Shown piece by piece: positions 1 through 64,000 of a DNA stretch of 64,000 nt (positions are counted from its first letter, which is position 1; each line of letters starts with the position of its first letter). The stretch comes from Geodermatophilus sabuli (GTDB lineage: Bacteria > Actinomycetota > Actinomycetes > Mycobacteriales > Geodermatophilaceae). Both the position numbers and the translations under genes were made by a program. The notes below the pieces were generated by a model. The model was given only the letters and a program-made list of their open reading frames with translations. It had not been told where the DNA came from and ran no database searches. The DNA lies in NCBI RefSeq assembly GCF_010686765.1, contig NZ_JAAGWF010000023.1:1-64000 (forward strand), written 5' to 3'.

Positions 1-342
1 GTGCTGTTGCGCAGGAACCAGGTGTTGCCCCGCACCACCCCGGGCGTGACCGTCCCGTCGCCGTCCCAGTCACCGACGACCGGCCGGTCCGACGGGTCCC
101 CGTAGGCGAAAGCCACGTCCGAGACGCCACTGCTCGTGCTGTTGCGCAGGAACCAGGTGTTGCCCCGCACCACCCCGGGCGTCGACGTGCCGTTGCCGTC
201 CCAGTCACCGACCACCGGCCGGTCCGACGGGTCCCCGTATCCGAACGCCACGTCCGAGACCCCGGTGCTGGTGCTGTTGCGCAGGAACCACGTGCTGCCC
301 CGCAGCACGCCGGGCGTGACCGTGCCGTTGCCGTCCCAGTCG
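1..342 (-). repeat. Tandem 135-bp coding repeats (45-aa FG-GAP-like units)
   Basis: The same 20-base segment recurs at 1, 136 and 271, a period of exactly 135 bp, and most of each unit is near-identical at the DNA level. Each unit encodes GDWDG(N/D)GT, a Trp-Phe-Leu-Arg-Asn-Ser core and GDPSDRPVV. Near-identity at synonymous sites suggests recent expansion or gene conversion. The array runs off the window. Confidence 0.85.
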
Positions 343-1226
343 CCCGCCACCTGTCCCTCGAGCGTCCGGCCGGCCAGGTCCACGAACACGTACCCGCGGT
401 CCCGGTAGAAGTCGATGATGGGGCGGAGCGCGGCCACGGTGGCCGGCATCGCGGTCGGCTGGTCGTGCAGGAGGACGACGGGGTCGGTCTGGCTGGCCCC
501 GGCCTGCGCCAGGGTGATGATCCGGTTGACCCAGAACGCGTCGCCCGACCCACCGGCCAGCCAGTCCTCCGTGTCGACCGACCAGTTGTAGACCGCCATG
601 CTCCGGGCCTGGGCCAGTGCCAGGGTGGTGCTGTTCGACGCGCCGTACGGCGGCCGGAAGAAGCACGGCGGGTCACCGACGAGGCTGATCTGCTGGTTGG
701 TGGCGTTGTCCATCTCGGTGGCCTGGGCATCCGAGGAGAGCGTCGACATGTCCGGGTGCGACCAGGTGTGGTTGCCGAGCAGGAAGCGCTGGGCGGCCAT
801 GGCCTGGACGAGCCCGGGCCGGGTCGTGGAGTTCACGCCGATCTGGAAGAACGTGGCGGTGACGCCCTCGTCCTGCAGGATGCGGACGATCGCCCCCGTG
901 CTGGCGCCCGGGCCGTCATCGAAGGTGAGGGCGACCCTCCTGCCCGCCCCGGGTGCGGTGCGGATCACGCCAGCGGGGGCCGGTGGGCAACTGGTCGCGA
1001 AGGTGGTGACGACGTCCGGCGGGGTCACCGCCGCGGGGTCCTCCGCCAGGACGCTGGACGGCGGCCAGGGGCCCTCGACCAGCGGCTCCGGCGGGCCCTC
1101 GACCAGCGGCTCCGGCGGCGGTGGCGGCTCGGGAGCCGCCTGCGCCGCCGAACCGATCGTCGTCAGTCCCGCCGCGAGGACCGCGACGCCGAGGAGCCGC
1201 CCCCAGCGCTGCCACCGTCTCGCCAC
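1..1226 (-). CDS. Secreted polysaccharide deacetylase (NodB domain) with C-terminal FG-GAP-like repeats, 3' end outside window
   Basis: Reading from GTG at 1226, an Arg/Trp-rich start and a hydrophobic stretch ending in an Ala-rich segment look like a signal peptide, so the protein is probably exported. After a Pro/Glu linker that repeats PPEPLVEG comes a carbohydrate esterase 4 (NodB) domain. All five family motifs are visible: TFDDGPG (catalytic base and metal Asp), NHTWSHP (metal His pair), RPPYG, DTEDW and LLHD. The family removes N- or O-acetyl groups from chitin, peptidoglycan or xylan; the substrate here cannot be told. The C-terminus is a run of 45-residue repeats starting GDWDGNGT, like FG-GAP/VCBS blades, and continues past base 1. 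The downstream end is therefore missing and the full length unknown. Confidence 0.85.
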   Translation of the reverse strand, partial: MARRWQRWGRLLGVAVLAAGLTTIGSAAQAAPEPPPPPEPLVEGPPEPLVEGPWPPSSVLAEDPAAVTPPDVVTTFATSCPPAPAGVIRTAPGAGRRVALTFDDGPGASTGAIVRILQDEGVTATFFQIGVNSTTRPGLVQAMAAQRFLLGNHTWSHPDMSTLSSDAQATEMDNATNQQISLVGDPPCFFRPPYGASNSTTLALAQARSMAVYNWSVDTEDWLAGGSGDAFWVNRIITLAQAGASQTDPVVLLHDQPTAMPATVAALRPIIDFYRDRGYVFVDLAGRTLEGQVAGDWDGNGTVTPGVLRGSTWFLRNSTSTGVSDVAFGYGDPSDRPVVGDWDGNGTSTPGVVRGNTWFLRNSTSSGVSDVAFAYGDPSDRPVVGDWDGDGTVTPGVVRGNTWFLRNS

Positions 1227-1408
1227 TGTGACCCCCCGTTGGTCTGGGCCCGGGCGGGCCGTCGCCAAGGTCCTGGTCAGGCCCGTGCGACGACCAGTGC
1301 CATAAGTCCCTCGGGACGTCGCCGAGGTCGGGGCCGACACCGCCTCCGGTCGCCGCAGGAGCTCGCGCACGGGCGCGCGCCACCGCGTCGCGCACGGTCG
1401 ACGGAGCC

Positions 1409-3628
1409 TCAGGCGGTCAGGGCCAACGCGAACGGCAGCACCCGGGAGGCGCCGGCCAGGCGGAGCTCCCGCCCGGCGACCGTCATCGTCCAGCGGGAGT
1501 CGGCGAGGTCGTCGACGAGCAGGACGGGGACGGGGCCGAGCGCGGCCAGCCGATCGCGCAGCTCGGCTCCCACGACGATCCGCTGCCACACCCCGGCCAG
1601 CCGGAAGGCGCTGTTGCCACCGGGGCCGCCGGCCGGACCACCGTGCGCCGTCGACAGCTCGCCCAGGTAGGGCAACCGGCCCAGCCCCGCCAGCCCCTGC
1701 GCCAGCCCGGTGACCAGGCGGGGACGGCGACGCGAGGGGACGGCGACCACCGCGGCCGGGCGCTCGGCCCAGTCCCAGGCGCCCAGCACCCGCGCGCAGG
1801 CCCGCAGCAGCTCCTCGTCCGGCGGGACGTCGGAGGGCGCCCGCCGCACCGGCACGTCGAAGGCGGCGTCCGGGTCCTCCTCCACTCCGGGCGCCTCGAG
1901 GTCGACCACGCCGCCCACCCCGTCGTCCCCCAGCAGGGTGCGCAGCCGCTGGCCCCACCCCAGGTCGGTCAGCCGGGCGACGGCGCGGCCAGGTTCGAGC
2001 AGCTCGCCGGCCGCGATCTTCCCCTTCACGGACACGCCGAGCCGGTCGGCACCGGTCGGCCACTGCGCGCGCGGCGCGAGTTCCACCCCCGGCCGGTCGA
2101 GCGCGGCCGAGGCGGCGTCGGCGGCGGCCGGCGGCACCTCCGCGGAGTACCAGGGGCCGGCGCAGACGTCGCACCGACCGCACGGGGCCGCGGTCGGGTC
2201 GTCGAGCGCCTCCTGCAGGAACGCCATCCGGCACTGCGCCTCGTCGACGGGCCGGGCGTAGGCGATCATGGCCCGCTGCTCGGCCTCGCGGGTCCGGGTG
2301 ACCCGCGCGTAGCGGTCGGCGTCGTACACCCACGGCCGGCCGGTCGAGCGCCAGCCGCCCTGCACCCGCTCCACCGCGCCGTCCACCGCCAGCACCTTGA
2401 GCAGCAGCTCCAGCCGGGACCGGCGGACGTCGGCCACCGTCTCCAGCCGGGCCACCGACCACGCCCTGCCGTCGGCCATCGCCGACAGCACCGCGGCGGC
2501 GTGGTCCTCCCGGGGCATCGACGACGTGGCGAACCACTGCCAGATCGCGAGGTCCTCAGGTCCGGGGAGCAGCAGGACGTCGGCGTGCTCGACGGCCCGC
2601 CCGGCGCGGCCCACCTGCTGGTAGTAGCTCACCGGTGACGACGGCGCCCCGAGATGGACGACGAAGCCCAGGTCGGGCTTGTCGAAGCCCATGCCCAGCG
2701 CCGACGTGGCGACCAGCGCCTTCACCCGGTTGCCCCGGAGCGCCTCCTCGGCGTCCTTGCGGTCGGCGTCGTCCAGGCGGCCGGTGTAGGCGCGCACCTC
2801 GTGGCCGGCGTCGCGCAGCAGCGCGGCGGTCTCCTCCGCGGCCGCGACGGTGAGCGTGTAGACGATGCCGCTGCCCGGGAGGTCGCCCACGTGGGCGGCC
2901 AGCCAGGCCAGCCGGGCCCGATCGGTGGGCAGCCGGAGCACGCCCAGGCGCAGCGAGTCGCGGGCCAGGGGACCGCGGACGGTGGTGACCGACACCCCGC
3001 CGGCACCCAGCTGCTCCGCGACGTCGGCCACCACCCGCTCGTTGGCCGTCGCGGTGGTCGCGAGCACCGGCGTCCCGGCCGGCAGGGTGCCCAGCAGGTC
3101 GCGGATCCGGCGGTAGTCGGGCCGGAAGTCGTGCCCCCAGTCGGACACGCAGTGCGCCTCGTCGACCACCAGCAGCCCGCAGCGGGCGACGAGGCCGGGC
3201 AACTGCTCCTCCCGGAACCGCGGGTTGGTCAGCCGCTCGGGGGAGACCAGCAGGACGTCGACGTCGTCGGCGGCGAGACGGGCGGCGACGTCGTCCCACT
3301 CGGTGGCATTGGCGCTGGAGATCTCCACGGCCCGGATCCCGGCGCGGGCGGCGGCGGCCACCTGGTCGCGCATCAGCGCGAGCAGCGGGCTGACCAGCAG
3401 GGTCGGCCCGGCGCCACGCCGCCGCAGGAGCGCCGTGGAGACGAAGTAGACCGCCGACTTGCCCCACCCGGTGCGCTGCACGACCAGCGCCCGCTGCGAG
3501 CGCTCGACCAGCGCGGCGACGGCGGCGTCCTGCCCCTCGCGGAACTCGGCGTCGGCCCGCCCGGTCAGCTCACGGAGGACGGCGAGCGCGTCGGCGGTCA
3601 GCTCGGACGTCGGGGCGGCGGTGCTCAT
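1409..3628 (-). CDS. recQ: RecQ-type ATP-dependent DNA helicase with C-terminal phosphoribosyltransferase-like domain
   Basis: A 739-residue superfamily 2 helicase of the RecQ family, expected to unwind DNA 3'-5' in repair. Walker A appears as GWGKS (about residues 54-58), motif II as DEAH within a VVDEAHCVSDWGHDFRPDY-like segment, motif III as TTATAN, and motif VI as QQVGRAGR. A Cys-rich zinc-binding module (CRMAF...CGRCDVC) follows the second RecA lobe. The last about 150 residues contain VPVLLVDDLADSRWTMT, which resembles a phosphoribosyltransferase PRPP loop rather than an HRDC domain. ATG 3628 is preferred over an in-frame upstream start at 3703, because 3703 nearly abuts the divergent PHP gene and the extra N-terminus is low-complexity. 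Confidence 0.9.
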   Translation of the reverse strand: MSTAAPTSELTADALAVLRELTGRADAEFREGQDAAVAALVERSQRALVVQRTGWGKSAVYFVSTALLRRRGAGPTLLVSPLLALMRDQVAAAARAGIRAVEISSANATEWDDVAARLAADDVDVLLVSPERLTNPRFREEQLPGLVARCGLLVVDEAHCVSDWGHDFRPDYRRIRDLLGTLPAGTPVLATTATANERVVADVAEQLGAGGVSVTTVRGPLARDSLRLGVLRLPTDRARLAWLAAHVGDLPGSGIVYTLTVAAAEETAALLRDAGHEVRAYTGRLDDADRKDAEEALRGNRVKALVATSALGMGFDKPDLGFVVHLGAPSSPVSYYQQVGRAGRAVEHADVLLLPGPEDLAIWQWFATSSMPREDHAAAVLSAMADGRAWSVARLETVADVRRSRLELLLKVLAVDGAVERVQGGWRSTGRPWVYDADRYARVTRTREAEQRAMIAYARPVDEAQCRMAFLQEALDDPTAAPCGRCDVCAGPWYSAEVPPAAADAASAALDRPGVELAPRAQWPTGADRLGVSVKGKIAAGELLEPGRAVARLTDLGWGQRLRTLLGDDGVGGVVDLEAPGVEEDPDAAFDVPVRRAPSDVPPDEELLRACARVLGAWDWAERPAAVVAVPSRRRPRLVTGLAQGLAGLGRLPYLGELSTAHGGPAGGPGGNSAFRLAGVWQRIVVGAELRDRLAALGPVPVLLVDDLADSRWTMTVAGRELRLAGASRVLPFALALTA

Positions 3629-3708
3629 GGGTCCGACACTAGGCAGGCGGGACGACGGAACGGGCCGCCGCGCGCGACCCGTGGACGGAGGAGGACAATC
3701 CACAGGCG

Positions 3709-4527
3709 ATGCGACCGCCGGACAACCACGTGCACACCAGGTGGTCCTGGGACACCCCCGACTCGGCCACGATGGTCCGTGCCTGCGAGCGGGCGATCGC
3801 CCGGGGCCTGCCCGCCATCGCCTTCACCGAGCACCTGGACTTCACCGTCTGGGCGCCCGGGGACCGCGCCACCTCCGACGGGCTGGTCGACCGGCACGCC
3901 TCGCGGCACGCACCGATCGACGTCGAGGCCTACTTCGCCGAGCTGACCGAGTGCCGGGAGCGCTTCCCGGAGCTGCGGATCTGGTCCGGCGTCGAGACCG
4001 GCGAGCCGCACCTGTTCGCGGCCAGCGTGGCCGGGCACCTGCGCGACGCCCCGGTCGACCGCGTCCTCGGGTCGCTGCACTCGCTGCCCGAGGACGGTCG
4101 GCTCTACGGCGTCGGCCGGCTGCTCTACCCCGACCCCGACACCACGATGCGCCGCTACCTGGCCGAGGTGGTCGACATGGTCGAGAGCAGCGACGTCTTC
4201 CAGGTGCTGGCGCACGTGGACTTCCCCCGGCGCTACTGGCCCGGCGGCAGCGACGGTTACGCGGAGAAGGACTACGAGGAGGAGTACCGGGCGGTCTTCC
4301 GGGCGCTGGCCGGCACCGGCCGGGCGCTCGAGGTCAACACGACCAGCCCCCTGGCGTCGGTCGACCAGGTCCGCTGGTTCTTCGAGGAGGGTGGCGAGGC
4401 GGTGAGCTTCGGCAGCGACGCCCACTCCCCGGCGGTCGTCGGCCAGCACTTCGACCTGGCGGTGGACGTCGTGGAGGCGGCCGGCTTCCGTCCCGGCCGG
4501 GACGCCTTCGACTTCTGGCGCCGGTGA
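3709..4527 (+). CDS. PHP-domain metal-dependent phosphatase (histidinol-phosphatase-like)
   Basis: A 272-residue PHP-family protein. The metal ligands are visible as NHVHT near the N-terminus, TEHLD about residue 40, GVETGEPH, LAHVDFPRR and SDAHSP near the C-terminus. The family includes HisJ-type histidinol phosphatases and phosphoesterases; a role in histidine synthesis is possible but no his gene is nearby. It diverges from recQ across 80 bp, and its stop overlaps the GTG start of the next gene (GTGA), so the two are probably translationally coupled. Confidence 0.8.
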   Translation: MRPPDNHVHTRWSWDTPDSATMVRACERAIARGLPAIAFTEHLDFTVWAPGDRATSDGLVDRHASRHAPIDVEAYFAELTECRERFPELRIWSGVETGEPHLFAASVAGHLRDAPVDRVLGSLHSLPEDGRLYGVGRLLYPDPDTTMRRYLAEVVDMVESSDVFQVLAHVDFPRRYWPGGSDGYAEKDYEEEYRAVFRALAGTGRALEVNTTSPLASVDQVRWFFEEGGEAVSFGSDAHSPAVVGQHFDLAVDVVEAAGFRPGRDAFDFWRR

Positions 4528-5048
4528 GCGGCACCGTCCGCGACGCGACGGTCGAGGACGCCGCTGCCTGCGCCGCGATCTACGCGCCGTACGTCACGGA
4601 CACCGCCATCACGTTCGAGGACGACCCGCCGACGGCCGAGTCGATGGCCCGGCGGATCACCGCGGCGCAGCAGCGGCATGCGTGGGTGGTGCTGGAGGAC
4701 GCCGGCCGGGTCGTGGGCTACGCCTACGCGACCTCCGTCAAGGACCGGGCGGCCTACCGGTGGTCGTGCGAGGTCACCGTCTACCTCGAGCGCGGACGGG
4801 GGCGGCGCGGGGGCGGCCGCGCGCTCTACACGGCTCTGTTCGAGCGGCTGGCCGCGCGCGGCCACCGCATGGCGGTCGCCGGCATGACGCTGCCCAACGA
4901 GGCCAGCGCCGGGCTGCACGCCGCACTGGGCTTCGAGCCGATCGGCGTCCAGCGGCGGATCGGCTGGAAGCACGGCGCGTGGCACGACGTCGCGCTGGTG
5001 CAGCGCCCGCTCGGCGACCGGACCGGGCCACCCGCGGAGCTGCGCTGA
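4524..5048 (+). CDS. GNAT-family N-acetyltransferase (phosphinothricin acetyltransferase-like)
   Basis: 174 residues from the GTG overlapping the upstream stop. The opening (VRDATVEDAAACAAIYAPYV), TAITFE, and the acetyl-CoA loop ERGRGRRGGGRALYTAL match the PAT/MddA subgroup, which acetylates phosphinothricin, methionine sulfoximine or similar amino-acid analogues. The late GFEPIGVQRRIGWKHGAWHDV segment is also typical. The true substrate is not deducible. It is coupled to the PHP gene by a 4-bp overlap and followed by 72 bp containing the arcC promoter/operator. Confidence 0.85.
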   Translation: MSGTVRDATVEDAAACAAIYAPYVTDTAITFEDDPPTAESMARRITAAQQRHAWVVLEDAGRVVGYAYATSVKDRAAYRWSCEVTVYLERGRGRRGGGRALYTALFERLAARGHRMAVAGMTLPNEASAGLHAALGFEPIGVQRRIGWKHGAWHDVALVQRPLGDRTGPPAELR

Positions 5049-5080
5049 ACCTGGAGCCCTGAGAGGGCGCCGGGACAGCA

Positions 5081-5102
5081 GATACTTCACCGCTAAGGGA
5101 TC
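5081..5102 (+). promoter_or_regulatory. Regulon operator, copy A (upstream of carbamate kinase)
   Basis: GATACT-TCACCGCTAA-GGGATC, with core 5087-5096 identical to the core in front of fdrA. A possible -35 (TTCACC, 5086-5091) lies inside it, and a TANNNT -10 (TAGGGT, 5109-5114) follows at 17 bp spacing. The -10 sits 6 nt before the GTG at 5121, the spacing expected of a leaderless actinobacterial transcript. A bound regulator would occlude the -35. The regulator is not identified. Confidence 0.6.
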
Positions 5103-5120
5103 CGCCGATAGGGTCCCTCC

Positions 5121-6077
5121 GTGACCCCCGCCCGCCGCGTCGTGATCGCCCTCGGCGGCAACGCGATGACGGGACCCGACGGCTCGGCGACGCCCACGGT
5201 GCAGCGGGACGCGATCCGCGAGGCAGCCGGCCACATCGCAGATGTCGTGGCGTCCGGCGTCGAAGTGGTCCTCACCCATGGCAACGGCCCGCAGGTGGGC
5301 AACCTGCTGGTGAAGAACGAGATGGCCGCGCACGTCGTCCCGCCCGTGCCGCTGGACTGGAACGTCGCGCAGACCCAGGCGACCATCGCGTTCACGCTCG
5401 CCGACGAGCTGGACGCGGCGCTCGCGGCCCGGGGCCTGTCCCAGCGCACGGCAGGGCTGGTCACCCGCACCCTCGTCGACGCCGACGATCCGGGTTTCCG
5501 GGAGCCGTCGAAGCCCGTCGGCCGATTCCTCCCGCGCGAGGAGGCCGAACGGTTCGTCGCCCTCGGTCAGATCTGGGAGGACCGGGGCGAGAAGGGCTGG
5601 CGCCGCATCGTGGCCTCCCCCGAGCCGAGGTCCGTCGTCGACTCCCCCGCGATCCACGCGCTGGCGGAGGCCGGCTTCGTCGTCGTCTGCGCCGGGGGCG
5701 GTGGCATCCCGGTGACCGACGACGGGAGTGACGGCGACGCGCTGCGCGGCGTCGAGGCCGTCATCGACAAGGACCTCACCGCCGCGATCCTGGCCCGCGA
5801 GCTGGACGCCGACACCCTGGTGATCGCGACCGACGTCCCCAACGTGATGGTCGACTTCGGGACGCCGACCGCACGACCCCTGGGTCGGGTGACCGTCAGC
5901 GAGATGCGCGGGCACGCCGCGGCCGGCCAGTTCGCCCGCGGGAGCATGGGCCCCAAGGTCGAGGCGGCCCTCCGTTTCGTCGACGGCTCTGCTGCCTCCC
6001 GCGCCGTCATCACGTCCCTCGAGCACATCGCCGACGCCGTCACCGACGACGACGCCGGCACCGTGATAGCCCCCTGA
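5121..6077 (+). CDS. arcC: Carbamate kinase
   Basis: 318 residues, the usual family length. Recognisable segments are [12 protein letters not shown] (N-terminal nucleotide/phosphate loop), [36 protein letters not shown] and [10 protein letters not shown]. The enzyme interconverts carbamoyl phosphate + ADP and ATP + carbamate (CO2 + NH3); in catabolism it makes ATP. No arginine deiminase or ornithine carbamoyltransferase gene is present. Instead it is followed 28 bp later by a ring-opening amidohydrolase and shares an operator with fdrA/DUF1116. That suggests its carbamoyl phosphate comes from a ureido acid, as in anaerobic allantoin breakdown. No convincing ribosome-binding site precedes the GTG, consistent with leaderless expression. 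Confidence 0.92.
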
Positions 6078-6105
6078 ACCGGAACTCCGAGCGAGAGGAA
6101 CCCCT

Positions 6106-7209
6106 GTGCCCGCACCGATCGAGGTCCGCAAGGTCCCGCTGCACAACGTCAGTGACGCCTCCGAGCTGGCCAAGCTCATCGACGACGGCGTCATGGAAGC
6201 CGACCGGGTCGTCGCCGTCATCGGCAAGACCGAGGGCAACGGCGGGATCAACGACTACACGCGGATCATCGCCGACCGCGCCTTCCGCGAGGTGCTGCTG
6301 GAGAAGGGCTCGCGGTCGCTGGATGAGGTCAAGCAGATCCCGATCGTGTGGTCGGGCGGCACCGACGGCGTCATCAGCCCGCACGCCACCGTCTTCGCGA
6401 CGCTCCCCGAGGACGCCGTCGAGAAGACCGACGAGCCGCGCCTGACCGTCGGCTACGCGATGAGCGACGTCCTGCTGCCCGAGGACATCGGCCGCCTCGC
6501 CATGGTCGAGAAGGTGGCCGACGGCGTGAGGAAGGCCATGGAGGCCGCGGGCATCACCGACCCGGCCGACGTGCACTACGTGCAGACGAAGACCCCGCTG
6601 CTGACGATCGACACCATCCGCGACGCGCGTGAGCGCGGGAAGACCACGTACATGCAGGAGCCGCACGGCTCGATGGACCTGTCCAACGGCACGACGGCGC
6701 TGGGCATCGCGGTGGCGCTCGGCGAGATCGAGATGCCGACGCAGGAGCAGGTCATGCACGACCTGTCCCTCTACAGCGCCGTCGCCTCCTGCTCCTCCGG
6801 CGTCGAGCTGGACCGGGCGCAGATCGTCGTCGTCGGCAACGCCCGCGGGCACGGCGGCGCCTACCGCGTCGGCCACTCGGTCATGGAGGACGCCCTGGAC
6901 CAGGACGGCATCTGGGCGGCCATCCGCGACGCCGGCCTGGACCTGCCCGAGCGTCCCCACCACACCGACCTCGGCGACCGCCTGGTCAACGTCTTCCTCA
7001 AGTGCGAGGCCTCGCCGGACGGCAAGGTCCGCGGGCGCCGCAACGCGATGCTGGACGACTCCGACGTCTCGTGGCACCGCCAGATCAAGGCGACCGTCGG
7101 CGGCGTGACGGCGTCGGTGACCGGCGACCCGGCCGTCTTCGTGTCCGTGGCCGCGGTGCACCAGGGGCCGTCGGGCGGCGGCCCGGTCGCCGCGATCATC
7201 AAGGCCTGA
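6106..7209 (+). CDS. Ring-opening amidohydrolase (barbiturase / cyanuric acid hydrolase family)
   Basis: 367 residues, matching this small family (about 355-375), whose members have three pseudo-repeats each contributing Lys and Ser residues. Candidate Lys/Ser segments are [67 protein letters not shown] and [13 protein letters not shown]. Members hydrolyse barbituric acid to ureidomalonate or cyanuric acid to carboxybiuret; sequence alone does not let me choose. Barbiturase is favoured by context: a shared operator with a uracil-type permease and a molybdenum hydroxylase. The GTG start has a GAGAGG site 8 nt upstream, and the gene lies 28 bp after arcC, an evident operon. Confidence 0.88.
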
Positions 7210-7232
7210 CCAGCGCCCCGCCCTGGCGTCGG

Positions 7233-7294
7233 TCATGGGGTCGTCGCTCCGCGACGCGCCGTCCGCGGCGTGTCCCCCGGCGACGACCCCGTGA
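7233..7294. terminator. Bidirectional hairpin between amidohydrolase and TetR genes
   Basis: TCATGGGGTCGTCG (7233-7246) pairs with CGACGACCCCGTGA (7281-7294) with one G-U type mismatch. The loop holds a second hairpin (GACGCGCCG / CGGCGTGTC). It lies exactly between convergent gene ends, without a T-tract, as is usual for high-GC actinobacterial terminators. Confidence 0.6.
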
Positions 7295-7900
7295 TCAACG
7301 CCGGCCGGGTGCCCGACCGGGGGCTCGGCCGGGCGAGACGCGCACCAGGGTGAAGCCGCGGGTGACCAGGTCCAGGAACCGGTCGGGCGGGTCGTCGGGG
7401 TCCCACGCGCGGAAAGCGGCTCCGAGGACGGCGCCGGTGGTGGCGGCCGCGAGCGCGGCGGCCAGCGGATCGGCGTACTCCCGGCGCACCCAGCCGTCCA
7501 GCGCCGTCTGGATGTGCCGGTAGGCGTCCTGCTGGTAGGCGGCGAGCTCCGGGTCCGCCGTCAGCCGGCGCCGGACGGCCAGGGTGGCGGTGTGGGTGGT
7601 CAGGTACTCCCGGCAGACCGCGCCGAGGGCCATCCACGGGTCGGTGGCACCGTCGGCGGCGGCGAGCAGCCCGGACAGCCGGGCCGCGTCGTCGGGATCG
7701 GGGTCGAACAGCGCGGCGGCCTTGGTTGGGAAGTGGTTGAAGAATGTCCGGCGGGAGACGCCCGCCGCCGCGGCGATGTCGTCGACCGTGACCGCCGCGA
7801 AGCCGCGCCGGCCGACCAGGTCGACGGCGGCGGCCTGCAGGGCCCGCCAGCTGTCCCGCCGCTGCGCCTCCCGTGCCGACAGCCGTTCCACGCCGCGCAC
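7295..7900 (-). CDS. TetR-family transcriptional regulator
   Basis: About 201 residues from GTG 7900 (GTG 7891 is the alternative). Longer in-frame readings up to 7996 would run through the palindrome at 7948-7960 and are rejected. The N-terminal helix-turn-helix is clear (VDLVGRRGFAAVTVDDIAAAAGVSRRTFFNHFPTK-like), with a divergent C-terminal ligand domain. It diverges from a mycofactocin-type SDR and probably represses it and itself through the palindrome between them. The ligand is unknown. Confidence 0.85.
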   Translation of the reverse strand: MRGVERLSAREAQRRDSWRALQAAAVDLVGRRGFAAVTVDDIAAAAGVSRRTFFNHFPTKAAALFDPDPDDAARLSGLLAAADGATDPWMALGAVCREYLTTHTATLAVRRRLTADPELAAYQQDAYRHIQTALDGWVRREYADPLAAALAAATTGAVLGAAFRAWDPDDPPDRFLDLVTRGFTLVRVSPGRAPGRAPGRR

Positions 7901-7947
7901 GCTAGCCGCCCGCGACCGCCGTCCCGGCCCTACAGTGCCCTCTTCGT

Positions 7948-7960
7948 TGCACTCAGTGCA
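7948..7960. promoter_or_regulatory. Palindromic operator TGCACT-C-AGTGCA
   Basis: A perfect 6-bp inverted repeat around one base, located between the divergent TetR gene and the SDR start at 7987. Further AGTGC half-sites occur nearby (7934). Size and position fit autoregulation by the adjacent TetR protein. Confidence 0.6.
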
Positions 7961-7986
7961 GTAAATGACGTCAGGAGACAGCTGGG

Positions 7987-8799
7987 ATGAGCACACGCCG
8001 ACTCGAGGGCAAGGTCGCCCTGATCACCGGGGCCGCCCGCGGCCAGGGCAGGGCGCACGCGGTGCGACTGGCCAGTGAGGGCGCCGACGTCATCGCCCTC
8101 GACGTCAACGCCGACGCGCCGACGACGGCCTACCCCGGACCCACGGCCGACGACCTGGCCGAGACGGTCCGGCTGGTCGAGGCGCAGGACCGGCGGATCA
8201 TCGCCCGTGAGGCCGACGTGCGGGACTTCGCGGCGGTCTCGGCCGTGGTCGAGGAGGGCGTGGCCGAACTGGGTGGGCTGGACGTCGTCGTCGCGAACGC
8301 CGGCATCTGCTCGGCGAACCTCTCGTGGGAGATCCCCGTCGAGCAGTGGCAGGAGACGATCGACACCAACCTGACCGGCGTCTTCTTCACCGCCAAGGCG
8401 ACCGTGCCGGTGCTCATCGAGCAGGGCCGGGGCGGCTCGGTGATCATCACCAGCTCGGTCGCGGGGCTGCGCGGGCTGCCGTTCCTGGGCCACTACGCGG
8501 CCAGCAAGCACGGCGTGGTCGGGCTGGCGCGGACGATGGCCAACGAGCTGGGGCAGTTCAACATCCGGGTCAACACGCTGCACCCGCACGGTGTCGCCAC
8601 CGGCATGACCGTCCCGGACATGCAGCCGCTCATGCAGCAGTACGCCAGCACCCTCGGGCCGATCTTCATGCAGACGCTGCCCGACCAGGTGTCGCAGCCG
8701 GAGGACATGGCCGCCGCCGTCGCGTGGCTGGCCTCCGACGACGCCCGGCACGTCACCGGCATCCAGCTCCCGGTCGACCTGGGCACGCTCGCCCGCTGA
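7987..8799 (+). CDS. Mycofactocin-type SDR-family oxidoreductase
   Basis: 270 residues, a Rossmann-fold short-chain dehydrogenase with TGAARGQGR (cofactor loop), VANAGIC, catalytic Ser in ITSSVAG and YxxxK as HYAASKHG. The RGQGRAHAVRLA segment and the long insert around AYPGPTADDLAETVRLVEAQ after beta-strand 2 are typical of the SDR group whose NAD is held tightly and re-oxidised through mycofactocin. Those enzymes oxidise alcohols or carveol-like terpenoids. No mycofactocin biosynthesis gene is in the window, so this rests on the family signature. It is divergent from a TetR regulator that probably controls it. Confidence 0.85.
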   Translation: MSTRRLEGKVALITGAARGQGRAHAVRLASEGADVIALDVNADAPTTAYPGPTADDLAETVRLVEAQDRRIIAREADVRDFAAVSAVVEEGVAELGGLDVVVANAGICSANLSWEIPVEQWQETIDTNLTGVFFTAKATVPVLIEQGRGGSVIITSSVAGLRGLPFLGHYAASKHGVVGLARTMANELGQFNIRVNTLHPHGVATGMTVPDMQPLMQQYASTLGPIFMQTLPDQVSQPEDMAAAVAWLASDDARHVTGIQLPVDLGTLAR

Positions 8800-8845
8800 C
8801 GACCGGCGGCCGGTGCGGGGAGCCGGCCCCCCGCACCCGGCTCGC

Positions 8846-9170
8846 GGGAGGACGGCGTCCACGTGGCCGCCGTCCACGCGCAGCGCACCCCCGGTGGGCG
8901 CCGGCGGCAGTGGCGAGGCGAGGTACACGCACATGTCGGCGATCTCCTCCGGCTCGATCAGCCGCTGCAGCAGGCACTGCGGCCGGTGCCGGCGCATGAA
9001 CTCCCGCGGCGCCTCGTCCCAGGGCAGGTCGCCCCCGACCAGCGGGTGGACGAAGTCCTCGACGCGCCGGTGCCCGTCGGCCCGGCGATCGCGGAGTCGA
9101 CGGTGACGCCCGAGCCGGCGGCCTCTTGGGCGAAGCCGCGGGAGACGGCCGGCAAGGCGGTCGCTGTTCC
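8846..9170 (-). pseudogene. Frameshifted C-terminal remnant of a second SDR
   Basis: On the minus strand, SRGFAQEAAGSGVTVDSAIAGPTGT in one frame continues as RVEDFVHPLVGGDLPWDEAP, then LLQRLIEPEEIADMCVYLASPL and GGALRVDGGHVDAVLP in another. The shift falls near 9067-9073. This is the classical C-terminal third of an SDR, without the cofactor loop or YxxxK, and without a stop at the usual place. It fills the 380 bp between the intact SDR and the next TetR gene. Confidence 0.75.
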
Positions 9171-9181
9171 GGCCCGAGCGG

Positions 9182-9895
9182 TCAGGCCGGCGTGTACGCC
9201 GACAGGAACACCTCGACGCCGTCCCGGGCCAGTGCCTCGAGCTCAGCGGCCGGGGGCACGGCCGCCTCCCCCTCGAACATGACCCGGTCGAGCGTGGCGC
9301 CGACGACGAGGAACGCGAGGTGTTCGGCGGCCCGCCGGGGGTCGGGGACTCGCAGCAGCCCCCGGCCACCGAGGCCGGCGAGCGCGCCGGCCAGTGCGAC
9401 GATCACCCGCTCCGGTGCCCGGCGGTGGTACTCCCGGGCCAGGTCGGGGAAGCGTCCGGACTCGGCGCTGATCAGCCGCCGCAGCCGGACGACCTGGGGC
9501 CGGGTCACCGACGCCAGGTGCTCCCGGGCCAGGTCGTGCAGGGCTCCCGAGACGTCGTCGACATCGGCGAGGGCGGCCGCCAGTTCGGCGGCGAACCGCT
9601 CGGCCGTCGCGGTGACGCCCAGGACGATGTCGGTGAAGAGCCGCTCCTTGTCCGTGAAGTTGTTGTAGACGGTCCGCTTGGACACCGCCGCCCGCGCCGC
9701 GATGTCATCGACGCTGGTGTCGACGTAGCCCCGCTCCAGGAAGAGCCCGGTGGCGGCCTCGACGATCGCCGCCCGGCTGCGCAGGACGCGCGGGTCCTCC
9801 GTGCGGTCGCGATCGGGCGCGGCCGTGCCCCGTCCGGGCGTGCGCAGCGGCACGCGGACCAGGAGTTCGTCGTCCTGCGGCTCGACCGGGTCCAC
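9182..9895 (-). CDS. TetR-family transcriptional regulator
   Basis: 237 residues from GTG 9895. A 40-residue acidic/basic leader precedes a clear helix-turn-helix (GYVDTSVDDIAARAAVSKRT, then VYNNFTDKERLF). The C-terminal domain resembles the TetR_C group seen in AefR-like regulators. It diverges from a DUF998 membrane protein gene across about 80 bp that hold the palindrome at 9940-9960. It may also once have controlled the broken SDR just downstream. The ligand is unknown. Confidence 0.85.
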   Translation of the reverse strand: MDPVEPQDDELLVRVPLRTPGRGTAAPDRDRTEDPRVLRSRAAIVEAATGLFLERGYVDTSVDDIAARAAVSKRTVYNNFTDKERLFTDIVLGVTATAERFAAELAAALADVDDVSGALHDLAREHLASVTRPQVVRLRRLISAESGRFPDLAREYHRRAPERVIVALAGALAGLGGRGLLRVPDPRRAAEHLAFLVVGATLDRVMFEGEAAVPPAAELEALARDGVEVFLSAYTPA

Positions 9896-9939
9896 CGCGA
9901 TCCACTCCTCCGATGAGTTCCGCGACCCCTCGCCGTCTG

Positions 9940-9960
9940 GGTACTGTCCAGTGTAGTACC
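9940..9960. promoter_or_regulatory. Palindromic operator GGTACT-N9-AGTACC
   Basis: Perfect 6-bp arms (9940-9945 and 9955-9960) in the divergent intergenic region, 16 bp before the GTG of the DUF998 gene. Probable binding site of the flanking TetR protein. Confidence 0.6.
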
Positions 9961-9976
9961 GAAGAGAGGGAGTTCC

Positions 9977-10690
9977 GTGACCAGCAGCACGACGAACGAC
10001 GTCCCCACCGCCTCGACCAGGGCACAGGAGTGCTTCGACCGTCCCGCCGCCGTGACCCGGTCGCTGCTGGGCTACGGCCCCCTGGCGGGTGCGGTCTACC
10101 TGACCTCCGGTCTCATCCAGGCGCAGACCCGCGACGGATTCGACCTCACCCGCCACGACCTGAGCCTGCTCGCGAACGGCCCGCTCGGCTGGATCCAGAT
10201 CACCACCCTGGTCGTCGCCGGCCTGATGACCGTCGCCGCGGCCGTCGGGATGCGCCGCGCCCTGGACGACGGCCTCGCGGGGACGTGGGGACCGGGGCTG
10301 CTGGCCGGGTACGGGCTCGCACTCGTCGTCGCGGGGGTCTTCGTCGCGGACCCGATGGCCGGGTTCCCCCTCGGGACGCCCGACGGGCCGCCCAGCGAAC
10401 CCAGCCTCTCCGGACTGCTGCACATGGCGGCCGGTGGCGTCGGGTTCGCCTGCCTGGTGGCCACCACGTTCGTCGTCGCACGGCGCTTCGCGCGTGAGCG
10501 TCGCGCCGGGTGGGCGTGGGCCTCACGGGCGGTCGGGCTGGTCGTCCTGGGCGGCTTCCTCGGTGTCGCCACCGGATGGACGTCGTCGTGGGCGGTCCTG
10601 GGCCTGTGGGTCGGTGTGGTCGCCGGGTGGGCGTGGATCGCCGCCGTCGCGGTGCTGCTCTACCGGCGCACGCCGCACCCGCGCAGCTGA
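9977..10690 (+). CDS. DUF998 multi-pass membrane protein
   Basis: 237 residues from a GTG preceded by a weak GAGGGAG site. Several hydrophobic spans are visible (LLGYGPLAGAVYLTSGLI, TTLVVAGLMTVAAAVGM, LLAGYGLALVVAGVFV, VVLGGFLGVATG and the C-terminal AWIAAVAVLLY), with the conserved loop RHDLSLLANGPLGWIQ. This layout is typical of DUF998 integral membrane proteins of unknown function. It is under apparent control of the divergent TetR regulator, which hints at a stress- or ligand-induced role. Confidence 0.8.
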   Translation: MTSSTTNDVPTASTRAQECFDRPAAVTRSLLGYGPLAGAVYLTSGLIQAQTRDGFDLTRHDLSLLANGPLGWIQITTLVVAGLMTVAAAVGMRRALDDGLAGTWGPGLLAGYGLALVVAGVFVADPMAGFPLGTPDGPPSEPSLSGLLHMAAGGVGFACLVATTFVVARRFARERRAGWAWASRAVGLVVLGGFLGVATGWTSSWAVLGLWVGVVAGWAWIAAVAVLLYRRTPHPRS

Positions 10691-10709
10691 GGGCCCCCGG
10701 GCCGGACGG

Positions 10710-11258
10710 TCAGTCCCGCACGGCGAGGTGCTCCGGCGGAACGGCGCCGACGAGCCACACGCCGTTCGCCGAGCGGGCGAAGGGCACGCCGGCTGCCGCC
10801 ATGGCCGCCGCATCGACCCGCAGGACGACGGGCCGGCCGCGCCGGGCACCGACGCGACGGGCGGTGTCGACGTCCGCGCTCAGGTGCACCGCGTGCCGGC
10901 GCCCCGGACGCAGCCCCTCGGCCAGGATCGCCGGCAGGAAGCGCTCGACCGTGCCGTGGAACAGCTCGGCCGGCGGCGCCTCCGGCGGGTAGCCGAGGTC
11001 GACGGCGACGCTGTGCCCCTGGCTGGCGCGGATCCGGGTACCGGTGCCGTCGACGGCGAAGCGGCGCTGGTCGTTGGTCGCGACGACGTGGTCGAGCTCG
11101 GCGCGGGAGACGCCGAGGGCCAGGAGCAGGTCGTCGACGTCCACCCAGCCGGCGGCGTCGAGGGTCAGCCCCGCACTCGCCGGGGCGTGCCGCAGCAGGT
11201 AGGCCATCCGCTTGCTCAACCGGACGACGTCCCCGCGGTCCCGCCCCGTCCTCGCCAT
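10710..11258 (-). CDS. kptA: RNA 2'-phosphotransferase (Tpt1/KptA)
   Basis: 182 residues with family motifs in order: [48 protein letters not shown] and [14 protein letters not shown]. The enzyme transfers an internal 2'-phosphate from RNA to NAD+, giving ADP-ribose 1"-2" cyclic phosphate. In yeast this finishes tRNA splicing; the bacterial role is unsettled. Key Arg, His and Arg residues of the active site look intact. The gene stands alone, ending 19 bp after the convergent DUF998 gene. Confidence 0.92.
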
Positions 11259-11372
11259 CGCCGTCCATGGTCCGGCATCCGGGCCGGAGGACGGGCGCAG
11301 GCGGCGGACGGTTGGATGGGACCGGCACCCAGGAGCCCGCCCGGGCCGCCGCCGTCCCCGAGGAGCACGCGC

Positions 11373-12134
11373 ATGACCGCCACCCTGTCCGCCGTCGAGG
11401 ACGGTCCCGCCGACGCGCCCGTCCTCGTGCTCGGCCCGTCACTCGGCACCACCACCGGCCTCTTCGACGCCCAGGCCGCCGAGTTCGCCCGCACCCACCG
11501 GGTCATCCGCTACGACCTGCGCGGGCACGGCGGCTCGGAGGTGGTCCCCGGCTCGTGCACGATCGCCGACCTCGCCGGCGACGTCGTCGCGCTGCTGGAC
11601 CGGCTGGGGGTCGACCGGTTCTCCTACGTCGGGGTGTCCATCGGCGGGGCGATCGGCCAGCAGCTGGCGCTCACCGTGCCCGACCGGCTGGAGAAGCTGG
11701 CGATCATCGCCTCGGCCGCCCAGTTCGCCGATCCGCCCTCGTGGGCGGCGCGCGCCCAGCAGGTGCGCGAGCAGGGCACCGAGCCGCTGGTCGCCTCCCG
11801 CACCGGCACCTGGTTCACCGCGGCCTGGGCGGAGCGGGACCCGTCCGGCGCCCACCGACTGCTGCAGATGCTGCGCGACACCCCCACCGAGGGCTACGCC
11901 GCCTGCTGCGAGGCGATCGGGGCGTTCGACGTCCGCGCCCGACTCGGCGAGATCAGCGCACCCACGCTGGTCATCGCGGGCGCCGAGGACCCGGCGACGC
12001 CGCCGGACACGGTGCGGGTAATCGCCGACGGGATCCCCGGCGCCCACTTCATGGTCGTGTCCGGGGCGGCGCACCTGCCCAACGCGACGGACCCGGAGAC
12101 GGTGAACGCGATGCTCCGCGGCCACCTGGGCTGA
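11373..12134 (+). CDS. Alpha/beta hydrolase (3-oxoadipate enol-lactonase-like)
   Basis: 253 residues from ATG 11373, preceded by GAGGAG. The nucleophile elbow is GVSIGGAIG, the acid residue lies in PTLVIAGAEDPATPP, and the catalytic His in SGAAHLPNAT. The oxyanion region LGPSLGTTTGLF and YDLRGHGGS resemble PcaD, which hydrolyses 3-oxoadipate enol-lactone in the protocatechuate route. No other pca gene is nearby, so the substrate is uncertain. It is convergent with rpsD, with the stop codons one base apart. Confidence 0.8.
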   Translation: MTATLSAVEDGPADAPVLVLGPSLGTTTGLFDAQAAEFARTHRVIRYDLRGHGGSEVVPGSCTIADLAGDVVALLDRLGVDRFSYVGVSIGGAIGQQLALTVPDRLEKLAIIASAAQFADPPSWAARAQQVREQGTEPLVASRTGTWFTAAWAERDPSGAHRLLQMLRDTPTEGYAACCEAIGAFDVRARLGEISAPTLVIAGAEDPATPPDTVRVIADGIPGAHFMVVSGAAHLPNATDPETVNAMLRGHLG

Positions 12135-12135
12135 C

Positions 12136-12738
12136 TCAGCGGGAGTAGTACTCCACGACCAGCTGCTCCTCGCAGACCACGGGGACCTCACCGCGGCCCG
12201 GCGTCCGCTCGACGCGCGCCACGAGGTCGGCCAGCCGCACCTCGAGGTACGTCGGCGCCTCGGCGTGCGCACCGGACGCGGCGACGAGGAACGGCTCCTT
12301 CCTCTTCGACTTCTCGGCGACCTCGATGAAGTCGCCGGGCTGGAGCCGGTAGGACGGCCGGTCGACCCGCTTGCCGTTGACCAGCACGTGCTGGTGGGTG
12401 ACGAACTGACGGGCCTGGTAGATGGTCCGCGCGAACCCGGCACGCAGGACGGTGGCGTCCAGCCGCGACTCGAGGTCCTGGATGAGCGCCTCGCCGGTCT
12501 TGCCGCCCGAGCGCTTCGCCCGGTCGAAGGCCGCCCGGAGCTGGGTCTCGCTGACGTCGTACTGCGCGCGCAGCCGCTGCTTCTCCTTGAGCCGGGTCGA
12601 GTAGTCGCTGTCCTTGCGGCGCTTGCGGCCGTGCTCGCCCGGCGGGTAGGGCCGGCGCTCGAAGTACTGGACGCACTTGGGCGTCAGCGGGATGCCCAGC
12701 GCGCGGCTGAGCCGGACCTTGGGTCGCGGGGTGTTCAC
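12136..12738 (-). CDS. rpsD: 30S ribosomal protein S4 paralogue lacking the zinc-binding cysteines
   Basis: 200 residues from GTG 12738. The S4 hallmarks are present: YPPGEHG, KEKQRLRAQYDVSE, the S4 RNA-binding domain (LDATVLRAGFARTIYQARQFVTHQHVLVNGKRVD) and the final VCEEQLVVEYYSR. The N-terminus has a single Cys (PKCVQYFERR) instead of the four-Cys motif of zinc-binding S4. It stands alone rather than in an rpsM-rpsK-rpsD-rpoA operon, as does a similar S4 in Streptomyces. A second, operon-borne copy probably exists elsewhere (inference). An iron-box-like sequence lies 13 bp upstream. Confidence 0.92.
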   Translation of the reverse strand: MNTPRPKVRLSRALGIPLTPKCVQYFERRPYPPGEHGRKRRKDSDYSTRLKEKQRLRAQYDVSETQLRAAFDRAKRSGGKTGEALIQDLESRLDATVLRAGFARTIYQARQFVTHQHVLVNGKRVDRPSYRLQPGDFIEVAEKSKRKEPFLVAASGAHAEAPTYLEVRLADLVARVERTPGRGEVPVVCEEQLVVEYYSR

Positions 12739-12751
12739 GGGGACCTCCTGG

Positions 12752-12770
12752 TTTGGTTAGGCTCACCTTA
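12752..12770. promoter_or_regulatory. DtxR/IdeR-type iron box
   Basis: TTTGGTTAGGCTCACCTTA matches 17 of 19 positions of the actinobacterial iron box TTAGGTTAGGCTCACCTAA (established consensus for DtxR/IdeR/DmdR). It lies between the divergent S4 gene (start 12738) and DUF2470 gene (start 12810) and could repress either or both when Fe2+ is plentiful. Confidence 0.75.
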
Positions 12771-12809
12771 CTGCGCCATCACCACCCGCCGTCGACCCCG
12801 AGGGACGCC

Positions 12810-13565
12810 ATGACCACCGGTCGCCCGACCTCGCCACTCGTCCGCCGACCGGCGGGCCCGACCGCCGCCGAGCGGGCGCGGACGGTGGCCACCCGACCTG
12901 CCGTCTCGGTCTGCGCCCTGGGTCTGGGCACCAGCCGGCTGCAGGCGGCCGCCACCACGGACGCCGGGCAGGTGCTGGTCGTCGTCCCGCGGTCCGGCGG
13001 GCTGGCCGACGCGGTGCGCCGCGCCCCGCAGGGTGACCTGCCCGCCCGCGTGACGGTGACGTCCCGCTCCCCGCTGCCCCTGCGCAACCCGCTGCGGGCC
13101 CGCCTCGAGCTGGCCGGCTGGCTGGTCCCCGTACCGGCCGAGGACGAGGGGGACCTGGTGCTCGACTTCGCCGCGGCCCGGCCCACCGACGTCCTCCTCG
13201 ACGTCGGGCTCACCGCCACGCTGCTGCGCCTGGACGTCGCCGAGGTGCTGCTGCACGAAGGCGGCGCCTGCACCGAGATCACGCCGGAGGACTACGCCGC
13301 CGCGGCGCCGGACCCGGTGGGCGTGGCCGAGGAGGAGCTCTTCGCCGGCTCCGCGGACCCGCTGGCGCAGCTGTGCGGCCGGGTGCGCGCGTGGACCGGC
13401 GACGACGCCGTGCACCTGCTGGGCGCGGACCGCTACGGCGTCCTCTTCCGCGTGGAGCACCGGCGCGGGTGCTACGACCTGCGGACGCCGTTCGCCGCTC
13501 CGCTCCCGGGCGCGAGCGCCTTCCCCGCCGCCGTCCGCGCGCTGCTGGCCTGCGCCCGGGCCTGA
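12810..13565 (+). CDS. DUF2470 / haem-utilisation (HugZ-like) protein
   Basis: 251 residues. The N-terminal part (VVVPRSGGLADAVRRAP, RVTVTSRSPLPLRNPLRARL) resembles the split-barrel fold of pyridoxamine oxidase-like proteins. The C-terminal about 80 residues (DAVHLLGADRYGVLFRVEH, then a Phe/Leu-rich end) are a DUF2470 domain. This pairing occurs in HugZ-type haem-degrading proteins and in iron-regulated actinobacterial proteins. The iron box 40 bp upstream supports a role in haem or siderophore iron acquisition. ATG 12810 is chosen because an upstream start at 12753 would place the iron box inside the gene. Confidence 0.75.
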   Translation: MTTGRPTSPLVRRPAGPTAAERARTVATRPAVSVCALGLGTSRLQAAATTDAGQVLVVVPRSGGLADAVRRAPQGDLPARVTVTSRSPLPLRNPLRARLELAGWLVPVPAEDEGDLVLDFAAARPTDVLLDVGLTATLLRLDVAEVLLHEGGACTEITPEDYAAAAPDPVGVAEEELFAGSADPLAQLCGRVRAWTGDDAVHLLGADRYGVLFRVEHRRGCYDLRTPFAAPLPGASAFPAAVRALLACARA

Positions 13566-13599
13566 CCTCCGCCGTCCGCCGTCCGCCGTCCGCCGTCCG

Positions 13600-15006
13600 T
13601 CAGGCGGTGCGGGCCTCCTCCGCGAGCGCCCGCAGCGCCTGCTCGAAGCACTCCTGCGGCGGCTGCACCAGCCCGGCGCCCACCTGCCCGGTGCCGGCGA
13701 CGCGCCCGGCCATGCCCGTGTTGATCTGCGGCAGCCAGCCGGTGCGGGCCACCTGCAGGACGTCGATCCCGGTCGGGGAGCCGCGGAAACCCATGATCGG
13801 GATCGCCATCGCCGGGTTCTCGGCGAGGGTCAGCTGGTACATCCGCTCGGTGGTGGCCAGCGCGTCGGGCACGGTGCCGCCGACGAACCGGACGATCGCC
13901 GGCGCGGCCGCCATGGCGAACCCGCCCACGCCGTAGGTCTCCATGATCGCGGAGTCGCCGATGTCGGGGTTGGCGTCCTCCGGGCCGTAGTCGCCGAGGA
14001 AGAGGCCGACCGGCGTCTGCGCGGGCCCGGTGAACCAGCGGTCGCCGGTGCCGGCGGTCTGGATGCCGAACTCGGTGCCGTTGCGTGACATCACCGTGAG
14101 CATCGTCGACCCGGGGATCCCGCGGGCGGCGTCCAGCGCGAGCTTGGCCGTCGGCATGCCGAGGTTGAGGTAGAAGTGCTCGTTGCCGCCGATGAAGGCC
14201 AGCACGCGCGCGATGTCGGACGACGGCGCGTCGACCGCCACGATGGCCGGGGACAGCTCGCGCAGGGTCATCAGCGAGCCCGCGCGGTTGCGGTTGTGCC
14301 CCTCGTCGCCCATCTGCAGCATCTGCGCGAGGACGGCCTTGACGTCCAGCGGCTCGGCCATCGACCGGACCGCCTCCCGCAGCACCGGCCCCAGGACGTC
14401 GCGCATCCAGCGCAGCCGGGTGAGCACCTCGTCGTCGTAGGCGCCCATCCGCAGGACCTTGCCCAGGCCCTCGTTGAGGTTGCAGTACGCCCGGCCGCCG
14501 AAGACCGGGTCCGACAGGCACCACATCCACATCGACGGGCTGGTCACGCCGGCCATCGGGCCCACGGTGCGGTGGTGGTGGCAGGGGTCGAGGGTGACCG
14601 CGCCGGAGGCGAGCAGCTGCTCGGCGTCCTCCACCGTCGGAGCCCACTCCTCGAACAGCACGGCGCCGAGGAGCGCGCCGCGCATCGGGCCCGAGGCCGT
14701 CTCCCAGGTCAGCGGCGGGCCGGAGTGCAGCAGCGTGCGGTCGGGCAGGTCGAGCACCTCGCGCGCCGGCCGGACGTCGACCAGCTGGGATCCGGCGGCC
14801 ATGAGCCGCTCCACCGCGGTCCGGTTGGCCGCGGCCCGGCGCGGGTCGAGCGCGAGGGCGGCGAGGTCCGCGGCGTCCCCGAAGGCCGGCGGTCGCCACT
14901 CGACGTCGGCCACCGTGGCGCCCTGGGCGCGCAGCGCGTCGGAGAAGACGTCGACCCCGGCGGCGACGACGGCCGGCGGCGCGGACAGCAGGTCGGCGAG
15001 CGTCAT
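13600..15006 (-). CDS. DUF1116 family protein (YlbE-like; probable carbamoyltransferase component)
   Basis: 468 residues. Conserved segments include DPCHHHRTVGPMAGVTSPSM, QMGDEGHNRNRAGS, FIGGNEHFYLNLGM, VMSRNGTEFGIQ and NPAMAIPIMGFRGSPTGID. E. coli YlbE is of this family and, with FdrA and the DUF2877 protein YlbF, has been linked to oxamate carbamoyltransferase (oxalurate + Pi to oxamate + carbamoyl phosphate). Here ATG 15006 overlaps the fdrA stop (ATGA), so the two are coupled and probably form a complex. No DUF2877 gene is in the window. Annotating it strictly as oxamate carbamoyltransferase would be unsafe because the context points to pyrimidine rather than allantoin breakdown. Confidence 0.82.
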   Translation of the reverse strand: MTLADLLSAPPAVVAAGVDVFSDALRAQGATVADVEWRPPAFGDAADLAALALDPRRAAANRTAVERLMAAGSQLVDVRPAREVLDLPDRTLLHSGPPLTWETASGPMRGALLGAVLFEEWAPTVEDAEQLLASGAVTLDPCHHHRTVGPMAGVTSPSMWMWCLSDPVFGGRAYCNLNEGLGKVLRMGAYDDEVLTRLRWMRDVLGPVLREAVRSMAEPLDVKAVLAQMLQMGDEGHNRNRAGSLMTLRELSPAIVAVDAPSSDIARVLAFIGGNEHFYLNLGMPTAKLALDAARGIPGSTMLTVMSRNGTEFGIQTAGTGDRWFTGPAQTPVGLFLGDYGPEDANPDIGDSAIMETYGVGGFAMAAAPAIVRFVGGTVPDALATTERMYQLTLAENPAMAIPIMGFRGSPTGIDVLQVARTGWLPQINTGMAGRVAGTGQVGAGLVQPPQECFEQALRALAEEARTA

Positions 15007-16502
15007 GCGGAGGCTCCCAGCAGGTCGAGGGCGTGGCGGGTGGCCGCGGCGTTGGAGGCGAAGACGGCGGCACCGGCGCCGGCCAGGGCGTCGGCCTGCC
15101 GGCTCCATCCCTGCGGGTCGCCCTCCGTGCCGATCAGGGCGACGACGACCGGCAGGCTGCCGCTGCGCCGGGCCGCGGTGAGGGCGGGCACGAGCGAGTG
15201 CGCCGGATCGGGGTCCGCGCCGTGACCGAGGACGACGTCGAGGAGCAGCACCGCGGGCTCGCGCCGGGCTGCGAGGTCGCTGATCGCCTCCAGGCGGAGG
15301 GTCGGGTCGATCATCGGGTGGGCGCGGCCGACGGTCAGCGCGTCGTCCCCGAAGTCGATGACGACGTGTCCCGGGGCGGACAGGCCCTGGGCGGGTGGGT
15401 CGAGAGCGAGGTCCAGCTCGGGCCGGAGCGGGGTGTTGGAGCGGATGTCGCCGAGCGCCGGGGCGGCGATGAGCATCGCCTCGTCGGCGAGCGTGCCGCC
15501 GGAGAAGAAGCCCTTGAGGACGGCACCGGGCGCGGCGGTGCCGTCGCCCGGCCGGGCGGGCCAGGCGGGGACGTCGACGCCCAGGTCGGCGAGCAGCGCC
15601 TCGACCGCGGCGGTGAGGTCGGGGGTCTCCGGCGACAGGGCGGCCGAGCGCACCGGGACGGCGAGCTCGGCCGCGAACGACGACACCGTGGCGGCGACCG
15701 ACGGGGCGGGCGGCTTGGAGACCAGCAGCACCCGCTCCGTGGCCGGGTCGGCGTCCAGGGCCGCGAGCGCGTCGAGCGTGGCCAGCCCGCCGACCGCCTC
15801 GGACAGGTCGCGGCCGCCGACGCCGAGCACGTGCGAGACCCCGACACCGGCCATGTCGAGCAGGCAGGAGACCTGCTGGGCGCCGGTCCCGGATGCCGCG
15901 ACCAGCCCCACGGGGCCCGGCCGGACCACGTTGGCGAAGCCCAGCGCGACACCGGAGACGATCGCCGTCCCGCAGTCGGGGCCCATGACCAGCACGCCGG
16001 CGTCGTGCGCGGCCCGCTTGAGCGCGACCTCCTGCTCGACCGGGACCCCGTCGGAGAAGACCAGCACACTGCGGCCGGCGGCGATCGCGTCGGCGGCCTC
16101 CGCGACCGCGTACTGCCCCGGCACGCTGACGATCGCCAGGACCGACCCGCCGACCGGCGCGGCGTCGAGCCCGGCCCCGATGGTGCGCGGCGGGATGGCG
16201 TCGGTCGTCGTCCCGGTGCGCTCGCGGGCGGCGAGGGCCGCGTCGACGGCGTCGACCGCATCGGCCAGGACGTCGTCGTCCACGGCCGTGACCCCGATGA
16301 GCAACTGGTCGGGCGAGGCCGGGGTGTCGGGCGCCAGCCCCATGCCCGCGGCCAGCTCCAGGTTGAGCGGTGTGGCCATCGCGACGAGGACGGCGGAGAC
16401 CCCGTCACGGGCTCCGACGTCCCGGCTGACCTGCATCAACTTGACCGAGTCGCCGTAGACGCCGCTGCGGAGGGAGACGTGCCGGGAGGGACTGTCGCTC
16501 AC
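15003..16502 (-). CDS. fdrA: FdrA family protein (succinyl-CoA synthetase-like carbamoyltransferase component)
   Basis: 499 residues from GTG 16502. The FdrA opening (LRSGVYGDSVKLMQVSRDV) is clear. It is followed by a Rossmann-like region (VLVFSDGVPVEQEVALKRAA, VMGPDCGTAIVSGVALGFAN, GLVAASGTGAQQVSCLLD, GVGGRDLSEAVGG) related to succinyl-CoA synthetase alpha chains, and a C-terminal domain (FSGGTLADEAM, GHVVIDFGDDALTVGRAHPMID). FdrA homologues act with DUF1116 proteins in phosphorolysis of ureido acids to carbamoyl phosphate. Operator copy B lies 23 bp upstream, and a TAGCGT -10 (minus strand, 16516-16511) sits 8 nt before the GTG, suggesting a leaderless transcript. It diverges from the permease/hydroxylase operon. 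Confidence 0.87.
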   Translation of the reverse strand: MSDSPSRHVSLRSGVYGDSVKLMQVSRDVGARDGVSAVLVAMATPLNLELAAGMGLAPDTPASPDQLLIGVTAVDDDVLADAVDAVDAALAARERTGTTTDAIPPRTIGAGLDAAPVGGSVLAIVSVPGQYAVAEAADAIAAGRSVLVFSDGVPVEQEVALKRAAHDAGVLVMGPDCGTAIVSGVALGFANVVRPGPVGLVAASGTGAQQVSCLLDMAGVGVSHVLGVGGRDLSEAVGGLATLDALAALDADPATERVLLVSKPPAPSVAATVSSFAAELAVPVRSAALSPETPDLTAAVEALLADLGVDVPAWPARPGDGTAAPGAVLKGFFSGGTLADEAMLIAAPALGDIRSNTPLRPELDLALDPPAQGLSAPGHVVIDFGDDALTVGRAHPMIDPTLRLEAISDLAARREPAVLLLDVVLGHGADPDPAHSLVPALTAARRSGSLPVVVALIGTEGDPQGWSRQADALAGAGAAVFASNAAATRHALDLLGASA

Positions 16503-16524
16503 CTGCCGGGACGCTACCGGAGCA

Positions 16525-16546
16525 ATCGTCTTAGCGGTGAGACACC
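16525..16546 (-). promoter_or_regulatory. Regulon operator, copy B (upstream of fdrA)
   Basis: On the minus strand GGTGTC-TCACCGCTAA-GACGAT; the core (plus coordinates 16531-16540) is identical to copy A. It overlaps the expected -35 of the fdrA promoter, mirroring copy A at arcC. Confidence 0.6.
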
Positions 16547-16597
16547 TCGGACGGAGGCGGCACGGACGGCGGGGAAGGCGGCACCCACCTGCAATAA

Positions 16598-16620
16598 CGA
16601 TTTAGCACTGAGGTACTTCC
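16598..16620 (-). promoter_or_regulatory. Regulon operator, copy C (upstream of permease / Mo-hydroxylase operon)
   Basis: On the minus strand AAGTACC-TCAGTGCTAA-ATCG; core 16602-16611. It lies 106 bp before the permease ATG, and its core centre is 71 bp from copy B in the same divergent region. No clear promoter elements were found between it and the permease gene. Confidence 0.55.
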
Positions 16621-16717
16621 GCCGTCACCTGGTGCGTGACACATTGACGCCTCTCTGGTGCCGGCAACCTCCGTTGACCGGGTGGGCCAGCTCGTGGTGC
16701 ACGTCGAGGAGGCACTC

Positions 16718-18190
16718 ATGGCGTTCGGTTGGAAGCTCTACGGGGACGGCAAGACACCGCCGCTGGGCGAGGCCGTCGCTCCGGACGAGCGGTTGTCCTG
16801 GCCGCGCACGGTCGGCATCGGCGCGCAGCACGTCGTCGCCATGTTCGGGGCGACGTTCGTCTTCCCGATCATCATGGGACTGGACGCCAACCTCGCGATC
16901 ATGATGAGCGGCGTCGCGACGATCGTCTTCCTGCTGATCGTGAAGAACCGGGTACCGAGCTACCTGGGCACCAGTGCCGCGTTCGTGGGCGGCGTCGCGG
17001 CGATCCGCACCAACGGCGGTGACTCCAGCGACGTCGTCGGCGCGATCCTGGTCGCCGGCGTCGTCCTCGCCCTCGTCGGCCTGCTCATCCACTTCGCCGG
17101 CCTCGGCCTGGTGAACAAGGTGCTGCCCCCCGCCGTCACCGGCGCGGTGGTCATGCTCATCGGCTTCAACCTGGCCCCGGTGGCGGCCAGCACCTACTGG
17201 CCGCAGGACCAGTGGGTGGCCCTGGCCACGATGACCTTCGTCATCGTCGCCTCGCTGGCGCTGCGCGGCTTCCTCGCCCGCATCGCCATCCTGCTCGGCC
17301 TCGTCTTCGGCTACCTCCTGTCGGTGCTACTCGACGCCACCGCCGGCCCGATCACCTCGGTGCTGCCCACCGGCCCGGACCCGGTCGAGCACGACCGCAT
17401 CAACTTCGACTCGGTGTCCCAGGCCGACTGGTTCGGGTTCCCCGACTTCACCGGTCCCAGCTTCTCGCTGAACTTCAGCCTGCTCGTCCTGCCGGCCGTC
17501 ATCGCGCTCGTCGCGGAGAACGTCGGGCACGTCAAGGCCGTGGCCGAGATGACCAAGCGCGACCTGGACCCGGTCATGGGCCGGGCGGTGTTCGCCGACG
17601 GCGTCGGCACCGTGATCGCCACCTCGGTCGGCGGTTCCCCGACGACGACGTACGCCGAGAACATCGGCGTCATGGCCGCCACCCGCGTGTACTCCACGGC
17701 GGCGTACTACGTGGCCGCCATCGTGGCGATCCTGCTGGGCCTGGTGCCGAAGTTCGGCGCGCTGATCAACATCGTCCCGGGCGGGGTGCTCGGCGGGATC
17801 ACCGTCGTCCTCTACGGGATGATCGGCCTGCTCGGCGCGAAGATCTGGAAGGAGAACCGGGTCGACTTCGCCAACCCGATCAACCTGGTGCCGCTCGCCG
17901 CGGGCATCATCATCGGGATCGGTCCGGTCCGGCTACAGATCACCGACAACTTCTCCCTCGAGGGCATCGCCCTCGGGTCGATCGTCGCCGTCGCCGGCTG
18001 GCACCTCGCGCGGGCCCTGGCCCCGGCGGACATGAAGGCCGCGCTCACCCGCGAGGGCACGTCGCTGGACAGCGCGTCGACGCTGGGGCACACGCACGAC
18101 CAGTTCGGCGGCGCGGACCCGTCGTCGGTCGACGAGGTCGGCCGCCCGGGCGTTCCGCACAACCGTGGAGAGGGCACGCTCAACCGGTGA
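16718..18190 (+). CDS. NCS2 uracil/xanthine permease, uracil-type signature
   Basis: 490 residues from ATG 16718 with GAGGAGG 6 nt upstream. About 12-14 hydrophobic segments fit the NCS2 (UraA/RutG/PbuX) fold. VPSYLGTSAAF and the helix containing ALVAENVGHVKA match pyrimidine carriers. The signature GGSPTTTYAENIGVMAATRVYS carries Glu-Asn-Ile-Gly, as in UraA, rather than the Gln-Asn-Val-Gly of xanthine carriers. A polar tail of about 60 residues follows. Expected role: proton-coupled uptake of uracil or a related pyrimidine. The coxM-like GTG overlaps its stop, so transporter and hydroxylase are one operon. Confidence 0.9.
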   Translation: MAFGWKLYGDGKTPPLGEAVAPDERLSWPRTVGIGAQHVVAMFGATFVFPIIMGLDANLAIMMSGVATIVFLLIVKNRVPSYLGTSAAFVGGVAAIRTNGGDSSDVVGAILVAGVVLALVGLLIHFAGLGLVNKVLPPAVTGAVVMLIGFNLAPVAASTYWPQDQWVALATMTFVIVASLALRGFLARIAILLGLVFGYLLSVLLDATAGPITSVLPTGPDPVEHDRINFDSVSQADWFGFPDFTGPSFSLNFSLLVLPAVIALVAENVGHVKAVAEMTKRDLDPVMGRAVFADGVGTVIATSVGGSPTTTYAENIGVMAATRVYSTAAYYVAAIVAILLGLVPKFGALINIVPGGVLGGITVVLYGMIGLLGAKIWKENRVDFANPINLVPLAAGIIIGIGPVRLQITDNFSLEGIALGSIVAVAGWHLARALAPADMKAALTREGTSLDSASTLGHTHDQFGGADPSSVDEVGRPGVPHNRGEGTLNR

Positions 18191-19068
18191 AGCCCGCTCC
18201 CTTCCGGTACGCCGACCCCGGCACCCTCGACGAGGCCCTCGCGGTCCTGTCGGCAGAGGGTGCGGGCGCCAAGGTGCTCGCCGGTGGCCAGTCGCTGCTC
18301 CCGCTGCTCTCCATGCGGCTCGCGGCGCCGGCCACGCTGGTGGACATCAACGGGGTGCCCGGCCTCGACGCCGTCGAGGTCACCGGGGACGGCGTGACCG
18401 TGGGAGCACTGGTCCGGCACAACGCACTCCTGCACGACGACGCCGCCGCCCGGGTCCAGCCGCTGCTGGCCCGGGCGACGGCGAACGTCGCCCACCCGGC
18501 GATCCGCAACCGGGGCACCACCGTCGGCTCGATCGCGCACGCCGACCCCTCGGGCGAGATGACCTCCGTCCTCGCCCTCACCGACGGCTCCGTCACGGTC
18601 GCCACGCCCTCCGGTCCGAGCACCGTCGAGTGGCGCGACCTGTTCGTCGGCCCGCTGGAGACCTCGATCTCGGGACCGGCCGTCGTCACCTCCGCCTTCT
18701 TCCCCGCCCTGCCGCCGCGGTCGGGCACGGCCTTCGCCGAGATCGCCCGCCGCAAGGGCGACTACGCGGTCTGCGGCGCCGGCGTGGTGGTCACCCTCGA
18801 CGAGGACCAGCGCGTCGCCGCCGTCCGCGCCTCCTACGTCTCGGTCGGGCTGACCCCCGAGGTGCACGACCTCACCGACGCCGTGATCGGCTCGCCCGTG
18901 GAGAAGGCCGACTGGACCGCCGCGGGCGAGCTGGCCCGCACCCTGGTCGACCCGGACGGCGACATCCACGCCAGCGCCGACTACCGGCGCCTGCTCGTCG
19001 GCGTCCTGACCGGCCGGACGCTCGCCGAGGCTGCCGCCGAGGCGGCCGCGGCAGTGACCCGCGAGTGA
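18187..19068 (+). CDS. FAD-binding subunit of a xanthine dehydrogenase-family molybdenum hydroxylase (CoxM-like)
   Basis: 293 residues from the GTG overlapping the permease stop. KVLAGGQSLLPLLSMRL and RNRGTTVGSIAHADPSGEM are the two FAD-binding loops of the family, and RRKGDYAVCGAGVVV belongs to its C-terminal domain. The subunit passes electrons from the iron-sulfur subunit to FAD and an acceptor. It works with the following small and large subunits. The order permease-M-S-L-G puts the whole enzyme in one transcript with its likely substrate importer. Confidence 0.92.
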   Translation: MKPAPFRYADPGTLDEALAVLSAEGAGAKVLAGGQSLLPLLSMRLAAPATLVDINGVPGLDAVEVTGDGVTVGALVRHNALLHDDAAARVQPLLARATANVAHPAIRNRGTTVGSIAHADPSGEMTSVLALTDGSVTVATPSGPSTVEWRDLFVGPLETSISGPAVVTSAFFPALPPRSGTAFAEIARRKGDYAVCGAGVVVTLDEDQRVAAVRASYVSVGLTPEVHDLTDAVIGSPVEKADWTAAGELARTLVDPDGDIHASADYRRLLVGVLTGRTLAEAAAEAAAAVTRE

Positions 19069-19133
19069 GCAGCGCCAGCGAGCGAGGAGCGTCAGCGAGT
19101 GCGGAACCGAGCCATCGACACCGGGAGAGCTGC

Positions 19134-19649
19134 GTGACCTCCGTCGACACCGAGCGGACCATCACCGTCACCGTGAACGGTGTCCCCCGTGAAGCCACCG
19201 TGCCGGTGCGCCGCCTGCTGTCCGACGCGCTGCGCCACGACCTCGGGCTGACCGGCACGCACGTCGGCTGCGAGCACGGCGTCTGCGGGGCGTGCACGGT
19301 GCTGGTGGACGGCGACCCGGTCCGGTCCTGCCTGATGCTCGCCGTCCAGGTGGCGGGGCGGACCGTGACGACGGTCGAGGGGCTGGCCCGCGACGACCAC
19401 CAGGGCGGGCAGGTGCTGCACCCGGTCCAGGAGGCGTTCCGCGAGTGCCACGCGCTGCAGTGCGGGTTCTGCACGCCGGGCTTCCTCATGACGATCGCGG
19501 CGGGGCTGGAGAAGCGCGATCCGGCCGCCGAGCTGACCGAGGAGGAGGTCGACGACATGGTCGGCGGCAACCTCTGCCGGTGCACCGGCTACGCCAACAT
19601 CAAGAAGGCCGTGCACACCGCCGCCGCGACGATGAAGGACGCCCGGTGA
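19134..19649 (+). CDS. 2Fe-2S subunit of molybdenum hydroxylase (CoxS-like)
   Basis: 171 residues from GTG 19134. The N-terminal plant-type ferredoxin cluster is CEHGVCGACTVLVDGDPVRSC; the C-terminal cluster is CGFCTPG with CRCTGY. Both [2Fe-2S] sites are complete. It relays electrons from the molybdenum centre to the FAD subunit. A 65-bp gap before it holds a GCGAGCGAGGAGCG-like repetitive segment, and 106 bp after it hold two palindromes, unusual for the middle of such an operon. Confidence 0.93.
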   Translation: MTSVDTERTITVTVNGVPREATVPVRRLLSDALRHDLGLTGTHVGCEHGVCGACTVLVDGDPVRSCLMLAVQVAGRTVTTVEGLARDDHQGGQVLHPVQEAFRECHALQCGFCTPGFLMTIAAGLEKRDPAAELTEEEVDDMVGGNLCRCTGYANIKKAVHTAAATMKDAR

Positions 19650-19662
19650 CCACTCCCCGAGA

Positions 19663-19738
19663 GACCTTCGGCGCCGAGAGTCCGGCCCTCGGGGGTTTCC
19701 GCGGAAGAGCCCGGGGGACTTTCGGCGCCGAAAGTCCC
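19663..19738. repeat. Pair of GGGACTTTCGGC-type palindromes
   Basis: A perfect 24-bp palindrome (19715-19738, half-site GGGACTTTCGGC) and a degenerate copy (19663-19682, GACCTTCGGC/GCCGAGAGTC) lie between the small and large subunit genes. They could be small mobile palindromes, an mRNA-stability hairpin, or a protein site. Confidence 0.7.
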
Positions 19739-19755
19739 GAAACAGGGGGGCGGTC

Positions 19756-22176
19756 GTGACGACGAAGCTGTTCGGCGAGCCGGTCCGCCGGCGCGAGGAC
19801 GCCCGGCTGATCGTCGGCAGGGGCCGCTACCTCGACGACATCGGGCACACCGCCCTGGCCGCTGCCTTCGTGCGGTCGCCGCACGCGCACGCCCGCATCA
19901 CCGGGATCGACGTCGACGGCGCCCTGGACGTCGAGGGTCTGGTCGCGATCTACACCTACGAGGACCTGACCGGCCCGATGGCCGAGCCGCTGCCGGTGCT
20001 GATCCCGCACCCGCAGCTGACCGAGCCGCGCACCGGCTACCCGCTGGCCCGCGAGGTCGTGCGGCACGTCGGTGAGCCGGTGGTCATGGTGGTCGCCACC
20101 GACCGGTACGTCGCGGAGGACGCCGCCGAGCGGATCGTCGTCACCTACGACGAACTGCCGGTCGTCGTGGGCGTCGACGCCGCGTACGAGGCGCGGGCCG
20201 CCGTGCACGACGACGTACCGGACAACGTGGCCGCCCGTCACCACCAGGAGACCGGGGACGTCGAGCCGGCGCTGGCCGCGAGCCCCCGCACGCTGAGCTT
20301 CACCCAGTACATCGAGCGCAGCGCCAGCATGCCGATGGAGGGCCGGGGCGTGCACGCGCGCTGGGACGCCGACGACCGGTCACTCCGGGTCTACTCGAGC
20401 ACCCAGGCCTCGACGTCGGTGCGCGCGGCGATCGCGGCGAAGCTGGACCTGTCGCTGGACACGGTGGAGGTCATCGCGCCGGACGTCGGAGGTGGCTTCG
20501 GCGTGAAGATCGTGCACCCGTGGCCCGAGGAGCTGCTGGTGCCGATGGCGGCCATCGCGCTGGGCCAGGAGGTGAAGTGGGCCGAGGACCGCCGCGAGCA
20601 CTTCATCTCGTCGGCCCACGAGCGGCAGCAGCGCCAGGACGTCACCGTCGGCTTCGACGACGAGGGCAGGGTCACCGCCCTCGACGTCCACGTGCTGCAC
20701 GACAACGGCGCGTACACCCCCTACGGGATCATCGTGCCGATCATCACCGCCACCCAGCTGGTGGGCCCGTACGTGATCCCCGTCTACCGGGTGCGCGTGG
20801 ACAGCGTCTACACCAACACCGTCATCGTCACGCCGTACCGCGGCGCCGGGCGGCCGCAGGCCTGCTACGCGATGGAGCGGACGATGGACCGCATCGCCGA
20901 CGAGCTCGGGCTCGACCGCGCCGTCGTCCGCGAGCGGAACCTGATCCAGCCCGACCAGTTCCCCTACGACCACCACCTGACGTTCCAGGACGGCCGGCCG
21001 GTCATCTACGACTCGGGCGACTACCCGGGGCTGCTCGACAAGCTGCGGACGCTGGCGGACTGGTCGTCGGCCGACGTGCTCCGGGACGAGGCCGCGGCAC
21101 GCGGGAAGCTGCTCGGCATCGGGATGGCGATGTACGTGGAGGGCACCGGGCCCGGGCCGTACGAGGGCGGGCACGTCCAGGTGCTCGGCAGCGGCAAGGT
21201 GCTGGTGTCGACCGGGCTGACGTCGCAGGGACAGGGGCACGAGACGGCGTTCGCGCAGATCGTGGCCTCGGAGCTCGGAGTGCCCATCGAGGACGTCGAG
21301 GTGACCACCGGCGACACCCGGCGCTTCGCGTACGCCGTCGGCACCTTCGCCTCGCGGGCCGCGGTGATGAGCGGGAACGCCATCGCGCTGGCCGCCCGCG
21401 GCGTGCGGGAGAAGGCCCTGCGGATCGCCGCCGACGTCCTCGAGGCCGATCCGGGCGACCTGGAGATCGACGAGGGCCTGGTGCAGGTGCGCGGGACGCC
21501 GGGGGCCTCGATCCCGCTGCGGACGGTCGCCGTCCTCTCCAACCCGCTGCGCTACGCGTTCGACGAGGCCGCGAAGCAGGCGACCCAGTTCACGACGCAC
21601 GACGACTCCAAGCCGCCGGTGGCCGAGGGGGATGCGCCCGGCCTGGAGCACCGCGACTACTACTCGCCGATCCGGTCGACGTTCGCGTCCGGCGCGCACG
21701 CGGCGGTCGTGGAGATCGACCCGGAGACGTGGGAGATCGACGTCGTGCGGTACGCCGTCGTGCACGACTGCGGCAACGTGGTGAACCCGATGATCGTCGA
21801 GGGCCAGGTGCACGGCGGTGTGGCCCAGGGCGTGGCCGGCGCGTTGTACGAGCGGATGGCCTACGACGCGGACGGGCAGCTGCAGAACGCCTCGTACATG
21901 GACTTCCTCATGCCCTACGCCTCCGAGGTGCCCGACGTCGACATCGACCACCAGCAGACGCCGTCGCCGCTGAACCCGCTGGGGATCAAGGGCGCCGGTG
22001 AGGCCGGCGTCATCCCGGGGACGGCGGCGATCGCGTCGGCGATCGAGGACGCGGTGGGACGGCGGATCACCTCGATGCCCATCTCCCCCACCGAGCTGTA
22101 CGACCTGATGCGTTCCGAGGACTCGGAGACGACCGCCACGGCCGCGCGCCGGGCGGGGACTGGAGTGATGGCGTGA
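19756..22176 (+). CDS. Molybdopterin-binding catalytic subunit, xanthine dehydrogenase family (CoxL-like, not CO dehydrogenase)
   Basis: 806 residues from GTG 19756. The start GEPVRRREDARLIVGRGRYLDD and PDVGGGFGVK are typical. The active-site loop reads TPYRGAGRPQ and lacks the AYRCSFR loop with the Mo-Cu cysteine that defines form I CO dehydrogenase. The catalytic Glu lies in GIKGAGEAGVIPG. It should therefore hydroxylate a heterocycle or similar substrate with water-derived oxygen. Given the uracil-type permease in the same operon and the barbiturase-family regulon partner, uracil (or thymine) 6-hydroxylation to barbiturate is the preferred inference; purines or nicotinate-like rings remain possible. 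Confidence 0.9.
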   Translation: MTTKLFGEPVRRREDARLIVGRGRYLDDIGHTALAAAFVRSPHAHARITGIDVDGALDVEGLVAIYTYEDLTGPMAEPLPVLIPHPQLTEPRTGYPLAREVVRHVGEPVVMVVATDRYVAEDAAERIVVTYDELPVVVGVDAAYEARAAVHDDVPDNVAARHHQETGDVEPALAASPRTLSFTQYIERSASMPMEGRGVHARWDADDRSLRVYSSTQASTSVRAAIAAKLDLSLDTVEVIAPDVGGGFGVKIVHPWPEELLVPMAAIALGQEVKWAEDRREHFISSAHERQQRQDVTVGFDDEGRVTALDVHVLHDNGAYTPYGIIVPIITATQLVGPYVIPVYRVRVDSVYTNTVIVTPYRGAGRPQACYAMERTMDRIADELGLDRAVVRERNLIQPDQFPYDHHLTFQDGRPVIYDSGDYPGLLDKLRTLADWSSADVLRDEAAARGKLLGIGMAMYVEGTGPGPYEGGHVQVLGSGKVLVSTGLTSQGQGHETAFAQIVASELGVPIEDVEVTTGDTRRFAYAVGTFASRAAVMSGNAIALAARGVREKALRIAADVLEADPGDLEIDEGLVQVRGTPGASIPLRTVAVLSNPLRYAFDEAAKQATQFTTHDDSKPPVAEGDAPGLEHRDYYSPIRSTFASGAHAAVVEIDPETWEIDVVRYAVVHDCGNVVNPMIVEGQVHGGVAQGVAGALYERMAYDADGQLQNASYMDFLMPYASEVPDVDIDHQQTPSPLNPLGIKGAGEAGVIPGTAAIASAIEDAVGRRITSMPISPTELYDLMRSEDSETTATAARRAGTGVMA

Positions 22177-22841
22177 ACCTCGACGGCTCTGCGGTGCTCT
22201 CGGCCGACCCGGAGAGGGTGTGGGCGGTCATCACCGACCCGGCCGTGCTGGCGCGGACGATCCCGGGCTGCGAGTCGCTGGAGCAGGTCGGGGACGACGA
22301 GTACAAGCTGAACGTCTCGGTCGGCGTCGGCGCGATCCGTGGGACGTACGCCGGCGAGGTGCGGCTGTCGGACAAACAGCACCCGAAGTCCTACGTCATG
22401 CACGCGTCGGGTGCCGGTGCGCCGGGGAACGCCCGGGCGACGGTGACCATCAACCTCGAGCCCGGCGAGCATGGGACGACGAACCTCACCTACTCCGCCG
22501 ACGCCGTGATCGGCGGCCCGGTCGCGGGTGTGGGCCAGCGGATGATCACCGGCGTCGCCAAGCGGATGGCCGGGCAGTTCTTCTCGGCCATCGACGGCGA
22601 GCTGACCGGTGCCGTCGTGCCGATCGGCGCTGCGCCCTCCGCTGCGGCTGCGACGACGAGCGACGCCTCGCTGGTGGTCGGCGGCGCACCGGTCGCTGCT
22701 GCGGGTCGGACGTTCACCGGCAGGGCAGCGGCTCCGGCGCCGGCCGGCGACGCCAAGACGCTGCTCCTCGGGGCGGTCGGCGGCGCGGTCCTGACCCTCG
22801 TCGGCGTCCTCGTCGGCTACCGCCTGGGCCGCCGTCACTGA
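22173..22841 (+). CDS. CoxG-like SRPBCC protein with C-terminal membrane anchor
   Basis: 222 residues; the GTG overlaps the large-subunit stop. Residues 1-150 are a CoxG/SRPBCC domain (SADPERVWAVITDPAVLARTI, PGCESLEQVGDDEYKL). An Ala-rich linker leads to one C-terminal hydrophobic helix (LLLGAVGGAVLTLVGVLVGY) ending RLGRRH. CoxG proteins tether molybdenum hydroxylases to the membrane and help pass electrons to quinone. This predicts that the hydroxylase feeds the respiratory chain rather than NAD+. Confidence 0.88.
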   Translation: MNLDGSAVLSADPERVWAVITDPAVLARTIPGCESLEQVGDDEYKLNVSVGVGAIRGTYAGEVRLSDKQHPKSYVMHASGAGAPGNARATVTINLEPGEHGTTNLTYSADAVIGGPVAGVGQRMITGVAKRMAGQFFSAIDGELTGAVVPIGAAPSAAAATTSDASLVVGGAPVAAAGRTFTGRAAAPAPAGDAKTLLLGAVGGAVLTLVGVLVGYRLGRRH

Positions 22842-22931
22842 CCCGGCATCGCGGGCCCCGTCGGAGAATGCCTCGAGCCGACGACGGGTCCGGACCGCAG
22901 CGGCCGGGACAGCGCCGCACGCGCCCCGAGG

Positions 22932-23858
22932 TCACCCTGCGACGCGCACGGGCATCCCGGTCTCCTGCTCGGAGACCTGCCACAGGACGTCGATCTGCTC
23001 CTGCAGCTCATGGCGGCGGAGGACCGGGCGGCGGACCGCGGGCCCGTGCGAGCCGAAGCGGGGCGCGTACAGCTCAGCGCCCGTCGCTCGCGGGTCCGTG
23101 GCCGCCCGCAGCTGGGGACGCGCGCCCTCGCGCGGGGTCATCCCCGACCGTGCCGTCAGCACCTCGAAGAACGGGCCCAGCCGGCCTCCGCCGCCCTCAC
23201 GCACCGTCCGCGCCTGCAGGTCGGTGTTCGTCAGCCCCGGGTGCGCGAGCAGCGACGAAGCCCTGACTCCGGCCCGGTCGAACAGCTGCTGCAGGCCCAG
23301 GCCGAAGTGCAGGTTGGCCATCTTCGACCGGGCGTACGCCGCCCACGGGCCGTAGTCCCGCCGCAGGTGCGGGTCGGCCGGGTCCAACCGCTTCGCCCGG
23401 TGCCGGGCGGTCGACGTCACCGTCACCACGCGCGCCGCCGGAGCAGCCAGCAGCGCCGGCATCAGGTGGGCGGTGAGGGCCCAGTGCCCCAGGTGGTTGA
23501 CGCCGAACTGCATCTCGAAGCCGTCGACCGTCTCCCGCTGCGGCATCGCCATCACCCCGGCGTTGTTCACCAGGACGTCGACGCGATCGTGGCCGGCCAG
23601 CACCTGCTCCGCGGCCGCGCGAACCACCGACAGGTCGCCCAGGTCCAGCGGCACCACCTCCAGCGAGGCCGCCGGATGGCGCTCGGCGATCCGCGCCACC
23701 GCCGCCGTGGTCTTCGACCGGTCACGCGCGGCCACCACCACGTGCGCGCCCGCCCCCGCCAGCGCCAGCGCCGTCTGGAAGCCGAGCCCGCCGTTCGCGC
23801 CGGTCACCACGGCGGTGCGTCCGGTGAGATCCGGGATGTCCGCCTCGGTCCAGCTCAC
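22932..23858 (-). CDS. SDR-family NAD(P)-dependent oxidoreductase (retinol dehydrogenase-like)
   Basis: 308 residues from GTG 23858. Cofactor loop TGANGGLGFQTA, NNAGVM, catalytic YARSK (WAAYARSKMAN) and the N-terminal DIPDLTGRTAVVTG match the group of SDRs related to retinol/protochlorophyllide dehydrogenases. Substrate unknown. The start overlaps the stop of the upstream SRPBCC gene (GTGA), so they are coupled. It is convergent with the CoxG-like gene. Confidence 0.85.
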   Translation of the reverse strand: MSWTEADIPDLTGRTAVVTGANGGLGFQTALALAGAGAHVVVAARDRSKTTAAVARIAERHPAASLEVVPLDLGDLSVVRAAAEQVLAGHDRVDVLVNNAGVMAMPQRETVDGFEMQFGVNHLGHWALTAHLMPALLAAPAARVVTVTSTARHRAKRLDPADPHLRRDYGPWAAYARSKMANLHFGLGLQQLFDRAGVRASSLLAHPGLTNTDLQARTVREGGGGRLGPFFEVLTARSGMTPREGARPQLRAATDPRATGAELYAPRFGSHGPAVRRPVLRRHELQEQIDVLWQVSEQETGMPVRVAG

Positions 23859-24409
23859 GCGGCCCGCGCCTCGGCACGCACCTGCACCGCCGTCAGCACC
23901 TCCCAGCGGATCGCCGTGCTGCCCGGCTGCACGAACCGCCAGTAGAGGGCGAACCGCCGGCGGGTCGTCGGATCGGTCGCCAGCACGCGGGTCTCCGAGC
24001 TCAGCTCCGTGCCGCCCCGGACCGGCGTCAGCCGGAAGTCCATGACCGCCTTCACCCAGCCCGGCCGGATCCAGCGCTGCAGGTCCTCCGCGTCCAGTGC
24101 CGGTGGCTGCTCGCCGCCGCCCAGCCGCCAGGCCTGCAGCACACCGCCGAAGACGACCGACTCGGGCGCCGACGACGCGAGCACCGGCACGGGCAGCGCC
24201 TCGAGGAACGGCCGGTCGCGCAGCCGGCCGAGACCCTTGCCCGACAGCAGCACCGGCAGGAAGCGGACCGCGCCGAGGGCCACGGTCACCGGCAGCCCGG
24301 AGAGCTTCACCTCGTGCAGGGCGTCCCACACCGCCTCCGGCGGCGCGTCGACCCACCGAGACTGCCGGGTCACGTGGTGGCTGTTCGGCAGGACGTCGTC
24401 GAGTTCCAC
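23855..24409 (-). CDS. SRPBCC-fold protein of unknown function
   Basis: 184 residues from GTG 24409, with a purine-rich GGAAGGAAG about 10 nt upstream. The pattern SRWVDAPPEAVWDALHEV ... RPGWVKAVMDFRLTP ... GTELSSETRVLATDP is that of a START/SRPBCC hydrophobic-pocket protein, similar to DUF2867-like proteins. No catalytic residue can be assigned. It is translationally coupled to the downstream SDR, so it may present or bind that enzyme's ligand. Confidence 0.6.
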   Translation of the reverse strand: MELDDVLPNSHHVTRQSRWVDAPPEAVWDALHEVKLSGLPVTVALGAVRFLPVLLSGKGLGRLRDRPFLEALPVPVLASSAPESVVFGGVLQAWRLGGGEQPPALDAEDLQRWIRPGWVKAVMDFRLTPVRGGTELSSETRVLATDPTTRRRFALYWRFVQPGSTAIRWEVLTAVQVRAEARAA

Positions 24410-24599
24410 GCTCGTCTTCCTTCCCGCAGCACCGGCGCGCACGCATGGAGCGGCGCAGGTCACCCCTCGCGGCGCCGGGTCGCCTTGCGGCAGCCGGCCA
24501 GCAGATGCGCGCCCCGCTCGGTGAGTTCCTCGCGCAACCACTCCTCCGGGACGTCCGGCGGGTGCCACCGGGCCCCGCCCGGCCGGCTGCGCGCGGTCC

Positions 24600-25394
24600 T
24601 CAGAGCGCCGGCAGGCGGCGGGTCTGCCGCCCCCACGCCACCAGCGAGCCGTCGACCGCGCGCAGCTCGACGTCGTCCACCGCGACGTCGGCGTCCGCCC
24701 AGGCCGTCCGCTGGTCCACCCGCACCCACGCGCCCGTGGCCGGCGGCGGGCCGGCCAGGTGGGCGGTGAGCTCGACCGTCGGCATGGCCGCCGGCACCGT
24801 CCGGACGGCGAACAGGGACGGCGGCAGCGCGTCGAGCAGCACGCCCAACTGGACCAGGGGCGCGAGCCCGCCGCGCACGCGGACCCACGCGTGCAGCCGC
24901 GGCTCCGACCCACCCGCCAGCGGCCGCGACGGTCCGAGCGCCCGGATCTCGGTGTGCTCGGCGATCGGCACGTAGTCGCGGGGCAGCTCGAACGGGACGC
25001 CGTCCTCCGGCCGGTAGCCGTCCCCGGGCGGGTACGGCTCGACCACGGGGGTGGCCGGGCGCGCCAGGGTGAGCACCTGCGCGACGGCCCGCAGACCGCC
25101 GTCCTGCAGCAGCTCGGCGCGCACGCTGCCGGTCCGGCCGTCCCGGTCGGAGCTGGTGGTGAGCCGGACCGGCTCGTCCGGTACCACGCCGCCCAGCAGG
25201 TGCGCGGTCACCGCCCGCGGCGAGGCCCCGGCGTGCGACGCGGCCGCCTCGAGGAGGTGGCCCACGACCAGGCCGCCCTGGATGCTGCTGAACGAGCGCC
25301 AGCTCGGGTCGAAGACCAGCCCGGCCTGCTGCACCGTCGTCACCGCGACTGCCCGACGCCGTGGGCCGAGGGCGGTGGTGGAGCTCAGGTCCAT
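24600..25394 (-). CDS. Thioesterase-family (double hotdog, TesB-like) protein
   Basis: 264 residues from ATG 25394, with a GGAGGAAG site. FDPSWRSFSSIQGGLVVGHLLEAAA and a second half with RLHAWVRVRGG fit the actinobacterial acyl-CoA thioesterase-like families with two hotdog halves. Expected activity is hydrolysis of an acyl-CoA; chain length is not predictable. It lies 20 bp downstream of the MFS gene on the same strand and is probably co-transcribed with it. Confidence 0.75.
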   Translation of the reverse strand: MDLSSTTALGPRRRAVAVTTVQQAGLVFDPSWRSFSSIQGGLVVGHLLEAAASHAGASPRAVTAHLLGGVVPDEPVRLTTSSDRDGRTGSVRAELLQDGGLRAVAQVLTLARPATPVVEPYPPGDGYRPEDGVPFELPRDYVPIAEHTEIRALGPSRPLAGGSEPRLHAWVRVRGGLAPLVQLGVLLDALPPSLFAVRTVPAAMPTVELTAHLAGPPPATGAWVRVDQRTAWADADVAVDDVELRAVDGSLVAWGRQTRRLPAL

Positions 25395-25414
25395 GCTTCC
25401 TCCGGCGGTAGCGG

Positions 25415-26833
25415 TCAGCGGGTGCGTGCCGGGGCGGCCCGCAACTCCGGGTGGTGGCCCCGGCCGACGGCCAGCGCCAGGGCGCTCGCGACGGCGGCCA
25501 GGACGATGACGAGCAGCCATCCGCGGTCCGCGGTGGGCAGGGAGGTGCCGTCGCCGGCCACGACGGCGAGCAGCAGGGCGACCCCGAGCGTCGCGCCGAG
25601 CTGCCGGGCCGCGCCGAAGGTCGCCGTCCCGGTGGCCAGGGCGGCGGGCGGGAGCGACGAGGAGGCCGCCGCCGAGAGGTTGGTGAGGGTCAGCCCGACG
25701 CCGAGGCCGGTGAGCACCTGGCCGGGAAGGAGATCGGTGACGTAGTGCGCCTCGACACCCACCTGCGTCACCCACCACAGGGACCCGAGGGCGAACAGCG
25801 CCGTCCCGGCCGCCGCCACCACACCGCAGCCGACTCGGGCGCCGAGCCGGCCGGCGGGGACGGCGGAGACCGCGGCGAGCAGCGGCCCGGGGACCAGCGC
25901 GAACCCGGCCGTGATCGGTGACCAGCCCCAGCCGCCGGTCAGCCACAGCACGTTGCCGAGCAGCATCGCCGCGAAGGCCGCCATGAACGCCGCGATCGAC
26001 AGGCAGCCCAGGGCGAAGGGACGCGACCGGAAGAGCGGCAGCGGGAGCACCGGCACGGTGCCGCCCGGCGCCCGCGCGGCACGCACGACGACCAGGGCGC
26101 CGGCGAGCACCGCGGCGACCAGCGAGACGAGGACGACGCGGCTGCTCCAGCCGCGCTCCGGCGCGTCGACCAGCCCGTAGGCCAGGAGTCCGACGGCGAG
26201 CACGAGCAGCGCCGTCCCGACGACGTCCGGCCGGCGGGTCTCCGCCTCGTCCCGGGACTCCGGCAGCACGCGCAGGCCCACGACCAGGGCGGCGATCCCC
26301 ACGGGGAGGTTGACGAGGAAGACCCAGCGCCACGACGCCTCGACCAGCAGGCCGCCGATGGGCGGGCCGAGCGCGGCGGCCACCCCGCCGACGGCCGACC
26401 AGACGCCGATGGCGTGCGCGCGTCTGGCCGGCGGGAAGGTGTGCAGGAGCAGGGCCAGCGACGTCGCCGTCACCATGGCGGCGCCGACGGACTGGACGAC
26501 CCGGAAGGCGACCAGGCTGCCCACGCCCCAGGCGAGCGCGCAGCCCAGCGAGCCGAGGCTGAAGGTGACGAGCCCGCTCAGGAACACGCGGCGGCGGCCG
26601 ATGCGGTCGGCGACGCGGCCGGCCGGCGCCAGGAGCGCGGCGAACCCGATCGTGTAGCCGTTGAGCACCCACGACAGCGCCGCGGTGGACGCGTCGAGCG
26701 CCCGGCCCAGCTCGGGGAAGGCGACGTTGACGATGAACAGGTCGAGGCTGGCGAGGAAGACCGCCGCCGAGACCACCAGCAGCACGAGCCCGGATCGGGT
26801 GGCGCTCGGGGTGCGCTGCTCCGTCGCCGCCAT
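25415..26833 (-). CDS. MFS drug:H+ antiporter, DHA2 (EmrB/QacA) family
   Basis: 472 residues, about 14 hydrophobic helices. FLASLDLFIVNVAFPELGRAL (helix 1 with the acidic D1-type motif), GRVADRIGRRRVFL (motif A) and LGPPIGGLL (motif C, antiporter) are visible. It should export hydrophobic or cationic compounds using the proton gradient. It diverges from an HxlR regulator; two GTTCG/CGAAC palindromes lie in the shared promoter region, so expression is probably inducible. Confidence 0.88.
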   Translation of the reverse strand: MAATEQRTPSATRSGLVLLVVSAAVFLASLDLFIVNVAFPELGRALDASTAALSWVLNGYTIGFAALLAPAGRVADRIGRRRVFLSGLVTFSLGSLGCALAWGVGSLVAFRVVQSVGAAMVTATSLALLLHTFPPARRAHAIGVWSAVGGVAAALGPPIGGLLVEASWRWVFLVNLPVGIAALVVGLRVLPESRDEAETRRPDVVGTALLVLAVGLLAYGLVDAPERGWSSRVVLVSLVAAVLAGALVVVRAARAPGGTVPVLPLPLFRSRPFALGCLSIAAFMAAFAAMLLGNVLWLTGGWGWSPITAGFALVPGPLLAAVSAVPAGRLGARVGCGVVAAAGTALFALGSLWWVTQVGVEAHYVTDLLPGQVLTGLGVGLTLTNLSAAASSSLPPAALATGTATFGAARQLGATLGVALLLAVVAGDGTSLPTADRGWLLVIVLAAVASALALAVGRGHHPELRAAPARTR

Positions 26834-26851
26834 GGTCCCCGCCTCCCTGAC

Positions 26852-26909
26852 GGTTCGGAAGTCGAACCGATTGCGCAGGACCGTACCCGAGTCAGTTCGA
26901 CATGCGAAC
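26852..26909. promoter_or_regulatory. Two GTTCG-N5-CGAAC palindromes (HxlR operator)
   Basis: GGTTCG-GAAGT-CGAACC at 26852-26868 and GTTCG-ACATG-CGAAC at 26895-26909, both perfect, in the 84 bp between the MFS and HxlR starts. Centre spacing is 42 bp, about four helical turns. Probable dimer sites for the HxlR protein. Confidence 0.7.
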
Positions 26910-26917
26910 CTTGAGGC

Positions 26918-27358
26918 ATGACGACACGGCTGGACGAGCTGCCGGGACGGCGCTGCTCCATCGCGGGGGCGCTCGACGTGGTGGGTGACCGGTGGGCGCT
27001 GCTCGTCGTCCGCGAGGTGTCGCTGGGCGCGCACAGGTTCGGCGAGATCCTCCGCGGCACCGGCGCACCGCGGGAACGGCTGGCGGCGCGGCTGACCGCG
27101 CTGGTCGACGCGGGCGTGCTCGAGCGCCGGGAGTACAGCCGGAACCCGCCCCGCTCGGACTACCACCTGACCCGCTCCGGGCGGGACCTGCTGCCGGTGC
27201 TGCAGGCCCTCATGCAGTGGGGCGACCGGCACGTGGCCGACGTCCCGCCCGTGGAGCTGCACCACCACGGCCACCGGATCCAGGCGTCCTGGGTGTGCGA
27301 CACCTGCGGCGAGCGGGTGGGTCGGGACACCGAGCGGCACGTGACGCACGAGGGCTGA
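26918..27358 (+). CDS. HxlR-family winged-helix regulator
   Basis: 146 residues. CSIAGALDVVGDRWALLVVREV and FGEILRGTGAPRERLAARLTALVDAGVLERREY are the HxlR winged helix. Unusually, the C-terminus carries a Cys-X2-Cys (WVCDTCGERV) beyond the standard domain, which could bind metal or sense redox state. It likely controls itself and the divergent MFS exporter through the palindromes between them. Confidence 0.88.
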   Translation: MTTRLDELPGRRCSIAGALDVVGDRWALLVVREVSLGAHRFGEILRGTGAPRERLAARLTALVDAGVLERREYSRNPPRSDYHLTRSGRDLLPVLQALMQWGDRHVADVPPVELHHHGHRIQASWVCDTCGERVGRDTERHVTHEG

Positions 27359-27377
27359 CCCGCTCCGCGCCCGAGGA

Positions 27378-28112
27378 TCAGCCGGCCAGGTGCTCCTCGA
27401 ACGTGACGCGGCCGTACGGCGGACCGGGGACGAGGTCGTGCCCCGCCCGGTACCCGCTGAAGACCTCGCCCGGCAGCCGGACGGCGACGACCCGGCGCCG
27501 GAGGCCCCGGTGCGCAGCCCACACCCGGGCCAGCTGCGGCAGGGCACGGACGGCGGGGCCGCCGATGTCCGGCACCCGACCGCCCGGCGCGGACGACGCC
27601 AGCTCGACCAGCCGGTCGGCGACCTCCGCCGGAGCGATCGGCTGCACGTCGAAGGACGGCGCCAGGAGGACGGGCAGCCGGCGCTGGACGGTGAACAGCT
27701 GGTCCACCAGGGTGTGGAACTGGGTGGCCCGCAGGATCGTGTTCGGCACGCCTGAGGCCGCCACGAGCCCCTCGATCTCGACCTTGTCCCGGTAGTAGCC
27801 GAGCGGGATGTCGTCGATCCCCACGATCGACATCAGCACCAGGTGCTCGACGCGGGCTGCACGAGCGGCGTCGAGCAGGGTGCGCGCGATGACGGCGTCC
27901 TTGCGCCGCAGGCCCGTCGCCAGGTGCACGACGACCGACGCCCCGGTCACCGCCGCAGCGACGCCCTCGCCGGTGAGCAGGTCGCCGGTGACCAGACCCG
28001 GTCCACTGCGCCGGCTCAGAGCCCGCACGTCGTGCCCCGCGGCACGCAGCCGGTCGACCGTCGGTCTGCCGAGCGTGCCCGTCGAACCCGTCACCAGCAC
28101 GGTCGTCGCCAT
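27378..28112 (-). CDS. NAD(P)H-binding atypical SDR (NmrA/YwnB-like), copy 1
   Basis: 244 residues starting LVTGSTGTLGRPTVDRL, the GxxGxxG dinucleotide loop of atypical SDRs. HLVLMSIVGIDDIPLGYYRDK and TILRATQFH are typical of actinobacterial NAD(P)-binding proteins annotated as NmrA-like or SDR a5. Function unknown. It is a close paralogue of the gene at 29489-30235, with long shared segments over its whole length. Confidence 0.85.
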   Translation of the reverse strand: MATTVLVTGSTGTLGRPTVDRLRAAGHDVRALSRRSGPGLVTGDLLTGEGVAAAVTGASVVVHLATGLRRKDAVIARTLLDAARAARVEHLVLMSIVGIDDIPLGYYRDKVEIEGLVAASGVPNTILRATQFHTLVDQLFTVQRRLPVLLAPSFDVQPIAPAEVADRLVELASSAPGGRVPDIGGPAVRALPQLARVWAAHRGLRRRVVAVRLPGEVFSGYRAGHDLVPGPPYGRVTFEEHLAG

Positions 28113-28248
28113 CGGCCCGATCCTGTCAGCCGCGCGAGCCGGTGCCGACGGAACACGGTGCGGGCTCCACGTGCTGTCGACCTGCGGAGGCAGCCGGTGG
28201 ACGACGCCGGCCACGACCGCCCTCCCCCGACTGTTCGAGGAGAAGTCC

Positions 28249-29079
28249 ATGGCCAAGACCTGGTTCATCACCGGCGCGTCCCGCGGTTTCGGCAAGGAGT
28301 GGGCGATCGCCGCTCTCGAGCGCGGTGACACCGTCGCCGCCACCGCCCGTGATCCGCAGGCCCTCGACGACCTCGTGCAGCAGTTCGGCGACGAGGTGCT
28401 GCCGCTCCGGCTCGACGTCGGCGACCGCGACGCCGTGTTCGCCGCCGTGGCGGACGCCCACGACCGCTTCGGCCGGCTCGACGTCGTCGTCAACAACGCC
28501 GGCTACGGCCAGTTCGGGATGATCGAGGAGATCTCCGAGGCCGAGGCCCGCGCCCAGTTCGACACCAACGTGTTCGGCGCCCTCTTCGTCACCCAGGCGG
28601 CGCTGCCCTACCTCCGCGAGCAGGGCTCCGGTCACTTCCTGCAGGTCAGCAGCATCGGCGGGATCAGCGCCTTCCCGAACATCGGCATCTACAACGCCTC
28701 CAAGTGGGCGCTCGAGGCGTTCAGCCAGTCGCTGGCCGCGGAGGTCGCCGACTTCGGCATCAAGGTCACGATCATCGAGCCGGGCGCCTTCGGCACCGAC
28801 TGGGGTGGCTCGTCCGCCAGGCACGCCGAGCCGAACCCGGCCTACGACGCCTACCGCGAGAAGGCCGCCGAGCAGCGCAAGGCCCGCGCCGGCAACCCCG
28901 GCGACCCGGTCGCCACGCGGGACGCCGTCCTCCAGGTGGTCGACGCCGAGGACCCGCCGCTCCGGATCTTCCTCGGCGACGGCCCGCTGACGATCGCCAC
29001 CCGCGACTACGAGTCCCGGCTGGCCACCTGGCGCGCGTGGGAGCCGCTGTCGATCGCCGCCCACGGGTCCACCGCCTGA
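28249..29079 (+). CDS. SDR-family oxidoreductase
   Basis: 276 residues from ATG 28249 (GAGGAG 8 nt upstream). TGASRGFGKEWA (cofactor loop), NNAGYGQFG, Ser in QVSSIGG and YNASK (catalytic Tyr/Lys) identify a classical SDR, of the group with the PGAFGTDWGG segment. Substrate unknown. It lies between two paralogous NAD(P)H-binding genes. Its 3' end overlaps the convergent membrane-protein gene by 73 bp. Confidence 0.88.
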   Translation: MAKTWFITGASRGFGKEWAIAALERGDTVAATARDPQALDDLVQQFGDEVLPLRLDVGDRDAVFAAVADAHDRFGRLDVVVNNAGYGQFGMIEEISEAEARAQFDTNVFGALFVTQAALPYLREQGSGHFLQVSSIGGISAFPNIGIYNASKWALEAFSQSLAAEVADFGIKVTIIEPGAFGTDWGGSSARHAEPNPAYDAYREKAAEQRKARAGNPGDPVATRDAVLQVVDAEDPPLRIFLGDGPLTIATRDYESRLATWRAWEPLSIAAHGSTA

Positions 29080-29492
29080 GCCGGCGCCGGGTCGTGCCCG
29101 CCGGGGAGGGTCAGCGCAGCGACGACCAGCAACGCGGCGGGCACGACGACGGCAGCGACCAGCGTGCCCGCCAGCACCGTGGCCTCCACGTCGCTCGCAC
29201 CGTGCAGGTGCCCCAGGTGGAAGGCCAGGTGCGGGACGGCGAACGCGAGGTAGGCCAGCAGGGCCACCACGACGATCCGTCGCTCCAGCCAGATCCCGGC
29301 GGCGGCGAGCACCAGCGCCAACCCGAGGGTCGCACCCCCGAAGTCGCGCATCAGGTGCTCGCTGAACGGCGGGGTCAGGTCGACGGTCGGGACGTCGGCG
29401 TAGAAGCTCGCCGGGAACGCCACCGTCCACACCCCCAGCACCAGCTCGACGGCGGCGAAGCCGAGCAGGCCCGCCCGCAGCAGGCCCTTCAC
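29007..29492 (-). CDS. Small integral membrane protein, unknown function
   Basis: 161 residues from GTG 29492, which overlaps the stop of the upstream NAD(P)H-binding gene. Four hydrophobic segments are visible (LLGFAAVELVLGVWTVAF, GGATLGLALVLAAAGIWL, VVVALLAYLAFAVPHLAFHL, LVAAVVVPAALLVVAAL). The pattern resembles DUF4345/DUF4267-like proteins; I do not assign a function. The C-terminal 24 codons overlap a convergent gene, so the exact end is less certain. Confidence 0.65.
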   Translation of the reverse strand: MKGLLRAGLLGFAAVELVLGVWTVAFPASFYADVPTVDLTPPFSEHLMRDFGGATLGLALVLAAAGIWLERRIVVVALLAYLAFAVPHLAFHLGHLHGASDVEATVLAGTLVAAVVVPAALLVVAALTLPGGHDPAPAQAVDPWAAIDSGSHARQVASRDS

Positions 29493-30235
29493 CGGGTCAC
29501 CCGCTCGGTGAGCGCGTCCTCGAACGTCGTCCGGCCGTACTCCGGTCCCGGTACGAGCGCGTGCCCCGCCGCGTAGGCGCCGAAGAGCCGGCCGGGCAGC
29601 GCCAGCGGCACGACGGGGCGGCGGCTGCCCGTCGCCCGGGTCCACACGCGCGCCAGGTCGCGCACGGTGCGCCGCTCCGGCCCGCCGATGTCCGGCACGC
29701 GACCCGCGGGTGCACCGCCGGCCAGCTCGGCCAGCCGATCGGCCACGTCCTCGACGGCGATCGGCTGCAGCGGGAACGTCAGGCCGACGACCACCGGCGA
29801 GAAGCGCTGCGCGGTGAACATCTCGGCGACGAACGGGTGGAACTGCGTGGCGCGGAGGATCGTCCACGGCACGCCGGACTCGCGCACCAGGCGTTCGATC
29901 ACCACCTTGTCGCGGTAGTAGCGCAGCGGGATGTCCTCGATGCCGACGATCGAGATCAGCACCAGGTGCGCCACCCCGGCGTCGGCGCTCGCGGCCAGCA
30001 GCCGCTCGGTCGCGGCGACGTCCCCCGTGCCCGCCTTGCCCGTGGCCAGGTGGACGACGGTGTCGGCGCCGGCCAGGGCCGCGCGCAGTCCCTCTCCGGT
30101 GAGCAGGTCCCCGGTCGTCAGGCCGGGGCCCGCACGCCTGCTCAGTGCTCGGACGTCGTGCCCTGCTGCCTGCAGGGCGGCGACGGTGGGCCGGCCGAGC
30201 CGGCCGGTGGATCCGGTGACCAGGATGGTCCTCAT
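29489..30235 (-). CDS. NAD(P)H-binding atypical SDR, copy 2 (ECF41-associated oxidoreductase/epimerase)
   Basis: 248 residues from ATG 30235: LVTGSTGRLGRPTVAAL, HLATGKAG, HLVLISIVGIEDIPLRYYRDK, TILRATQFHPFV. It follows the ECF41 sigma factor by 16 bp, which matches the established ECF41 neighbourhood in which a carboxymuconolactone decarboxylase, oxidoreductase or epimerase (COE) gene is the sigma factor's target. Paralogue of the gene at 27378-28112. Confidence 0.87.
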   Translation of the reverse strand: MRTILVTGSTGRLGRPTVAALQAAGHDVRALSRRAGPGLTTGDLLTGEGLRAALAGADTVVHLATGKAGTGDVAATERLLAASADAGVAHLVLISIVGIEDIPLRYYRDKVVIERLVRESGVPWTILRATQFHPFVAEMFTAQRFSPVVVGLTFPLQPIAVEDVADRLAELAGGAPAGRVPDIGGPERRTVRDLARVWTRATGSRRPVVPLALPGRLFGAYAAGHALVPGPEYGRTTFEDALTERVTR

Positions 30236-30251
30236 GGGTGTTCTCCCTTCC

Positions 30252-31193
30252 TCACCCCCCAGGACCGGGCAGCCCACCGATCCGTGACAGCTGCTCCGCG
30301 GCGAAGGCGAGCTTCTCCGGGTTGAGCACCATGTCCAGCCCGGTGAACCGTTCGCCGTCGGTGTGCAGGAACCAGATCGCCCGGAGCTCGCCGCCGGCCA
30401 TGGCCACCACGGCAGGAGCCCCGTTGACCTCGGTGAACGCCGCCGAGACCCCGTCGGTGAACTTCGCGAACGTCCCGGCGACGTAGCGGGCCACCGTCGA
30501 CCGGCCCCGCACCGGGCGGCGGGCGGCGTTGACGACACCGCCGCCGTCGGCGCGGGACACGACGTCGTCGGCGAGCAGCGCCTCCAGGGCGGCGATGTCG
30601 CCGTCGCGCGCGGCGCCGAGGAACCGCTGCACGAGCGCGCGCCACCGCACGGGGTCCACCGGCCGTGCCCCGTCGGCGCCGCGGTCGACGTCGAGGTGCC
30701 GGCGGGCCCGCGCGTGCAGCTGGCGCGCGTTCGCCTCCGACGTCCCGATCAGCTCGGCCACCTCTCGAGCGCTGTAGGCGAAGGCCTCGCGCAGCACGTA
30801 CGCCGCGCGTTCGGCCGGCGCCAGCCGCTCCATCAGCGCGAGCAGGGCCACCGAGACGCTCTCCCGCGCGACGACGTCGTCCAGCGGGCCGAGGGCGTCC
30901 GGCGACGCGGTGCCGGTGAGGACCGGCTCGGGCAGCCACGGTCCGGCGTACACCTCGCGCCGGGCGCGCGCGGAGGTGAGCGCGGTCAGGCAGAGGTTCG
31001 TGACCGTGCGGACGAGGTACGCCTCGGGGTCGGCGACCCCGGCGGCGTCCACGGTCCGCCAGCGCAGCCAGGCGTCCTGGACGGCGTCCTCGGCGTCGGC
31101 CGCCGAACCCAGCATCCGGTAGGCGATGCCGAACATCCTGGACCGCTGCGCCTGGAACGCATCGAACCCGTCCACCGCCGTCCCGCCGGTCAC
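30252..31193 (-). CDS. ECF41-type RNA polymerase sigma factor (SigJ-like)
   Basis: 313 residues from GTG 31193. Sigma-70 region 2 (FGIAYRMLGSAADAEDAVQDAWLRW) and region 4 (APAERAAYVLREAFAYSAREVAELIGTSEANARQLHARAR) are followed by a SnoaL-like C-terminal extension. The three diagnostic ECF41 motifs are present: WLPEP in the linker, DGGG in the extension and NPEKL near the end. In this group the extension replaces an anti-sigma factor. The start overlaps the stop of a TetR gene (GTGA), so TetR, sigma factor, oxidoreductase and membrane protein form one operon. Confidence 0.93.
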   Translation of the reverse strand: MTGGTAVDGFDAFQAQRSRMFGIAYRMLGSAADAEDAVQDAWLRWRTVDAAGVADPEAYLVRTVTNLCLTALTSARARREVYAGPWLPEPVLTGTASPDALGPLDDVVARESVSVALLALMERLAPAERAAYVLREAFAYSAREVAELIGTSEANARQLHARARRHLDVDRGADGARPVDPVRWRALVQRFLGAARDGDIAALEALLADDVVSRADGGGVVNAARRPVRGRSTVARYVAGTFAKFTDGVSAAFTEVNGAPAVVAMAGGELRAIWFLHTDGERFTGLDMVLNPEKLAFAAEQLSRIGGLPGPGG

Positions 31194-31786
31194 CGGGAGC
31201 TCCGGGCCGGCGACACGAAGGGGACCAGCACCTCGTCGACGATCTGGACGACGACCTCGTCGTCGATGGGGTCACCGGTGATCAGGAAGCGGTGCCAGAG
31301 GATGCCCTGCCCGAGCTCGCGGGCGATCTCGACGGGGACGTCGGGCCGGACGTCGCCACGGTCGATGCCGCGGGCCAGCAGGTCGGCCATCTCGCGCTTG
31401 CGCCAGCCGATCACGCCCTCGCGGAAGGCGGCGGCGAAGTCGGGGTCCTGCGCCATCGCCGCGACGATCGCCTGGATGACCCGGCTGCCCGGCCCGGTGA
31501 GGACGGCGGCCCAGCCGCGCAGGATCGCCAGCATGTCGGTGCGGTAGCTGCCGGTGTCCTCGGCCGGGATCGCCCCGGTGGCGCGGCGCAGCAGGACGTC
31601 CCGCAGGAGTGCCGCCCGGTCCGGCCACCGCCGGTAGAGCACGGGCTTGCTCGTGCCGGCGCGGGCTGCGACCGCCTCCATCGTGACGGCGTCGGCTCCC
31701 TTCTCGACGACGATCGCCATGACGGCCGCCTCGATGGCCGCCGTCACCTCCGTTCCGCGACGGCGCGGGGCCCGGACCTGCGTCAT
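31190..31786 (-). CDS. TetR-family transcriptional regulator heading the ECF41 operon
   Basis: 198 residues. Helix-turn-helix: ADAVTMEAVAARAGTSKPVL then YRRWPDRAALL; the C-terminal region (MDLLARGIDRGDVRPD-like) matches TetR proteins with a TetR_C_16 type ligand domain. It is divergent from a PhlG-like hydrolase across 108 bp containing two matching 16-bp elements, and co-transcribed with the sigma factor. It may link the sigma factor's expression to a small-molecule signal. Confidence 0.87.
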   Translation of the reverse strand: MTQVRAPRRRGTEVTAAIEAAVMAIVVEKGADAVTMEAVAARAGTSKPVLYRRWPDRAALLRDVLLRRATGAIPAEDTGSYRTDMLAILRGWAAVLTGPGSRVIQAIVAAMAQDPDFAAAFREGVIGWRKREMADLLARGIDRGDVRPDVPVEIARELGQGILWHRFLITGDPIDDEVVVQIVDEVLVPFVSPARSSR

Positions 31787-31804
31787 CGCACACCTCCCGG
31801 TGGA

Positions 31805-31866
31805 GAAACGATTGCGTATCTTCGCATGCCACCCTAGTCTCGGCCCGCAAGAAACGCTTCCGTATC
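31805..31866. promoter_or_regulatory. Two direct copies of GAAACG-N4-CGTATC (TetR operator)
   Basis: GAAACGATTGCGTATC (31805-31820) and GAAACGCTTCCGTATC (31851-31866), 13 of 16 bases the same, 46 bp apart. Each is itself a near-palindrome (GAAACG against GATACG). They lie between the divergent TetR and PhlG-like genes. Confidence 0.65.
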
Positions 31867-31894
31867 CATCGGCGCCGTGTACCAGGAGATCGCG

Positions 31895-32536
31895 ATGGCC
31901 CTCCCCGTGCTCTTCCCCTTCCGCTCCCGCGACACCGCCCGGGTCAGCCACCGGCGCTTCCCCCACGGCCGGCGCCGGGTCACGATCGACCACGAGCCGC
32001 TGGCCGGTGTGACGCCCTCCGAGCTGATGGACTGGTTCGGCTCCATCGGGCAGACGATGGAGTACGGCGGCGAGGTGGTGCCGCGCTACCTCGCCTGGCA
32101 CCCGCTCGACCACGTCCGCTGGGAACTCGCCCGTCCCGCGCCGGGCGGTGGCGCGGCCGAGGGTGCCCGTTTCCGCATCGTCGAGCAGTTCGCCGGACGC
32201 CCCGACCACCGCATCGACGTCGTGGACCGGGTGGAGAAGCTGGACGAGACCGGCATCCGGCTCGTGCAGCGGGTGGCCGGCATCGTCGTGCTGCAGCTCG
32301 AGCACACCTGGTCGGCCGGCCGCGACCGGACGCACTACGTCAGCGTGCTCGATCTCGGCGCCCGGAGCCCGTGGCTCTCGGGGGTCAACCGGCTGCTGCA
32401 GCGGCGCTTCCCCGATCCGATGGTCGACGCGTGGATCACCCACAACATCGAGGAGGTCGGCCTCCTCGAGCACCTGATCCCCAGGCTGCGCCCCGCGCGG
32501 ACGGACTCCCCGTCCGCCGCACGGCAGGCCGGCTGA
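31895..32536 (+). CDS. PhlG-like (2,4-diacetylphloroglucinol hydrolase family) protein
   Basis: 213 residues. ATG 31895 has AGGAG 8 nt upstream and is preferred to GTG 31877. MEYGGEVVPRYLAWHPLDHVRWEL and the C-terminal ITHNIEEVGLLEHLIP provide the His/Glu pattern of the PhlG family, zinc enzymes that cleave a C-C bond between an acyl group and an aromatic ring. Actual substrate unknown. It is divergent from a TetR regulator and followed 18 bp later by an AfsR-type regulator on the same strand. Confidence 0.7.
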   Translation: MALPVLFPFRSRDTARVSHRRFPHGRRRVTIDHEPLAGVTPSELMDWFGSIGQTMEYGGEVVPRYLAWHPLDHVRWELARPAPGGGAAEGARFRIVEQFAGRPDHRIDVVDRVEKLDETGIRLVQRVAGIVVLQLEHTWSAGRDRTHYVSVLDLGARSPWLSGVNRLLQRRFPDPMVDAWITHNIEEVGLLEHLIPRLRPARTDSPSAARQAG

Positions 32537-32554
32537 CCAGGAGCGGGGGCGGAC

Positions 32555-35410
32555 GTGGCGAACCTCCGGCTGTCCGTTCTCGGTCCGCTCACCGCCACCC
32601 TCGACGGGCGGCCGGTCGACCTGGGCGGCCCCCGGCAGCGCGCGGTGCTCGCCGCCCTGGTGGCGGCCGGCCCGCGGATGGTGGGCACCGAGGAGCTCCT
32701 GACCGACGCGTGGCCCGCCGGGACCGCGCCCAACGTCGGCACGCTGCACCACTACGTGTCCCAGTTGCGGGCGGCACTCGAGCCGGGACGGGCGAGCGGC
32801 GCGTCGCCCGAGGTGCTCGTCCGGCGCGGGCCCGGGTACGCACTCGTCGTCCCGCCCGAAGCCGTCGACGCCGTCCGCTTCGCCCGGCTGGCAGCACGCG
32901 GCGCCGACGCCCTGGCCACCGGGCGGGCCGGCGAGGCCGTGGAGCTGCTGTCGACGGCCCTCGACCTCTGGCGCGGGCCCGCCTACGCCGATGTCGACAC
33001 CGAGGGGCTCGCCCCGGTCGCGGTCCGGCTGACCGAGCAGCGGCTGGCCGCCACGGAGGACCTGCTGGACGCCCTGCTGCGCACCGGGCGAGCGGCCGAC
33101 GCCGTCGGGCGGGCGCGCGAGCACACCGCCGAGCACCCGCTGCGCGAACGCGGCTGGGAGCTGCTGGCCCTCGCCCTGTACCGCTCGGGGCGCCAGGCCG
33201 ACGCCCTGGCCGCCCTGGGCACGGTCCGCCGGGTGCTCGCCGAGGAGCTGGGCCTCGATCCCGGGCCGGGGCTGGCAGCGGTGGAGGCCGCGGTCCGTGC
33301 CCACGACCCCGCCCTCGACCCCGCCGTGGAGCCCCGTCCCGACCCCGGAGCGGCGCCACCGACGGCCCCGCCGGTCGGCACGGCACTGCCCGTCCCGCTC
33401 ACCGACCTGGTGGGCCGGGACGGTGAACTGGCGTCGGTCGACGCCGCACTGGAGCAGGCACGGCTGGTCACGCTGACCGGACCGGGCGGAGTCGGCAAGA
33501 CCCGGCTGGCCCTGGCGGTCGCCTCCCGGTGGGCCGGACGGGGGCACGGTGTGGTCCTCGCCGAGCTGGACGCCCTGGACGACGCCACGCTCCTGCCCGC
33601 CACGGTGGCGAGCGCGCTGGGCATCCCCGGCGTCCCCGACGCCCGTCGGCTGGCAGACGTCGTCGGCGACCGCCGCGTGCTGCTCGTCCTCGACAACTGC
33701 GAGCACCTCGTCGACGCCGTGGCCGACCTCCTGACGACGCTGCTCGCGCGCACCGCGGGGGTGCGGGTGCTGGCCACCAGCCGGGAGAGCCTCGACGTCG
33801 CCGGGGAGACCGTGCGGGAGATCGGGCCACTCGATCCCGCTGGCCACGCGGTGGAGCTGTTCGTGCAGCGGGTCCGCGCCGTCCTCCCCGACTGGGCTCC
33901 GGACGACCCCGAGCAGCGCGCCGTGCGGGCGGTGTGCGCGGGGCTCGACGGGCTGCCCCTGGCCGTCGAGCTGGCCGCCGCCCGCATGCGCGTCCTGTCG
34001 GCGGAGCAGCTGGCCGAGGGCCTGGCCGACCGGTTCGCCCTGCTGGGCGAGGCCCCCCGCGGAGCTCCGCGGTCCCAGCAGGGGCTCGAGCAGACCGTCG
34101 ACTGGAGCTACCGCACCCTCGACCCCCGGGAACGGGAGCTGTTCCGCCGGCTGGCGGTGTTCGCCGGCAGCTTCGACCTCACGGCGGCCGCAGCCGTCGC
34201 GTCGCCGTCCGCCGGTTGGGCGGCCACCGGCCCGGCGCCCACCGTGCCGCTGCTGGCGGGACTGGTCCGGCGCTCGCTGCTGAGCGTCCGCCCGGGTCCG
34301 GGCGACCGCCGCTACCGGATGCTGGAGACGCTGCGGGCCTTCGCGCTCGAGCGCAGCAGCGAGACCGAGCGCGAGGAGGTGCGCACGCTGCACCGCCGGC
34401 ACGTGATCCGACGGGCGCAGGCGGCCGAGCGGCTGGTCCGCGGCCCCGACTCGGCCGCCGCGCTGGCCGGGCTGCGCCGGGACACCCCGGAGCACCGCAC
34501 CGCCCTCGCCTCGGCGATCGCCGCGGGGGACGACGACGCGCTGCTCGACCTGACCGCGGCGCTGTCGTGGCACTGGTACCGCAGCGGCGACCTGGTCGAG
34601 GGGCGGCGGGCACTGGAGCGCGCCGCCGCCACGGTGGAGCGCCCCGACCCACGCAGCCAGGTGCGGCGGGCCCGCGCGCTGGTGGGGCTCGGCGGGCTCC
34701 AGTACCTGGCCGGCGAACCCGGGGCCGCCGCCGCCGTGCTGGGCGCGGCGGCCGAGCACGCCGACCGGGGCGGGGACGCGGCCGTCCGGGCCACCGCGAC
34801 CGCGTGGCGGGCGCACATGCTGTCCTTCACCGCGCCCGCCGCCGACGCGCTCGCCCTCGCCGAGGACGCCGTGGTCCAGGCCAGGGCGGTGGGCGAGGGC
34901 TGGATCGAGGCGGAAGCGCTCATGATCCTCGGGATGGCCCTGCGCACGACCGGCTCGGAGCGAGATCCCCGGCCGGTCCTGGCCGCCGCCGTGGACACCG
35001 CCGAGCGCGCCGGTTACGCCTGGGGGGCCGTGTCCTCGACGTGGGCGCTCATGAAGGCCGCCGTCGACGCGGACGACCTGACCGGAGCCCTGGCCGCGGC
35101 GGCCCGGATGCGCGAGCCGCTGACGGCCGACAGCGACGTCACCTCCTGGCTGGTGCTGGTGCACACCACCGCCGCGGTGCTGGCCCGCACCGGCCGCGTC
35201 GTCGAGGCGGCGACGCTGGCCGGTGCGGTGGCCGAGCACGGCGGACGGATCGGGTTCGACCCCGCCCGCATGGACCCGGTCGACGGCCCCCGCGAGGCCG
35301 CCGCCGTACGGAACGGGCTGCCCCGGAACGAGCATCGGCGCGCCACCGCCGCCGGCCGGGAGCTCGGCCGCGAGCAGGTGGATGCCCTCCTGCGCGAGCT
35401 CCTCGGCTGA
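32555..35410 (+). CDS. AfsR/SARP-type regulator (BTAD, NB-ARC ATPase, TPR-like)
   Basis: 951 residues from GTG 32555. Residues 1-95 are a winged-helix DNA-binding domain (LRLSVLGPLTATLDGRPVDL, GTLHHYVSQLRAAL). Residues about 95-240 form the bacterial transcriptional activation domain. Then come Walker A GPGGVGKTRL, LLVLDNCEHL (Walker B), LATSRESL and GLPLAVELAAARM of the STAND ATPase, and a helical repeat region to the end. Such proteins activate secondary-metabolite or catabolic operons. Nearest candidates are the flavoenzyme operon at 35.4-38.8 kb (opposite strand) and the PhlG-like gene just upstream. Confidence 0.9.
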   Translation: MANLRLSVLGPLTATLDGRPVDLGGPRQRAVLAALVAAGPRMVGTEELLTDAWPAGTAPNVGTLHHYVSQLRAALEPGRASGASPEVLVRRGPGYALVVPPEAVDAVRFARLAARGADALATGRAGEAVELLSTALDLWRGPAYADVDTEGLAPVAVRLTEQRLAATEDLLDALLRTGRAADAVGRAREHTAEHPLRERGWELLALALYRSGRQADALAALGTVRRVLAEELGLDPGPGLAAVEAAVRAHDPALDPAVEPRPDPGAAPPTAPPVGTALPVPLTDLVGRDGELASVDAALEQARLVTLTGPGGVGKTRLALAVASRWAGRGHGVVLAELDALDDATLLPATVASALGIPGVPDARRLADVVGDRRVLLVLDNCEHLVDAVADLLTTLLARTAGVRVLATSRESLDVAGETVREIGPLDPAGHAVELFVQRVRAVLPDWAPDDPEQRAVRAVCAGLDGLPLAVELAAARMRVLSAEQLAEGLADRFALLGEAPRGAPRSQQGLEQTVDWSYRTLDPRERELFRRLAVFAGSFDLTAAAAVASPSAGWAATGPAPTVPLLAGLVRRSLLSVRPGPGDRRYRMLETLRAFALERSSETEREEVRTLHRRHVIRRAQAAERLVRGPDSAAALAGLRRDTPEHRTALASAIAAGDDDALLDLTAALSWHWYRSGDLVEGRRALERAAATVERPDPRSQVRRARALVGLGGLQYLAGEPGAAAAVLGAAAEHADRGGDAAVRATATAWRAHMLSFTAPAADALALAEDAVVQARAVGEGWIEAEALMILGMALRTTGSERDPRPVLAAAVDTAERAGYAWGAVSSTWALMKAAVDADDLTGALAAAARMREPLTADSDVTSWLVLVHTTAAVLARTGRVVEAATLAGAVAEHGGRIGFDPARMDPVDGPREAAAVRNGLPRNEHRRATAAGRELGREQVDALLRELLG

Positions 35411-35421
35411 CCGCGCCGCGG

Positions 35422-35610
35422 TCACGTCACGGCGGCACCGGCCCGCGCCGCCCGCAACCGGGCGGACGCGGCTCGCCGGGCGGCCCTGCGGACCAGGTGG
35501 TGCCGGCGCGCTCGTGCCGAGGCCGCGGCGCCGTCCCAGGGGTGCGCCCTGCCCCGCTGCTCTGCCGATGCCCGCGGACACGGGGCCTCCCCGTCCTGAG
35601 GGCCGGTCAT
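35422..35610 (-). CDS. Small basic protein, unknown
   Basis: 62 residues; ATG 35610 overlaps the stop of the upstream membrane-protein gene (ATGA), which is the main reason to believe it. The second half is Arg/Ala-rich (HHLVRRAARRAASARLRAAR) and could form an amphipathic basic helix. No family recognised. It may be the 3' tail of the operon without function. Confidence 0.4.
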   Translation of the reverse strand: MTGPQDGEAPCPRASAEQRGRAHPWDGAAASARARRHHLVRRAARRAASARLRAARAGAAVT

Positions 35611-36158
35611 CGCGCGATCGATGCCGGGTGGGCGCCTTCGCGGCGACGACGGCGCCGCACCTCCCGGACGGCGAGCAGGAGGACGACGTTCCCGACCGCC
35701 AGGCCGGCCAGCGCCGGGACGACGACCGCCACCCCGCCGTCCTCGGACACCGTGGCCCAGAGGATCTTCCCGAGCGCCATGGCGTTGAGCACGACCAGCC
35801 CCCACGTCAGGGACCGCCGCCAGAACGCGGTGCAGTAGGCCACGAGGGCGAGCGGGGCCAGCAGGCTGAACACGATCTTGCTCGGGCTCCAGTCGGCGGC
35901 CACCCACTGCTGCTCGAACTCGATGAACGCGAGGACCTGGGGGTCCGGCTCCGCCGGGGCGGGGAACCACGCCATGCTCGTCACGAGGCCGAGCACCGAC
36001 AGGGCGATGCCCCAGGCGCTCCGCCGGTAGGCGGCCCAGGCCATGGGCAGCAGGAACAGCGGCCGGATGTACCAGCTGAACTCGTTGGTGTGCCGGGCCC
36101 AGATCCAGTCCCCCAGGTCCTGGGCGACGGCGGCCTGGGCGACCGCGTCCGCGATCAC
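35607..36158 (-). CDS. Integral membrane protein, unknown function
   Basis: 183 residues from GTG 36158, overlapping the upstream flavin monooxygenase stop. About five hydrophobic segments (FLLPMAWAAYRRS, GIALSVLGLVTSMAWF, IVFSLLAPLALVAYCTAF, WGLVVLNAMALGKILW, VVPALAGLAVGNVVLLLA) and an Arg-rich C-terminus. No function assigned; its position suggests a membrane partner of the preceding oxidoreductases. Confidence 0.7.
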   Translation of the reverse strand: MIADAVAQAAVAQDLGDWIWARHTNEFSWYIRPLFLLPMAWAAYRRSAWGIALSVLGLVTSMAWFPAPAEPDPQVLAFIEFEQQWVAADWSPSKIVFSLLAPLALVAYCTAFWRRSLTWGLVVLNAMALGKILWATVSEDGGVAVVVPALAGLAVGNVVLLLAVREVRRRRRREGAHPASIAR

Positions 36159-37348
36159 GACGCGCTCCGGGTGGCATCCGCGCGGACAACCGGGGGCCGC
36201 CACGCCTGCAGGTCGACCAGCTGACGTGCCGCCGCCCGGTCGGGTGCCAGGCGCATGGCCGTGTCCCGCAGCCAGCCCGTCAGCGGACCCCGCGTCTGGC
36301 CCACCGCCCCGACCGCACGGGCGAGTCGGGCGATCCGCTGGGTGCGGGGCCGGCGCAGCCGGTCGTACTCGTCGAGCGCTGCCGAGAGGTGGCGCTCCGC
36401 CGGACGTGCCGCGCCGGCGAGCCCGGCGAGCAGCGCGGTCAGCGTGGCGGCGTCCTCCAGTGCCTGGTTGGCCCCCTGCCCGAGGTCGGGGGTCATGGCG
36501 TGCGCGGCGTCGCCGAGCAGGACGCAGCGCCCGCGGCGGAACGTGGGCACCGGACCGGCCAGGTCGTGCACGTCCAGCCGGGTCACCGCCTCGGGGGGCG
36601 TCGCCGCCACGAGCTCGGCGATCGGGGCGTGCCAGCCGCCGAAGAGCCGGGCCACCGTGCCGTGCTCGTCGGCGACCACCGATCCCGCGGGCATCGAGGC
36701 GACGGCGAACCAGTACACGCGACCGTCGGCCAGCGGGGCGATGCCGAACCGCAGCCCGCGACCCCACGTCTCCCCCGCCGCACCCCGCAGGTCCACCGGC
36801 CGGGTCGTCACGCCCCGCCAGGCGGTGTAGCCGGAGTAGTGCAGGCCCGGGTCGCCGGGCCAGCTCCTCCGGACCCGGCTGTGGATCCCGTCAGCAGCGA
36901 CCACGAGGTCGAAGCGGTCCTCCGGCAACGGGTCCGGAAGGGCTCGGTCGAGGTGCACCCGTCCGTCCGGGGTGACGGCATCGACGGTGGCCCCGAGCCT
37001 CAGGGCTCCTGGCCGCAGAGCGCGCACGAGCACCCGGTGGAGGTCCGCGCGGTGCACGACACCGAGCCGCTCGATGGCATCGGCGGGGGTGCGGGCCAGC
37101 CAGCGGCCGTCCGGCCGTCGCTGGCCGGCCTGGGGAAGGGGCGAGTCGGATGCGGTCAGCGCGCGCACCGCGTCGCCGAGGCCGAGCGCGTCCAGCGCCG
37201 TGAAGCCGTTGCCGAACAGCGACAGCCCCGATCCGACCTGGCGCAGCTCGGGCGCACGCTCCAGCACCGTCACGTCGGCACCGGCCCGCTGCAGGCCACC
37301 GGCCACCGCGAGCCCGCCGATGCCTGCGCCGATCACGGCGATCCTCAC
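36155..37348 (-). CDS. FAD-dependent aromatic-ring monooxygenase (UbiH/PHBH-like)
   Basis: 397 residues from GTG 37348. GAGIGGLAVAGGLQRAG (FAD Rossmann loop), VVAADGIHSRVR (DG motif) and CVLLGDAAHAMTPDLGQGANQALEDA (GD motif) are all intact, so it is a complete group A flavin monooxygenase that uses NAD(P)H and O2 to hydroxylate an aromatic or polyketide-like substrate. It is coupled on both sides by GTGA overlaps, so it probably acts on the same substrate as the upstream BBE-like oxidase. Confidence 0.9.
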   Translation of the reverse strand: MRIAVIGAGIGGLAVAGGLQRAGADVTVLERAPELRQVGSGLSLFGNGFTALDALGLGDAVRALTASDSPLPQAGQRRPDGRWLARTPADAIERLGVVHRADLHRVLVRALRPGALRLGATVDAVTPDGRVHLDRALPDPLPEDRFDLVVAADGIHSRVRRSWPGDPGLHYSGYTAWRGVTTRPVDLRGAAGETWGRGLRFGIAPLADGRVYWFAVASMPAGSVVADEHGTVARLFGGWHAPIAELVAATPPEAVTRLDVHDLAGPVPTFRRGRCVLLGDAAHAMTPDLGQGANQALEDAATLTALLAGLAGAARPAERHLSAALDEYDRLRRPRTQRIARLARAVGAVGQTRGPLTGWLRDTAMRLAPDRAAARQLVDLQAWRPPVVRADATRSAS

Positions 37349-38787
37349 GACACACCTCCCGCGGCAGCGGTCGGAGCGGCGTCCGCGGTCCACCGGGCGG
37401 CCGGTGCGAGGACGGCGTCCGGGTCGGTTGCCTCGCGCAGCGCGACCAGCCGCTCCCAGGCCTCCGGTCCGAACGCCGCGCGGATCCGCGCGTCGGCCAC
37501 CGGGCCACCTGATCCGGCGAAGGCCAGCAGCGAGCCGCCGGTGGACCACGGGGCCATGCGCTCCAGGACGTCGTCGATGGCGGCCGGGACGACCGCGGCG
37601 ATCGGCGGGGCCAGGACACCGACGACGTGCAGGCTCAGCGCCGCGGAGCGGCCACCGGCGGCGTTGGGGACGGCGGCGGGGCGGCCGATGGCCCCACCCA
37701 TCAACCGGAGCTCGGCCATCATGATCGGCGACCGTCCCGGTGCGGTGGCGTCCGCGAACGCCTCGACGGCGTCCACCGGCAGGTCGCGCAGCAGCAGGCC
37801 CCGCTCCGCCACCGGCATCGGGTCGACCGGGTCGGCGTGGACTGCCCCCAGTGCCGCGTAGGGCATCTCCCCGAGGTCCTCCAGGAGCGGGGTGGCGACG
37901 GTGCGCATCGGCTCGGCCAGCCGGGCGCCCTCGGCCGGGTCGCCGACGTGCGCGATGCGGACGTGGACGACCGAGCGGCCACGCAGCGGCGGGGGCAGCG
38001 CAGGGGCCGGCGGCAGCTCCAGGCGGGCCACCGAGGTGCTGACGGCCTCGGGCAGCCCGGCGGCCCACTCCCGCCACCGGTGCAGCACCGTGCGGGCCAC
38101 GTCGGCGGAGAACCACAGCCCGCCCGCGTAGAGCGTGGCCACGGGGAAGAGGTCGATGGTCATCCGGGTCACCACGCCGAAGGCGGCGCCCCCGCCGCGC
38201 AGCGCCCAGAACCGGTCGGGGTCGTGTGCCGCGTCGACGTCGACGAGCTCGCCGTCCGCGGTCACCACCTGGAAGCCGCGCACGTGGTCCGCGGCGAGGC
38301 CGAAGGTCCGCGCCACCGGACCCAGGCCCCCGCCGACCGTGTAGCCGACGGCGCTGACCCCGGGGGCCGAGCCGGCGAGCGCCGCCAGCCCGTGCGGGGC
38401 CGCAGCGTCCAGGACCTGCTGCCAGGTGGCGCCGGCACCGACGGTCGCGATCCGCGCCGTCGGGTCGACCACGACGCCGTCCAGGGCGCGGGTGGAGACC
38501 AGGACGGTGTCCGGACCGGCCGCCGGAGCACCGTGGCCGGTGGCCTGGACGGCGATCCGCCGTCCAGCCGCGGCAGCGAGCCCGACCACGGCGGCGACGT
38601 CCTCGGCGTCGGCGGCCAGCAGCACCAGCTCGGGGCGGTGCTCGGTGGCCAGGTTGAACGGGGTCACCGCCGGCAGGGCGCTGCCGTCCGCACCCGGGAC
38701 GACCTCGCCCCGAGTGCGGGCGGCCAGCTCGGTGGCGAGGTCTGCGGTCGACAGGGGGCGGGTGGAGCGTGTCCGGGTGGACGTCAT
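37345..38787 (-). CDS. FAD-binding oxidoreductase (berberine bridge enzyme-like)
   Basis: 480 residues. The PCMH-type FAD domain is shown by LVLLAADAEDVAAVVGLA, VQATGHGAPA (conserved His for flavin attachment) and GYTVGGGLG. The position that is Cys in bicovalent BBE oxidases (GYCxGGG-like) is Thr here, so a single covalent or non-covalent flavin is likely. A BBE C-terminal domain follows. It is first in an operon with the flavin monooxygenase, a membrane protein and a small basic protein; tailoring of a secondary metabolite or aromatic breakdown are both possible. Confidence 0.88.
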   Translation of the reverse strand: MTSTRTRSTRPLSTADLATELAARTRGEVVPGADGSALPAVTPFNLATEHRPELVLLAADAEDVAAVVGLAAAAGRRIAVQATGHGAPAAGPDTVLVSTRALDGVVVDPTARIATVGAGATWQQVLDAAAPHGLAALAGSAPGVSAVGYTVGGGLGPVARTFGLAADHVRGFQVVTADGELVDVDAAHDPDRFWALRGGGAAFGVVTRMTIDLFPVATLYAGGLWFSADVARTVLHRWREWAAGLPEAVSTSVARLELPPAPALPPPLRGRSVVHVRIAHVGDPAEGARLAEPMRTVATPLLEDLGEMPYAALGAVHADPVDPMPVAERGLLLRDLPVDAVEAFADATAPGRSPIMMAELRLMGGAIGRPAAVPNAAGGRSAALSLHVVGVLAPPIAAVVPAAIDDVLERMAPWSTGGSLLAFAGSGGPVADARIRAAFGPEAWERLVALREATDPDAVLAPAARWTADAAPTAAAGGVS

Positions 38788-39187
38788 GGCCGTTCCTCAC
38801 GGGCGTCGTCCCCGGAGGGTCCGGGGCGTTGTCGGGACGACCGACAGCAGATGGTGGCCCGCCGAGGAAGCGCTGAGAACCGGCTGAGAGGCCGGGCGCC
38901 ACGGGGCTCAGCACCGCCGGCCGCGTTCCCGCGGAGACGTCGGTGCGAGCCAGCGACTCGCAGGCGTTCCCGCGGGATCGCGGGACGGCGTCAGCCGAGA
39001 CGCGCGGCTTCGGCGCCGAGGGTCAGCGTCTCCGGGTCCTACGGCTTGCCCTCGCCGGTCTCGGCGAGGCTCCGCAGGGAACGCATGGAGCAGCGGATGG
39101 CCGCGCAGGCCCCCGCGGCCGGATGATCCACACGCACCGGGGGCCCTCTCCCGACCGGGAGAGGGCCCTCAGCGTGCATCCGTGTTC
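38788..39187. other. 400-bp intergenic region with a strong terminator hairpin
   Basis: No convincing gene. GGGCCCTCTCCC (39141-39152) pairs perfectly with GGGAGAGGGCCC (39157-39168) around GACC, directly downstream of the minus-strand ABC permease gene, and is its probable terminator. The left part must hold the promoter of the BBE-like gene. A 15-codon minus-strand frame at 39039-39086 has no supporting evidence. Confidence 0.65.
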
Positions 39188-39985
39188 TCAGGAGACGGCG
39201 CGGCGGTGGGTCAGGACCCAGCCGGCCACCGTGCTGACGACGACCCAGCCGGCGATGACCACGATCGGCTGCGTCCCCTGCTCGCCCATGCCCAGGTGGA
39301 GCACCGCGTTCGCCGGGTCGAGGTCCTCCGCCAGCTCCGGCTTGGAGTTCGACAGCACCGGCATCACGCCCAGCAGCACCAGGTAGAGGCCGGTCAGGGC
39401 GCCCGGGGTGTTGGCCAGCGCCGCACCGACCCCGGCGCCGATCACCGCGAACGCCGCCCCGGCGGCGACCACGACACCGACCGCCTGCCCGGCGCCGTCC
39501 CACGAGACGCCGTCGACCATCGTGGCCAGCACCCCGGCGGTCAGTGCCGTCGACAGCGCAGCGAGCGCCGCCCCGATGAGCGCGACCGCCACAGCCTTGG
39601 TCGCCAGCACCCTGCCGCGGTGCGGCACCAGCAGGTACGTCGTCTGCACCGTCCGGTGGCTCCACTCCCCCGCCGTCGACAGCACGCCGAGCGAGATGAG
39701 CAGGTAGCCGGTCAGCAGGCCCATGACCGACAGCGGCCCGGTCACCGAACCGAGGTCCTCGTCGCTCGAGGCCGACGCGATCACCGCAGCGGCCGGCCCG
39801 AGCAGCGTCGCCGCCACGGCCAGCGCCTTGCCCGACCGCGTGGAGAGCGACTTGCGGATCTCCAGGCCGACCAGCAGCGGCAGTGACGGAGCGGTCCGAC
39901 GCACGGGGAGGTCGGAACGCGGGGAGGTGAGGGTCAGGACGTCGGTCATGACGGGTGCCTTTCGGGTCTCGGTGGCGACGGTCAT
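39188..39985 (-). CDS. ABC transporter permease (ABC-2 type)
   Basis: 265 residues; ATG 39985 shares its A with the stop of the ATPase gene (TGATG). About six hydrophobic segments (ALAVAATLLGPAAAVIAS, LLTGYLLISLGVLS, AVAVALIGAALAALSTALTAGV, AVGVVVAAGAAFAVIGAGVGAAL, GLYLVLLGVMPVL, VIAGWVVVSTVAGWVL). STAGEWSHRTVQTTYLLVPHR before helix 3 is typical of ABC-2 permeases in drug or bacitracin exporters. It forms the membrane part of the pump encoded with the upstream ATPase. Confidence 0.87.
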   Translation of the reverse strand: MTVATETRKAPVMTDVLTLTSPRSDLPVRRTAPSLPLLVGLEIRKSLSTRSGKALAVAATLLGPAAAVIASASSDEDLGSVTGPLSVMGLLTGYLLISLGVLSTAGEWSHRTVQTTYLLVPHRGRVLATKAVAVALIGAALAALSTALTAGVLATMVDGVSWDGAGQAVGVVVAAGAAFAVIGAGVGAALANTPGALTGLYLVLLGVMPVLSNSKPELAEDLDPANAVLHLGMGEQGTQPIVVIAGWVVVSTVAGWVLTHRRAVS

Positions 39986-40863
39986 CACGCCGCCGCCTCG
40001 GTGAGCTGGAAGAAGAGGTCCTCGAGACCCCGCTGCTGCGGCCGCAGGTCGGTCAGCGCGAGCCCGGCCGTCGCGGCGATCTCGCCGACGGCCGCCGGCT
40101 CGGCCCCGGCAACGACCAGGGCGCCGTCCGAGCCGTGTTGCACGTGGAACCGCGCCGCCTGCAGTGCACGAGCCAGGGCAGCAGGGTCCGCCGCGCGCAC
40201 GACCGTCCCGTCGGCACCGAGCAACTCGGCGACCGCGCCGTCGGCGACGATGCGGCCGCCCCCGATCACCAGCAGCCGGTCGACGGTGTGCTCCACCTCC
40301 CCGAGCAGGTGCGAGGACAGCAGCACCGTCCCGCCGCGGGCCGCGTGCCCGCGCAGCAGGTCGCGCATCCACCGGATGCCCTCCGGGTCCAGGCCGTTGG
40401 CCGGCTCGTCGAACACCAGCACCGGCGGATCGGCCAGCAGCGCCCCGGCGATCCCGAGCCGCTGCCGCATGCCGAGCGAGTAGCCACCGACCCGGCGGCG
40501 GGCCGCGTCGGTGAGCCCGACCAGGCCCAGCACCTCGTCGACCCGGCTGTCCGGCACCCCGATCGCCGAGGCGAGCAGCCGGAGGTGGGTGCGCCCGGTG
40601 CGGCCGGGGTGCACCGCGGAGGCGTCGAGCAGGGTGCCGACGACGGAGCCCGGGTTGGGCAGGTCCACGTAGAGTCGGTCGCCGACGGTCGCCGTCCCGG
40701 AGGTCGCCGGCACCAGGCCGGTCATCACCCGCATCGTCGTCGTCTTGCCCGCGCCGTTCGGCCCGAGGAAGCCGGTCACCGTGCCGGGCTCGAGGGCGAA
40801 GGACACGTCGTCGACGACGGTCCGGCCGCCGTACTGCTTGGTCAGTCCACTGACCCTGATCAT
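39985..40863 (-). CDS. ABC transporter ATP-binding protein (DrrA/CcmA-like)
   Basis: 292 residues. Walker A GPNGAGKTTT, signature YSLGMRQRLGIAGAL, Walker B VLVFDEPANGLDP and the switch His (LLSSHLLGEVEHT). A C-terminal extension of about 80 residues is typical of exporter ATPases. Followed by its permease; 180 bp upstream and divergent is a sensor kinase/response regulator pair, which probably controls the pump. Confidence 0.9.
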   Translation of the reverse strand: MIRVSGLTKQYGGRTVVDDVSFALEPGTVTGFLGPNGAGKTTTMRVMTGLVPATSGTATVGDRLYVDLPNPGSVVGTLLDASAVHPGRTGRTHLRLLASAIGVPDSRVDEVLGLVGLTDAARRRVGGYSLGMRQRLGIAGALLADPPVLVFDEPANGLDPEGIRWMRDLLRGHAARGGTVLLSSHLLGEVEHTVDRLLVIGGGRIVADGAVAELLGADGTVVRAADPAALARALQAARFHVQHGSDGALVVAGAEPAAVGEIAATAGLALTDLRPQQRGLEDLFFQLTEAAA

Positions 40864-41045
40864 GAGAACCTCCGGGGCTGTCCGCTCTGTCGGCGAGGAA
40901 TCTGCCGGGAACGGCGGGCTCCCCGCGTCGGCCGCAGGGCCCGTCCTCCTGTCCACCCACGGTCGGAGGCCGTCAGCCGAAAGTCGACGTGGGCGGCTCC
41001 TTCCGGGCGACCCGCGGCGGCCCACCGGCGAAATACGCTGGTCGC

Positions 41046-42179
41046 ATGGGGTTCCGGGCGCGCATCTGGCCGGGCCTCGGCACGCGCAGCATCTGGTTCG
41101 AGGCGTTCGTCGCGCTGCTCGGCTCGGGGGTCATCGCCGTCGGCACCCTGACCCCGGAGGCCGAGCTCACCCCCGAGTCCGTCCTGCTCGCCGGCAGCGT
41201 GCTCCTGGTCGTCACGCTGTTCCTCTTCCGGCGGTCGGCCCCGCTGCTGCCGTTCGCGATCAGCGCCGCCCTCGTCGCCGTCGCCCCGGTGGTCTCGGTC
41301 GGGATGATGCTGACCACCTACGCCGTCGGGCGGTACGTCGCGCGCTGGCCGGTGCGCATCGTCGCCGGGATCGCCGGGGCACTGGCCCTCGGACAGCCCT
41401 GGGTCATCGACACGGTGAACGAGGCGGTGGGCGGCCTCGGCGCGGTCGCCGTCACGCTGGTCCTGCCCGGAGCGCTGGGCATCTGGCAGCGCACGCGGGC
41501 CCTGCTCCTCGCCGCCCTGCGGGAGAGGGCCGAACGCGCCGAGGCCGAACGCGAGCTCATGGCACGGGAGGCCGTCCTCGACGAGCGCACCCGCATCGCC
41601 CGCGAGATGCACGACGCCGTCGGCCACCGGGTGAGCCTGATGGTGCTGCAGGCCGGCGCCATCGAGATGGCCGCCCGCGACGCCGGCCGCGTCGAGCAGC
41701 TCGCCGGTCAGGTGCAGACGGCGGGCCGGCAGGCGCTCGACGAGCTGCGCCAGATGGTCGGCGTCCTGCGCGGCAGCGAGGTGGACGAGGACGCCCCGCT
41801 GGGGCCGCAACCGGGTCTGGACGACGTCCACCGGCTGGTGGCGTCGGCGCGGGAGGCCGGGATGGACGTCGAGCTGCGCGGGGATGCCGGCCCGGTCGAC
41901 GCCGCCGTCGGCCGGGCGGCCTACCGGATCGTCCAGGAGGGCCTGACCAACGCCGGCAAGCACGCGCCGGGCTCGCGCGTCTGCGTCACGGTCGAGCGCC
42001 GGCCGGACGCCCTGGTCGTGACGGTCGTCAACGGGGCGGGCGGCGCGCCTGCTGACGCCGGGGGCGGCGGGTTCGGCCTGGTGGGGTTGGGTGAGCGGGT
42101 GCGCACCCTCGGCGGCCGGCTCGACGCGGCACCTCGGCTGGACGGCGGCTTCGAGGTGAAGGCGGTGCTGCCGGCATGA
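41046..42179 (+). CDS. Sensor histidine kinase (NarL-type, HisKA_3)
   Basis: 377 residues from ATG 41046. Four to five N-terminal membrane helices (about residues 17-145) lead to a coiled-coil linker and the HisKA_3 box ERTRIAREMHDAVGHRVSLM, with the phospho-accepting His. The ATPase domain has VQEGLTNAGKHAP (N box) and GGGGFGLVGLGERV (G2 box). There is no extracellular sensor domain, so it probably senses membrane stress or the adjacent transporter. It is coupled to the response regulator by ATGA. Confidence 0.92.
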   Translation: MGFRARIWPGLGTRSIWFEAFVALLGSGVIAVGTLTPEAELTPESVLLAGSVLLVVTLFLFRRSAPLLPFAISAALVAVAPVVSVGMMLTTYAVGRYVARWPVRIVAGIAGALALGQPWVIDTVNEAVGGLGAVAVTLVLPGALGIWQRTRALLLAALRERAERAEAERELMAREAVLDERTRIAREMHDAVGHRVSLMVLQAGAIEMAARDAGRVEQLAGQVQTAGRQALDELRQMVGVLRGSEVDEDAPLGPQPGLDDVHRLVASAREAGMDVELRGDAGPVDAAVGRAAYRIVQEGLTNAGKHAPGSRVCVTVERRPDALVVTVVNGAGGAPADAGGGGFGLVGLGERVRTLGGRLDAAPRLDGGFEVKAVLPA

Positions 42180-42841
42180 CCGACGACGTCCGCGTGCTGC
42201 TGGTCGACGACGAGGAGCTGGTGCGCTTCGGTCTCCGGACGGTCCTGGAGTCGGTCGGCGGGTTCACCGTCGTCGGCGAGGCCGGGGACGGCGCCGCCGG
42301 GGTGCGGGCCGCCCGGGAACTGCGGCCGGACGTCGTCCTGATGGACATCCGCATGCCGGTGCTGGACGGGCTGTCGGCCACCGAGCAGATCCTGGCGCTG
42401 CCTGAACCGCCGCAGGTCGCCGTCCTGACGACCTTCCACCTCGACGAGTACGTCTACGCGGCGCTGGCCGCCGGCGCCGCCGGCTTCCTGCTCAAGGACA
42501 CCCCGCCGCGCGAGATCGCCGCGGCGGTGCGGGCCGTCGCCGACGGAACCGCCACGCTGTCGCCCAAGGTGACCGCGACGCTGATCGAGTCCTACGTCGA
42601 GCGGCGGGCCGCCCCGCGCCGGGCGCTCGCGCTGGAGCGGGTGGCCGCGCTGTCGGACCGCGAGCGCGAGGTGCTCCAGCTGCTGGGCAGCGGGGAGTCC
42701 AACGCCGAGCTGGCCCGTCGACTCTTCGTCAGCGAGGCGACGGTGAAGACCTACGTCTCCCGGCTGCTGGCCAAGCTCGACCTCGCCAACCGGACGCAGG
42801 CGGCGATCCTGGCCCACGAGGCCGGCCTGCTCGGCGGCTGA
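42176..42841 (+). CDS. LuxR/NarL-type response regulator
   Basis: 221 residues. Receiver domain with LLVDDEELVRFGL, phospho-acceptor Asp in DVVLMDIRMPVLDG and the switch Lys in GFLLKDTPPREI. The C-terminal LuxR helix-turn-helix (LSDREREVLQLLGSGESNAELARRL) ends near residue 215. Partner of the upstream kinase; likely target is the divergent ABC exporter. Confidence 0.93.
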   Translation: MTDDVRVLLVDDEELVRFGLRTVLESVGGFTVVGEAGDGAAGVRAARELRPDVVLMDIRMPVLDGLSATEQILALPEPPQVAVLTTFHLDEYVYAALAAGAAGFLLKDTPPREIAAAVRAVADGTATLSPKVTATLIESYVERRAAPRRALALERVAALSDREREVLQLLGSGESNAELARRLFVSEATVKTYVSRLLAKLDLANRTQAAILAHEAGLLGG

Positions 42842-42845
42842 CCCG

Positions 42846-42897
42846 TTGCGCCATGAACCCCCTCACCGGAGGCCGGATGAGGGGGTTCATGGCGCAA
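42846..42897. terminator. Perfect 20-bp inverted repeat, TTGCGCC/GGCGCAA type
   Basis: Arms 42846-42865 and 42878-42897 are exact reverse complements, separated by 12 nt, between the response regulator and the convergent OYE gene. It can act as a bidirectional terminator. Its TTGCGCC...GGCGCAA ends and inner GAACC/GGTTC recur at 58489-58540, so it also belongs to a repeat family. Confidence 0.75.
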
Positions 42898-42919
42898 TCG
42901 GCCCCAGGGGGCGGCGGGG

Positions 42920-44029
42920 TCAGCCGGCTCGCAGGGCGGGGTAGTCGGTGTAGCCCTCGGCGCCGGGCGCGTAGAACGTCGCCGGGTCCGGGGCGTTCTC
43001 CGGGTGCTCGCCGGCCCACCGCTCGACCAGGTCGGGGTTGGCGATGACGGCACGGCCCACGGCGACCGCGTCGGCGTGCGCGGCCTCGATGAGCGCCACG
43101 GCCTCCGCGCGGGTGGTCACCGAGGAGAAGCCGCTGTTGGCGATCAGCGGGCCGTCGAAGCGCCGGCGCAGTTCCTGCACCAGGTCCCCGGCCGGCTCGC
43201 GGTGCAGCACGCTGAGGTAGGCCAGGCCCAGCGGGCGCAGCTGGTCGACGAGGGTGCCGTAGGTGGCCAGGACGTCGTCCCGGTCGGGCTCCAGGGCGTC
43301 CTGGATGCCGTGCTCCGGCGAGATGCGCAGGCCCACCCGGCCGGCGCCGATCGCCTCGGCGACCGCGGTCACGACCTCGACGACGAAGCGCGCCCGGTTC
43401 TCCGGCGATCCGCCGTACACGTCGTCGCGCCGGTTGGACGCCGGCGACAGGAACTCGTGCAGCAGGTAGCCGTTGGCGCCGTGGATCTCGACGCCGTCCA
43501 GTCCGGCCTCGACCGCCCGGCGAGCGGCGGTGACGAAGTCGGCCAGGGTCGCGCGCGCCTCCTCGGTCGTCAGCGCGTGCGGCACCGGGTAGGGCTGCTT
43601 CCCGGTCGACGTGCGCGCCTCGCCGGCGATCGCGATGGCCGACGGCGCGACGACCCGTCGTCCGCCGTTGGTGTCGGGGTGGGTGACCCGCCCGCCGTGC
43701 ATCACCTGCATGACGACCCGGCCGCCGCGGGCGTGCACCGCGTCGGCGACCCGGCGCCAGCCCTCGACCTGCTCGTCGGTGACGATGCCGGGCTGCCCGA
43801 CGAAGGCCTGCGACTCGTGGTTGGGGTAGGTGCCCTCGGTGATGACCAGCCCGACGCCCGCGCGCTGCCGGTAGTGCTCGACGACGAGGTCCCCGGGGAC
43901 GCCGGAGTCACCGGAGCGCATCCGGGTCAGGGGAGCCATGACGACGCGGTTGGCCAGCTGGAGGTCGCCGAGGGCGACGGGTGAGAACAGGTCCACGCGA
44001 GGTGCAAGGGGCCCGGCGGTCGCCCCCAT
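42920..44029 (-). CDS. Old yellow enzyme-type alkene reductase
   Basis: 369 residues. LFSPVALGDLQLANRVVMAPLTRMRS is the FMN-binding start of the family; VMQVMHGGRVTHP and GVEIHGANGYLLHEFLSPASNRR contain the substrate and FMN residues (His-Gly-Ala-Asn and Tyr). FMN phosphate contacts lie in IANSGF and AVAVGRAVIANPDL. It reduces activated C=C bonds (enones, nitro-alkenes or nitrate esters) with NAD(P)H, usually in electrophile detoxification. It stands alone. Confidence 0.92.
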   Translation of the reverse strand: MGATAGPLAPRVDLFSPVALGDLQLANRVVMAPLTRMRSGDSGVPGDLVVEHYRQRAGVGLVITEGTYPNHESQAFVGQPGIVTDEQVEGWRRVADAVHARGGRVVMQVMHGGRVTHPDTNGGRRVVAPSAIAIAGEARTSTGKQPYPVPHALTTEEARATLADFVTAARRAVEAGLDGVEIHGANGYLLHEFLSPASNRRDDVYGGSPENRARFVVEVVTAVAEAIGAGRVGLRISPEHGIQDALEPDRDDVLATYGTLVDQLRPLGLAYLSVLHREPAGDLVQELRRRFDGPLIANSGFSSVTTRAEAVALIEAAHADAVAVGRAVIANPDLVERWAGEHPENAPDPATFYAPGAEGYTDYPALRAG

Positions 44030-44106
44030 TCCGGAACGCGACGGTCATCACCTCCGGGAACAGGCGTCCGGGAACCCCTCCCCTGAGCCGGCTCACGCGG
44101 AGACGG

Positions 44107-44859
44107 TCAGCGTGCCGTCTCCGGGCCGCGTCCTGCCTTCAGGAGCAGCGCGACGCTGGCGGCCAGCACCCAGACGAGGAAGAGCAGGAAGCCGATGAAG
44201 CCGGCGATGCCCAGCACGCCGTCCTCCGACGGGTCCTCGAAGACCCCGGCGAGGCTCACCAGCAGCACCACCGCGGTGAGCGCGGCCAGCCACCCCAGCC
44301 ACGCCGGCAGCGCGCGGGTGGCGAGGACGGCCCCGGCAGCGCCGAGGAACATCGCGACCCCGGCGGGCACGACGGCCGACCCGGCCCAGTCGTTCAGCAC
44401 GGCGAGCGGGGGGAACGCCGAGGGGTCGAGCGCCTCCCCGGAGTCCACGGCGTCGGTCGCCGCCGCCTGCACGAGCGCGACGTAGAAGCCCTCGGAGACC
44501 ATGAGCAGCGCGGCGAAAGCCGCCCCCGCGATCGCGAACAGGCCGGCGAACATGCCGCCCGGGCCCTCGCCCCGGCGCAGCCGGCTCCACACACCTGCCA
44601 GGAAGACCAGGAAGGCGACGTCGGCCAGGAAGCCGAGGAACAGCGAGAACTGGTGGCCGCTGCGGTCGGCGGTCAGCTCGGAGGCGATGACGTCCCCGGC
44701 GTTCTCGGCGGACGGCGTGCCGGGGGTGAAGAAGCTGGCGACGAAGAAGGCGATGAGCAGGAGGCCGGCCGCTGCGGCGACGAGGTCCCACGTACGAGCC
44801 CGGCGGCCGTCGTCGACCACGGGAGGCGCACCGACCGCGGATCCACTTCGAACGTCCAT
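44107..44859 (-). CDS. Six-helix membrane protein, unknown function
   Basis: 250 residues with six hydrophobic segments (VAAAAGLLLIAFFVASFF, FSLFLGFLADVAFLVFLAGV, MFAGLFAIAGAAFAALLMV, GVAMFLGAAGAVLATRAL, WLGWLAALTAVVLLVSLAGV, GIAGFIGFLLFLVWVLAASV). A short cytoplasmic start and LDPSAFPPLAVLND between helices 3 and 4 are seen. No family is assigned. It stands alone, transcribed away from the surface-protein cluster. Confidence 0.7.
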   Translation of the reverse strand: MDVRSGSAVGAPPVVDDGRRARTWDLVAAAAGLLLIAFFVASFFTPGTPSAENAGDVIASELTADRSGHQFSLFLGFLADVAFLVFLAGVWSRLRRGEGPGGMFAGLFAIAGAAFAALLMVSEGFYVALVQAAATDAVDSGEALDPSAFPPLAVLNDWAGSAVVPAGVAMFLGAAGAVLATRALPAWLGWLAALTAVVLLVSLAGVFEDPSEDGVLGIAGFIGFLLFLVWVLAASVALLLKAGRGPETAR

Positions 44860-45350
44860 GACGACTCCCCTTCCTGTCCTGATCGAGCGGTGACGGCGCC
44901 GAGTGTGGACCTCTTGGCGACGGCCGGCGGCTGATCCGGCACGGGATCTGACGACTCCTGGTCCGATGGCGTGTGCGTCGGCCCAGACCCGTGCCCGAGT
45001 TCTCCGATGGGGGAACGCCGCGACCCAGCGTGGTCAGGTCGTCGACGTCTGTCACCGCCGTTCACCCGTTCGGGACCATTCCGTCACATGTAACAACTCT
45101 GCGTAGCGACACGCAGTATTGGGTTCTCGGCGGTTCCGCTTCTCCGGGTCGAGGGGTTGCAAGACCGTTGTGAGCACGCAGTATCAACGTGCTCGCAGTG
45201 AGTCCCGACGAGGTTTCGCTGCGTAGTTGCACTCACCACGGGGGTGGAGAACACCGTCTCGCCTGCGTGGGGTTGCTCGACTACCCACACGCGTCTGATG
45301 GCGGCGTGAGGGAGCGTTCCCCCACGAATCTCTCCAGGAGTTCTCGAAGC
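44860..45350. promoter_or_regulatory. 490-bp regulatory leader upstream of the LPNTG protein gene
   Basis: No convincing gene, and visibly lower GC than its surroundings. ACGCAGTAT occurs at 45111-45119 and 45176-45184; the second lies in the perfect inverted repeat GAGCACG-N9-CGTGCTC (45172-45194). CTGCGTAG also occurs twice (near 45099 and 45219). CCAGGAG (45334-45340) near the ATG is the probable ribosome-binding site. Confidence 0.5.
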
Positions 45351-46454
45351 ATGCGCAAGTCCTTCTCGGCCCTGACCGCTGCCCTCCTCGGGGCCGGATC
45401 CGCCGTTGCTCTCTCCGTCGCACTCCCCGGCGTCGCCTCGGCGAACTGCGCGGGACCGAAGGTCATCGACCAGGAGATCTTCGGGACGACGTTCAACACG
45501 TCCGAAACCCGGGCGACCGGTCACAACGACATCACTGCCGAGAACCCCGAGGCTCTTCGCGTCTGGACAGAGGGTGCCACCTCCACGGACAAGGCAGCTG
45601 CGTACTACACCGGCTTCGAGGTTCCCCTGGCCGCCCAGACCGCTCAGTCCAACTACGCGATCAACTACCTCGGCACTCCGCCCCCTGCCAGTGCCCAGCA
45701 GCCCGGCTACCAGCTCGTCGTCGACTTCGACGACAACGGCACCGCCGACGGGATCCTGATCGGTGAACCCGTCTACGGCCAGAACTGGTGGTTGAACACC
45801 ACGGCCGCACAGTTCGTCAAGGACGGCGCTCCGCACACCGGCGGCGGCGGCGGCAGCGACTGGTTCGGCACGCTCGAGGAGTGGTCGGCAAAGTTCGAGT
45901 CCGCTGACATCGTGTCCTTCGGCTACTCGCTGGGATCGGGCGTCAAGGGTGACTTCCTCATCGACAGCATCAAGTTCGGCTGCAACGTCTTCGACTTCCA
46001 GTACGCCAAGAAGGCCCAGGCCAACCGCGCGCCAGTCGCCGCATTCGCGGTCGCGCCGGGCACCGAGGCGACGACCACCAATGACTTCGCCTTCGACGCC
46101 ACCGGCTCTTCGGACCCCGATGGCGATGCCATCACCCGATACTTCTGGGACTTCGGCAACGGAGGAACTCAGGACCTCAAGGTCCCGACCACGACGTACA
46201 CCTACCCTGCTGACACCCAGCCCGGTTCGTACACGGTCACGCTGACCGTCTCCGACGGCACGCTCAGCAGCACCAAGACCGGCACGGTCACCATCAACCC
46301 GCCGGTCAGCAGCGGCGTCCAGGACAAGCCGCTGCCCAACACCGGTGCTGACGTCATGACGCTGGCCGCGCTCGCCGGACTCGGCCTGGTCGGCAGCGGT
46401 GCCGGCATCGTGATCAGCCGTCGCCGCAAGGCCGCGAGCGCCCACGCCGCCTGA
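45351..46454 (+). CDS. Sortase-anchored surface protein with PKD domain (LPNTG)
   Basis: 367 residues. A signal peptide (MRKSFSALTAALLGAGSAVA... VASANC) precedes an about 200-residue domain rich in Trp, Asn and Gly (GYQLVVDFDDNGTADG, QNWWLN) of unknown fold. A PKD domain follows (FDATGSSDPDGDAITRYFWDFGNGG to SYTVTLTVSDG), then LPNTG, a hydrophobic helix and ISRRRKAA, a complete cell-wall sorting signal. The gene is less GC-biased than its neighbours. The adjacent class E sortase is the obvious anchoring enzyme. The N-terminal domain is probably the functional, ligand-binding part. Confidence 0.88.
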   Translation: MRKSFSALTAALLGAGSAVALSVALPGVASANCAGPKVIDQEIFGTTFNTSETRATGHNDITAENPEALRVWTEGATSTDKAAAYYTGFEVPLAAQTAQSNYAINYLGTPPPASAQQPGYQLVVDFDDNGTADGILIGEPVYGQNWWLNTTAAQFVKDGAPHTGGGGGSDWFGTLEEWSAKFESADIVSFGYSLGSGVKGDFLIDSIKFGCNVFDFQYAKKAQANRAPVAAFAVAPGTEATTTNDFAFDATGSSDPDGDAITRYFWDFGNGGTQDLKVPTTTYTYPADTQPGSYTVTLTVSDGTLSSTKTGTVTINPPVSSGVQDKPLPNTGADVMTLAALAGLGLVGSGAGIVISRRRKAASAHAA

Positions 46455-46470
46455 TCCGCGACACCAGGGA

Positions 46471-46502
46471 GCGCCCCGTTCGCCACTGGGCGAGCGGGGC
46501 GC
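46471..46502 (+). terminator. Hairpin between LPNTG gene and sortase gene
   Basis: GCGCCCCGTTCGCC (46471-46484) pairs with GGCGAGCGGGGCGC (46489-46502), one mismatch, loop ACTG. It lies 16 bp after the surface-protein stop and 8 bp before the sortase ribosome-binding site, so it may terminate most transcripts and let a minority read into the sortase. Confidence 0.6.
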
Positions 46503-46525
46503 CACCCTGGAGGAGAGGACGAGCA

Positions 46526-47221
46526 TTGGCGCGACACGCCGCTCGATCGACGACCAGGAAACTCACGCTGGGCAGGATCGTCAGCGGGATCTCCCAGACG
46601 ATCTTCACGCTCTGTGTGGTCGCCCTGCTCTTCGTGGTCTACGAGGTGTGGGTGACCGACCTCTTCGCCGACCAGGTGCAGGAGGACCTCAGCGATGACC
46701 TGCGCGACGACTGGTCACAGCCGGCGCAGTTCGCCGAGCCTGCGCTCGGCGAGTCCTTCGGCTTCCTGCACATCCCGTCGTTCGAGGACTACGAGCCGCG
46801 GGTCGTGCTCGAGGGCACAGAACCCGAGGAACTCTCGGACGGCCCGGGTCACTACGTCGGCTCGGCATGGCCGGGTCAGCCGGGCAACTTCGCCCTCGCC
46901 GGGCACCGAGTCGGCCTCGGCTCGCCCTTCCAGGACCTCGACCTGCTGGAGGACGGCGACGCCGTCGTGGTCGAGACGGTGGACGCCTGGTACGTGTACC
47001 GGGTCACCGACAACTACGTGACGACGCCGGCCGACGTCCGGGTCGTCGCGCCGACGCCGGGCGGCCCGCTGGACGGGGCGCCGTCGGGGTCGTTCCTGAC
47101 GCTGACCACCTGCCATCCGGAGTACACGGCGCGCGAGCGTCTGATCGTGCACGCGACGTTGGAGAGCTCCGTGGTCAAGCTCGATGACCCGGACGGGCCC
47201 GATGCCCTGAGGGAGGCCTGA
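46526..47221 (+). CDS. Class E sortase
   Basis: 231 residues from a TTG start, chosen because AGGAGAGG (46511-46518) is 7 nt upstream. One N-terminal membrane helix (IFTLCVVALLFVVYEVWV), then the sortase barrel: FGFLHIPSF, the catalytic His in NFALAGHRV, the catalytic Cys in TLTTCHP, and the Arg in YTARERLIVHA. Class E enzymes of actinobacteria usually prefer LAXTG; the neighbouring protein has LPNTG. The stop overlaps the start of a 53-residue membrane protein (TGATG). Confidence 0.92.
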   Translation: MARHAARSTTRKLTLGRIVSGISQTIFTLCVVALLFVVYEVWVTDLFADQVQEDLSDDLRDDWSQPAQFAEPALGESFGFLHIPSFEDYEPRVVLEGTEPEELSDGPGHYVGSAWPGQPGNFALAGHRVGLGSPFQDLDLLEDGDAVVVETVDAWYVYRVTDNYVTTPADVRVVAPTPGGPLDGAPSGSFLTLTTCHPEYTARERLIVHATLESSVVKLDDPDGPDALREA

Positions 47222-47382
47222 TGTACGTCTGGATCTGGCGGCACCTGCCCGGCAACACCGCCGTCCGAGCCACCCTGTCGCTGGTGCTCTTCGCAGCCGT
47301 CGCAGCGCTGCTGCTCTTCGTCGTCTTCCCGGCCGTCGAGCCGCACCTGCCGTTCAACCGGGTCACGATCAGCTCTGGCTGA
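47221..47382 (+). CDS. 53-residue membrane protein coupled to sortase
   Basis: ATG 47221 shares its A with the sortase stop; the gene ends at TGA 47380-47382. A Trp-rich start (MYVWIWRHLPG), one hydrophobic helix (LVLFAAVAALLLFVVF) and a conserved-looking tail EPHLPFNRVT. Similar tiny proteins accompany class E sortases in other actinobacteria (from memory of the family context), which suggests a sortase accessory or chaperone role, unproven. Confidence 0.75.
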   Translation: MYVWIWRHLPGNTAVRATLSLVLFAAVAALLLFVVFPAVEPHLPFNRVTISSG

Positions 47383-47400
47383 CGCTGCGCACCCACACAG

Positions 47401-47432
47401 AAGGCCCCCTCCCGACTCCAGGAGGGGGCCTT
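47401..47432. terminator. Bidirectional terminator hairpin
   Basis: AAGGCCCCCTCC (47401-47412) and GGAGGGGGCCTT (47421-47432) are perfect reverse complements with an 8-nt loop, between the sortase operon and the convergent LLM gene. Confidence 0.85.
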
Positions 47433-47515
47433 CAGCGCGTGACGGGCGTCGCCAGGCCCGCGCCCGGCACGGAGCGCCCAGGGCCCGGGCCTCCCCGCGG
47501 ACGTGCCGGGAGGCG

Positions 47516-48505
47516 TCAGGCGGGGACGGTCGCCATCGCCTCGGCGGTCAGCTCGGCCGAGCGCAGCCGGCCCTCCACGCCGGGGAACTGGTGGGCGACG
47601 ATCAGCTCGTCGGCGTCGATCCGGCGGGCGAAGTCGAGGAGGTACTCGCGCACCTCCGGCGGCGTGCCGACGGCGGTGTAGGTCAGCATCGATCGCACGT
47701 GCGCCCCGGCGCCCTGCGCCAGCAGCTGGTCGGCCTCGACGTCGGTGAAGTTGCGTCCCCGGCCGAACAGCCCGATGGCGAGGGTCCGCTGGACCCGGCT
47801 CAGCGCCTCGTCGGCGGCGGCGCGCGTGTCGGCGGCGACGACGTTGACCCCGGCCATGACGTAGGGCTGCGCCAGCTGCGCCGAGGGCTGGAACTCCCGG
47901 CGGTAGGTGCCGACGGCGGCCTGCAGCGCGTCCGGGGCGAAGTGCGACGCGAACGCGTAGGGCAGCCCCAGCGCCGCGGCCAGCTGCGCGCCGAACAGCG
48001 ACGAACCGAGGATGTAGAGCGGCACGTCCGAGCCCCGGCCGGGGATCGCGTCGACACCGGGCACCCGCGTGTGCCCGGTCAGGTAGCCCTGCAGCTCCAG
48101 CACGTCCTGCGGGAACCGGTCGGAGGACGTCGGGTCGCGGCGCAGGGCGTACATCGTGTTCTGGTCCGACCCCGGCGCCCGGCCCAGGCCCAGGTCGATC
48201 CGGCCCGGGTACATGGCCTCGAGCGTGCCGAACTGCTCGGCGATGGTCAGCGGCGCGTGGTTGGGCAGCATGACCCCGCCGGCGCCGAGCCGGATCGTCG
48301 ACGTCTGCGCTCCGACGTGCGCGATCAGCACGCTGGTGGCCGACGACGCGATCGTCGGCATGTTGTGGTGCTCGGCGTACCAGACCCGCCGGTAGCCGGA
48401 CTCCTCCGCGCGCTGGGCGAGCGCGACGCTGGCGGCGATGCTCTCCGACGCCGTGGCCCCCCGGGCGATCGGCGCGAGGTCGAGGACGGACAACGGAACG
48501 CTCAT
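47516..48505 (-). CDS. LLM-class (luciferase-like) flavin-dependent oxidoreductase
   Basis: 329 residues from ATG 48505. The start [63 protein letters not shown] and [20 protein letters not shown] are hallmarks of the bacterial luciferase-like group containing E. coli YhbW. Members use FMNH2 or F420H2; the cofactor here is not certain. Function unknown. It is divergent from a GAF-EAL gene across 129 bp. Confidence 0.88.
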
Positions 48506-48634
48506 GCGACAAGCCCCTTCGGTGGTGTTGTCATGCGCAACCGGTCGCGGGCTCGCAGCCTTCCCCGAAAGGGGGGTCCGCGCTCCAGCTCCGCGCCCGG
48601 CCGGCCGATCTGCTCGAGGACGAGAGGAGCCGGG

Positions 48635-49846
48635 GTGTCCCGAGAGCGTTCGGCCGCCGAGCAGCAGATCGCCGACCTGCTGCGGACGGCGAGGAGGTCG
48701 CTGCACCTGAGCGTGGCCTTCCTCAGCCGCATGGACGGCACCACCCAGCACCTCGAGGTCGTGGACACCCGCGTGCCGGTGCTGGTGCAGGAGGGCGCCC
48801 AGGTCCGCCAGGACACCTCGTTCTGCCAGGCGATCCTCGACGGCCGGCTGCCGACGGTCATCGAGGACGTGCGCCGGCACCCGCTGGCGATGTCCCTGCC
48901 GGCGGCCCGGATCCCGCGGATCCGCAGTTACGTGTCCACTCCGGTCCGGCTGTCGGACGGCAGCCTCTACGGCACCTTCTGCGCCTTCGGCTTCACCTCG
49001 GACAAGCAGCTGGGCCCGCGCGACGAGGCCCTCATGCAGGTGCTCGCGTCCGCCGCCGCCGTGGTCATCGAGCCCGAGGTCCGCAGCCAGCAGCGGCGCG
49101 TCGCGATCGGGGACCGGCTCGGCCCGGTGATCGAGGACGGCGGCCCGGCGGTCGTCGTGCAGCCCATCGTCGACCTGGCCTCCGGTGCTCGCGTCGGCGT
49201 CGAGGCGCTCAGCCGCTTCCCGGCCGCGTGGGGCCTGCCACCCGACGAGGTCTTCGCCGAGGCACACAGCATCGGGCTGGGGCACCGGCTGGAGCTGCTG
49301 GCGCTCCAGCGCGCCGCGGCGCACCTGGACCGCCTCGGCGGCTACGTCGCCATGAACGTCTCCCCGGCGACCCTGCTGACCCCCGAGTTCGGCGTCCTGC
49401 TCGCCGGCCTGCCACTGCCGCGGGTGCTGCTCGAGCTGTCCGAGCACGACGCGGTGCAGGACTACGACGCGCTGGCCGCCGTCCTCGACCCGCTGCGCGC
49501 GCGGGGCCTCCGGCTCGCGATCGACGACGTCGGCGCCGGCTTCTCCTCGCTCCGGCACATCGTGGTCACCGCACCCGACGTCATCAAGATCGACCGCAGC
49601 GTCGTGACCGGCCTGGGCACCGACCCGGTGCTCAGCACGCTGGTGCGGTCGCTGGTCACCTTCGGGCACGGCTGCGGCGCGACCGTGGTCGCCGAGGGGG
49701 TGGAGACGGCGGCGGACGCCGTCGCCCTGCACGCCGCCGGCGTGGACCTCGGCCAGGGCTGGTTCTTCGGCCGGCCGGGCCCGCCCGAGGCGCTCGCTCC
49801 CCCGGCCCTCGCGCCCCGGGTCGCCGTCGGCGCGCGTACCGGCTGA
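48635..49846 (+). CDS. GAF-EAL cyclic-di-GMP phosphodiesterase
   Basis: 403 residues from GTG 48635 (GAGAGG 7 nt upstream). Residues about 10-160 form a GAF domain. The EAL domain follows with its catalytic set intact: VEALSRF (EAL motif), AMNVSP (Asn), LLELSEHD (Glu), [12 protein letters not shown] (Asp pair), DVIKIDRS (Lys), VVAEGVET (Glu) and [10 protein letters not shown] (Gln). There is no GGDEF domain. It should hydrolyse c-di-GMP to pGpG under control of a small ligand or redox signal. A PAS-GGDEF cyclase is encoded 9 kb away. Confidence 0.9.
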
Positions 49847-49901
49847 TCAGGCCAGCGCGGCGCGGGCACCCGGCTCCGCCCGGGACCGCTACCGTCGCCG
49901 C

Positions 49902-52577
49902 GTGCGTGCGCCCCAGCCCGCCCGCCGGCTGCTGCGGCGCCTCCGAGCCGCGCTCCTGCCCGCTCCCGGGCAGGCGCTGGTCCTCGCCCTGCTCGCCGTC
50001 GTCCTCGGCGCCGCCCTGGTCTCCGCCCCGCTCATGGTCGGCTCCGCCGAGGCGGGGGTGTGGGAGGAGGAGCGGGCCCGCCAGCCCGCGAGCACGGTCG
50101 GCATCGTCCTCACCTCCTCGACCCTCCCCGGCGCCGACGTCCCGGAGCCCGGCCGGATCGGCCGGTCCACCGCGTTCGACGCGGCCGTCACCGCGGCGCT
50201 GGCCGACCTCGGCCTGGGCCGTCCGGTGTCGAGCACGCGGCTGCGCGACCCGCTGGTCGTCGAGACCGCCGACGTCCCGCTGACCAGCCAGCTGCTGTCG
50301 GTCACCGGGATGGCCGGTCAGGTGGAGGTGACCGCCGGCCGGATGACCGACGACGGGGTGCTCGTCCCACAGCGCCTCGCGGACGCCACGGGGATCGGAC
50401 CCGGTCAGTCGCTCCCCACCCGGTCGGTGGCGACCGGCGCGGAGGTGGTCCTCCCGGTCGCCGGCGTGTACGTCGAGCCGACGGTGCCGCTCCCCCCGTA
50501 CTGGGAACCGTTCAGCGGCCTGCTCCGCCCCCGCTTCGATCCCGACCGGGCGTCGACGGTGCTGCCCGCGCCGGTGGTGCTGGCTCCGCCCGCGCTGGCG
50601 GTCCGCCTGGCCCAGGCAGCGGACGCGGACCTCTTCCTGCAGTGGTCCCTCGGCCTGGGCCCCGAGGCCACCGTGGACCAGGCGCGGGCGGTGGCCGACC
50701 GGGTGGAGCGCCTGGAGGTGGCCATGGCCGACCCGGGCTCGGCGGTCACCGCCGCCGTCACGGCCGACGGCTATCCCCGGCCGGTGCCGCAGACCCGCCT
50801 GCCCGACGTCCTGACGACCGTCGACCGCACCGTCGCCCTGCTGGCCCCACCGGTCGAGGCCGCCGGGACCGGCGGCGGAGCGGCCGCGGTGGCGCTGATC
50901 GGCGCCTGGGCCGCCCAGCGGGTCCGCCGCCGCGGTGCGGAGGCCCGCGCGCTGGTCGCCCGAGGGATGTCGCCGGCCCGGGGCGCTCTCTCCGCGACGG
51001 CGGAGGCGGCGCTGCCCGTGGTGCTCGGCGGGGTGGCCGGCGCCCTCCTGGCCTGGGTGCTGGTCCGCGTCCTCGGCCCTTCCGCGGACCTCCCGGCCGA
51101 CGTGGCACCACGGGCGCTCGCCCTGCTCGGTGCCGGGGTCGCGGTGGCGGTCGTGGTCGTCGCCGTGGTCACGGCCACCCTGCTGGTCCGGCTCGACCGG
51201 GCCGGCGGACCGGTGCACCGGTCCCGGGTCCGCATCCCCTGGCTGGCGATCACCGCCGCGGTCACCGTCGTCGTCGGCATCCCGGTGGTCCGGGGGACGG
51301 CGGACAGCGGCGACGTCCTCCCGCTGGCCGCCCCGCTGCTGGTCACCGTGGTCGCGGCCGGAGTGCTGTCGGCCGCGCTGCCCCGGTTCGGCTCGGGTGC
51401 CCGGGGCGGCCTGCGCCGCCTGCCGCCCTCGCTGTTCCTCGCGCTCTCCCGCGTGCTGGCCGGCCGGGGAGCGGCCCGCCTCGTCGTCGTCACCACGGCG
51501 CTGTCCCTGGGGCTGGTCGTCTACGCCGGGGTGCTCGCCGACTCCACCGACCGGACGACGGCCGCCAAGGCGTCGGTGGCCGCCGGCGCGGACGTGGTCG
51601 CGCCGCTGGTCCGGCGCACCGGCGAGCCCGGCCCGCTGCCGGCGGGAGCCACCGTGGTGGGCGTCGAGTCGGGGGTCACCGTCGCTCCCGGGGACGTCCG
51701 TGCCAACGCCCTGCTGGTCCGCCCCGACGAGCTGGCCGGGGTGGCGGCTCCGCTCGACCCGCTCGCCGGCCCGCCGCTGGCCGACCTCATGGCCACGCTG
51801 GCGGGCTACGACGGCGACCGCGTGCCGGCCGTCGTCGTCGGCGCTGCGTCCCTGACGGAGAGGGAGCTGACGGTCCGCTTCGCCCGCGCCTACTCGCTGC
51901 CCCTGGAGGTCGTCGCCCGCGTCGACGCGTTCCCGGGGCAGCGCTCGCGCGAGGCACTGCTGGTCACCGACGGCGACCGGTACAGCGCGGCGCTGGAGGC
52001 GGCGGGCCAGGACCCGGCGCTGCTGCTCGAGCAGGAGGTGTGGGCCACCGGCGAGCCGGAGCAGGTGCTCGCGGCGCTGACCGCGGCCGGCTGGTCCTAC
52101 AACCCCGACCAGGTCACCACGTCGGCCGCGGTCACCGGCCTCCCGGAGCTGCGCGCCCAGTCGTGGTCCTTCGGCTACCTGCGCGCCGTCTCGCTGGCCG
52201 CCGGCGTGCTCGGGGTGCTCGGCGTCGCGGTGCACGCGCTCACCCAGCAGCACCGCCGGACCGCCGCCGACCTGGTCCTCGCCCGCATGGGCCTCCACCG
52301 GCGGTCCGCCGTCGCCGCCAGCGGCCTGGAGACGGGCCTGCTCACCGCGCTCGGCGCCGCCGTCGCCGTGGTCGTGGCGCTGCCGGCCTCGGCTCTGGTG
52401 CTCCGGGTGCTCGACCCCGCGCCGGACCTCCCGCCGGGCCCGCTGTTCGCCGCCCCGGTGAGCAGCATCGGCGCGCTGCTGGCCGGCGCGCTGCTGGTGC
52501 CGGTCCTCACCGTCGCACTGACCGGTCGCGCCGTCCGCCGGCGCAGCGGAGGGCAGGTGATGCGCGATGCGGCATGA
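49902..52577 (+). CDS. FtsX-like ABC transporter permease, two-repeat type
   Basis: 891 residues from GTG 49902. One N-terminal helix (ALVLALLAVVLGAALVSAPLMV), an extracytoplasmic domain of about 250 residues, a block of membrane helices at about 320-510, a second extracytoplasmic domain and a C-terminal group of three helices (LAAGVLGVLGVAVHALTQ... SSIGALLAGALLVPVLTVAL). This is the FtsX/MacB permease plan repeated twice. Such systems move or extract lipids, lipoproteins or peptides rather than pumping small solutes. It overlaps the next ATPase by 11 bp. Confidence 0.85.
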   Translation: MRAPQPARRLLRRLRAALLPAPGQALVLALLAVVLGAALVSAPLMVGSAEAGVWEEERARQPASTVGIVLTSSTLPGADVPEPGRIGRSTAFDAAVTAALADLGLGRPVSSTRLRDPLVVETADVPLTSQLLSVTGMAGQVEVTAGRMTDDGVLVPQRLADATGIGPGQSLPTRSVATGAEVVLPVAGVYVEPTVPLPPYWEPFSGLLRPRFDPDRASTVLPAPVVLAPPALAVRLAQAADADLFLQWSLGLGPEATVDQARAVADRVERLEVAMADPGSAVTAAVTADGYPRPVPQTRLPDVLTTVDRTVALLAPPVEAAGTGGGAAAVALIGAWAAQRVRRRGAEARALVARGMSPARGALSATAEAALPVVLGGVAGALLAWVLVRVLGPSADLPADVAPRALALLGAGVAVAVVVVAVVTATLLVRLDRAGGPVHRSRVRIPWLAITAAVTVVVGIPVVRGTADSGDVLPLAAPLLVTVVAAGVLSAALPRFGSGARGGLRRLPPSLFLALSRVLAGRGAARLVVVTTALSLGLVVYAGVLADSTDRTTAAKASVAAGADVVAPLVRRTGEPGPLPAGATVVGVESGVTVAPGDVRANALLVRPDELAGVAAPLDPLAGPPLADLMATLAGYDGDRVPAVVVGAASLTERELTVRFARAYSLPLEVVARVDAFPGQRSREALLVTDGDRYSAALEAAGQDPALLLEQEVWATGEPEQVLAALTAAGWSYNPDQVTTSAAVTGLPELRAQSWSFGYLRAVSLAAGVLGVLGVAVHALTQQHRRTAADLVLARMGLHRRSAVAASGLETGLLTALGAAVAVVVALPASALVLRVLDPAPDLPPGPLFAAPVSSIGALLAGALLVPVLTVALTGRAVRRRSGGQVMRDAA

Positions 52578-53385
52578 CCTGCCGCCCGCCGCCGCCTGCT
52601 CGGGGCTGGTCCGCATCTACTGGTCACCCAGCGGGGAGGTGCACGCGCTCAAGGGCGTCGACGCCGTCCTCCCGGCCGGCCGGCTGACCGCGATCACCGG
52701 GCCGTCCGGCTCGGGCAAGAGCTCGCTGCTGCGCATCCTGGCCGCGCAGGACCCACCGACGGCCGGTCGCGCGGAGGTCGCCGGGCAGTCGCTCGCCGGG
52801 CTGTCGGTCCGCGGGCGCCGGGCGCTGCGCCGCCGGTCGATCGGCTACGTCTTCCCCCGGCCACCGGACAACCTGCTGCCGCACCTCACCGCGCGCGAGC
52901 ACCTCGCGGCCGCCGCCCGGATGCGCGGGACCGACGGCCGGGACGCGGCCGACCTGCTGGACCTGCTCGGCATCGCCCACCGCGCCGACCACCGGCCCGG
53001 GCAGCTCTCCGGCGGGGAGCAGCAGCGGCTCGCCTTCGCCCAGGCCGTGGTCGGGCGGCCGCCGCTGGTGGTGGCCGACGAGCCGACCAGCGAGCTGGAC
53101 ACCGCCACGACGGTCGACCTGCTCGACGCCGTCGCCGCGCTCACCGCCACCGGCACCACGGTCGTGGTGGCCACGCACGACCCGCTGGCCGCCGGTGCCG
53201 CCGACCAGGTGATCCACCTGCGCTCCGGCGCGGTGTCGCACGAGGAGGTCGGCGGCCGTCGGCTGGCCGTCGTCGACGGCGAGGGCCGGGTCCAGCTGCC
53301 CGAGGCGGTGCTGGCCCGCTTCCCCGCGCGGCGGGTGCTGATCGACGTGACCGACGACGGCGTCGTCCTGCGGCCGCCCTCGTGA
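52567..53385 (+). CDS. ABC transporter ATPase 1 (LolD/MacB-like)
   Basis: 272 residues. Walker A GPSGSGKSS, signature LSGGEQQRLAFAQAV, Walker B LVVADEPTSELD and switch His (VATHDPLAA). RRRSIGYVFPRPPDNLLPHLT holds the Q-loop region, where the usual Gln is replaced in the FPRP sequence. A C-terminal tail of about 50 residues follows the ATPase core. It overlaps both neighbours, so permease and two ATPases are made together. Confidence 0.9.
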   Translation: MRHDLPPAAACSGLVRIYWSPSGEVHALKGVDAVLPAGRLTAITGPSGSGKSSLLRILAAQDPPTAGRAEVAGQSLAGLSVRGRRALRRRSIGYVFPRPPDNLLPHLTAREHLAAAARMRGTDGRDAADLLDLLGIAHRADHRPGQLSGGEQQRLAFAQAVVGRPPLVVADEPTSELDTATTVDLLDAVAALTATGTTVVVATHDPLAAGAADQVIHLRSGAVSHEEVGGRRLAVVDGEGRVQLPEAVLARFPARRVLIDVTDDGVVLRPPS

Positions 53386-54032
53386 GCGCGCTGCGGGCGA
53401 GCGACCTGCACAAGACCCACCGCCGCGGTTCCGAGCAGGTGCACGCGCTGCGCGGGGTCAGCATCGAGGTCCACCCCGGCGAGGTCGTGGCGCTGCTCGG
53501 CCGGTCGGGGTCGGGCAAGACGACCCTGCTCAACTGCCTGCTCGGCTGGGAGACGCCCGACCGCGGCACGGTCGAGGTCCCCGGAGCGGCCGGCCCCTCG
53601 GCCGCGTCGTGGCGCGAGCTCGCCGTCGTCCCGCAGCGCTTCGCCCTGGTGGAGGAGTTGAGCCTCGCCGACAACGTGGCCCTGCCCGCCCGGCTGGCCG
53701 GGCTGCCCGACCCCCTCGGCGCCGCCCGTGCCTGCCTCGACGAGCTGCGGCTCGGCCCGCTGGCGGACCGGCTGCCCGACGAGGTCTCCCTCGGCGAGCA
53801 GCAGCGGGTCACGATCGCCCGGGCGATGGTGGTCCGGCCGGCGTTCCTGGTCGCCGACGAGCCCACCGGGCGGCTGGACGACGAGCTGTCGGGCCGGGTG
53901 CTCGCCGTGCTGCGGGAGGCCGCCGCCCGGGACGGCGCCGGGGTGCTCGTGGCCGGGCACGACCCGCTCGTCCTGGACCTCGCCGACCGCGTGGTGCGCC
54001 TGGAGGACGGCCGGGTCGCGGAGGTCCCCTGA
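53382..54032 (+). CDS. ABC transporter ATPase 2 (LolD-like, degenerate signature)
   Basis: 216 residues from the GTG overlapping the previous stop. Walker A GRSGSGKTT, Walker B FLVADEPTGRLDD, switch His (AGHDPLVL) and Q-loop VVPQRFAL are intact, but the signature reads VSLGEQQRVTIARAM instead of LSGGQ. With ATPase 1 it probably forms a heterodimer with one strong and one weakened ATP site. A second ATPase is uncommon beside a single FtsX-type permease. Confidence 0.88.
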   Translation: MSALRASDLHKTHRRGSEQVHALRGVSIEVHPGEVVALLGRSGSGKTTLLNCLLGWETPDRGTVEVPGAAGPSAASWRELAVVPQRFALVEELSLADNVALPARLAGLPDPLGAARACLDELRLGPLADRLPDEVSLGEQQRVTIARAMVVRPAFLVADEPTGRLDDELSGRVLAVLREAAARDGAGVLVAGHDPLVLDLADRVVRLEDGRVAEVP

Positions 54033-54039
54033 CCGGCGG

Positions 54040-54666
54040 TCAGCTCCGGACCGCGACCTCCATCTCCCCCGTCGCCACGTCCCCGGCCCGCCGGTAGGAC
54101 AGCAGCAGAACGCCGGTCGGCGTCACCTGGGAGTCCGTCAGCTGCCAGCCGCCGGGGGTGATCCCGTCCCCGAACAGCCGCTTGCCCGGCCCGAGCACGA
54201 CCGGGGCGAGGACCAGCCGGAGCTCGTCGACGAGGTCCTCGCGCAGCAGCGTCTGGCAGAGCCCGGGTGACCCGTGCACCTGCAGCTCGCCGCCGTCCTG
54301 CGCCCGCAGGGCCCGCACCGCCTCCACGACGTCGCCGGCCACGAGGCGGGCGCCGCTCCAGCCGACGTCGGTCAGCGAACGGGAGGCGACGTGCTTGGTC
54401 CTCGTGTTCAGGGCGGTGGCGATGGGGTCGCCCTCCTCGGGCGCGTGCGGCCAGGACCCGGCGAAGATCTCGTAGGTCCCGCGACCCAGGAGGAAGTCCT
54501 CGGCGCGGGAGACCCAGTCGACCATCCGGGCACCCAGCGTCTCGTCGAAGAAGGGCACCAGCCAGCCGCCCGAGGTGAAGCCGCCGGAGCGGTCCTCCTC
54601 CGGCCCGCCGGGCGCCTGCACGACGCCGTCCAGGCTGGTGAACTCGGTGACGACGAGTGACCGCAC
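54040..54666 (-). CDS. Dihydrofolate reductase-family protein (RibD C-terminal-like)
   Basis: 208 residues from GTG 54666. VTEFTSLDGVVQAPGGPEED, DFLLGRGTYEIFAGSWP, the NTRTKHVAS segment, ELQVHGSPGLCQTLL and VLGPGKRLFGD are typical of the YwjB/YyaP-like branch of the DHFR/RibD fold. The substrate is unknown; it is not a housekeeping DHFR. Convergent with the ABC operon, 7 bp away. Confidence 0.85.
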   Translation of the reverse strand: MRSLVVTEFTSLDGVVQAPGGPEEDRSGGFTSGGWLVPFFDETLGARMVDWVSRAEDFLLGRGTYEIFAGSWPHAPEEGDPIATALNTRTKHVASRSLTDVGWSGARLVAGDVVEAVRALRAQDGGELQVHGSPGLCQTLLREDLVDELRLVLAPVVLGPGKRLFGDGITPGGWQLTDSQVTPTGVLLLSYRRAGDVATGEMEVAVRS

Positions 54667-54781
54667 TGCTGCCTCCTCCCGGCCCGCGGGGAGCGGGACG
54701 ACACCTCCCTGAGACGGCCGGGCGCGGCAGTTCTCATCGGCGGCCGCCGCACGGTCGGAGCCGGGACGTCGCCCCTCGCGC

Positions 54782-56626
54782 TCAGGCGGCCAGGACGACG
54801 TCCCGCTCCCCGGCGGCGACCAGCGCGGCGTAGCGGCCACCGCGGGCGACGAGCTCGTCGTGCGCGCCGGTCTCCACGACCCGCCCCCCGGCGAGGACGG
54901 CGATGCGGTCGGCGCCGCGCACGGTCGAGAGCCGGTGCGCGATGGTGATCGTCGTCCGGCCCCGGCTGACCTCGTCCAGCGCGGCCTGCACCGCCCGCTC
55001 GGTCCCGGTGTCCAGGGCGCTGGTCGCCTCGTCGAGCACCAGCACCCGCGGGTCCCGCAGCAGCGTGCGCGCGATGGCCAGCCGCTGCTTCTCCCCGCCG
55101 GAGAACCGGTGCCCGCGCGCGCCGACGACGGTGTCGTAGCCGTCGGGCAGCGCGGCGACGACCTCGTGCACCTGCGCGCGGCGGGCGGCCTCCTCGATCT
55201 CGGCGTCCGTGGCGCCGGGCCGGGCGTGCCGCAGGTTCTCGCGGACCGTCGTGTGCAGCAGGTAGGTCTCCTGCGAGACGACGCCCACGACGCCGGCCAC
55301 CGTGGCCAGGGAGAGGTCGCGCAGGTCCACGCCGTCGATCGTCACCCGCCCGGCGGTCGGGTCGGCCAGCCGGGCGACCAGCGAGGCCAGCGTGCTCTTG
55401 CCCGAGCCGGTCTCGCCGACCAGCGCGAGGGTCGAGCCGGCCGGGATGGTGAGGTCGACGCCGGCCAGCGCGGGGCGGTGGCCCTCCGGATAGGTGAACG
55501 ACACGCCCTCCAGGCGGACCTCGCCGCGCACCCGCGCGGGGTCCAGCGGGACCGGCGTCACCGGGTCGTCGATCTCCACCGGCAGGTCGAGGTACTCGAA
55601 GACACGGCTGAACAGGGCCATCGAGGCGGTGACGGTGACGCCGACGTCGAGCAGCCCCATGAGCGGCCGGAACAGCCACCCCTGCAGGCCGGTGAAGGCC
55701 ACCAGGGTGCCGATCGTCATGCCGCCGGAGGTCGCCGGCAGCCCGGCGGCCAGGTAGATGAGCGCGGGGATGGCGGCGAAGACGATGCTCATCGTGGCCA
55801 TCCGCCACCGCCCGGCCAGCTGGGAGCGGACCTCCAGGCCGACCAGGTCGGCCGAGGTGTCGGCGAAGCGCTGGGACTGCACGGGACCGGCGCCGAGGGT
55901 CTTGCCGAGCAGGACGCCGCTGATGCTGAGCCCCTCCTCCACCTGGGCGTGCAGCTCGGCCAGCGAGCGCTGCCGCTGGGCGGTCACCGCCCGTCGCATG
56001 CGGGCGACCTTGCGGGTGAGCAGCACCGCGGGCGGGAGGACCAGCAGGGACAGCAGCGACAGCCGCCAGGACAGCGCCACCATGGCGACCACCGTGCCGA
56101 TCACGGTGGTGGCGTTGGAGGCCAGCGACGTCGCCGTCGAGGTGACCACCGACTGCATGCCGCCGATGTCGTGGGTCAGCCGGGACTGCACCTCCCCGCC
56201 GCGGGTGCGGGTGAAGAAGCCCAGCGACTGCCGCTGCAGGTGGCTGAACACCGCGGTGCGCAGCCCGTGCATGACGCGCTGCCCCACGGTCGTCGACAGC
56301 CAGGTCTGCACCACGCCCAGGACGGCGGTGGTGCCGGCGACGGCGACCATGCCGGCGACCGTCCAGGCCAGCAGGGTCACGTCCTGCCGGGGGATCGCCT
56401 CGTCGATGACCTGGCGGACGAGGAACGGCGTGGCCAGCGCGACGACGGAGCTGACCACGATGAGCGCCATGACCGTGGCGACCTGCCAGCGGTAGGGCGC
56501 GAACAGCGCGGCGACCCGGCGCAACGGCACGGGGGCGCGCTCGAGCTGGGCGCGGTCCGCGGCGTCGACGGTGCGCCCCGAACGCCCGCCACCTCCACCG
56601 CCGCCGGCACCACCGGGTTCGGACAT
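54782..56626 (-). CDS. ABC exporter, fused membrane and ATPase domains (MDR type)
   Basis: About 614 residues from ATG 56626 (an in-frame GTG at 56653 is the alternative). A Gly-rich start precedes six membrane helices in residues about 45-320 (ABC type I exporter), then an ATPase with Walker A GETGSGKST, Q-loop VVSQETYLLHTT, signature RFSGGEKQRLAIAR, Walker B VLVLDEATSALD and switch His IAHRLSTV. All catalytic residues are intact, so a homodimer should work. Divergent from a MarR regulator, with an 11-bp-arm palindrome between. Confidence 0.92.
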   Translation of the reverse strand: MSEPGGAGGGGGGGRSGRTVDAADRAQLERAPVPLRRVAALFAPYRWQVATVMALIVVSSVVALATPFLVRQVIDEAIPRQDVTLLAWTVAGMVAVAGTTAVLGVVQTWLSTTVGQRVMHGLRTAVFSHLQRQSLGFFTRTRGGEVQSRLTHDIGGMQSVVTSTATSLASNATTVIGTVVAMVALSWRLSLLSLLVLPPAVLLTRKVARMRRAVTAQRQRSLAELHAQVEEGLSISGVLLGKTLGAGPVQSQRFADTSADLVGLEVRSQLAGRWRMATMSIVFAAIPALIYLAAGLPATSGGMTIGTLVAFTGLQGWLFRPLMGLLDVGVTVTASMALFSRVFEYLDLPVEIDDPVTPVPLDPARVRGEVRLEGVSFTYPEGHRPALAGVDLTIPAGSTLALVGETGSGKSTLASLVARLADPTAGRVTIDGVDLRDLSLATVAGVVGVVSQETYLLHTTVRENLRHARPGATDAEIEEAARRAQVHEVVAALPDGYDTVVGARGHRFSGGEKQRLAIARTLLRDPRVLVLDEATSALDTGTERAVQAALDEVSRGRTTITIAHRLSTVRGADRIAVLAGGRVVETGAHDELVARGGRYAALVAAGERDVVLAA

Positions 56627-56657
56627 CGAGTAGACGACGATCACCTCCTGCACAATG

Positions 56658-56688
56658 CTGCGGTTACCTCACCATGTGGTAACCGCAG
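56658..56688. promoter_or_regulatory. MarR operator: CTGCGGTTACC-N9-GGTAACCGCAG
   Basis: Perfect 11-bp arms (56658-56668 and 56678-56688) around 9 nt. It is 22 bp before the MarR GTG and about 30 bp before the exporter ATG. A second small repeat GTAC-CAGTA-GTAC follows (56688-56700). Probable site for repression of both divergent genes. Confidence 0.75.
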
Positions 56689-56709
56689 TACCAGTAGTAC
56701 CATTCCTCC

Positions 56710-57129
56710 GTGCCGGACGACGACGCGGAGCTGCTCGGTGAGCTGCTCATGCGGGTGGCCCGTACCCAGCGGCGGCGGTGGCGCGACGCCCTGGCCCCGT
56801 GGGACCTCTCCCCCCACCAGGCGCGCGCGCTGCGTGTCGTCGGCGCGCGGGAGGGGACCCGCCTGTCCGACCTCGCCGAGGCGCTGCACATCGCGCCCCG
56901 CTCGGCGACCGAGGTCGCCGACGCGCTGCAGGCCCGCGGGCTGGTCGAGCGCAGCGCCGACCCCACCGACCGGCGGGCCGTCGTGCTGACGACGACCGCC
57001 GCCGGCCGGCGGGTGCTGCAGGAGGCGGCCGCAGCGCGGTCCGCGGACTCCCGGGACCTGTTCACCCGGCTGGACCCCACCGATCGGGCGACGCTCGCGC
57101 GGCTGCTGCGGACCCTCAGCGACGACTGA
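56710..57129 (+). CDS. MarR-family transcriptional regulator
   Basis: 139 residues from GTG 56710. The winged helix is clear: LSPHQARALRVVG, RLSDLAEALHIAPRSATEVADALQARGLVER, then the wing ADPTDRRAVVLTTT with the conserved Asp-Arg-Arg. Expected to repress itself and the divergent ABC exporter until it binds a phenolic or drug-like ligand. Confidence 0.92.
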   Translation: MPDDDAELLGELLMRVARTQRRRWRDALAPWDLSPHQARALRVVGAREGTRLSDLAEALHIAPRSATEVADALQARGLVERSADPTDRRAVVLTTTAAGRRVLQEAAAARSADSRDLFTRLDPTDRATLARLLRTLSDD

Positions 57130-57271
57130 CCCGCCGGCTCACCCGTTGCGCCGCCGCCCGGCCCCGTCCCGGTGATCCGTGCGCGGATCCATGCGTACCC
57201 ACCCGTGGTCCGGGCTAGGGATGCTCCGGTGTGACGGTCCCGTCACGGAGCCCAGGGGGAAGGAACCCGCC

Positions 57272-58477
57272 GTGCTGTCGGAGAAGTCCAAGCCGGTCAT
57301 AGAGGCCACCCTGCCGGTGGTCGGGGAGCACATCGGCACGATCGCCGAACGCTTCTACCAGCACCTGTTCGGGGAGCACCCCGAGCTGCTCGACGGCATC
57401 TTCAACCGGGGCAACCAGACCGAGGGCACCCAGCAGCAGGCGCTGGCCGGCTCGGTCGCGATGTTCGCCAGCGCGCTGGTCAACCACCCGGAGCACCTGC
57501 CCGAGCACCTGCTCTCGCGGATCGCGCACAAGCACGCGTCGCTGGGGATCACCGCCGCCCAGTACCAGGTGGTGCACGACCACCTCTTCTGGGCGATCGT
57601 CGACGTCCTCGGCGACGCCGTCACGCCGGAGGTGGCTGCCGCGTGGGACGAGGTCTACTGGCTGATGGCGAACGCGCTGATCAACCAGGAGCGCGGCCTC
57701 TACAGCGCCCGCGGCGTCCGCCCGGAGACCGTCTGGCGGGACTGGGAGGTCGTGGAGAAGCGCCGCGACACCGAGGACGTCGTCGTCTTCACCGTCAAGC
57801 GCATCGACGACCGGCTGGTGAAGACCTCGCTGCCCGGCCAGTACGTCACCGTCCGGGTGTCGATGCCCGACGACGTCCGGCAGCCGCGTCAGTACAGCCT
57901 CACCCGCGCCGACGACGGCGAGCACCGCTCCTTCGCGGTCAAGCGGGTCCGGGGTGACGGCAAGCCGGACGGCGAGGTGTCGAACCTGCTGCACGACCGG
58001 GTCGACGTCGGCGACACCGTCACCATGTCGCTGCCCTTCGGTGACGTCGTCCTCGACGACTCCCGGCCGGCGGTGTTCGCCAGCGCCGGCATCGGCATCA
58101 CCCCGATGGCGGGGATGATCTCCCACCTGGTGACGGCCGGCTCACACCTCGACGTCACCCTCCTGCACGCCGACTCCGACGAGGCGTCGTGGGCGCTGCG
58201 CCAGCAGGTGGTCGACGACGTCCGGTCGCTGGCCGACGGGGACCTGCACGTCTGGTTCGAGAAGGGCGCCGAGTGCAGCCTGCCGGTCGACAGCGTGCAC
58301 GAGGGCGTCATGGACCTGTCGGAGGTCGACCTGCCCGACAACGCCGTGTACTACCTGTGCGGTCCGCTGCCGTTCATGAAGGCCGTCCGCTCGGCGCTGC
58401 TCGACCGGGGCGTGTCCACCCGCGACATCCAGTACGAGGTGTTCGGCCCCGACCTCTGGCAGGCCGACGCCGACTGA
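57272..58477 (+). CDS. hmp: Flavohaemoglobin (nitric oxide dioxygenase)
   Basis: 401 residues from GTG 57272 (AAGGA 8 nt upstream), the normal length. The globin domain has FYQHLF (Tyr B10) and the proximal His in RIAHKHASLGI. The FAD domain has RQYSLT and the NAD(P)H domain ASAGIGITPMAGM and YYLCGPLPFMKAV, ending YEVFGPDL. The enzyme converts NO and O2 to nitrate with NAD(P)H. No NsrR-type site was recognised upstream, and no regulator of NO stress is adjacent. Confidence 0.94.
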   Translation: MLSEKSKPVIEATLPVVGEHIGTIAERFYQHLFGEHPELLDGIFNRGNQTEGTQQQALAGSVAMFASALVNHPEHLPEHLLSRIAHKHASLGITAAQYQVVHDHLFWAIVDVLGDAVTPEVAAAWDEVYWLMANALINQERGLYSARGVRPETVWRDWEVVEKRRDTEDVVVFTVKRIDDRLVKTSLPGQYVTVRVSMPDDVRQPRQYSLTRADDGEHRSFAVKRVRGDGKPDGEVSNLLHDRVDVGDTVTMSLPFGDVVLDDSRPAVFASAGIGITPMAGMISHLVTAGSHLDVTLLHADSDEASWALRQQVVDDVRSLADGDLHVWFEKGAECSLPVDSVHEGVMDLSEVDLPDNAVYYLCGPLPFMKAVRSALLDRGVSTRDIQYEVFGPDLWQADAD

Positions 58478-58488
58478 GAGAGGGCCGA

Positions 58489-58540
58489 TTGCGCCCGGAA
58501 CCACCCTCCCCGACCCCGCGAGGGGTGGTTTCGGGCGCAA
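58489..58540. terminator. 18-bp inverted repeat, TTGCGCC/GGCGCAA type
   Basis: Arms 58489-58506 and 58523-58540 pair with a single G-U mismatch, between convergent hmp and the ABM-HhH gene. It shares TTGCGCC ends and inner GAACC with the repeat at 42846-42897. Probable bidirectional terminator derived from a repeated element. Confidence 0.7.
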
Positions 58541-58549
58541 CCGCCCGGG

Positions 58550-59056
58550 TCAGCCGGCGAAGGTGAGGCCGGCCTCCGCCAGCGCCTCCCGCAGCCGGGT
58601 CACCGCCTTGGGGCCCACGCCGTGCCAGGAGAGCAGCTCCCGCTCGGTCAGTGCGGCGACGTCCCGCAGGTCGCGGACACCCTTGCCGAGCAGGGCGCTG
58701 GCGGCCGGTGACCCGATGGACGGCGGGAGCGCCAGCGGCGGGCCGTCGTGCGCCCGGACGACGTCGTACTCGGTGACGTCGGCGGCGAGCAGCACGGCGG
58801 TCTGCGCGTCGTCCGGGCCCGAGCCGCGGAACGCCTCGAGCTCGGCGCGGCCGCGCCAGCGCTCGAGGACGGTGATGCGACCGTCCTCCACGAGGTCCGG
58901 GCCGATGGCGAACTCCAGGCAGCCGGGGGCGGCGCGGGCCTGCTCGACGACGGCTCGGCAGCCGTCGAGGTAGGCCTCCCGGTCCTCCGGTGCCACGGTC
59001 AGGGTGCCCGCCACGATGATCACGACGTACCGACCGCGCGGCCGGGCCGAACTCAT
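58550..59056 (-). CDS. Antibiotic-biosynthesis-monooxygenase-like domain fused to helix-hairpin-helix domain
   Basis: 168 residues. Residues about 10-100 form an ABM-like dimeric ferredoxin fold (AGTLTVAPEDREAYLDGCRAV, APGCLEFAIGPDLVEDGRI, VLERWRGRAELEAF). Residues about 110-168 look like a helix-hairpin-helix or RpoA-CTD-like domain (PAASALLGKGVRDLRDVAAL, then LLSWHGVGPKAVTRLREAL). The ABM part could be a quinone or haem-degrading oxygenase or a stress protein; the HhH part suggests nucleic-acid or protein contact. It is 3 bp downstream of the PAS-GGDEF gene and likely co-transcribed. Confidence 0.75.
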   Translation of the reverse strand: MSSARPRGRYVVIIVAGTLTVAPEDREAYLDGCRAVVEQARAAPGCLEFAIGPDLVEDGRITVLERWRGRAELEAFRGSGPDDAQTAVLLAADVTEYDVVRAHDGPPLALPPSIGSPAASALLGKGVRDLRDVAALTERELLSWHGVGPKAVTRLREALAEAGLTFAG

Positions 59057-59059
59057 CGC

Positions 59060-59923
59060 CTACTCGCCGCGGAGCCGCCGCCGCCGGTGCGTCTTGGCGC
59101 CGTACATGGCCCGGTCCGCGCGGGCGACCAGCTCGTCGGCCAGCTCGCCCGGCCGGCCGACGGCGACACCGACGCTCACCCCCACCGCCAGCGGACCGCA
59201 GGGCGACGCGAAGGGCTCGGCGACCGCGGCCGACGCCAGCGCGGCCAGGGCGGCCACCCGGTCGGGGTCGGGCCGGGGCACCAGGAGCACGAACTCGTCG
59301 CCGCCGAAGCGGGCCACGAGCTCGCCGGGCCCGAGCAGCCCGGAGAGCCGGGTGGCCACCGCGCGGAGCAGCCAGTCGCCGGCGCCGTGGCCGTGCTCGT
59401 CGTTGACCACCTTGAAGCCGTCGAGGTCGCAGAAGGCCAGCGCACACCCCTGACCGGTGCCCCCGTCGAGGTGCCGGCGCAGGGCGTCGAACAGGGCGCC
59501 GCGGTGCGGGATGCCGGTCAGCCGGTCGGTCTCCGCACGCTGGTGCAGCCGCGCCTCGTGCTGCCTCTGGTCGGTGACGTCGATGCCCACGCAGGCGACG
59601 GCGTAGGGGCGCCCCGCGCAGTCGAGGAGCACGTCGTTGTGCATCGCCACCCGCCGCCGCCCGCCGTCACCGGTCAGCCAGTCGGCCTCCTGGGGATGGG
59701 CCTGGCCGGTGGCGATCGAGCGGGCGACGGCGTCCCGGGCCAGCTCGGCGTGCTCGGGAGCGACCCAGACCTGCCAGAACAGCGCGCCGACGAGCTCCTC
59801 GGCCGGCCGGCCGGTGAACCGCTGCAGCGCGGGGTTGGCCAGCAGGATCCGGCCGTCGGCGGCCACGACGCACAGCAGGGCACCGGTGGCGGCCACGAAC
59901 TCCGCGGCGAGAGACGGTTGCAC
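59060..59923 (-). CDS. PAS-GGDEF diguanylate cyclase
   Basis: 287 residues from GTG 59923 with GGAGGAGG upstream. The N-terminal PAS fold (LLCVVAADGRILLANPALQRFTG ... GIDVTDQRQHEARL) is followed by a GGDEF domain: TDRLTGIPHRGALFDALRRHL, DLDGFKVVNDEHGHGAGD and the active-site RFGGDEFVLL. No RxxD inhibitory site was seen before GGDEF. It should make c-di-GMP from GTP, opposing the GAF-EAL enzyme at 48.6 kb. No membrane helices. Confidence 0.92.
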   Translation of the reverse strand: MQPSLAAEFVAATGALLCVVAADGRILLANPALQRFTGRPAEELVGALFWQVWVAPEHAELARDAVARSIATGQAHPQEADWLTGDGGRRRVAMHNDVLLDCAGRPYAVACVGIDVTDQRQHEARLHQRAETDRLTGIPHRGALFDALRRHLDGGTGQGCALAFCDLDGFKVVNDEHGHGAGDWLLRAVATRLSGLLGPGELVARFGGDEFVLLVPRPDPDRVAALAALASAAVAEPFASPCGPLAVGVSVGVAVGRPGELADELVARADRAMYGAKTHRRRRLRGE

Positions 59924-60037
59924 GGCCCGCCTCCTCCGGCCGCGGCCCCCCGCCACGGCACTCCGGCGATCAGACCACGACTGGGCCCGCGGGACAACGA
60001 CCGACCGACCGTCGTCCCCCGCCACTACCGTGCCCGC

Positions 60038-61138
60038 GTGGCAACGACCCTGGAGCGGCGGCAGGTGCTCGACCTGCGGGTGGCCGCGCAGCAGCTCGAC
60101 CGCACCGCCGGCACACCGGCCGACACCGCCGTCCTCGACCTCGGCGTGCAGGACACCGGTCCGGACGGCGGTCTCTGGGCGCTCGTGCTGCGCGGGGTGG
60201 ACGTCGCCGCTCTCCCCGGTGACGCGCTGGCCACCGTCTGGACCATCCGGGGCGCGCCGCACCTGTACCGCCGGTCCGACCTGCCCGGCGTGCTCGCCGC
60301 CACCGCACCGTTCTCCGAGGCCGACGCGGCCAAGCGGATCTACGACGCGGCCGGGCCGCTGAAGGCCGCCGGCATCGGCACCGTCGAGGCGCTGGACACC
60401 ATCGCCGCCACGATGCGCTCGCTGGTGACCGCCCCCATGGCCAAGGGCGAGGTCTCCGGCCGGTTGACCGAACTGCTGGACCCGGTGCACGTGCGGCACT
60501 GCACCCCGTGCGACGCCACGCACCCGTGGGAGATGCCGTTCCGGCTGGCCGCCCTGCGCGCCGGCCTGGAACTGCAGGCGGGCACGTCGCCACCGGTCCT
60601 GCAGCCGGTCCCCGGCCTCGCCCCGGCCGACACGGTGCCCGAGCGGCTCGACGTCGTCCGCGGCTACCTGCGGCTGCTCGGACCCGCCACGCCCCGGCAC
60701 GTCGCCGGCTACCTCGACGCGCCGCTGGCGGACGTGCGCGCCCACTGGCCCGACGACGCGGTCGAGGTGTCGGTGGACGGCGAGCGCCGCTGGCTGCTCG
60801 CCGCGGACGCCGACCGGCTCGACGGCCTGCCCACCGCGGCGGGCGTCGGCCTGCTCGGCCCCTTCGACCTCCTGCTGCAGGCCCGCGACCGGGAGCTGCT
60901 CGTCCCCGACCGGGACCTCGCGAAGACGCTGTGGCCCACCCTGGGCCGCCCCGGCGGCCTGCTCGTCGACGGAGAGGTCGCCGGCACCTGGCGGGCGAAG
61001 AAGTCCGGTGCCCGCGTGACCGTCTCGGTCCGGCTGTGGCGGGCACCGACGCCGGCGCTGCGGGAACGCATCACCGCGCAGGCCGAGCGGCTGGCCGCCT
61101 TCCGGGGCCTCGGCCTGGCCGGGGTCGCCCTCGACTGA
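60038..61138 (+). CDS. Winged-helix DNA-binding protein, AlkZ-like (HTH_42)
   Basis: 366 residues from GTG 60038. VWTIRGAPHLYRRSDLPGVL, YLRLLGPATPRHVAGYLDAPLADVRAHWP and GLLGPFDLLLQARDRELLVPD are typical of the HTH_42/AlkZ family, whose characterised members are DNA glycosylases that remove bulky or cross-linked bases. The N-terminal AAQQLDR contains a Gln-X-Asp that resembles the catalytic motif of the AlkX branch, but I cannot confirm the alignment. No toxin biosynthesis genes are adjacent. Confidence 0.75.
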   Translation: MATTLERRQVLDLRVAAQQLDRTAGTPADTAVLDLGVQDTGPDGGLWALVLRGVDVAALPGDALATVWTIRGAPHLYRRSDLPGVLAATAPFSEADAAKRIYDAAGPLKAAGIGTVEALDTIAATMRSLVTAPMAKGEVSGRLTELLDPVHVRHCTPCDATHPWEMPFRLAALRAGLELQAGTSPPVLQPVPGLAPADTVPERLDVVRGYLRLLGPATPRHVAGYLDAPLADVRAHWPDDAVEVSVDGERRWLLAADADRLDGLPTAAGVGLLGPFDLLLQARDRELLVPDRDLAKTLWPTLGRPGGLLVDGEVAGTWRAKKSGARVTVSVRLWRAPTPALRERITAQAERLAAFRGLGLAGVALD

Positions 61139-61156
61139 GCGTCCCCGGCCGGCCGG

Positions 61157-62854
61157 TCAGCGGTGGTGCCCGTGCGAACCGGTGCAGCGGTAGCTGGCCG
61201 CCTCCTCCACGGGGCCGCCGCGGTAGCGGGGCCACTCCGGGTACTGGCAGGCGGGCAGCGTCCGGGCGACGGTCCCCACCGTGCCGCTCTGGACGACCCG
61301 CCGGGGCGCCTCGCCGTCCTCCACCCAGGTCTCGAGCAGGCTCACCCAGTCGACCAGCGACGGCGCACCCTGGCCGCCGTGGTCGGCGCCGGGCGAGACG
61401 TAGAGCCGCGCGAAGTCGGCGGTCCTCCGGCGGCCGAGCTCGTCGACGACGGACTCGAAGTAGCGGGCGCCGGCGAAGCCGCTCTGCGCGTAGTCGCCGA
61501 AGTGCTCCTGCATGATCAGCTTCCCGCCGCGGGCGCGGAACGCCGACAGGTCCGGATCGGTCGAGTCGACGATCTCCGACACCTCACGGATGCGCTCACG
61601 CCACCGCGGGTCGTCCGGGTCGAAGGTGCGGGTGTCCAGGTCGGGGTCCTGGGCGATCGCGTAGCGCACCCACTGGGCGCCGAAGTTGGCGACCGCGCTG
61701 GTGCCGGGGAACGGTGCCCCGCCGGGCTGCACGGCACCCGGTGCCTGTGTCTCGGGCAGCGGCGCCGCGCCGGTGATCCAGAACGGCCAGGACAGCGCCT
61801 CGTGGCCGGCCGGCCACCCTGGGTAGGACCGGACGCCGTTGGCCAGGTGGACGTCGAGCTCCAGGTCGGACCGGACGGTGCGCACCAGGTCCACCTGCGC
61901 CGCGGACAGGCAGGTGTCGCTGGTGGCGGGGTCGACGTCGGGCGGGCAGAGCAGCTGCGCCGGGTCGGGGTCGCAGTCGGGGTACCGGGCGATCAGTCCG
62001 TCCTGCACGCCGTCACGCGGGTCGCAGGCGGCGAACGTGGCGTCGGTGAGCGTCTGGATCTCCGCGGCGTTCATCCAGCCGCCGGCGGCCACGGCCGCGC
62101 CGACCCGGTTGCCCGCCAGCTGCAGTGCGGTGAACGGCACCACCGGCACCCGGCTGAGGACACCGTCGTAGTCGTCGGGGAACCGCTGCGCGACGGTGAG
62201 CCCCTCCCGGCCGCCCTGGGAGCTGCCGACGAAGTAGGTGTGGTGCGGGTCGGTGCCGTACCGCGCGCGGATGAGCGCACCGGCGACGTCCCGGGTCTTC
62301 TTCAGCGCGGCGTAGCCGAAGTTGACCAGCGCCTCCTCGTTGAGCGCGAAGGTGGCGTTCCCCCCGGTGTGCCCGGAGTCGCTGGCGAAGGTGGCGTAGC
62401 CGCGGGCCAGCGGGGGTGGCGTGTCCGGGGGAGCCGACGGCGCGTTCCCGGTCGCCTCCGGGACGACGCCGTTGTAGCCGCCGCCGCCGAAGTGCATCCC
62501 GCGGCCGTTCCAGTCCGTGGGCAGGTTGACGCGGGCGGAGACGTCCGGGGCGTCGGGGTCCACGCGGCGGATGGTGAACCGGACGTCGCAGTACTCCGGC
62601 AGTGGCGCCGCGGCCGGCACCACGGTGGCCGAGTCGACCACCGCGCCCGACGTCGGCAGCCCGATCGCGTCGGCGGGGACCTCGGTGCCCACCAGGTCCG
62701 CGCAGCCGGTGGGCGTCGTGGCGGCAGCCGCGGTCGGCGCCAGGGTGGCCGCGGTGACGGCTCCGGTGGCCAGGGCGAGGGCCGCCGTCCCCCAGCGGCG
62801 GCGGGGGCGGACCGCCGTCCGGCTCGTCCCTGCGGTGCGGGCCTCGGTCGTCAT
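61157..62854 (-). CDS. Secreted tannase/feruloyl esterase-family protein
   Basis: 565 residues. An Arg-rich start, a hydrophobic stretch (ALALATGAVTAATLAPTAAAA) and an Ala cleavage region give a clear export signal. The tannase fold shows HFGGGGYNGVVP, ASDSGHTGG, the nucleophile YFVGSSQGGREGL, paired cysteines and the catalytic His in SPGADHGGQG. Family members cleave gallate, ferulate, phthalate or terephthalate monoesters outside the cell. The substrate cannot be told; His-Gly-His-His at the C-terminus is odd but probably harmless. Confidence 0.88.
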   Translation of the reverse strand: MTTEARTAGTSRTAVRPRRRWGTAALALATGAVTAATLAPTAAAATTPTGCADLVGTEVPADAIGLPTSGAVVDSATVVPAAAPLPEYCDVRFTIRRVDPDAPDVSARVNLPTDWNGRGMHFGGGGYNGVVPEATGNAPSAPPDTPPPLARGYATFASDSGHTGGNATFALNEEALVNFGYAALKKTRDVAGALIRARYGTDPHHTYFVGSSQGGREGLTVAQRFPDDYDGVLSRVPVVPFTALQLAGNRVGAAVAAGGWMNAAEIQTLTDATFAACDPRDGVQDGLIARYPDCDPDPAQLLCPPDVDPATSDTCLSAAQVDLVRTVRSDLELDVHLANGVRSYPGWPAGHEALSWPFWITGAAPLPETQAPGAVQPGGAPFPGTSAVANFGAQWVRYAIAQDPDLDTRTFDPDDPRWRERIREVSEIVDSTDPDLSAFRARGGKLIMQEHFGDYAQSGFAGARYFESVVDELGRRRTADFARLYVSPGADHGGQGAPSLVDWVSLLETWVEDGEAPRRVVQSGTVGTVARTLPACQYPEWPRYRGGPVEEAASYRCTGSHGHHR

Positions 62855-63008
62855 GGGCTGCGCTCCTCGTCCGCGGGGGCCCTCGTCGGCACCCGGCGGC
62901 CAGGCTATGGCGGGGGTCACACCGGCGCGCGTCGAGGGGAGGTGTGGGTCCTGGCCGCTCGCCGCGGCGCACCCCCCTCCCGACGGCCCGCGGTGCGACG
63001 ATCCAGCA

Positions 63009-63449
63009 GTGACCGATGCCGTGCGCCCCGACGACATGCGGGTGTCCGACGCCGAGCGGGCGGTCGTGCAGGAACGGCTGCGCCGGGCGGTCGGCGAGGG
63101 CCAGCTGGACCTGCACGAGTTCGACACCCGGGTGCAGACCGTCTGGGCCGCGAAGACCCGCGGCGAGCTGGTGCGGGTGACCGCCGACCTGCCGCAGCCC
63201 CCGCCTCCGCCGCCGCCCCCCGCTCCGTGGGAGGTCTACGCCCGCGACGACGCCGGCACGGCCATGCGGGTGCTGACCATCATCTGGGCCTGCGCCGTGG
63301 CGATCAACCTCGTCGTCTGGGGCACCGTCTCACTGGCCACCGGCCAGTTCGTCCACCCCTGGTGGTTGTACGTCGCCGGTCCGCCGGGCGCCGTCCTGGC
63401 CGTCCTCTACGCCTTCGGCATCGGCCGGCCGCCGTCCCGCGGGCGCTGA
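63009..63449 (+). CDS. DUF1707 (SHOCT-like) membrane protein
   Basis: 146 residues from GTG 63009. MRVSDAERAVVQERLRRAVGEGQLDLHEFDTRV is the DUF1707 domain, common in actinobacteria. A poly-Pro linker leads to two membrane helices (LTIIWACAVAINLVVWGTV and WWLYVAGPPGAVLAVLYAFG). Function unknown; such proteins often occur beside stress or cell-envelope genes. Confidence 0.85.
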   Translation: MTDAVRPDDMRVSDAERAVVQERLRRAVGEGQLDLHEFDTRVQTVWAAKTRGELVRVTADLPQPPPPPPPPAPWEVYARDDAGTAMRVLTIIWACAVAINLVVWGTVSLATGQFVHPWWLYVAGPPGAVLAVLYAFGIGRPPSRGR

Positions 63450-63576
63450 GCGCTGCCGCGACCTCGGGGGGATCGGTCCCGGCGCGACAGCGACCGGGGA
63501 GCGGGGCCATGCTGTCGGCGCACGGCCCTCCGCAGGCCGTGCCGCCCGTCCCGCCCCGCCGACCCGAGGAGTGGCC

Positions 63577-63753
63577 ATGACCGGCCCCGACGACGCCTTC
63601 CTGGCCCCCGACGACGCGCTGCGGGACGGGGTGGAGGACACCGTGCCCGGCGGGGACGAGGACGTCGAGCGCCCGGCCGTCGCCCCCGGACAGGACGACG
63701 TCGACCACGACGGGCCCACCGGCTCGGCGGCCGGCGGGGTCGAGCCCGCCTGA
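63577..63753 (+). CDS. Small acidic protein, unknown
   Basis: 58 residues from ATG 63577, with GAGGAG 5 nt upstream (GTG 63571 is an alternative). About 17 Asp/Glu, few hydrophobic residues and many Gly/Pro suggest an intrinsically disordered protein. No family recognised. It ends 17 bp before the palindromic operator of the hydantoinase gene. Confidence 0.5.
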   Translation: MTGPDDAFLAPDDALRDGVEDTVPGGDEDVERPAVAPGQDDVDHDGPTGSAAGGVEPA

Positions 63754-63770
63754 CCGCGCCGCGGCTTCCC

Positions 63771-63802
63771 GAGCGGATACCTCAGCACTAAGGTATCCGC
63801 TC
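63771..63802. promoter_or_regulatory. Regulon operator, copy D: perfect 12-bp-arm palindrome abutting hyuA start
   Basis: GAGCGGATACCT (63771-63782) and AGGTATCCGCTC (63791-63802) are exact reverse complements around CAGCACTA. The regulon core TCAGCACTAA is at 63782-63791. TAAGGT (63789-63794) would serve as a -10, 8 nt before the ATG at 63803, so operator, promoter and start codon are stacked and the mRNA is probably leaderless. Confidence 0.7.
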
Positions 63803-64000
63803 ATGAGCGCGCGCCGGGTCCGGATCGGCATCGACACCGGGGGGACGTTCACCGACGTCGTCGCGGTGGACGAGCAGACCGGGCAGACCACCACCACCAA
63901 GACGCCGTCCACCCCGGCCGACCCGGCCGAGGGCTTCCTCACCGGCGTCCGCAAGGTGCTCGGCCTCCTGGACCTCCCCGGCGAGGCGGTCACCGCCGTC
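63803..64000 (+). CDS. Hydantoinase/oxoprolinase family protein HyuA (N-terminal part, cut by window)
   Basis: The first 66 residues are visible: VRIGIDTGGTFTDVVAVDEQ is the phosphate-binding loop that starts HyuA-type N-methylhydantoinase A and 5-oxoprolinase proteins, followed by TTTTKTPSTPADPAEGFLTG. These ATP-dependent enzymes open cyclic amides such as hydantoins or 5-oxoproline, or carboxylate ketones in a related group. The shared operator suggests that its substrate belongs to the same cyclic-ureide or pyrimidine route. HyuB and perhaps the regulator may lie beyond base 64000. Confidence 0.85.
   Translation, partial: MSARRVRIGIDTGGTFTDVVAVDEQTGQTTTTKTPSTPADPAEGFLTGVRKVLGLLDLPGEAVTAV

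Follow-up and report, generated by a model that had tools for sequence, protein, structure and literature searches.

The window, a stretch of 64,000 nt from Geodermatophilus sabuli (assembly GCF_010686765.1, contig NZ_JAAGWF010000023.1, positions 1–64,000, forward strand), quite likely encodes an energy-conserving oxidative pyrimidine pathway, in which ureidomalonate undergoes phosphorolysis by AllFGH and ATP is gained through carbamate kinase. According to this proposal, uracil would be taken up by an NCS2 permease and oxidized to barbiturate by a CoxLMS-type Mo-hydroxylase, whereupon barbiturase would open the ring to yield ureidomalonate. AllF and AllG, together with an AllH encoded elsewhere in the genome, would convert ureidomalonate and phosphate to malonamate and carbamoyl phosphate, from which, with ADP, the carbamate kinase encoded next to barbiturase would form ATP, CO2 and ammonia. 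In the fuller clusters of relatives, an amidase may release malonate from malonamate, while a CoA-transferase and a carboxyltransferase-like protein may carry malonate on to acetyl-CoA. Gene identities and co-occurrence were computed, and we infer each reaction from enzyme family and context. In the literature searched, no paper linked barbiturase to fdrA, DUF1116 or carbamate kinase.

The original prediction had placed the gene set at positions 5081–22841, and the genes it named (permease, Mo-hydroxylase, CoxG, barbiturase-family enzyme, carbamate kinase, FdrA and DUF1116) were all found where claimed. The 7.2–13.6 kb stretch within this range (TetR, SDR, hydrolase, S4 protein and others) varies in content between relatives and is outside the pathway gene set. 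The window end cuts off a hyuA gene after its start (63803–64000, + strand; tblastn, 84% identity to HyuA of locus L049 over 64 residues), and hyuB follows next on the contig, beyond the window. The two proteins were 86% (HyuA) and 79% (HyuB) identical to those of locus L198 and are kin of the HyuAB pair found in barbiturase clusters. In two further stretches each of the contigs C6 and C87 of the same genome, just one bmpA-like match (38%) was found beyond hyuA/hyuB (C6).

The ring-opening enzyme (6106–7209, + strand) scored 643 bits against the barbiturase structure PDB 5hwe, while the next entry, the best cyanuric acid hydrolase (CAH), reached 335 bits. Passages of PMC9118981 give R194 and R324 (AtzD numbering) and the motif SGGxExQGPxGGGP as CAH hallmarks. 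In the window enzyme the two arginines are replaced by N and K, respectively, as they are in 5hwe, and the 14 residues corresponding to the motif differ from it. The enzyme did exceed the cut-off of the NCBIfam equivalog CyanAcHdlAtzD (473 bits, cut-off 360), as would be expected if it were a CAH in a cluster that breaks down triazines via biuret. Since the CAH residues and motif are missing, we judged this match to be an overcall, and the triazine reading is highly improbable. Going by its sequence, the enzyme is a barbiturase and not a CAH; a specificity for cyanuric acid, the counter-case raised in the original prediction, is contradicted by the 5hwe score, the motif and the replacement of both arginines.

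The permease (16718–18190, + strand; PF00860, 266 bits) was assigned to the uracil/RutG type of NCS2 nucleobase permeases. It exceeded the cut-off of TIGR00801 (306 bits, cut-off 292); its best model was RutG (384 bits), and the uracil permease model gave 300 bits, both below their own cut-offs. On the same strand follow the FAD subunit of the Mo-hydroxylase (18187–19068; FAD_binding_5 133 bits, CO_deh_flav_C 58 bits), its 2Fe-2S subunit (19134–19649; Fer2_2 96 bits, Fer2 37 bits), the large subunit of the proposed uracil dehydrogenase (19756–22176) and a CoxG-like protein (22173–22841; PF06240, 98 bits). The large subunit matched NF040766 (aerobic CO dehydrogenase group 5, type 'exception') with 1456 bits (cut-off 950), and among the barbiturase-bearing genomes searched this model was over cut-off in 75 of 76. 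The name fits the gene context poorly. AYxCSFR is the active-site motif of the CO-oxidizing form I aerobic CO dehydrogenase; it was not found in the large subunit, which carries PYRGAGR instead.

FdrA (15003–16502, − strand; Ligase_CoA 96 bits) and the YlbE/DUF1116 protein (13600–15006, − strand; PF06545 316 bits), whose reading frames overlap by 4 bp, are by sequence comparison the AllF and AllG subunits of an E. coli-type oxamic transcarbamylase. Their solved relatives are the FdrA structure PDB 3dmy for AllF (229 bits) and PDB 3clq for AllG (414 bits); AllF stayed below the cut-off of NF004760 (378 bits, cut-off 433). The gene identities behind the original prediction of a carbamoyltransferase composed of FdrA and DUF1116 were thereby borne out, but not the two-subunit composition, as the known enzyme contains AllH too. 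All three subunits are present in the genome: allH lies outside the window on another contig (G000:C87:78093-78404), and once it was located there, a two-subunit enzyme without AllH was dropped. A 230-aa open reading frame downstream of allG (12768–13460, − strand) was also considered as AllH and rejected, having no family match. Between the AllH of this genome and the one in the cluster of genome G358, identity was only 30%. Passages of PMC11326118 describe that E. coli AllFGH interconverts oxalurate with oxamate plus carbamoyl phosphate, and that the reaction assayed with the purified protein was the reverse one. The likeness to the E. coli AllFGH/AllK system comprises homologous AllF (37% identity), AllG (48%), AllH (31%, C-terminal part) and carbamate kinase (40% to AllK), an HPMIDP motif in both AllF proteins, and carbamoyl phosphate for ATP as the expected product. 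The window set differs in being tied to barbiturase rather than allantoinase, in a probable substrate that is one CH2 longer than oxalurate, in the unlinked allH of this genome and in the absence of AllD over cut-off.

The carbamate kinase (ArcC/AllK type; 5121–6077, + strand; AA_kinase 114.7 bits) scored slightly below the cut-off of TIGR00746 (338 bits, cut-off 358) and above that of NF009007 (296 bits, cut-off 266). Directly upstream of barbiturase, arcC was present in 75 of 80 GTDB loci; four of the five loci without it came from AllG-less genomes, and all seven genomes in the compared set of arcC-bearing loci carried AllG. A common operator joining the genes, as claimed in the original prediction, was confirmed by pattern search at three positions: upstream of arcC (5079–5096, − strand, two mismatches to the TTAGCNNTGANGTACNTC pattern), in the divergent promoter region on the side of fdrA (16531–16548, + strand, two mismatches) and upstream of the permease (16602–16619, + strand, exact). 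Across the whole genome, TTAGCNNTGANGTACNTC with up to two mismatches gave ten matches (one exact, nine with two mismatches) versus four for a backwards control pattern; the window thus holds the sole exact match and two of the nine others. Of 63 regions upstream of arcC among loci L002–L067, 58 held the operator with at most three mismatches, and of 34 regions separating fdrA from ncs2 in relatives, 32 held it with at most two. This recurrence partly reflects shared descent, given that the loci are closely related and the sites in the window themselves supplied the pattern. In shuffled regions the best match had three mismatches in 0.5% and two in almost none. Upstream of arcC in loci L068–L081, some of them MAGs labelled Geodermatophilaceae, 11 of 12 regions showed no site with three or fewer mismatches, and none with up to four mismatches was found upstream of the allH of this genome.

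The original prediction had proposed to survey genomes for the co-occurrence of barbiturase with these genes in the absence of allantoinase. We surveyed 393 Actinomycetes genomes, in which 76 strong barbiturases were retained after six of 82 with best matches of 37–41% (G027, G388, G080, G085, G105, G285) had been dropped; the barbiturase of G188 is in two pieces. AllG and strong barbiturase occurred together in 75 genomes, AllG only in 13, barbiturase only in one and neither in 304 (phi 0.90), and the corresponding numbers for AllH were 74, 6, 2 and 311 (phi 0.94). Both AllG and AllH were present in 74 of the 76 strong-barbiturase genomes, and in 66 of the 76 a pathway-type arcC (at least 54% identical) was no more than 3 kb away from barbiturase. 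Barbiturase and AllG shared a contig in 51 of 75 genomes and were at most 50 kb apart in 43, while AllG and AllH lay within 10 kb of each other in 69 of 74. Fuller clusters from several families united allFGH with PucR, permease, Mo-hydroxylase, carbamate kinase and barbiturase, along with CoA-transferase and carboxyltransferase-like genes and, in some, an amidase. The occurrence of AllG in 13 genomes without strong barbiturase indicates that the AllG family has other substrates.

This distribution bears on the possibility that AllFGH and carbamate kinase have their role in allantoin degradation, with oxalurate converted to oxamate, and are chance neighbours of the pyrimidine cluster. The identities to the E. 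coli proteins given above would agree with such a role. An allantoinase over cut-off was found in 179 genomes in total, including 48 of the 74 with barbiturase, AllG and AllH, and also in the G. sabuli genome (G000:C112, 564 bits), so that allantoin use is possible in this organism. However, the remaining 26 of the 74 had no allantoinase over cut-off (the status of AllG genomes was read from best E-values, none of which fell between about 3e-89 and 8e-142), and the association of AllG with allantoinase across the 393 genomes was just phi 0.13. Moreover, AllD, the source of oxalurate in E. coli, was over cut-off in none of the 76 barbiturase genomes, with weaker matches in 19 and no match in the G. 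sabuli genome. We therefore regard the allantoin reading as quite unlikely. The outcome of the survey was favourable to the original prediction, with AllG and AllH tracking barbiturase, no allantoinase over cut-off in 26 of 74 genomes and no AllD over cut-off in any of the 76.

A further alternative is the ureidomalonase route, in which an amidase splits ureidomalonate into malonate and urea, while AllFGH and ArcC would act on another pathway compound or be carbamoylating. Passages of PMC3758960 describe the oxidative uracil pathway as rare, with malonate and urea as end products. The Rhodococcus barbiturase/ureidomalonase pathway resembles the present one in its barbiturase (81% identical), a permease of the same family, and CoA-transferase and carboxyltransferase-like genes as in the relatives' fuller clusters. 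At the Rhodococcus locus L079 an amidase gene immediately follows barbiturase, and two Rhodococcus genomes, unlike that of G. sabuli, had no match to AllG or arcC and possessed urease; here, carbamoyl phosphate would replace urea. Related amidases also occur inside AllFGH clusters: three of these were 40–43% identical to the Rhodococcus amidase, and NF005686, an NCBIfam subfamily, was over cut-off for cluster and Rhodococcus amidases alike. The cluster amidases could hydrolyze ureidomalonate directly; the three compared were 59–70% identical among themselves and could as well act on malonamate. Four such amidases gave no match within the window (tblastn, E 1e-5). In the G. sabuli genome, urease gave no match at all, and none to urea carboxylase exceeded the cut-off.

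A comparison of urea-using enzymes also counts against the ureidomalonase route. A urease or urea carboxylase was found in all 12 barbiturase genomes without pathway-type arcC versus 22 of 68 with it; G393–G396 had been selected for the absence of arcC beside their barbiturase and not for urease. If three ureases that missed the cut-off are added (those of G234, G048 and G058, the last in pieces; they enter no other figure), the count in arcC-bearing genomes rises to 25 of 68. Fisher's test gave p of about 1e-5 to 3e-5, as a post hoc value that ignores kinship. Urease was over cut-off in all five AllG-less barbiturase genomes (the four with arcC-less loci and G185) and in 26 of 75 with AllG, the latter number being in keeping with urea formation. 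Taken together, we consider ureidomalonase action instead of phosphorolysis unlikely. Seven AllG-bearing genomes had no pathway-type arcC; five of them carried a distant homologue (43–46%) far from barbiturase, G179 had no homologue and G188 only a fragment match (33%).

Ureidomalonate phosphorolysis by AllFGH would resemble established energy metabolism. In the agmatine and arginine deiminase routes, a ureido compound is phosphorolysed and the resulting carbamoyl phosphate is then used to form ATP. This logic of a carbamoyltransferase followed by carbamate kinase, set out for agmatine in PMC3282769, is shared by the proposed pathway, which differs in employing an AllFGH-family carbamoyltransferase on a substrate that would derive from a pyrimidine ring. 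A passage in PMC11326118 states that the AllFGH family is unrelated to known transcarbamylases. We consider it likely that the window represents a widespread actinobacterial branch, in which an AllFGH-family ureidomalonate carbamoyltransferase bypasses urea and yields one ATP, and the group 5 Mo-enzyme is a uracil dehydrogenase. If so, most barbiturase-bearing Actinomycetes, namely the 74 of 76 with AllG and AllH, could use a variant with substrate-level phosphorylation, AllFGH would be a family with several substrates, and the automatic labels oxamate carbamoyltransferase and aerobic CO dehydrogenase would be wrong for this gene group.

In the AllG tree, a long branch placed among the other rows carried L177 and L178, which come from barbiturase-free genomes. 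The tree was given no weight, since its row for E. coli was truncated to 61 residues and L188 was very long. A plasmid search returned 132 records, 130 of which were less than 60% identical; among the 40 of 132 listed, 36 were at about 47%.

All genes named in the original prediction were recovered in the window, which opens contig C6 of the 4.8 Mb genome and has a G+C content of ~75%. Carbamate kinase (arcC) and the ring-opening amidohydrolase form a tandem on the forward strand (5121–7209), allG (DUF1116) and allF (fdrA) overlap by 4 bases on the reverse strand (13600–16502), and the genes for an NCS2 permease, three Mo-hydroxylase subunits and CoxG run divergently from them on the forward strand (16718–22841). 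The nearest barbiturase relatives came from Blastococcus and Geodermatophilus (GTDB genomes). The gap of 6 kb between barbiturase and allG holds TetR, SDR, hydrolase and S4 genes and varies in content among relatives; the S4-type ribosomal protein gene (12136–12738), which many barbiturase loci of the Geodermatophilaceae also carry close to allG, seems to stand outside the pathway. E. coli oxamic transcarbamylase is described, in excerpts from PMC11326118, as the joint product of allF, allG and allH. FdrA and DUF1116, predicted to be carbamoyltransferase parts, are both present (identity to the E. coli counterparts: AllF 37%, AllG 48% and the accompanying ArcC 40%); the third subunit, AllH, had been missed and was located on contig C87 (31% identical to E. 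coli AllH, C-terminal part).

The ring-opening enzyme matched barbiturase (PDB 5hwe) best, with 643 bits, followed by a cyanuric acid hydrolase with 335 bits. Cyanuric acid hydrolases are marked by R194 and R324 (Pseudomonas numbering) and the motif SGGxExQGPxGGGP, according to parts of PMC9118981. The window enzyme holds N and K at these sites, the identical letters being present in 5hwe, and its motif differs. Together with the bit scores, this speaks against a cyanuric acid hydrolase, and we regard the NCBIfam label of cyanuric acid amidohydrolase, although above cut-off, as an overcall. Excerpts from PMC4051656 report that the barbiturase subgroup has glutamine in place of R188 (Azorhizobium numbering), whereas the AtzD R194 column holds N in the window barbiturase; the two numberings may not correspond one-to-one.

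With gene identities, linkage and co-occurrence established by computation, the following route can be proposed. The Mo-hydroxylase would oxidize uracil to barbiturate, which barbiturase would open to ureidomalonate. By analogy with oxalurate, which is one CH2 shorter, AllFGH would convert ureidomalonate and phosphate into malonamate and carbamoyl phosphate, and carbamate kinase would turn the latter, together with ADP, into ATP, CO2 and NH3. The Mo-hydroxylase large subunit carries the motif PYRGAGR, which is not that of CO-oxidizing form I; the NCBIfam name of this protein (19756–22176), aerobic carbon-monoxide dehydrogenase group 5, is probably wrong for the barbiturase-linked group. Among open-licence PubMed Central papers, we found none that mentions barbiturase alongside carbamate kinase, DUF1116 or fdrA; subscription papers may say more. 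In nitrifiers, allFGHK beside triuret and biuret genes were interpreted as serving oxalurate degradation, as stated in parts of PMC12625717.

A survey of 393 Actinomycetes genomes, as called for by the original prediction, revealed that AllG tracks barbiturase. AllG was detected in 88 genomes, AllH in 80, allantoinase above cut-off in 179 and barbiturase in 82, 76 of them at 74% or more identity. AllG and these strong barbiturases coincided in 75 genomes (AllG only 13, barbiturase only 1, neither 304; phi 0.90), AllH and barbiturase in 74 (AllH only 6, barbiturase only 2, neither 311; phi 0.94). NF040766, the Mo-hydroxylase large subunit, was above cut-off in 75 of the 76 barbiturase genomes, G018 being the exception. 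Of 75 genomes, 51 had barbiturase and AllG on the same contig, 43 of these 51 with at most 50 kb between them, and AllG and AllH lay no more than 10 kb apart in 69 of 74; the Geodermatophilus sabuli genome is among the five with AllG and AllH on different contigs. AllG-family matches without an AllH match occurred in six genomes of the same order (G003, G140, G267, G354, G381, G388), four of them scoring 191–248 bits, far below the barbiturase-linked ones.

A role of AllFGH in allantoin use is favoured by the allantoinase encoded in the G. sabuli genome itself. Across the survey, however, AllG and allantoinase were only weakly associated (both 51, AllG only 37, allantoinase only 128, neither 177; phi 0.13), and 26 of the 74 genomes with barbiturase, AllG and AllH had no allantoinase above cut-off. 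AllD was above cut-off in none of the 76 barbiturase genomes (weaker matches in 19), and G. sabuli gave no AllD match at all. Among the 13 AllG genomes without strong barbiturase, G265 carries an fdrA–allG–arcC run (L178:7152–11040) near a PucR-like gene and has neither a barbiturase match nor an allantoinase above cut-off; by this gene context, the AllFGH family appears to act on at least one further substrate. Against phosphorolysis of ureidomalonate by AllFGH, genome G179 has AllG, AllH and barbiturase and lacks an arcC match. It is also conceivable, if rather unlikely, that the cluster amidase hydrolyses ureidomalonate while AllFGH and ArcC act otherwise. The cluster and Rhodococcus amidases indeed pass the same NCBIfam subfamily model (477 and 709 bits, cut-off 465), and in Rhodococcus locus L079 an amidase directly follows barbiturase, consistent with the barbiturase–ureidomalonase route described in excerpts from PMC3758960. 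In the window, none of four amidase queries matched.

The distribution of arcC fits carbamoyl phosphate formation by AllFGH. Pathway-type arcC (at least 54% identity to the window gene) was present in 68 of 76 barbiturase genomes, 66 of which had it no more than 3 kb from barbiturase; among 80 GTDB loci, 75 showed it as the gene immediately upstream of barbiturase. All seven searched genomes of arcC-bearing loci had AllG; four arcC-less loci came from AllG-less genomes (L075 and L079, Rhodococcus; L049 and L057, Modestobacter) and a fifth, L034 (Trujillonella), from a genome with AllG. Urease was above cut-off in all five AllG-less barbiturase genomes (G185 and those of L075, L079, L049 and L057) versus 26 of 75 AllG-bearing ones (29 counting three sub-cut-off matches). 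The seven AllG-bearing genomes without pathway-type arcC had urease (five) or urea carboxylase above cut-off (two), so that all 12 genomes lacking pathway-type arcC had a urea-using enzyme, versus 22 (or 25) of the 68 with it. The p-values (Fisher, 0.007 to 0.012 for urease by AllG; about 1e-5 to 3e-5 for the post hoc arcC comparison) treat genomes as independent, and these represent few lineages, about five by our reading. In the G. sabuli genome, urease gave no match and urea carboxylase none above cut-off; urea would therefore be a dead end there, barring another urea-using enzyme.

Fuller clusters were found in relatives. In G358 (adjacent stretches L163 and L164), allG, fdrA and allH lie on one strand, and PucR, ncs2, cutM, cutS, coxL, coxG, amidase, HyuA, HyuB, NmrA-like, arcC and barbiturase genes on the opposite one, followed, back on the allG strand, by genes for a carboxyltransferase-like protein and a CoA-transferase III. 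Much of this set recurs in stretches of G288, G026, G074, G107, G234 and G300, in the last without arcC; G358 had no urease match and no allantoinase above cut-off. The amidase, CoA-transferase and carboxyltransferase-like genes could lead from malonamate via malonate to acetyl-CoA, the latter two being a possible malonate-to-acetyl-CoA module. The amidase step is a guess because malonamidase E2, of solved structure, is a distant relative of the amidase (79 bits) and was outscored by many other amidases, a biuret hydrolase among them (180 bits). The carboxyltransferase-like and CoA-transferase III genes lie beside barbiturase in L164 (10574–13236) and also occur in Rhodococcus L079. HyuA/HyuB (L198:1803–5779; L164:3300–7390; L049:17562–21100), of the hydantoinase/oxoprolinase family and caprolactamase-like, are encoded in or beside many barbiturase clusters, and also in L049, from a genome without AllG; on contig C6 the pair begins at 63803 and runs past the window end (64000), with 86 and 79% identity to cluster relatives. 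In Modestobacter L049 (2063–9838), CoxE, XdhC and further ORFs directly join barbiturase, permease and Mo-hydroxylase; by size alone, the further ORFs resemble those of a nucleoside ABC transporter. L057 resembles L049 in ORF sizes.

The proposed common operator was borne out in the window. The pattern TTAGCNNTGANGTACNTC matched the genome 10 times at up to 2 mismatches (4 for the backwards control pattern), and three of these matches, including the sole exact one, lie at 5079–5096, 16531–16548 and 16602–16619. In relatives, 58 of 63 arcC upstream regions (L002–L067) carried it at up to 3 mismatches and 32 of 34 fdrA–ncs2 regions at up to 2, a conservation far above shuffled sequence, although the loci are kin. 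Only one of 12 arcC regions in L068–L081 matched at 3 mismatches, so the pattern is an operator for part of the group, not for the whole pathway. Other genomes hold a PucR-type regulator gene inside the cluster; in G. sabuli, a PucR-like gene (36%, BLAST) adjoins allH, which is divergent from it and apart from allFG (L160:5211–8441, contig C87). The family relative G361 likewise carries allH (C14) and allG (C9) on separate contigs.
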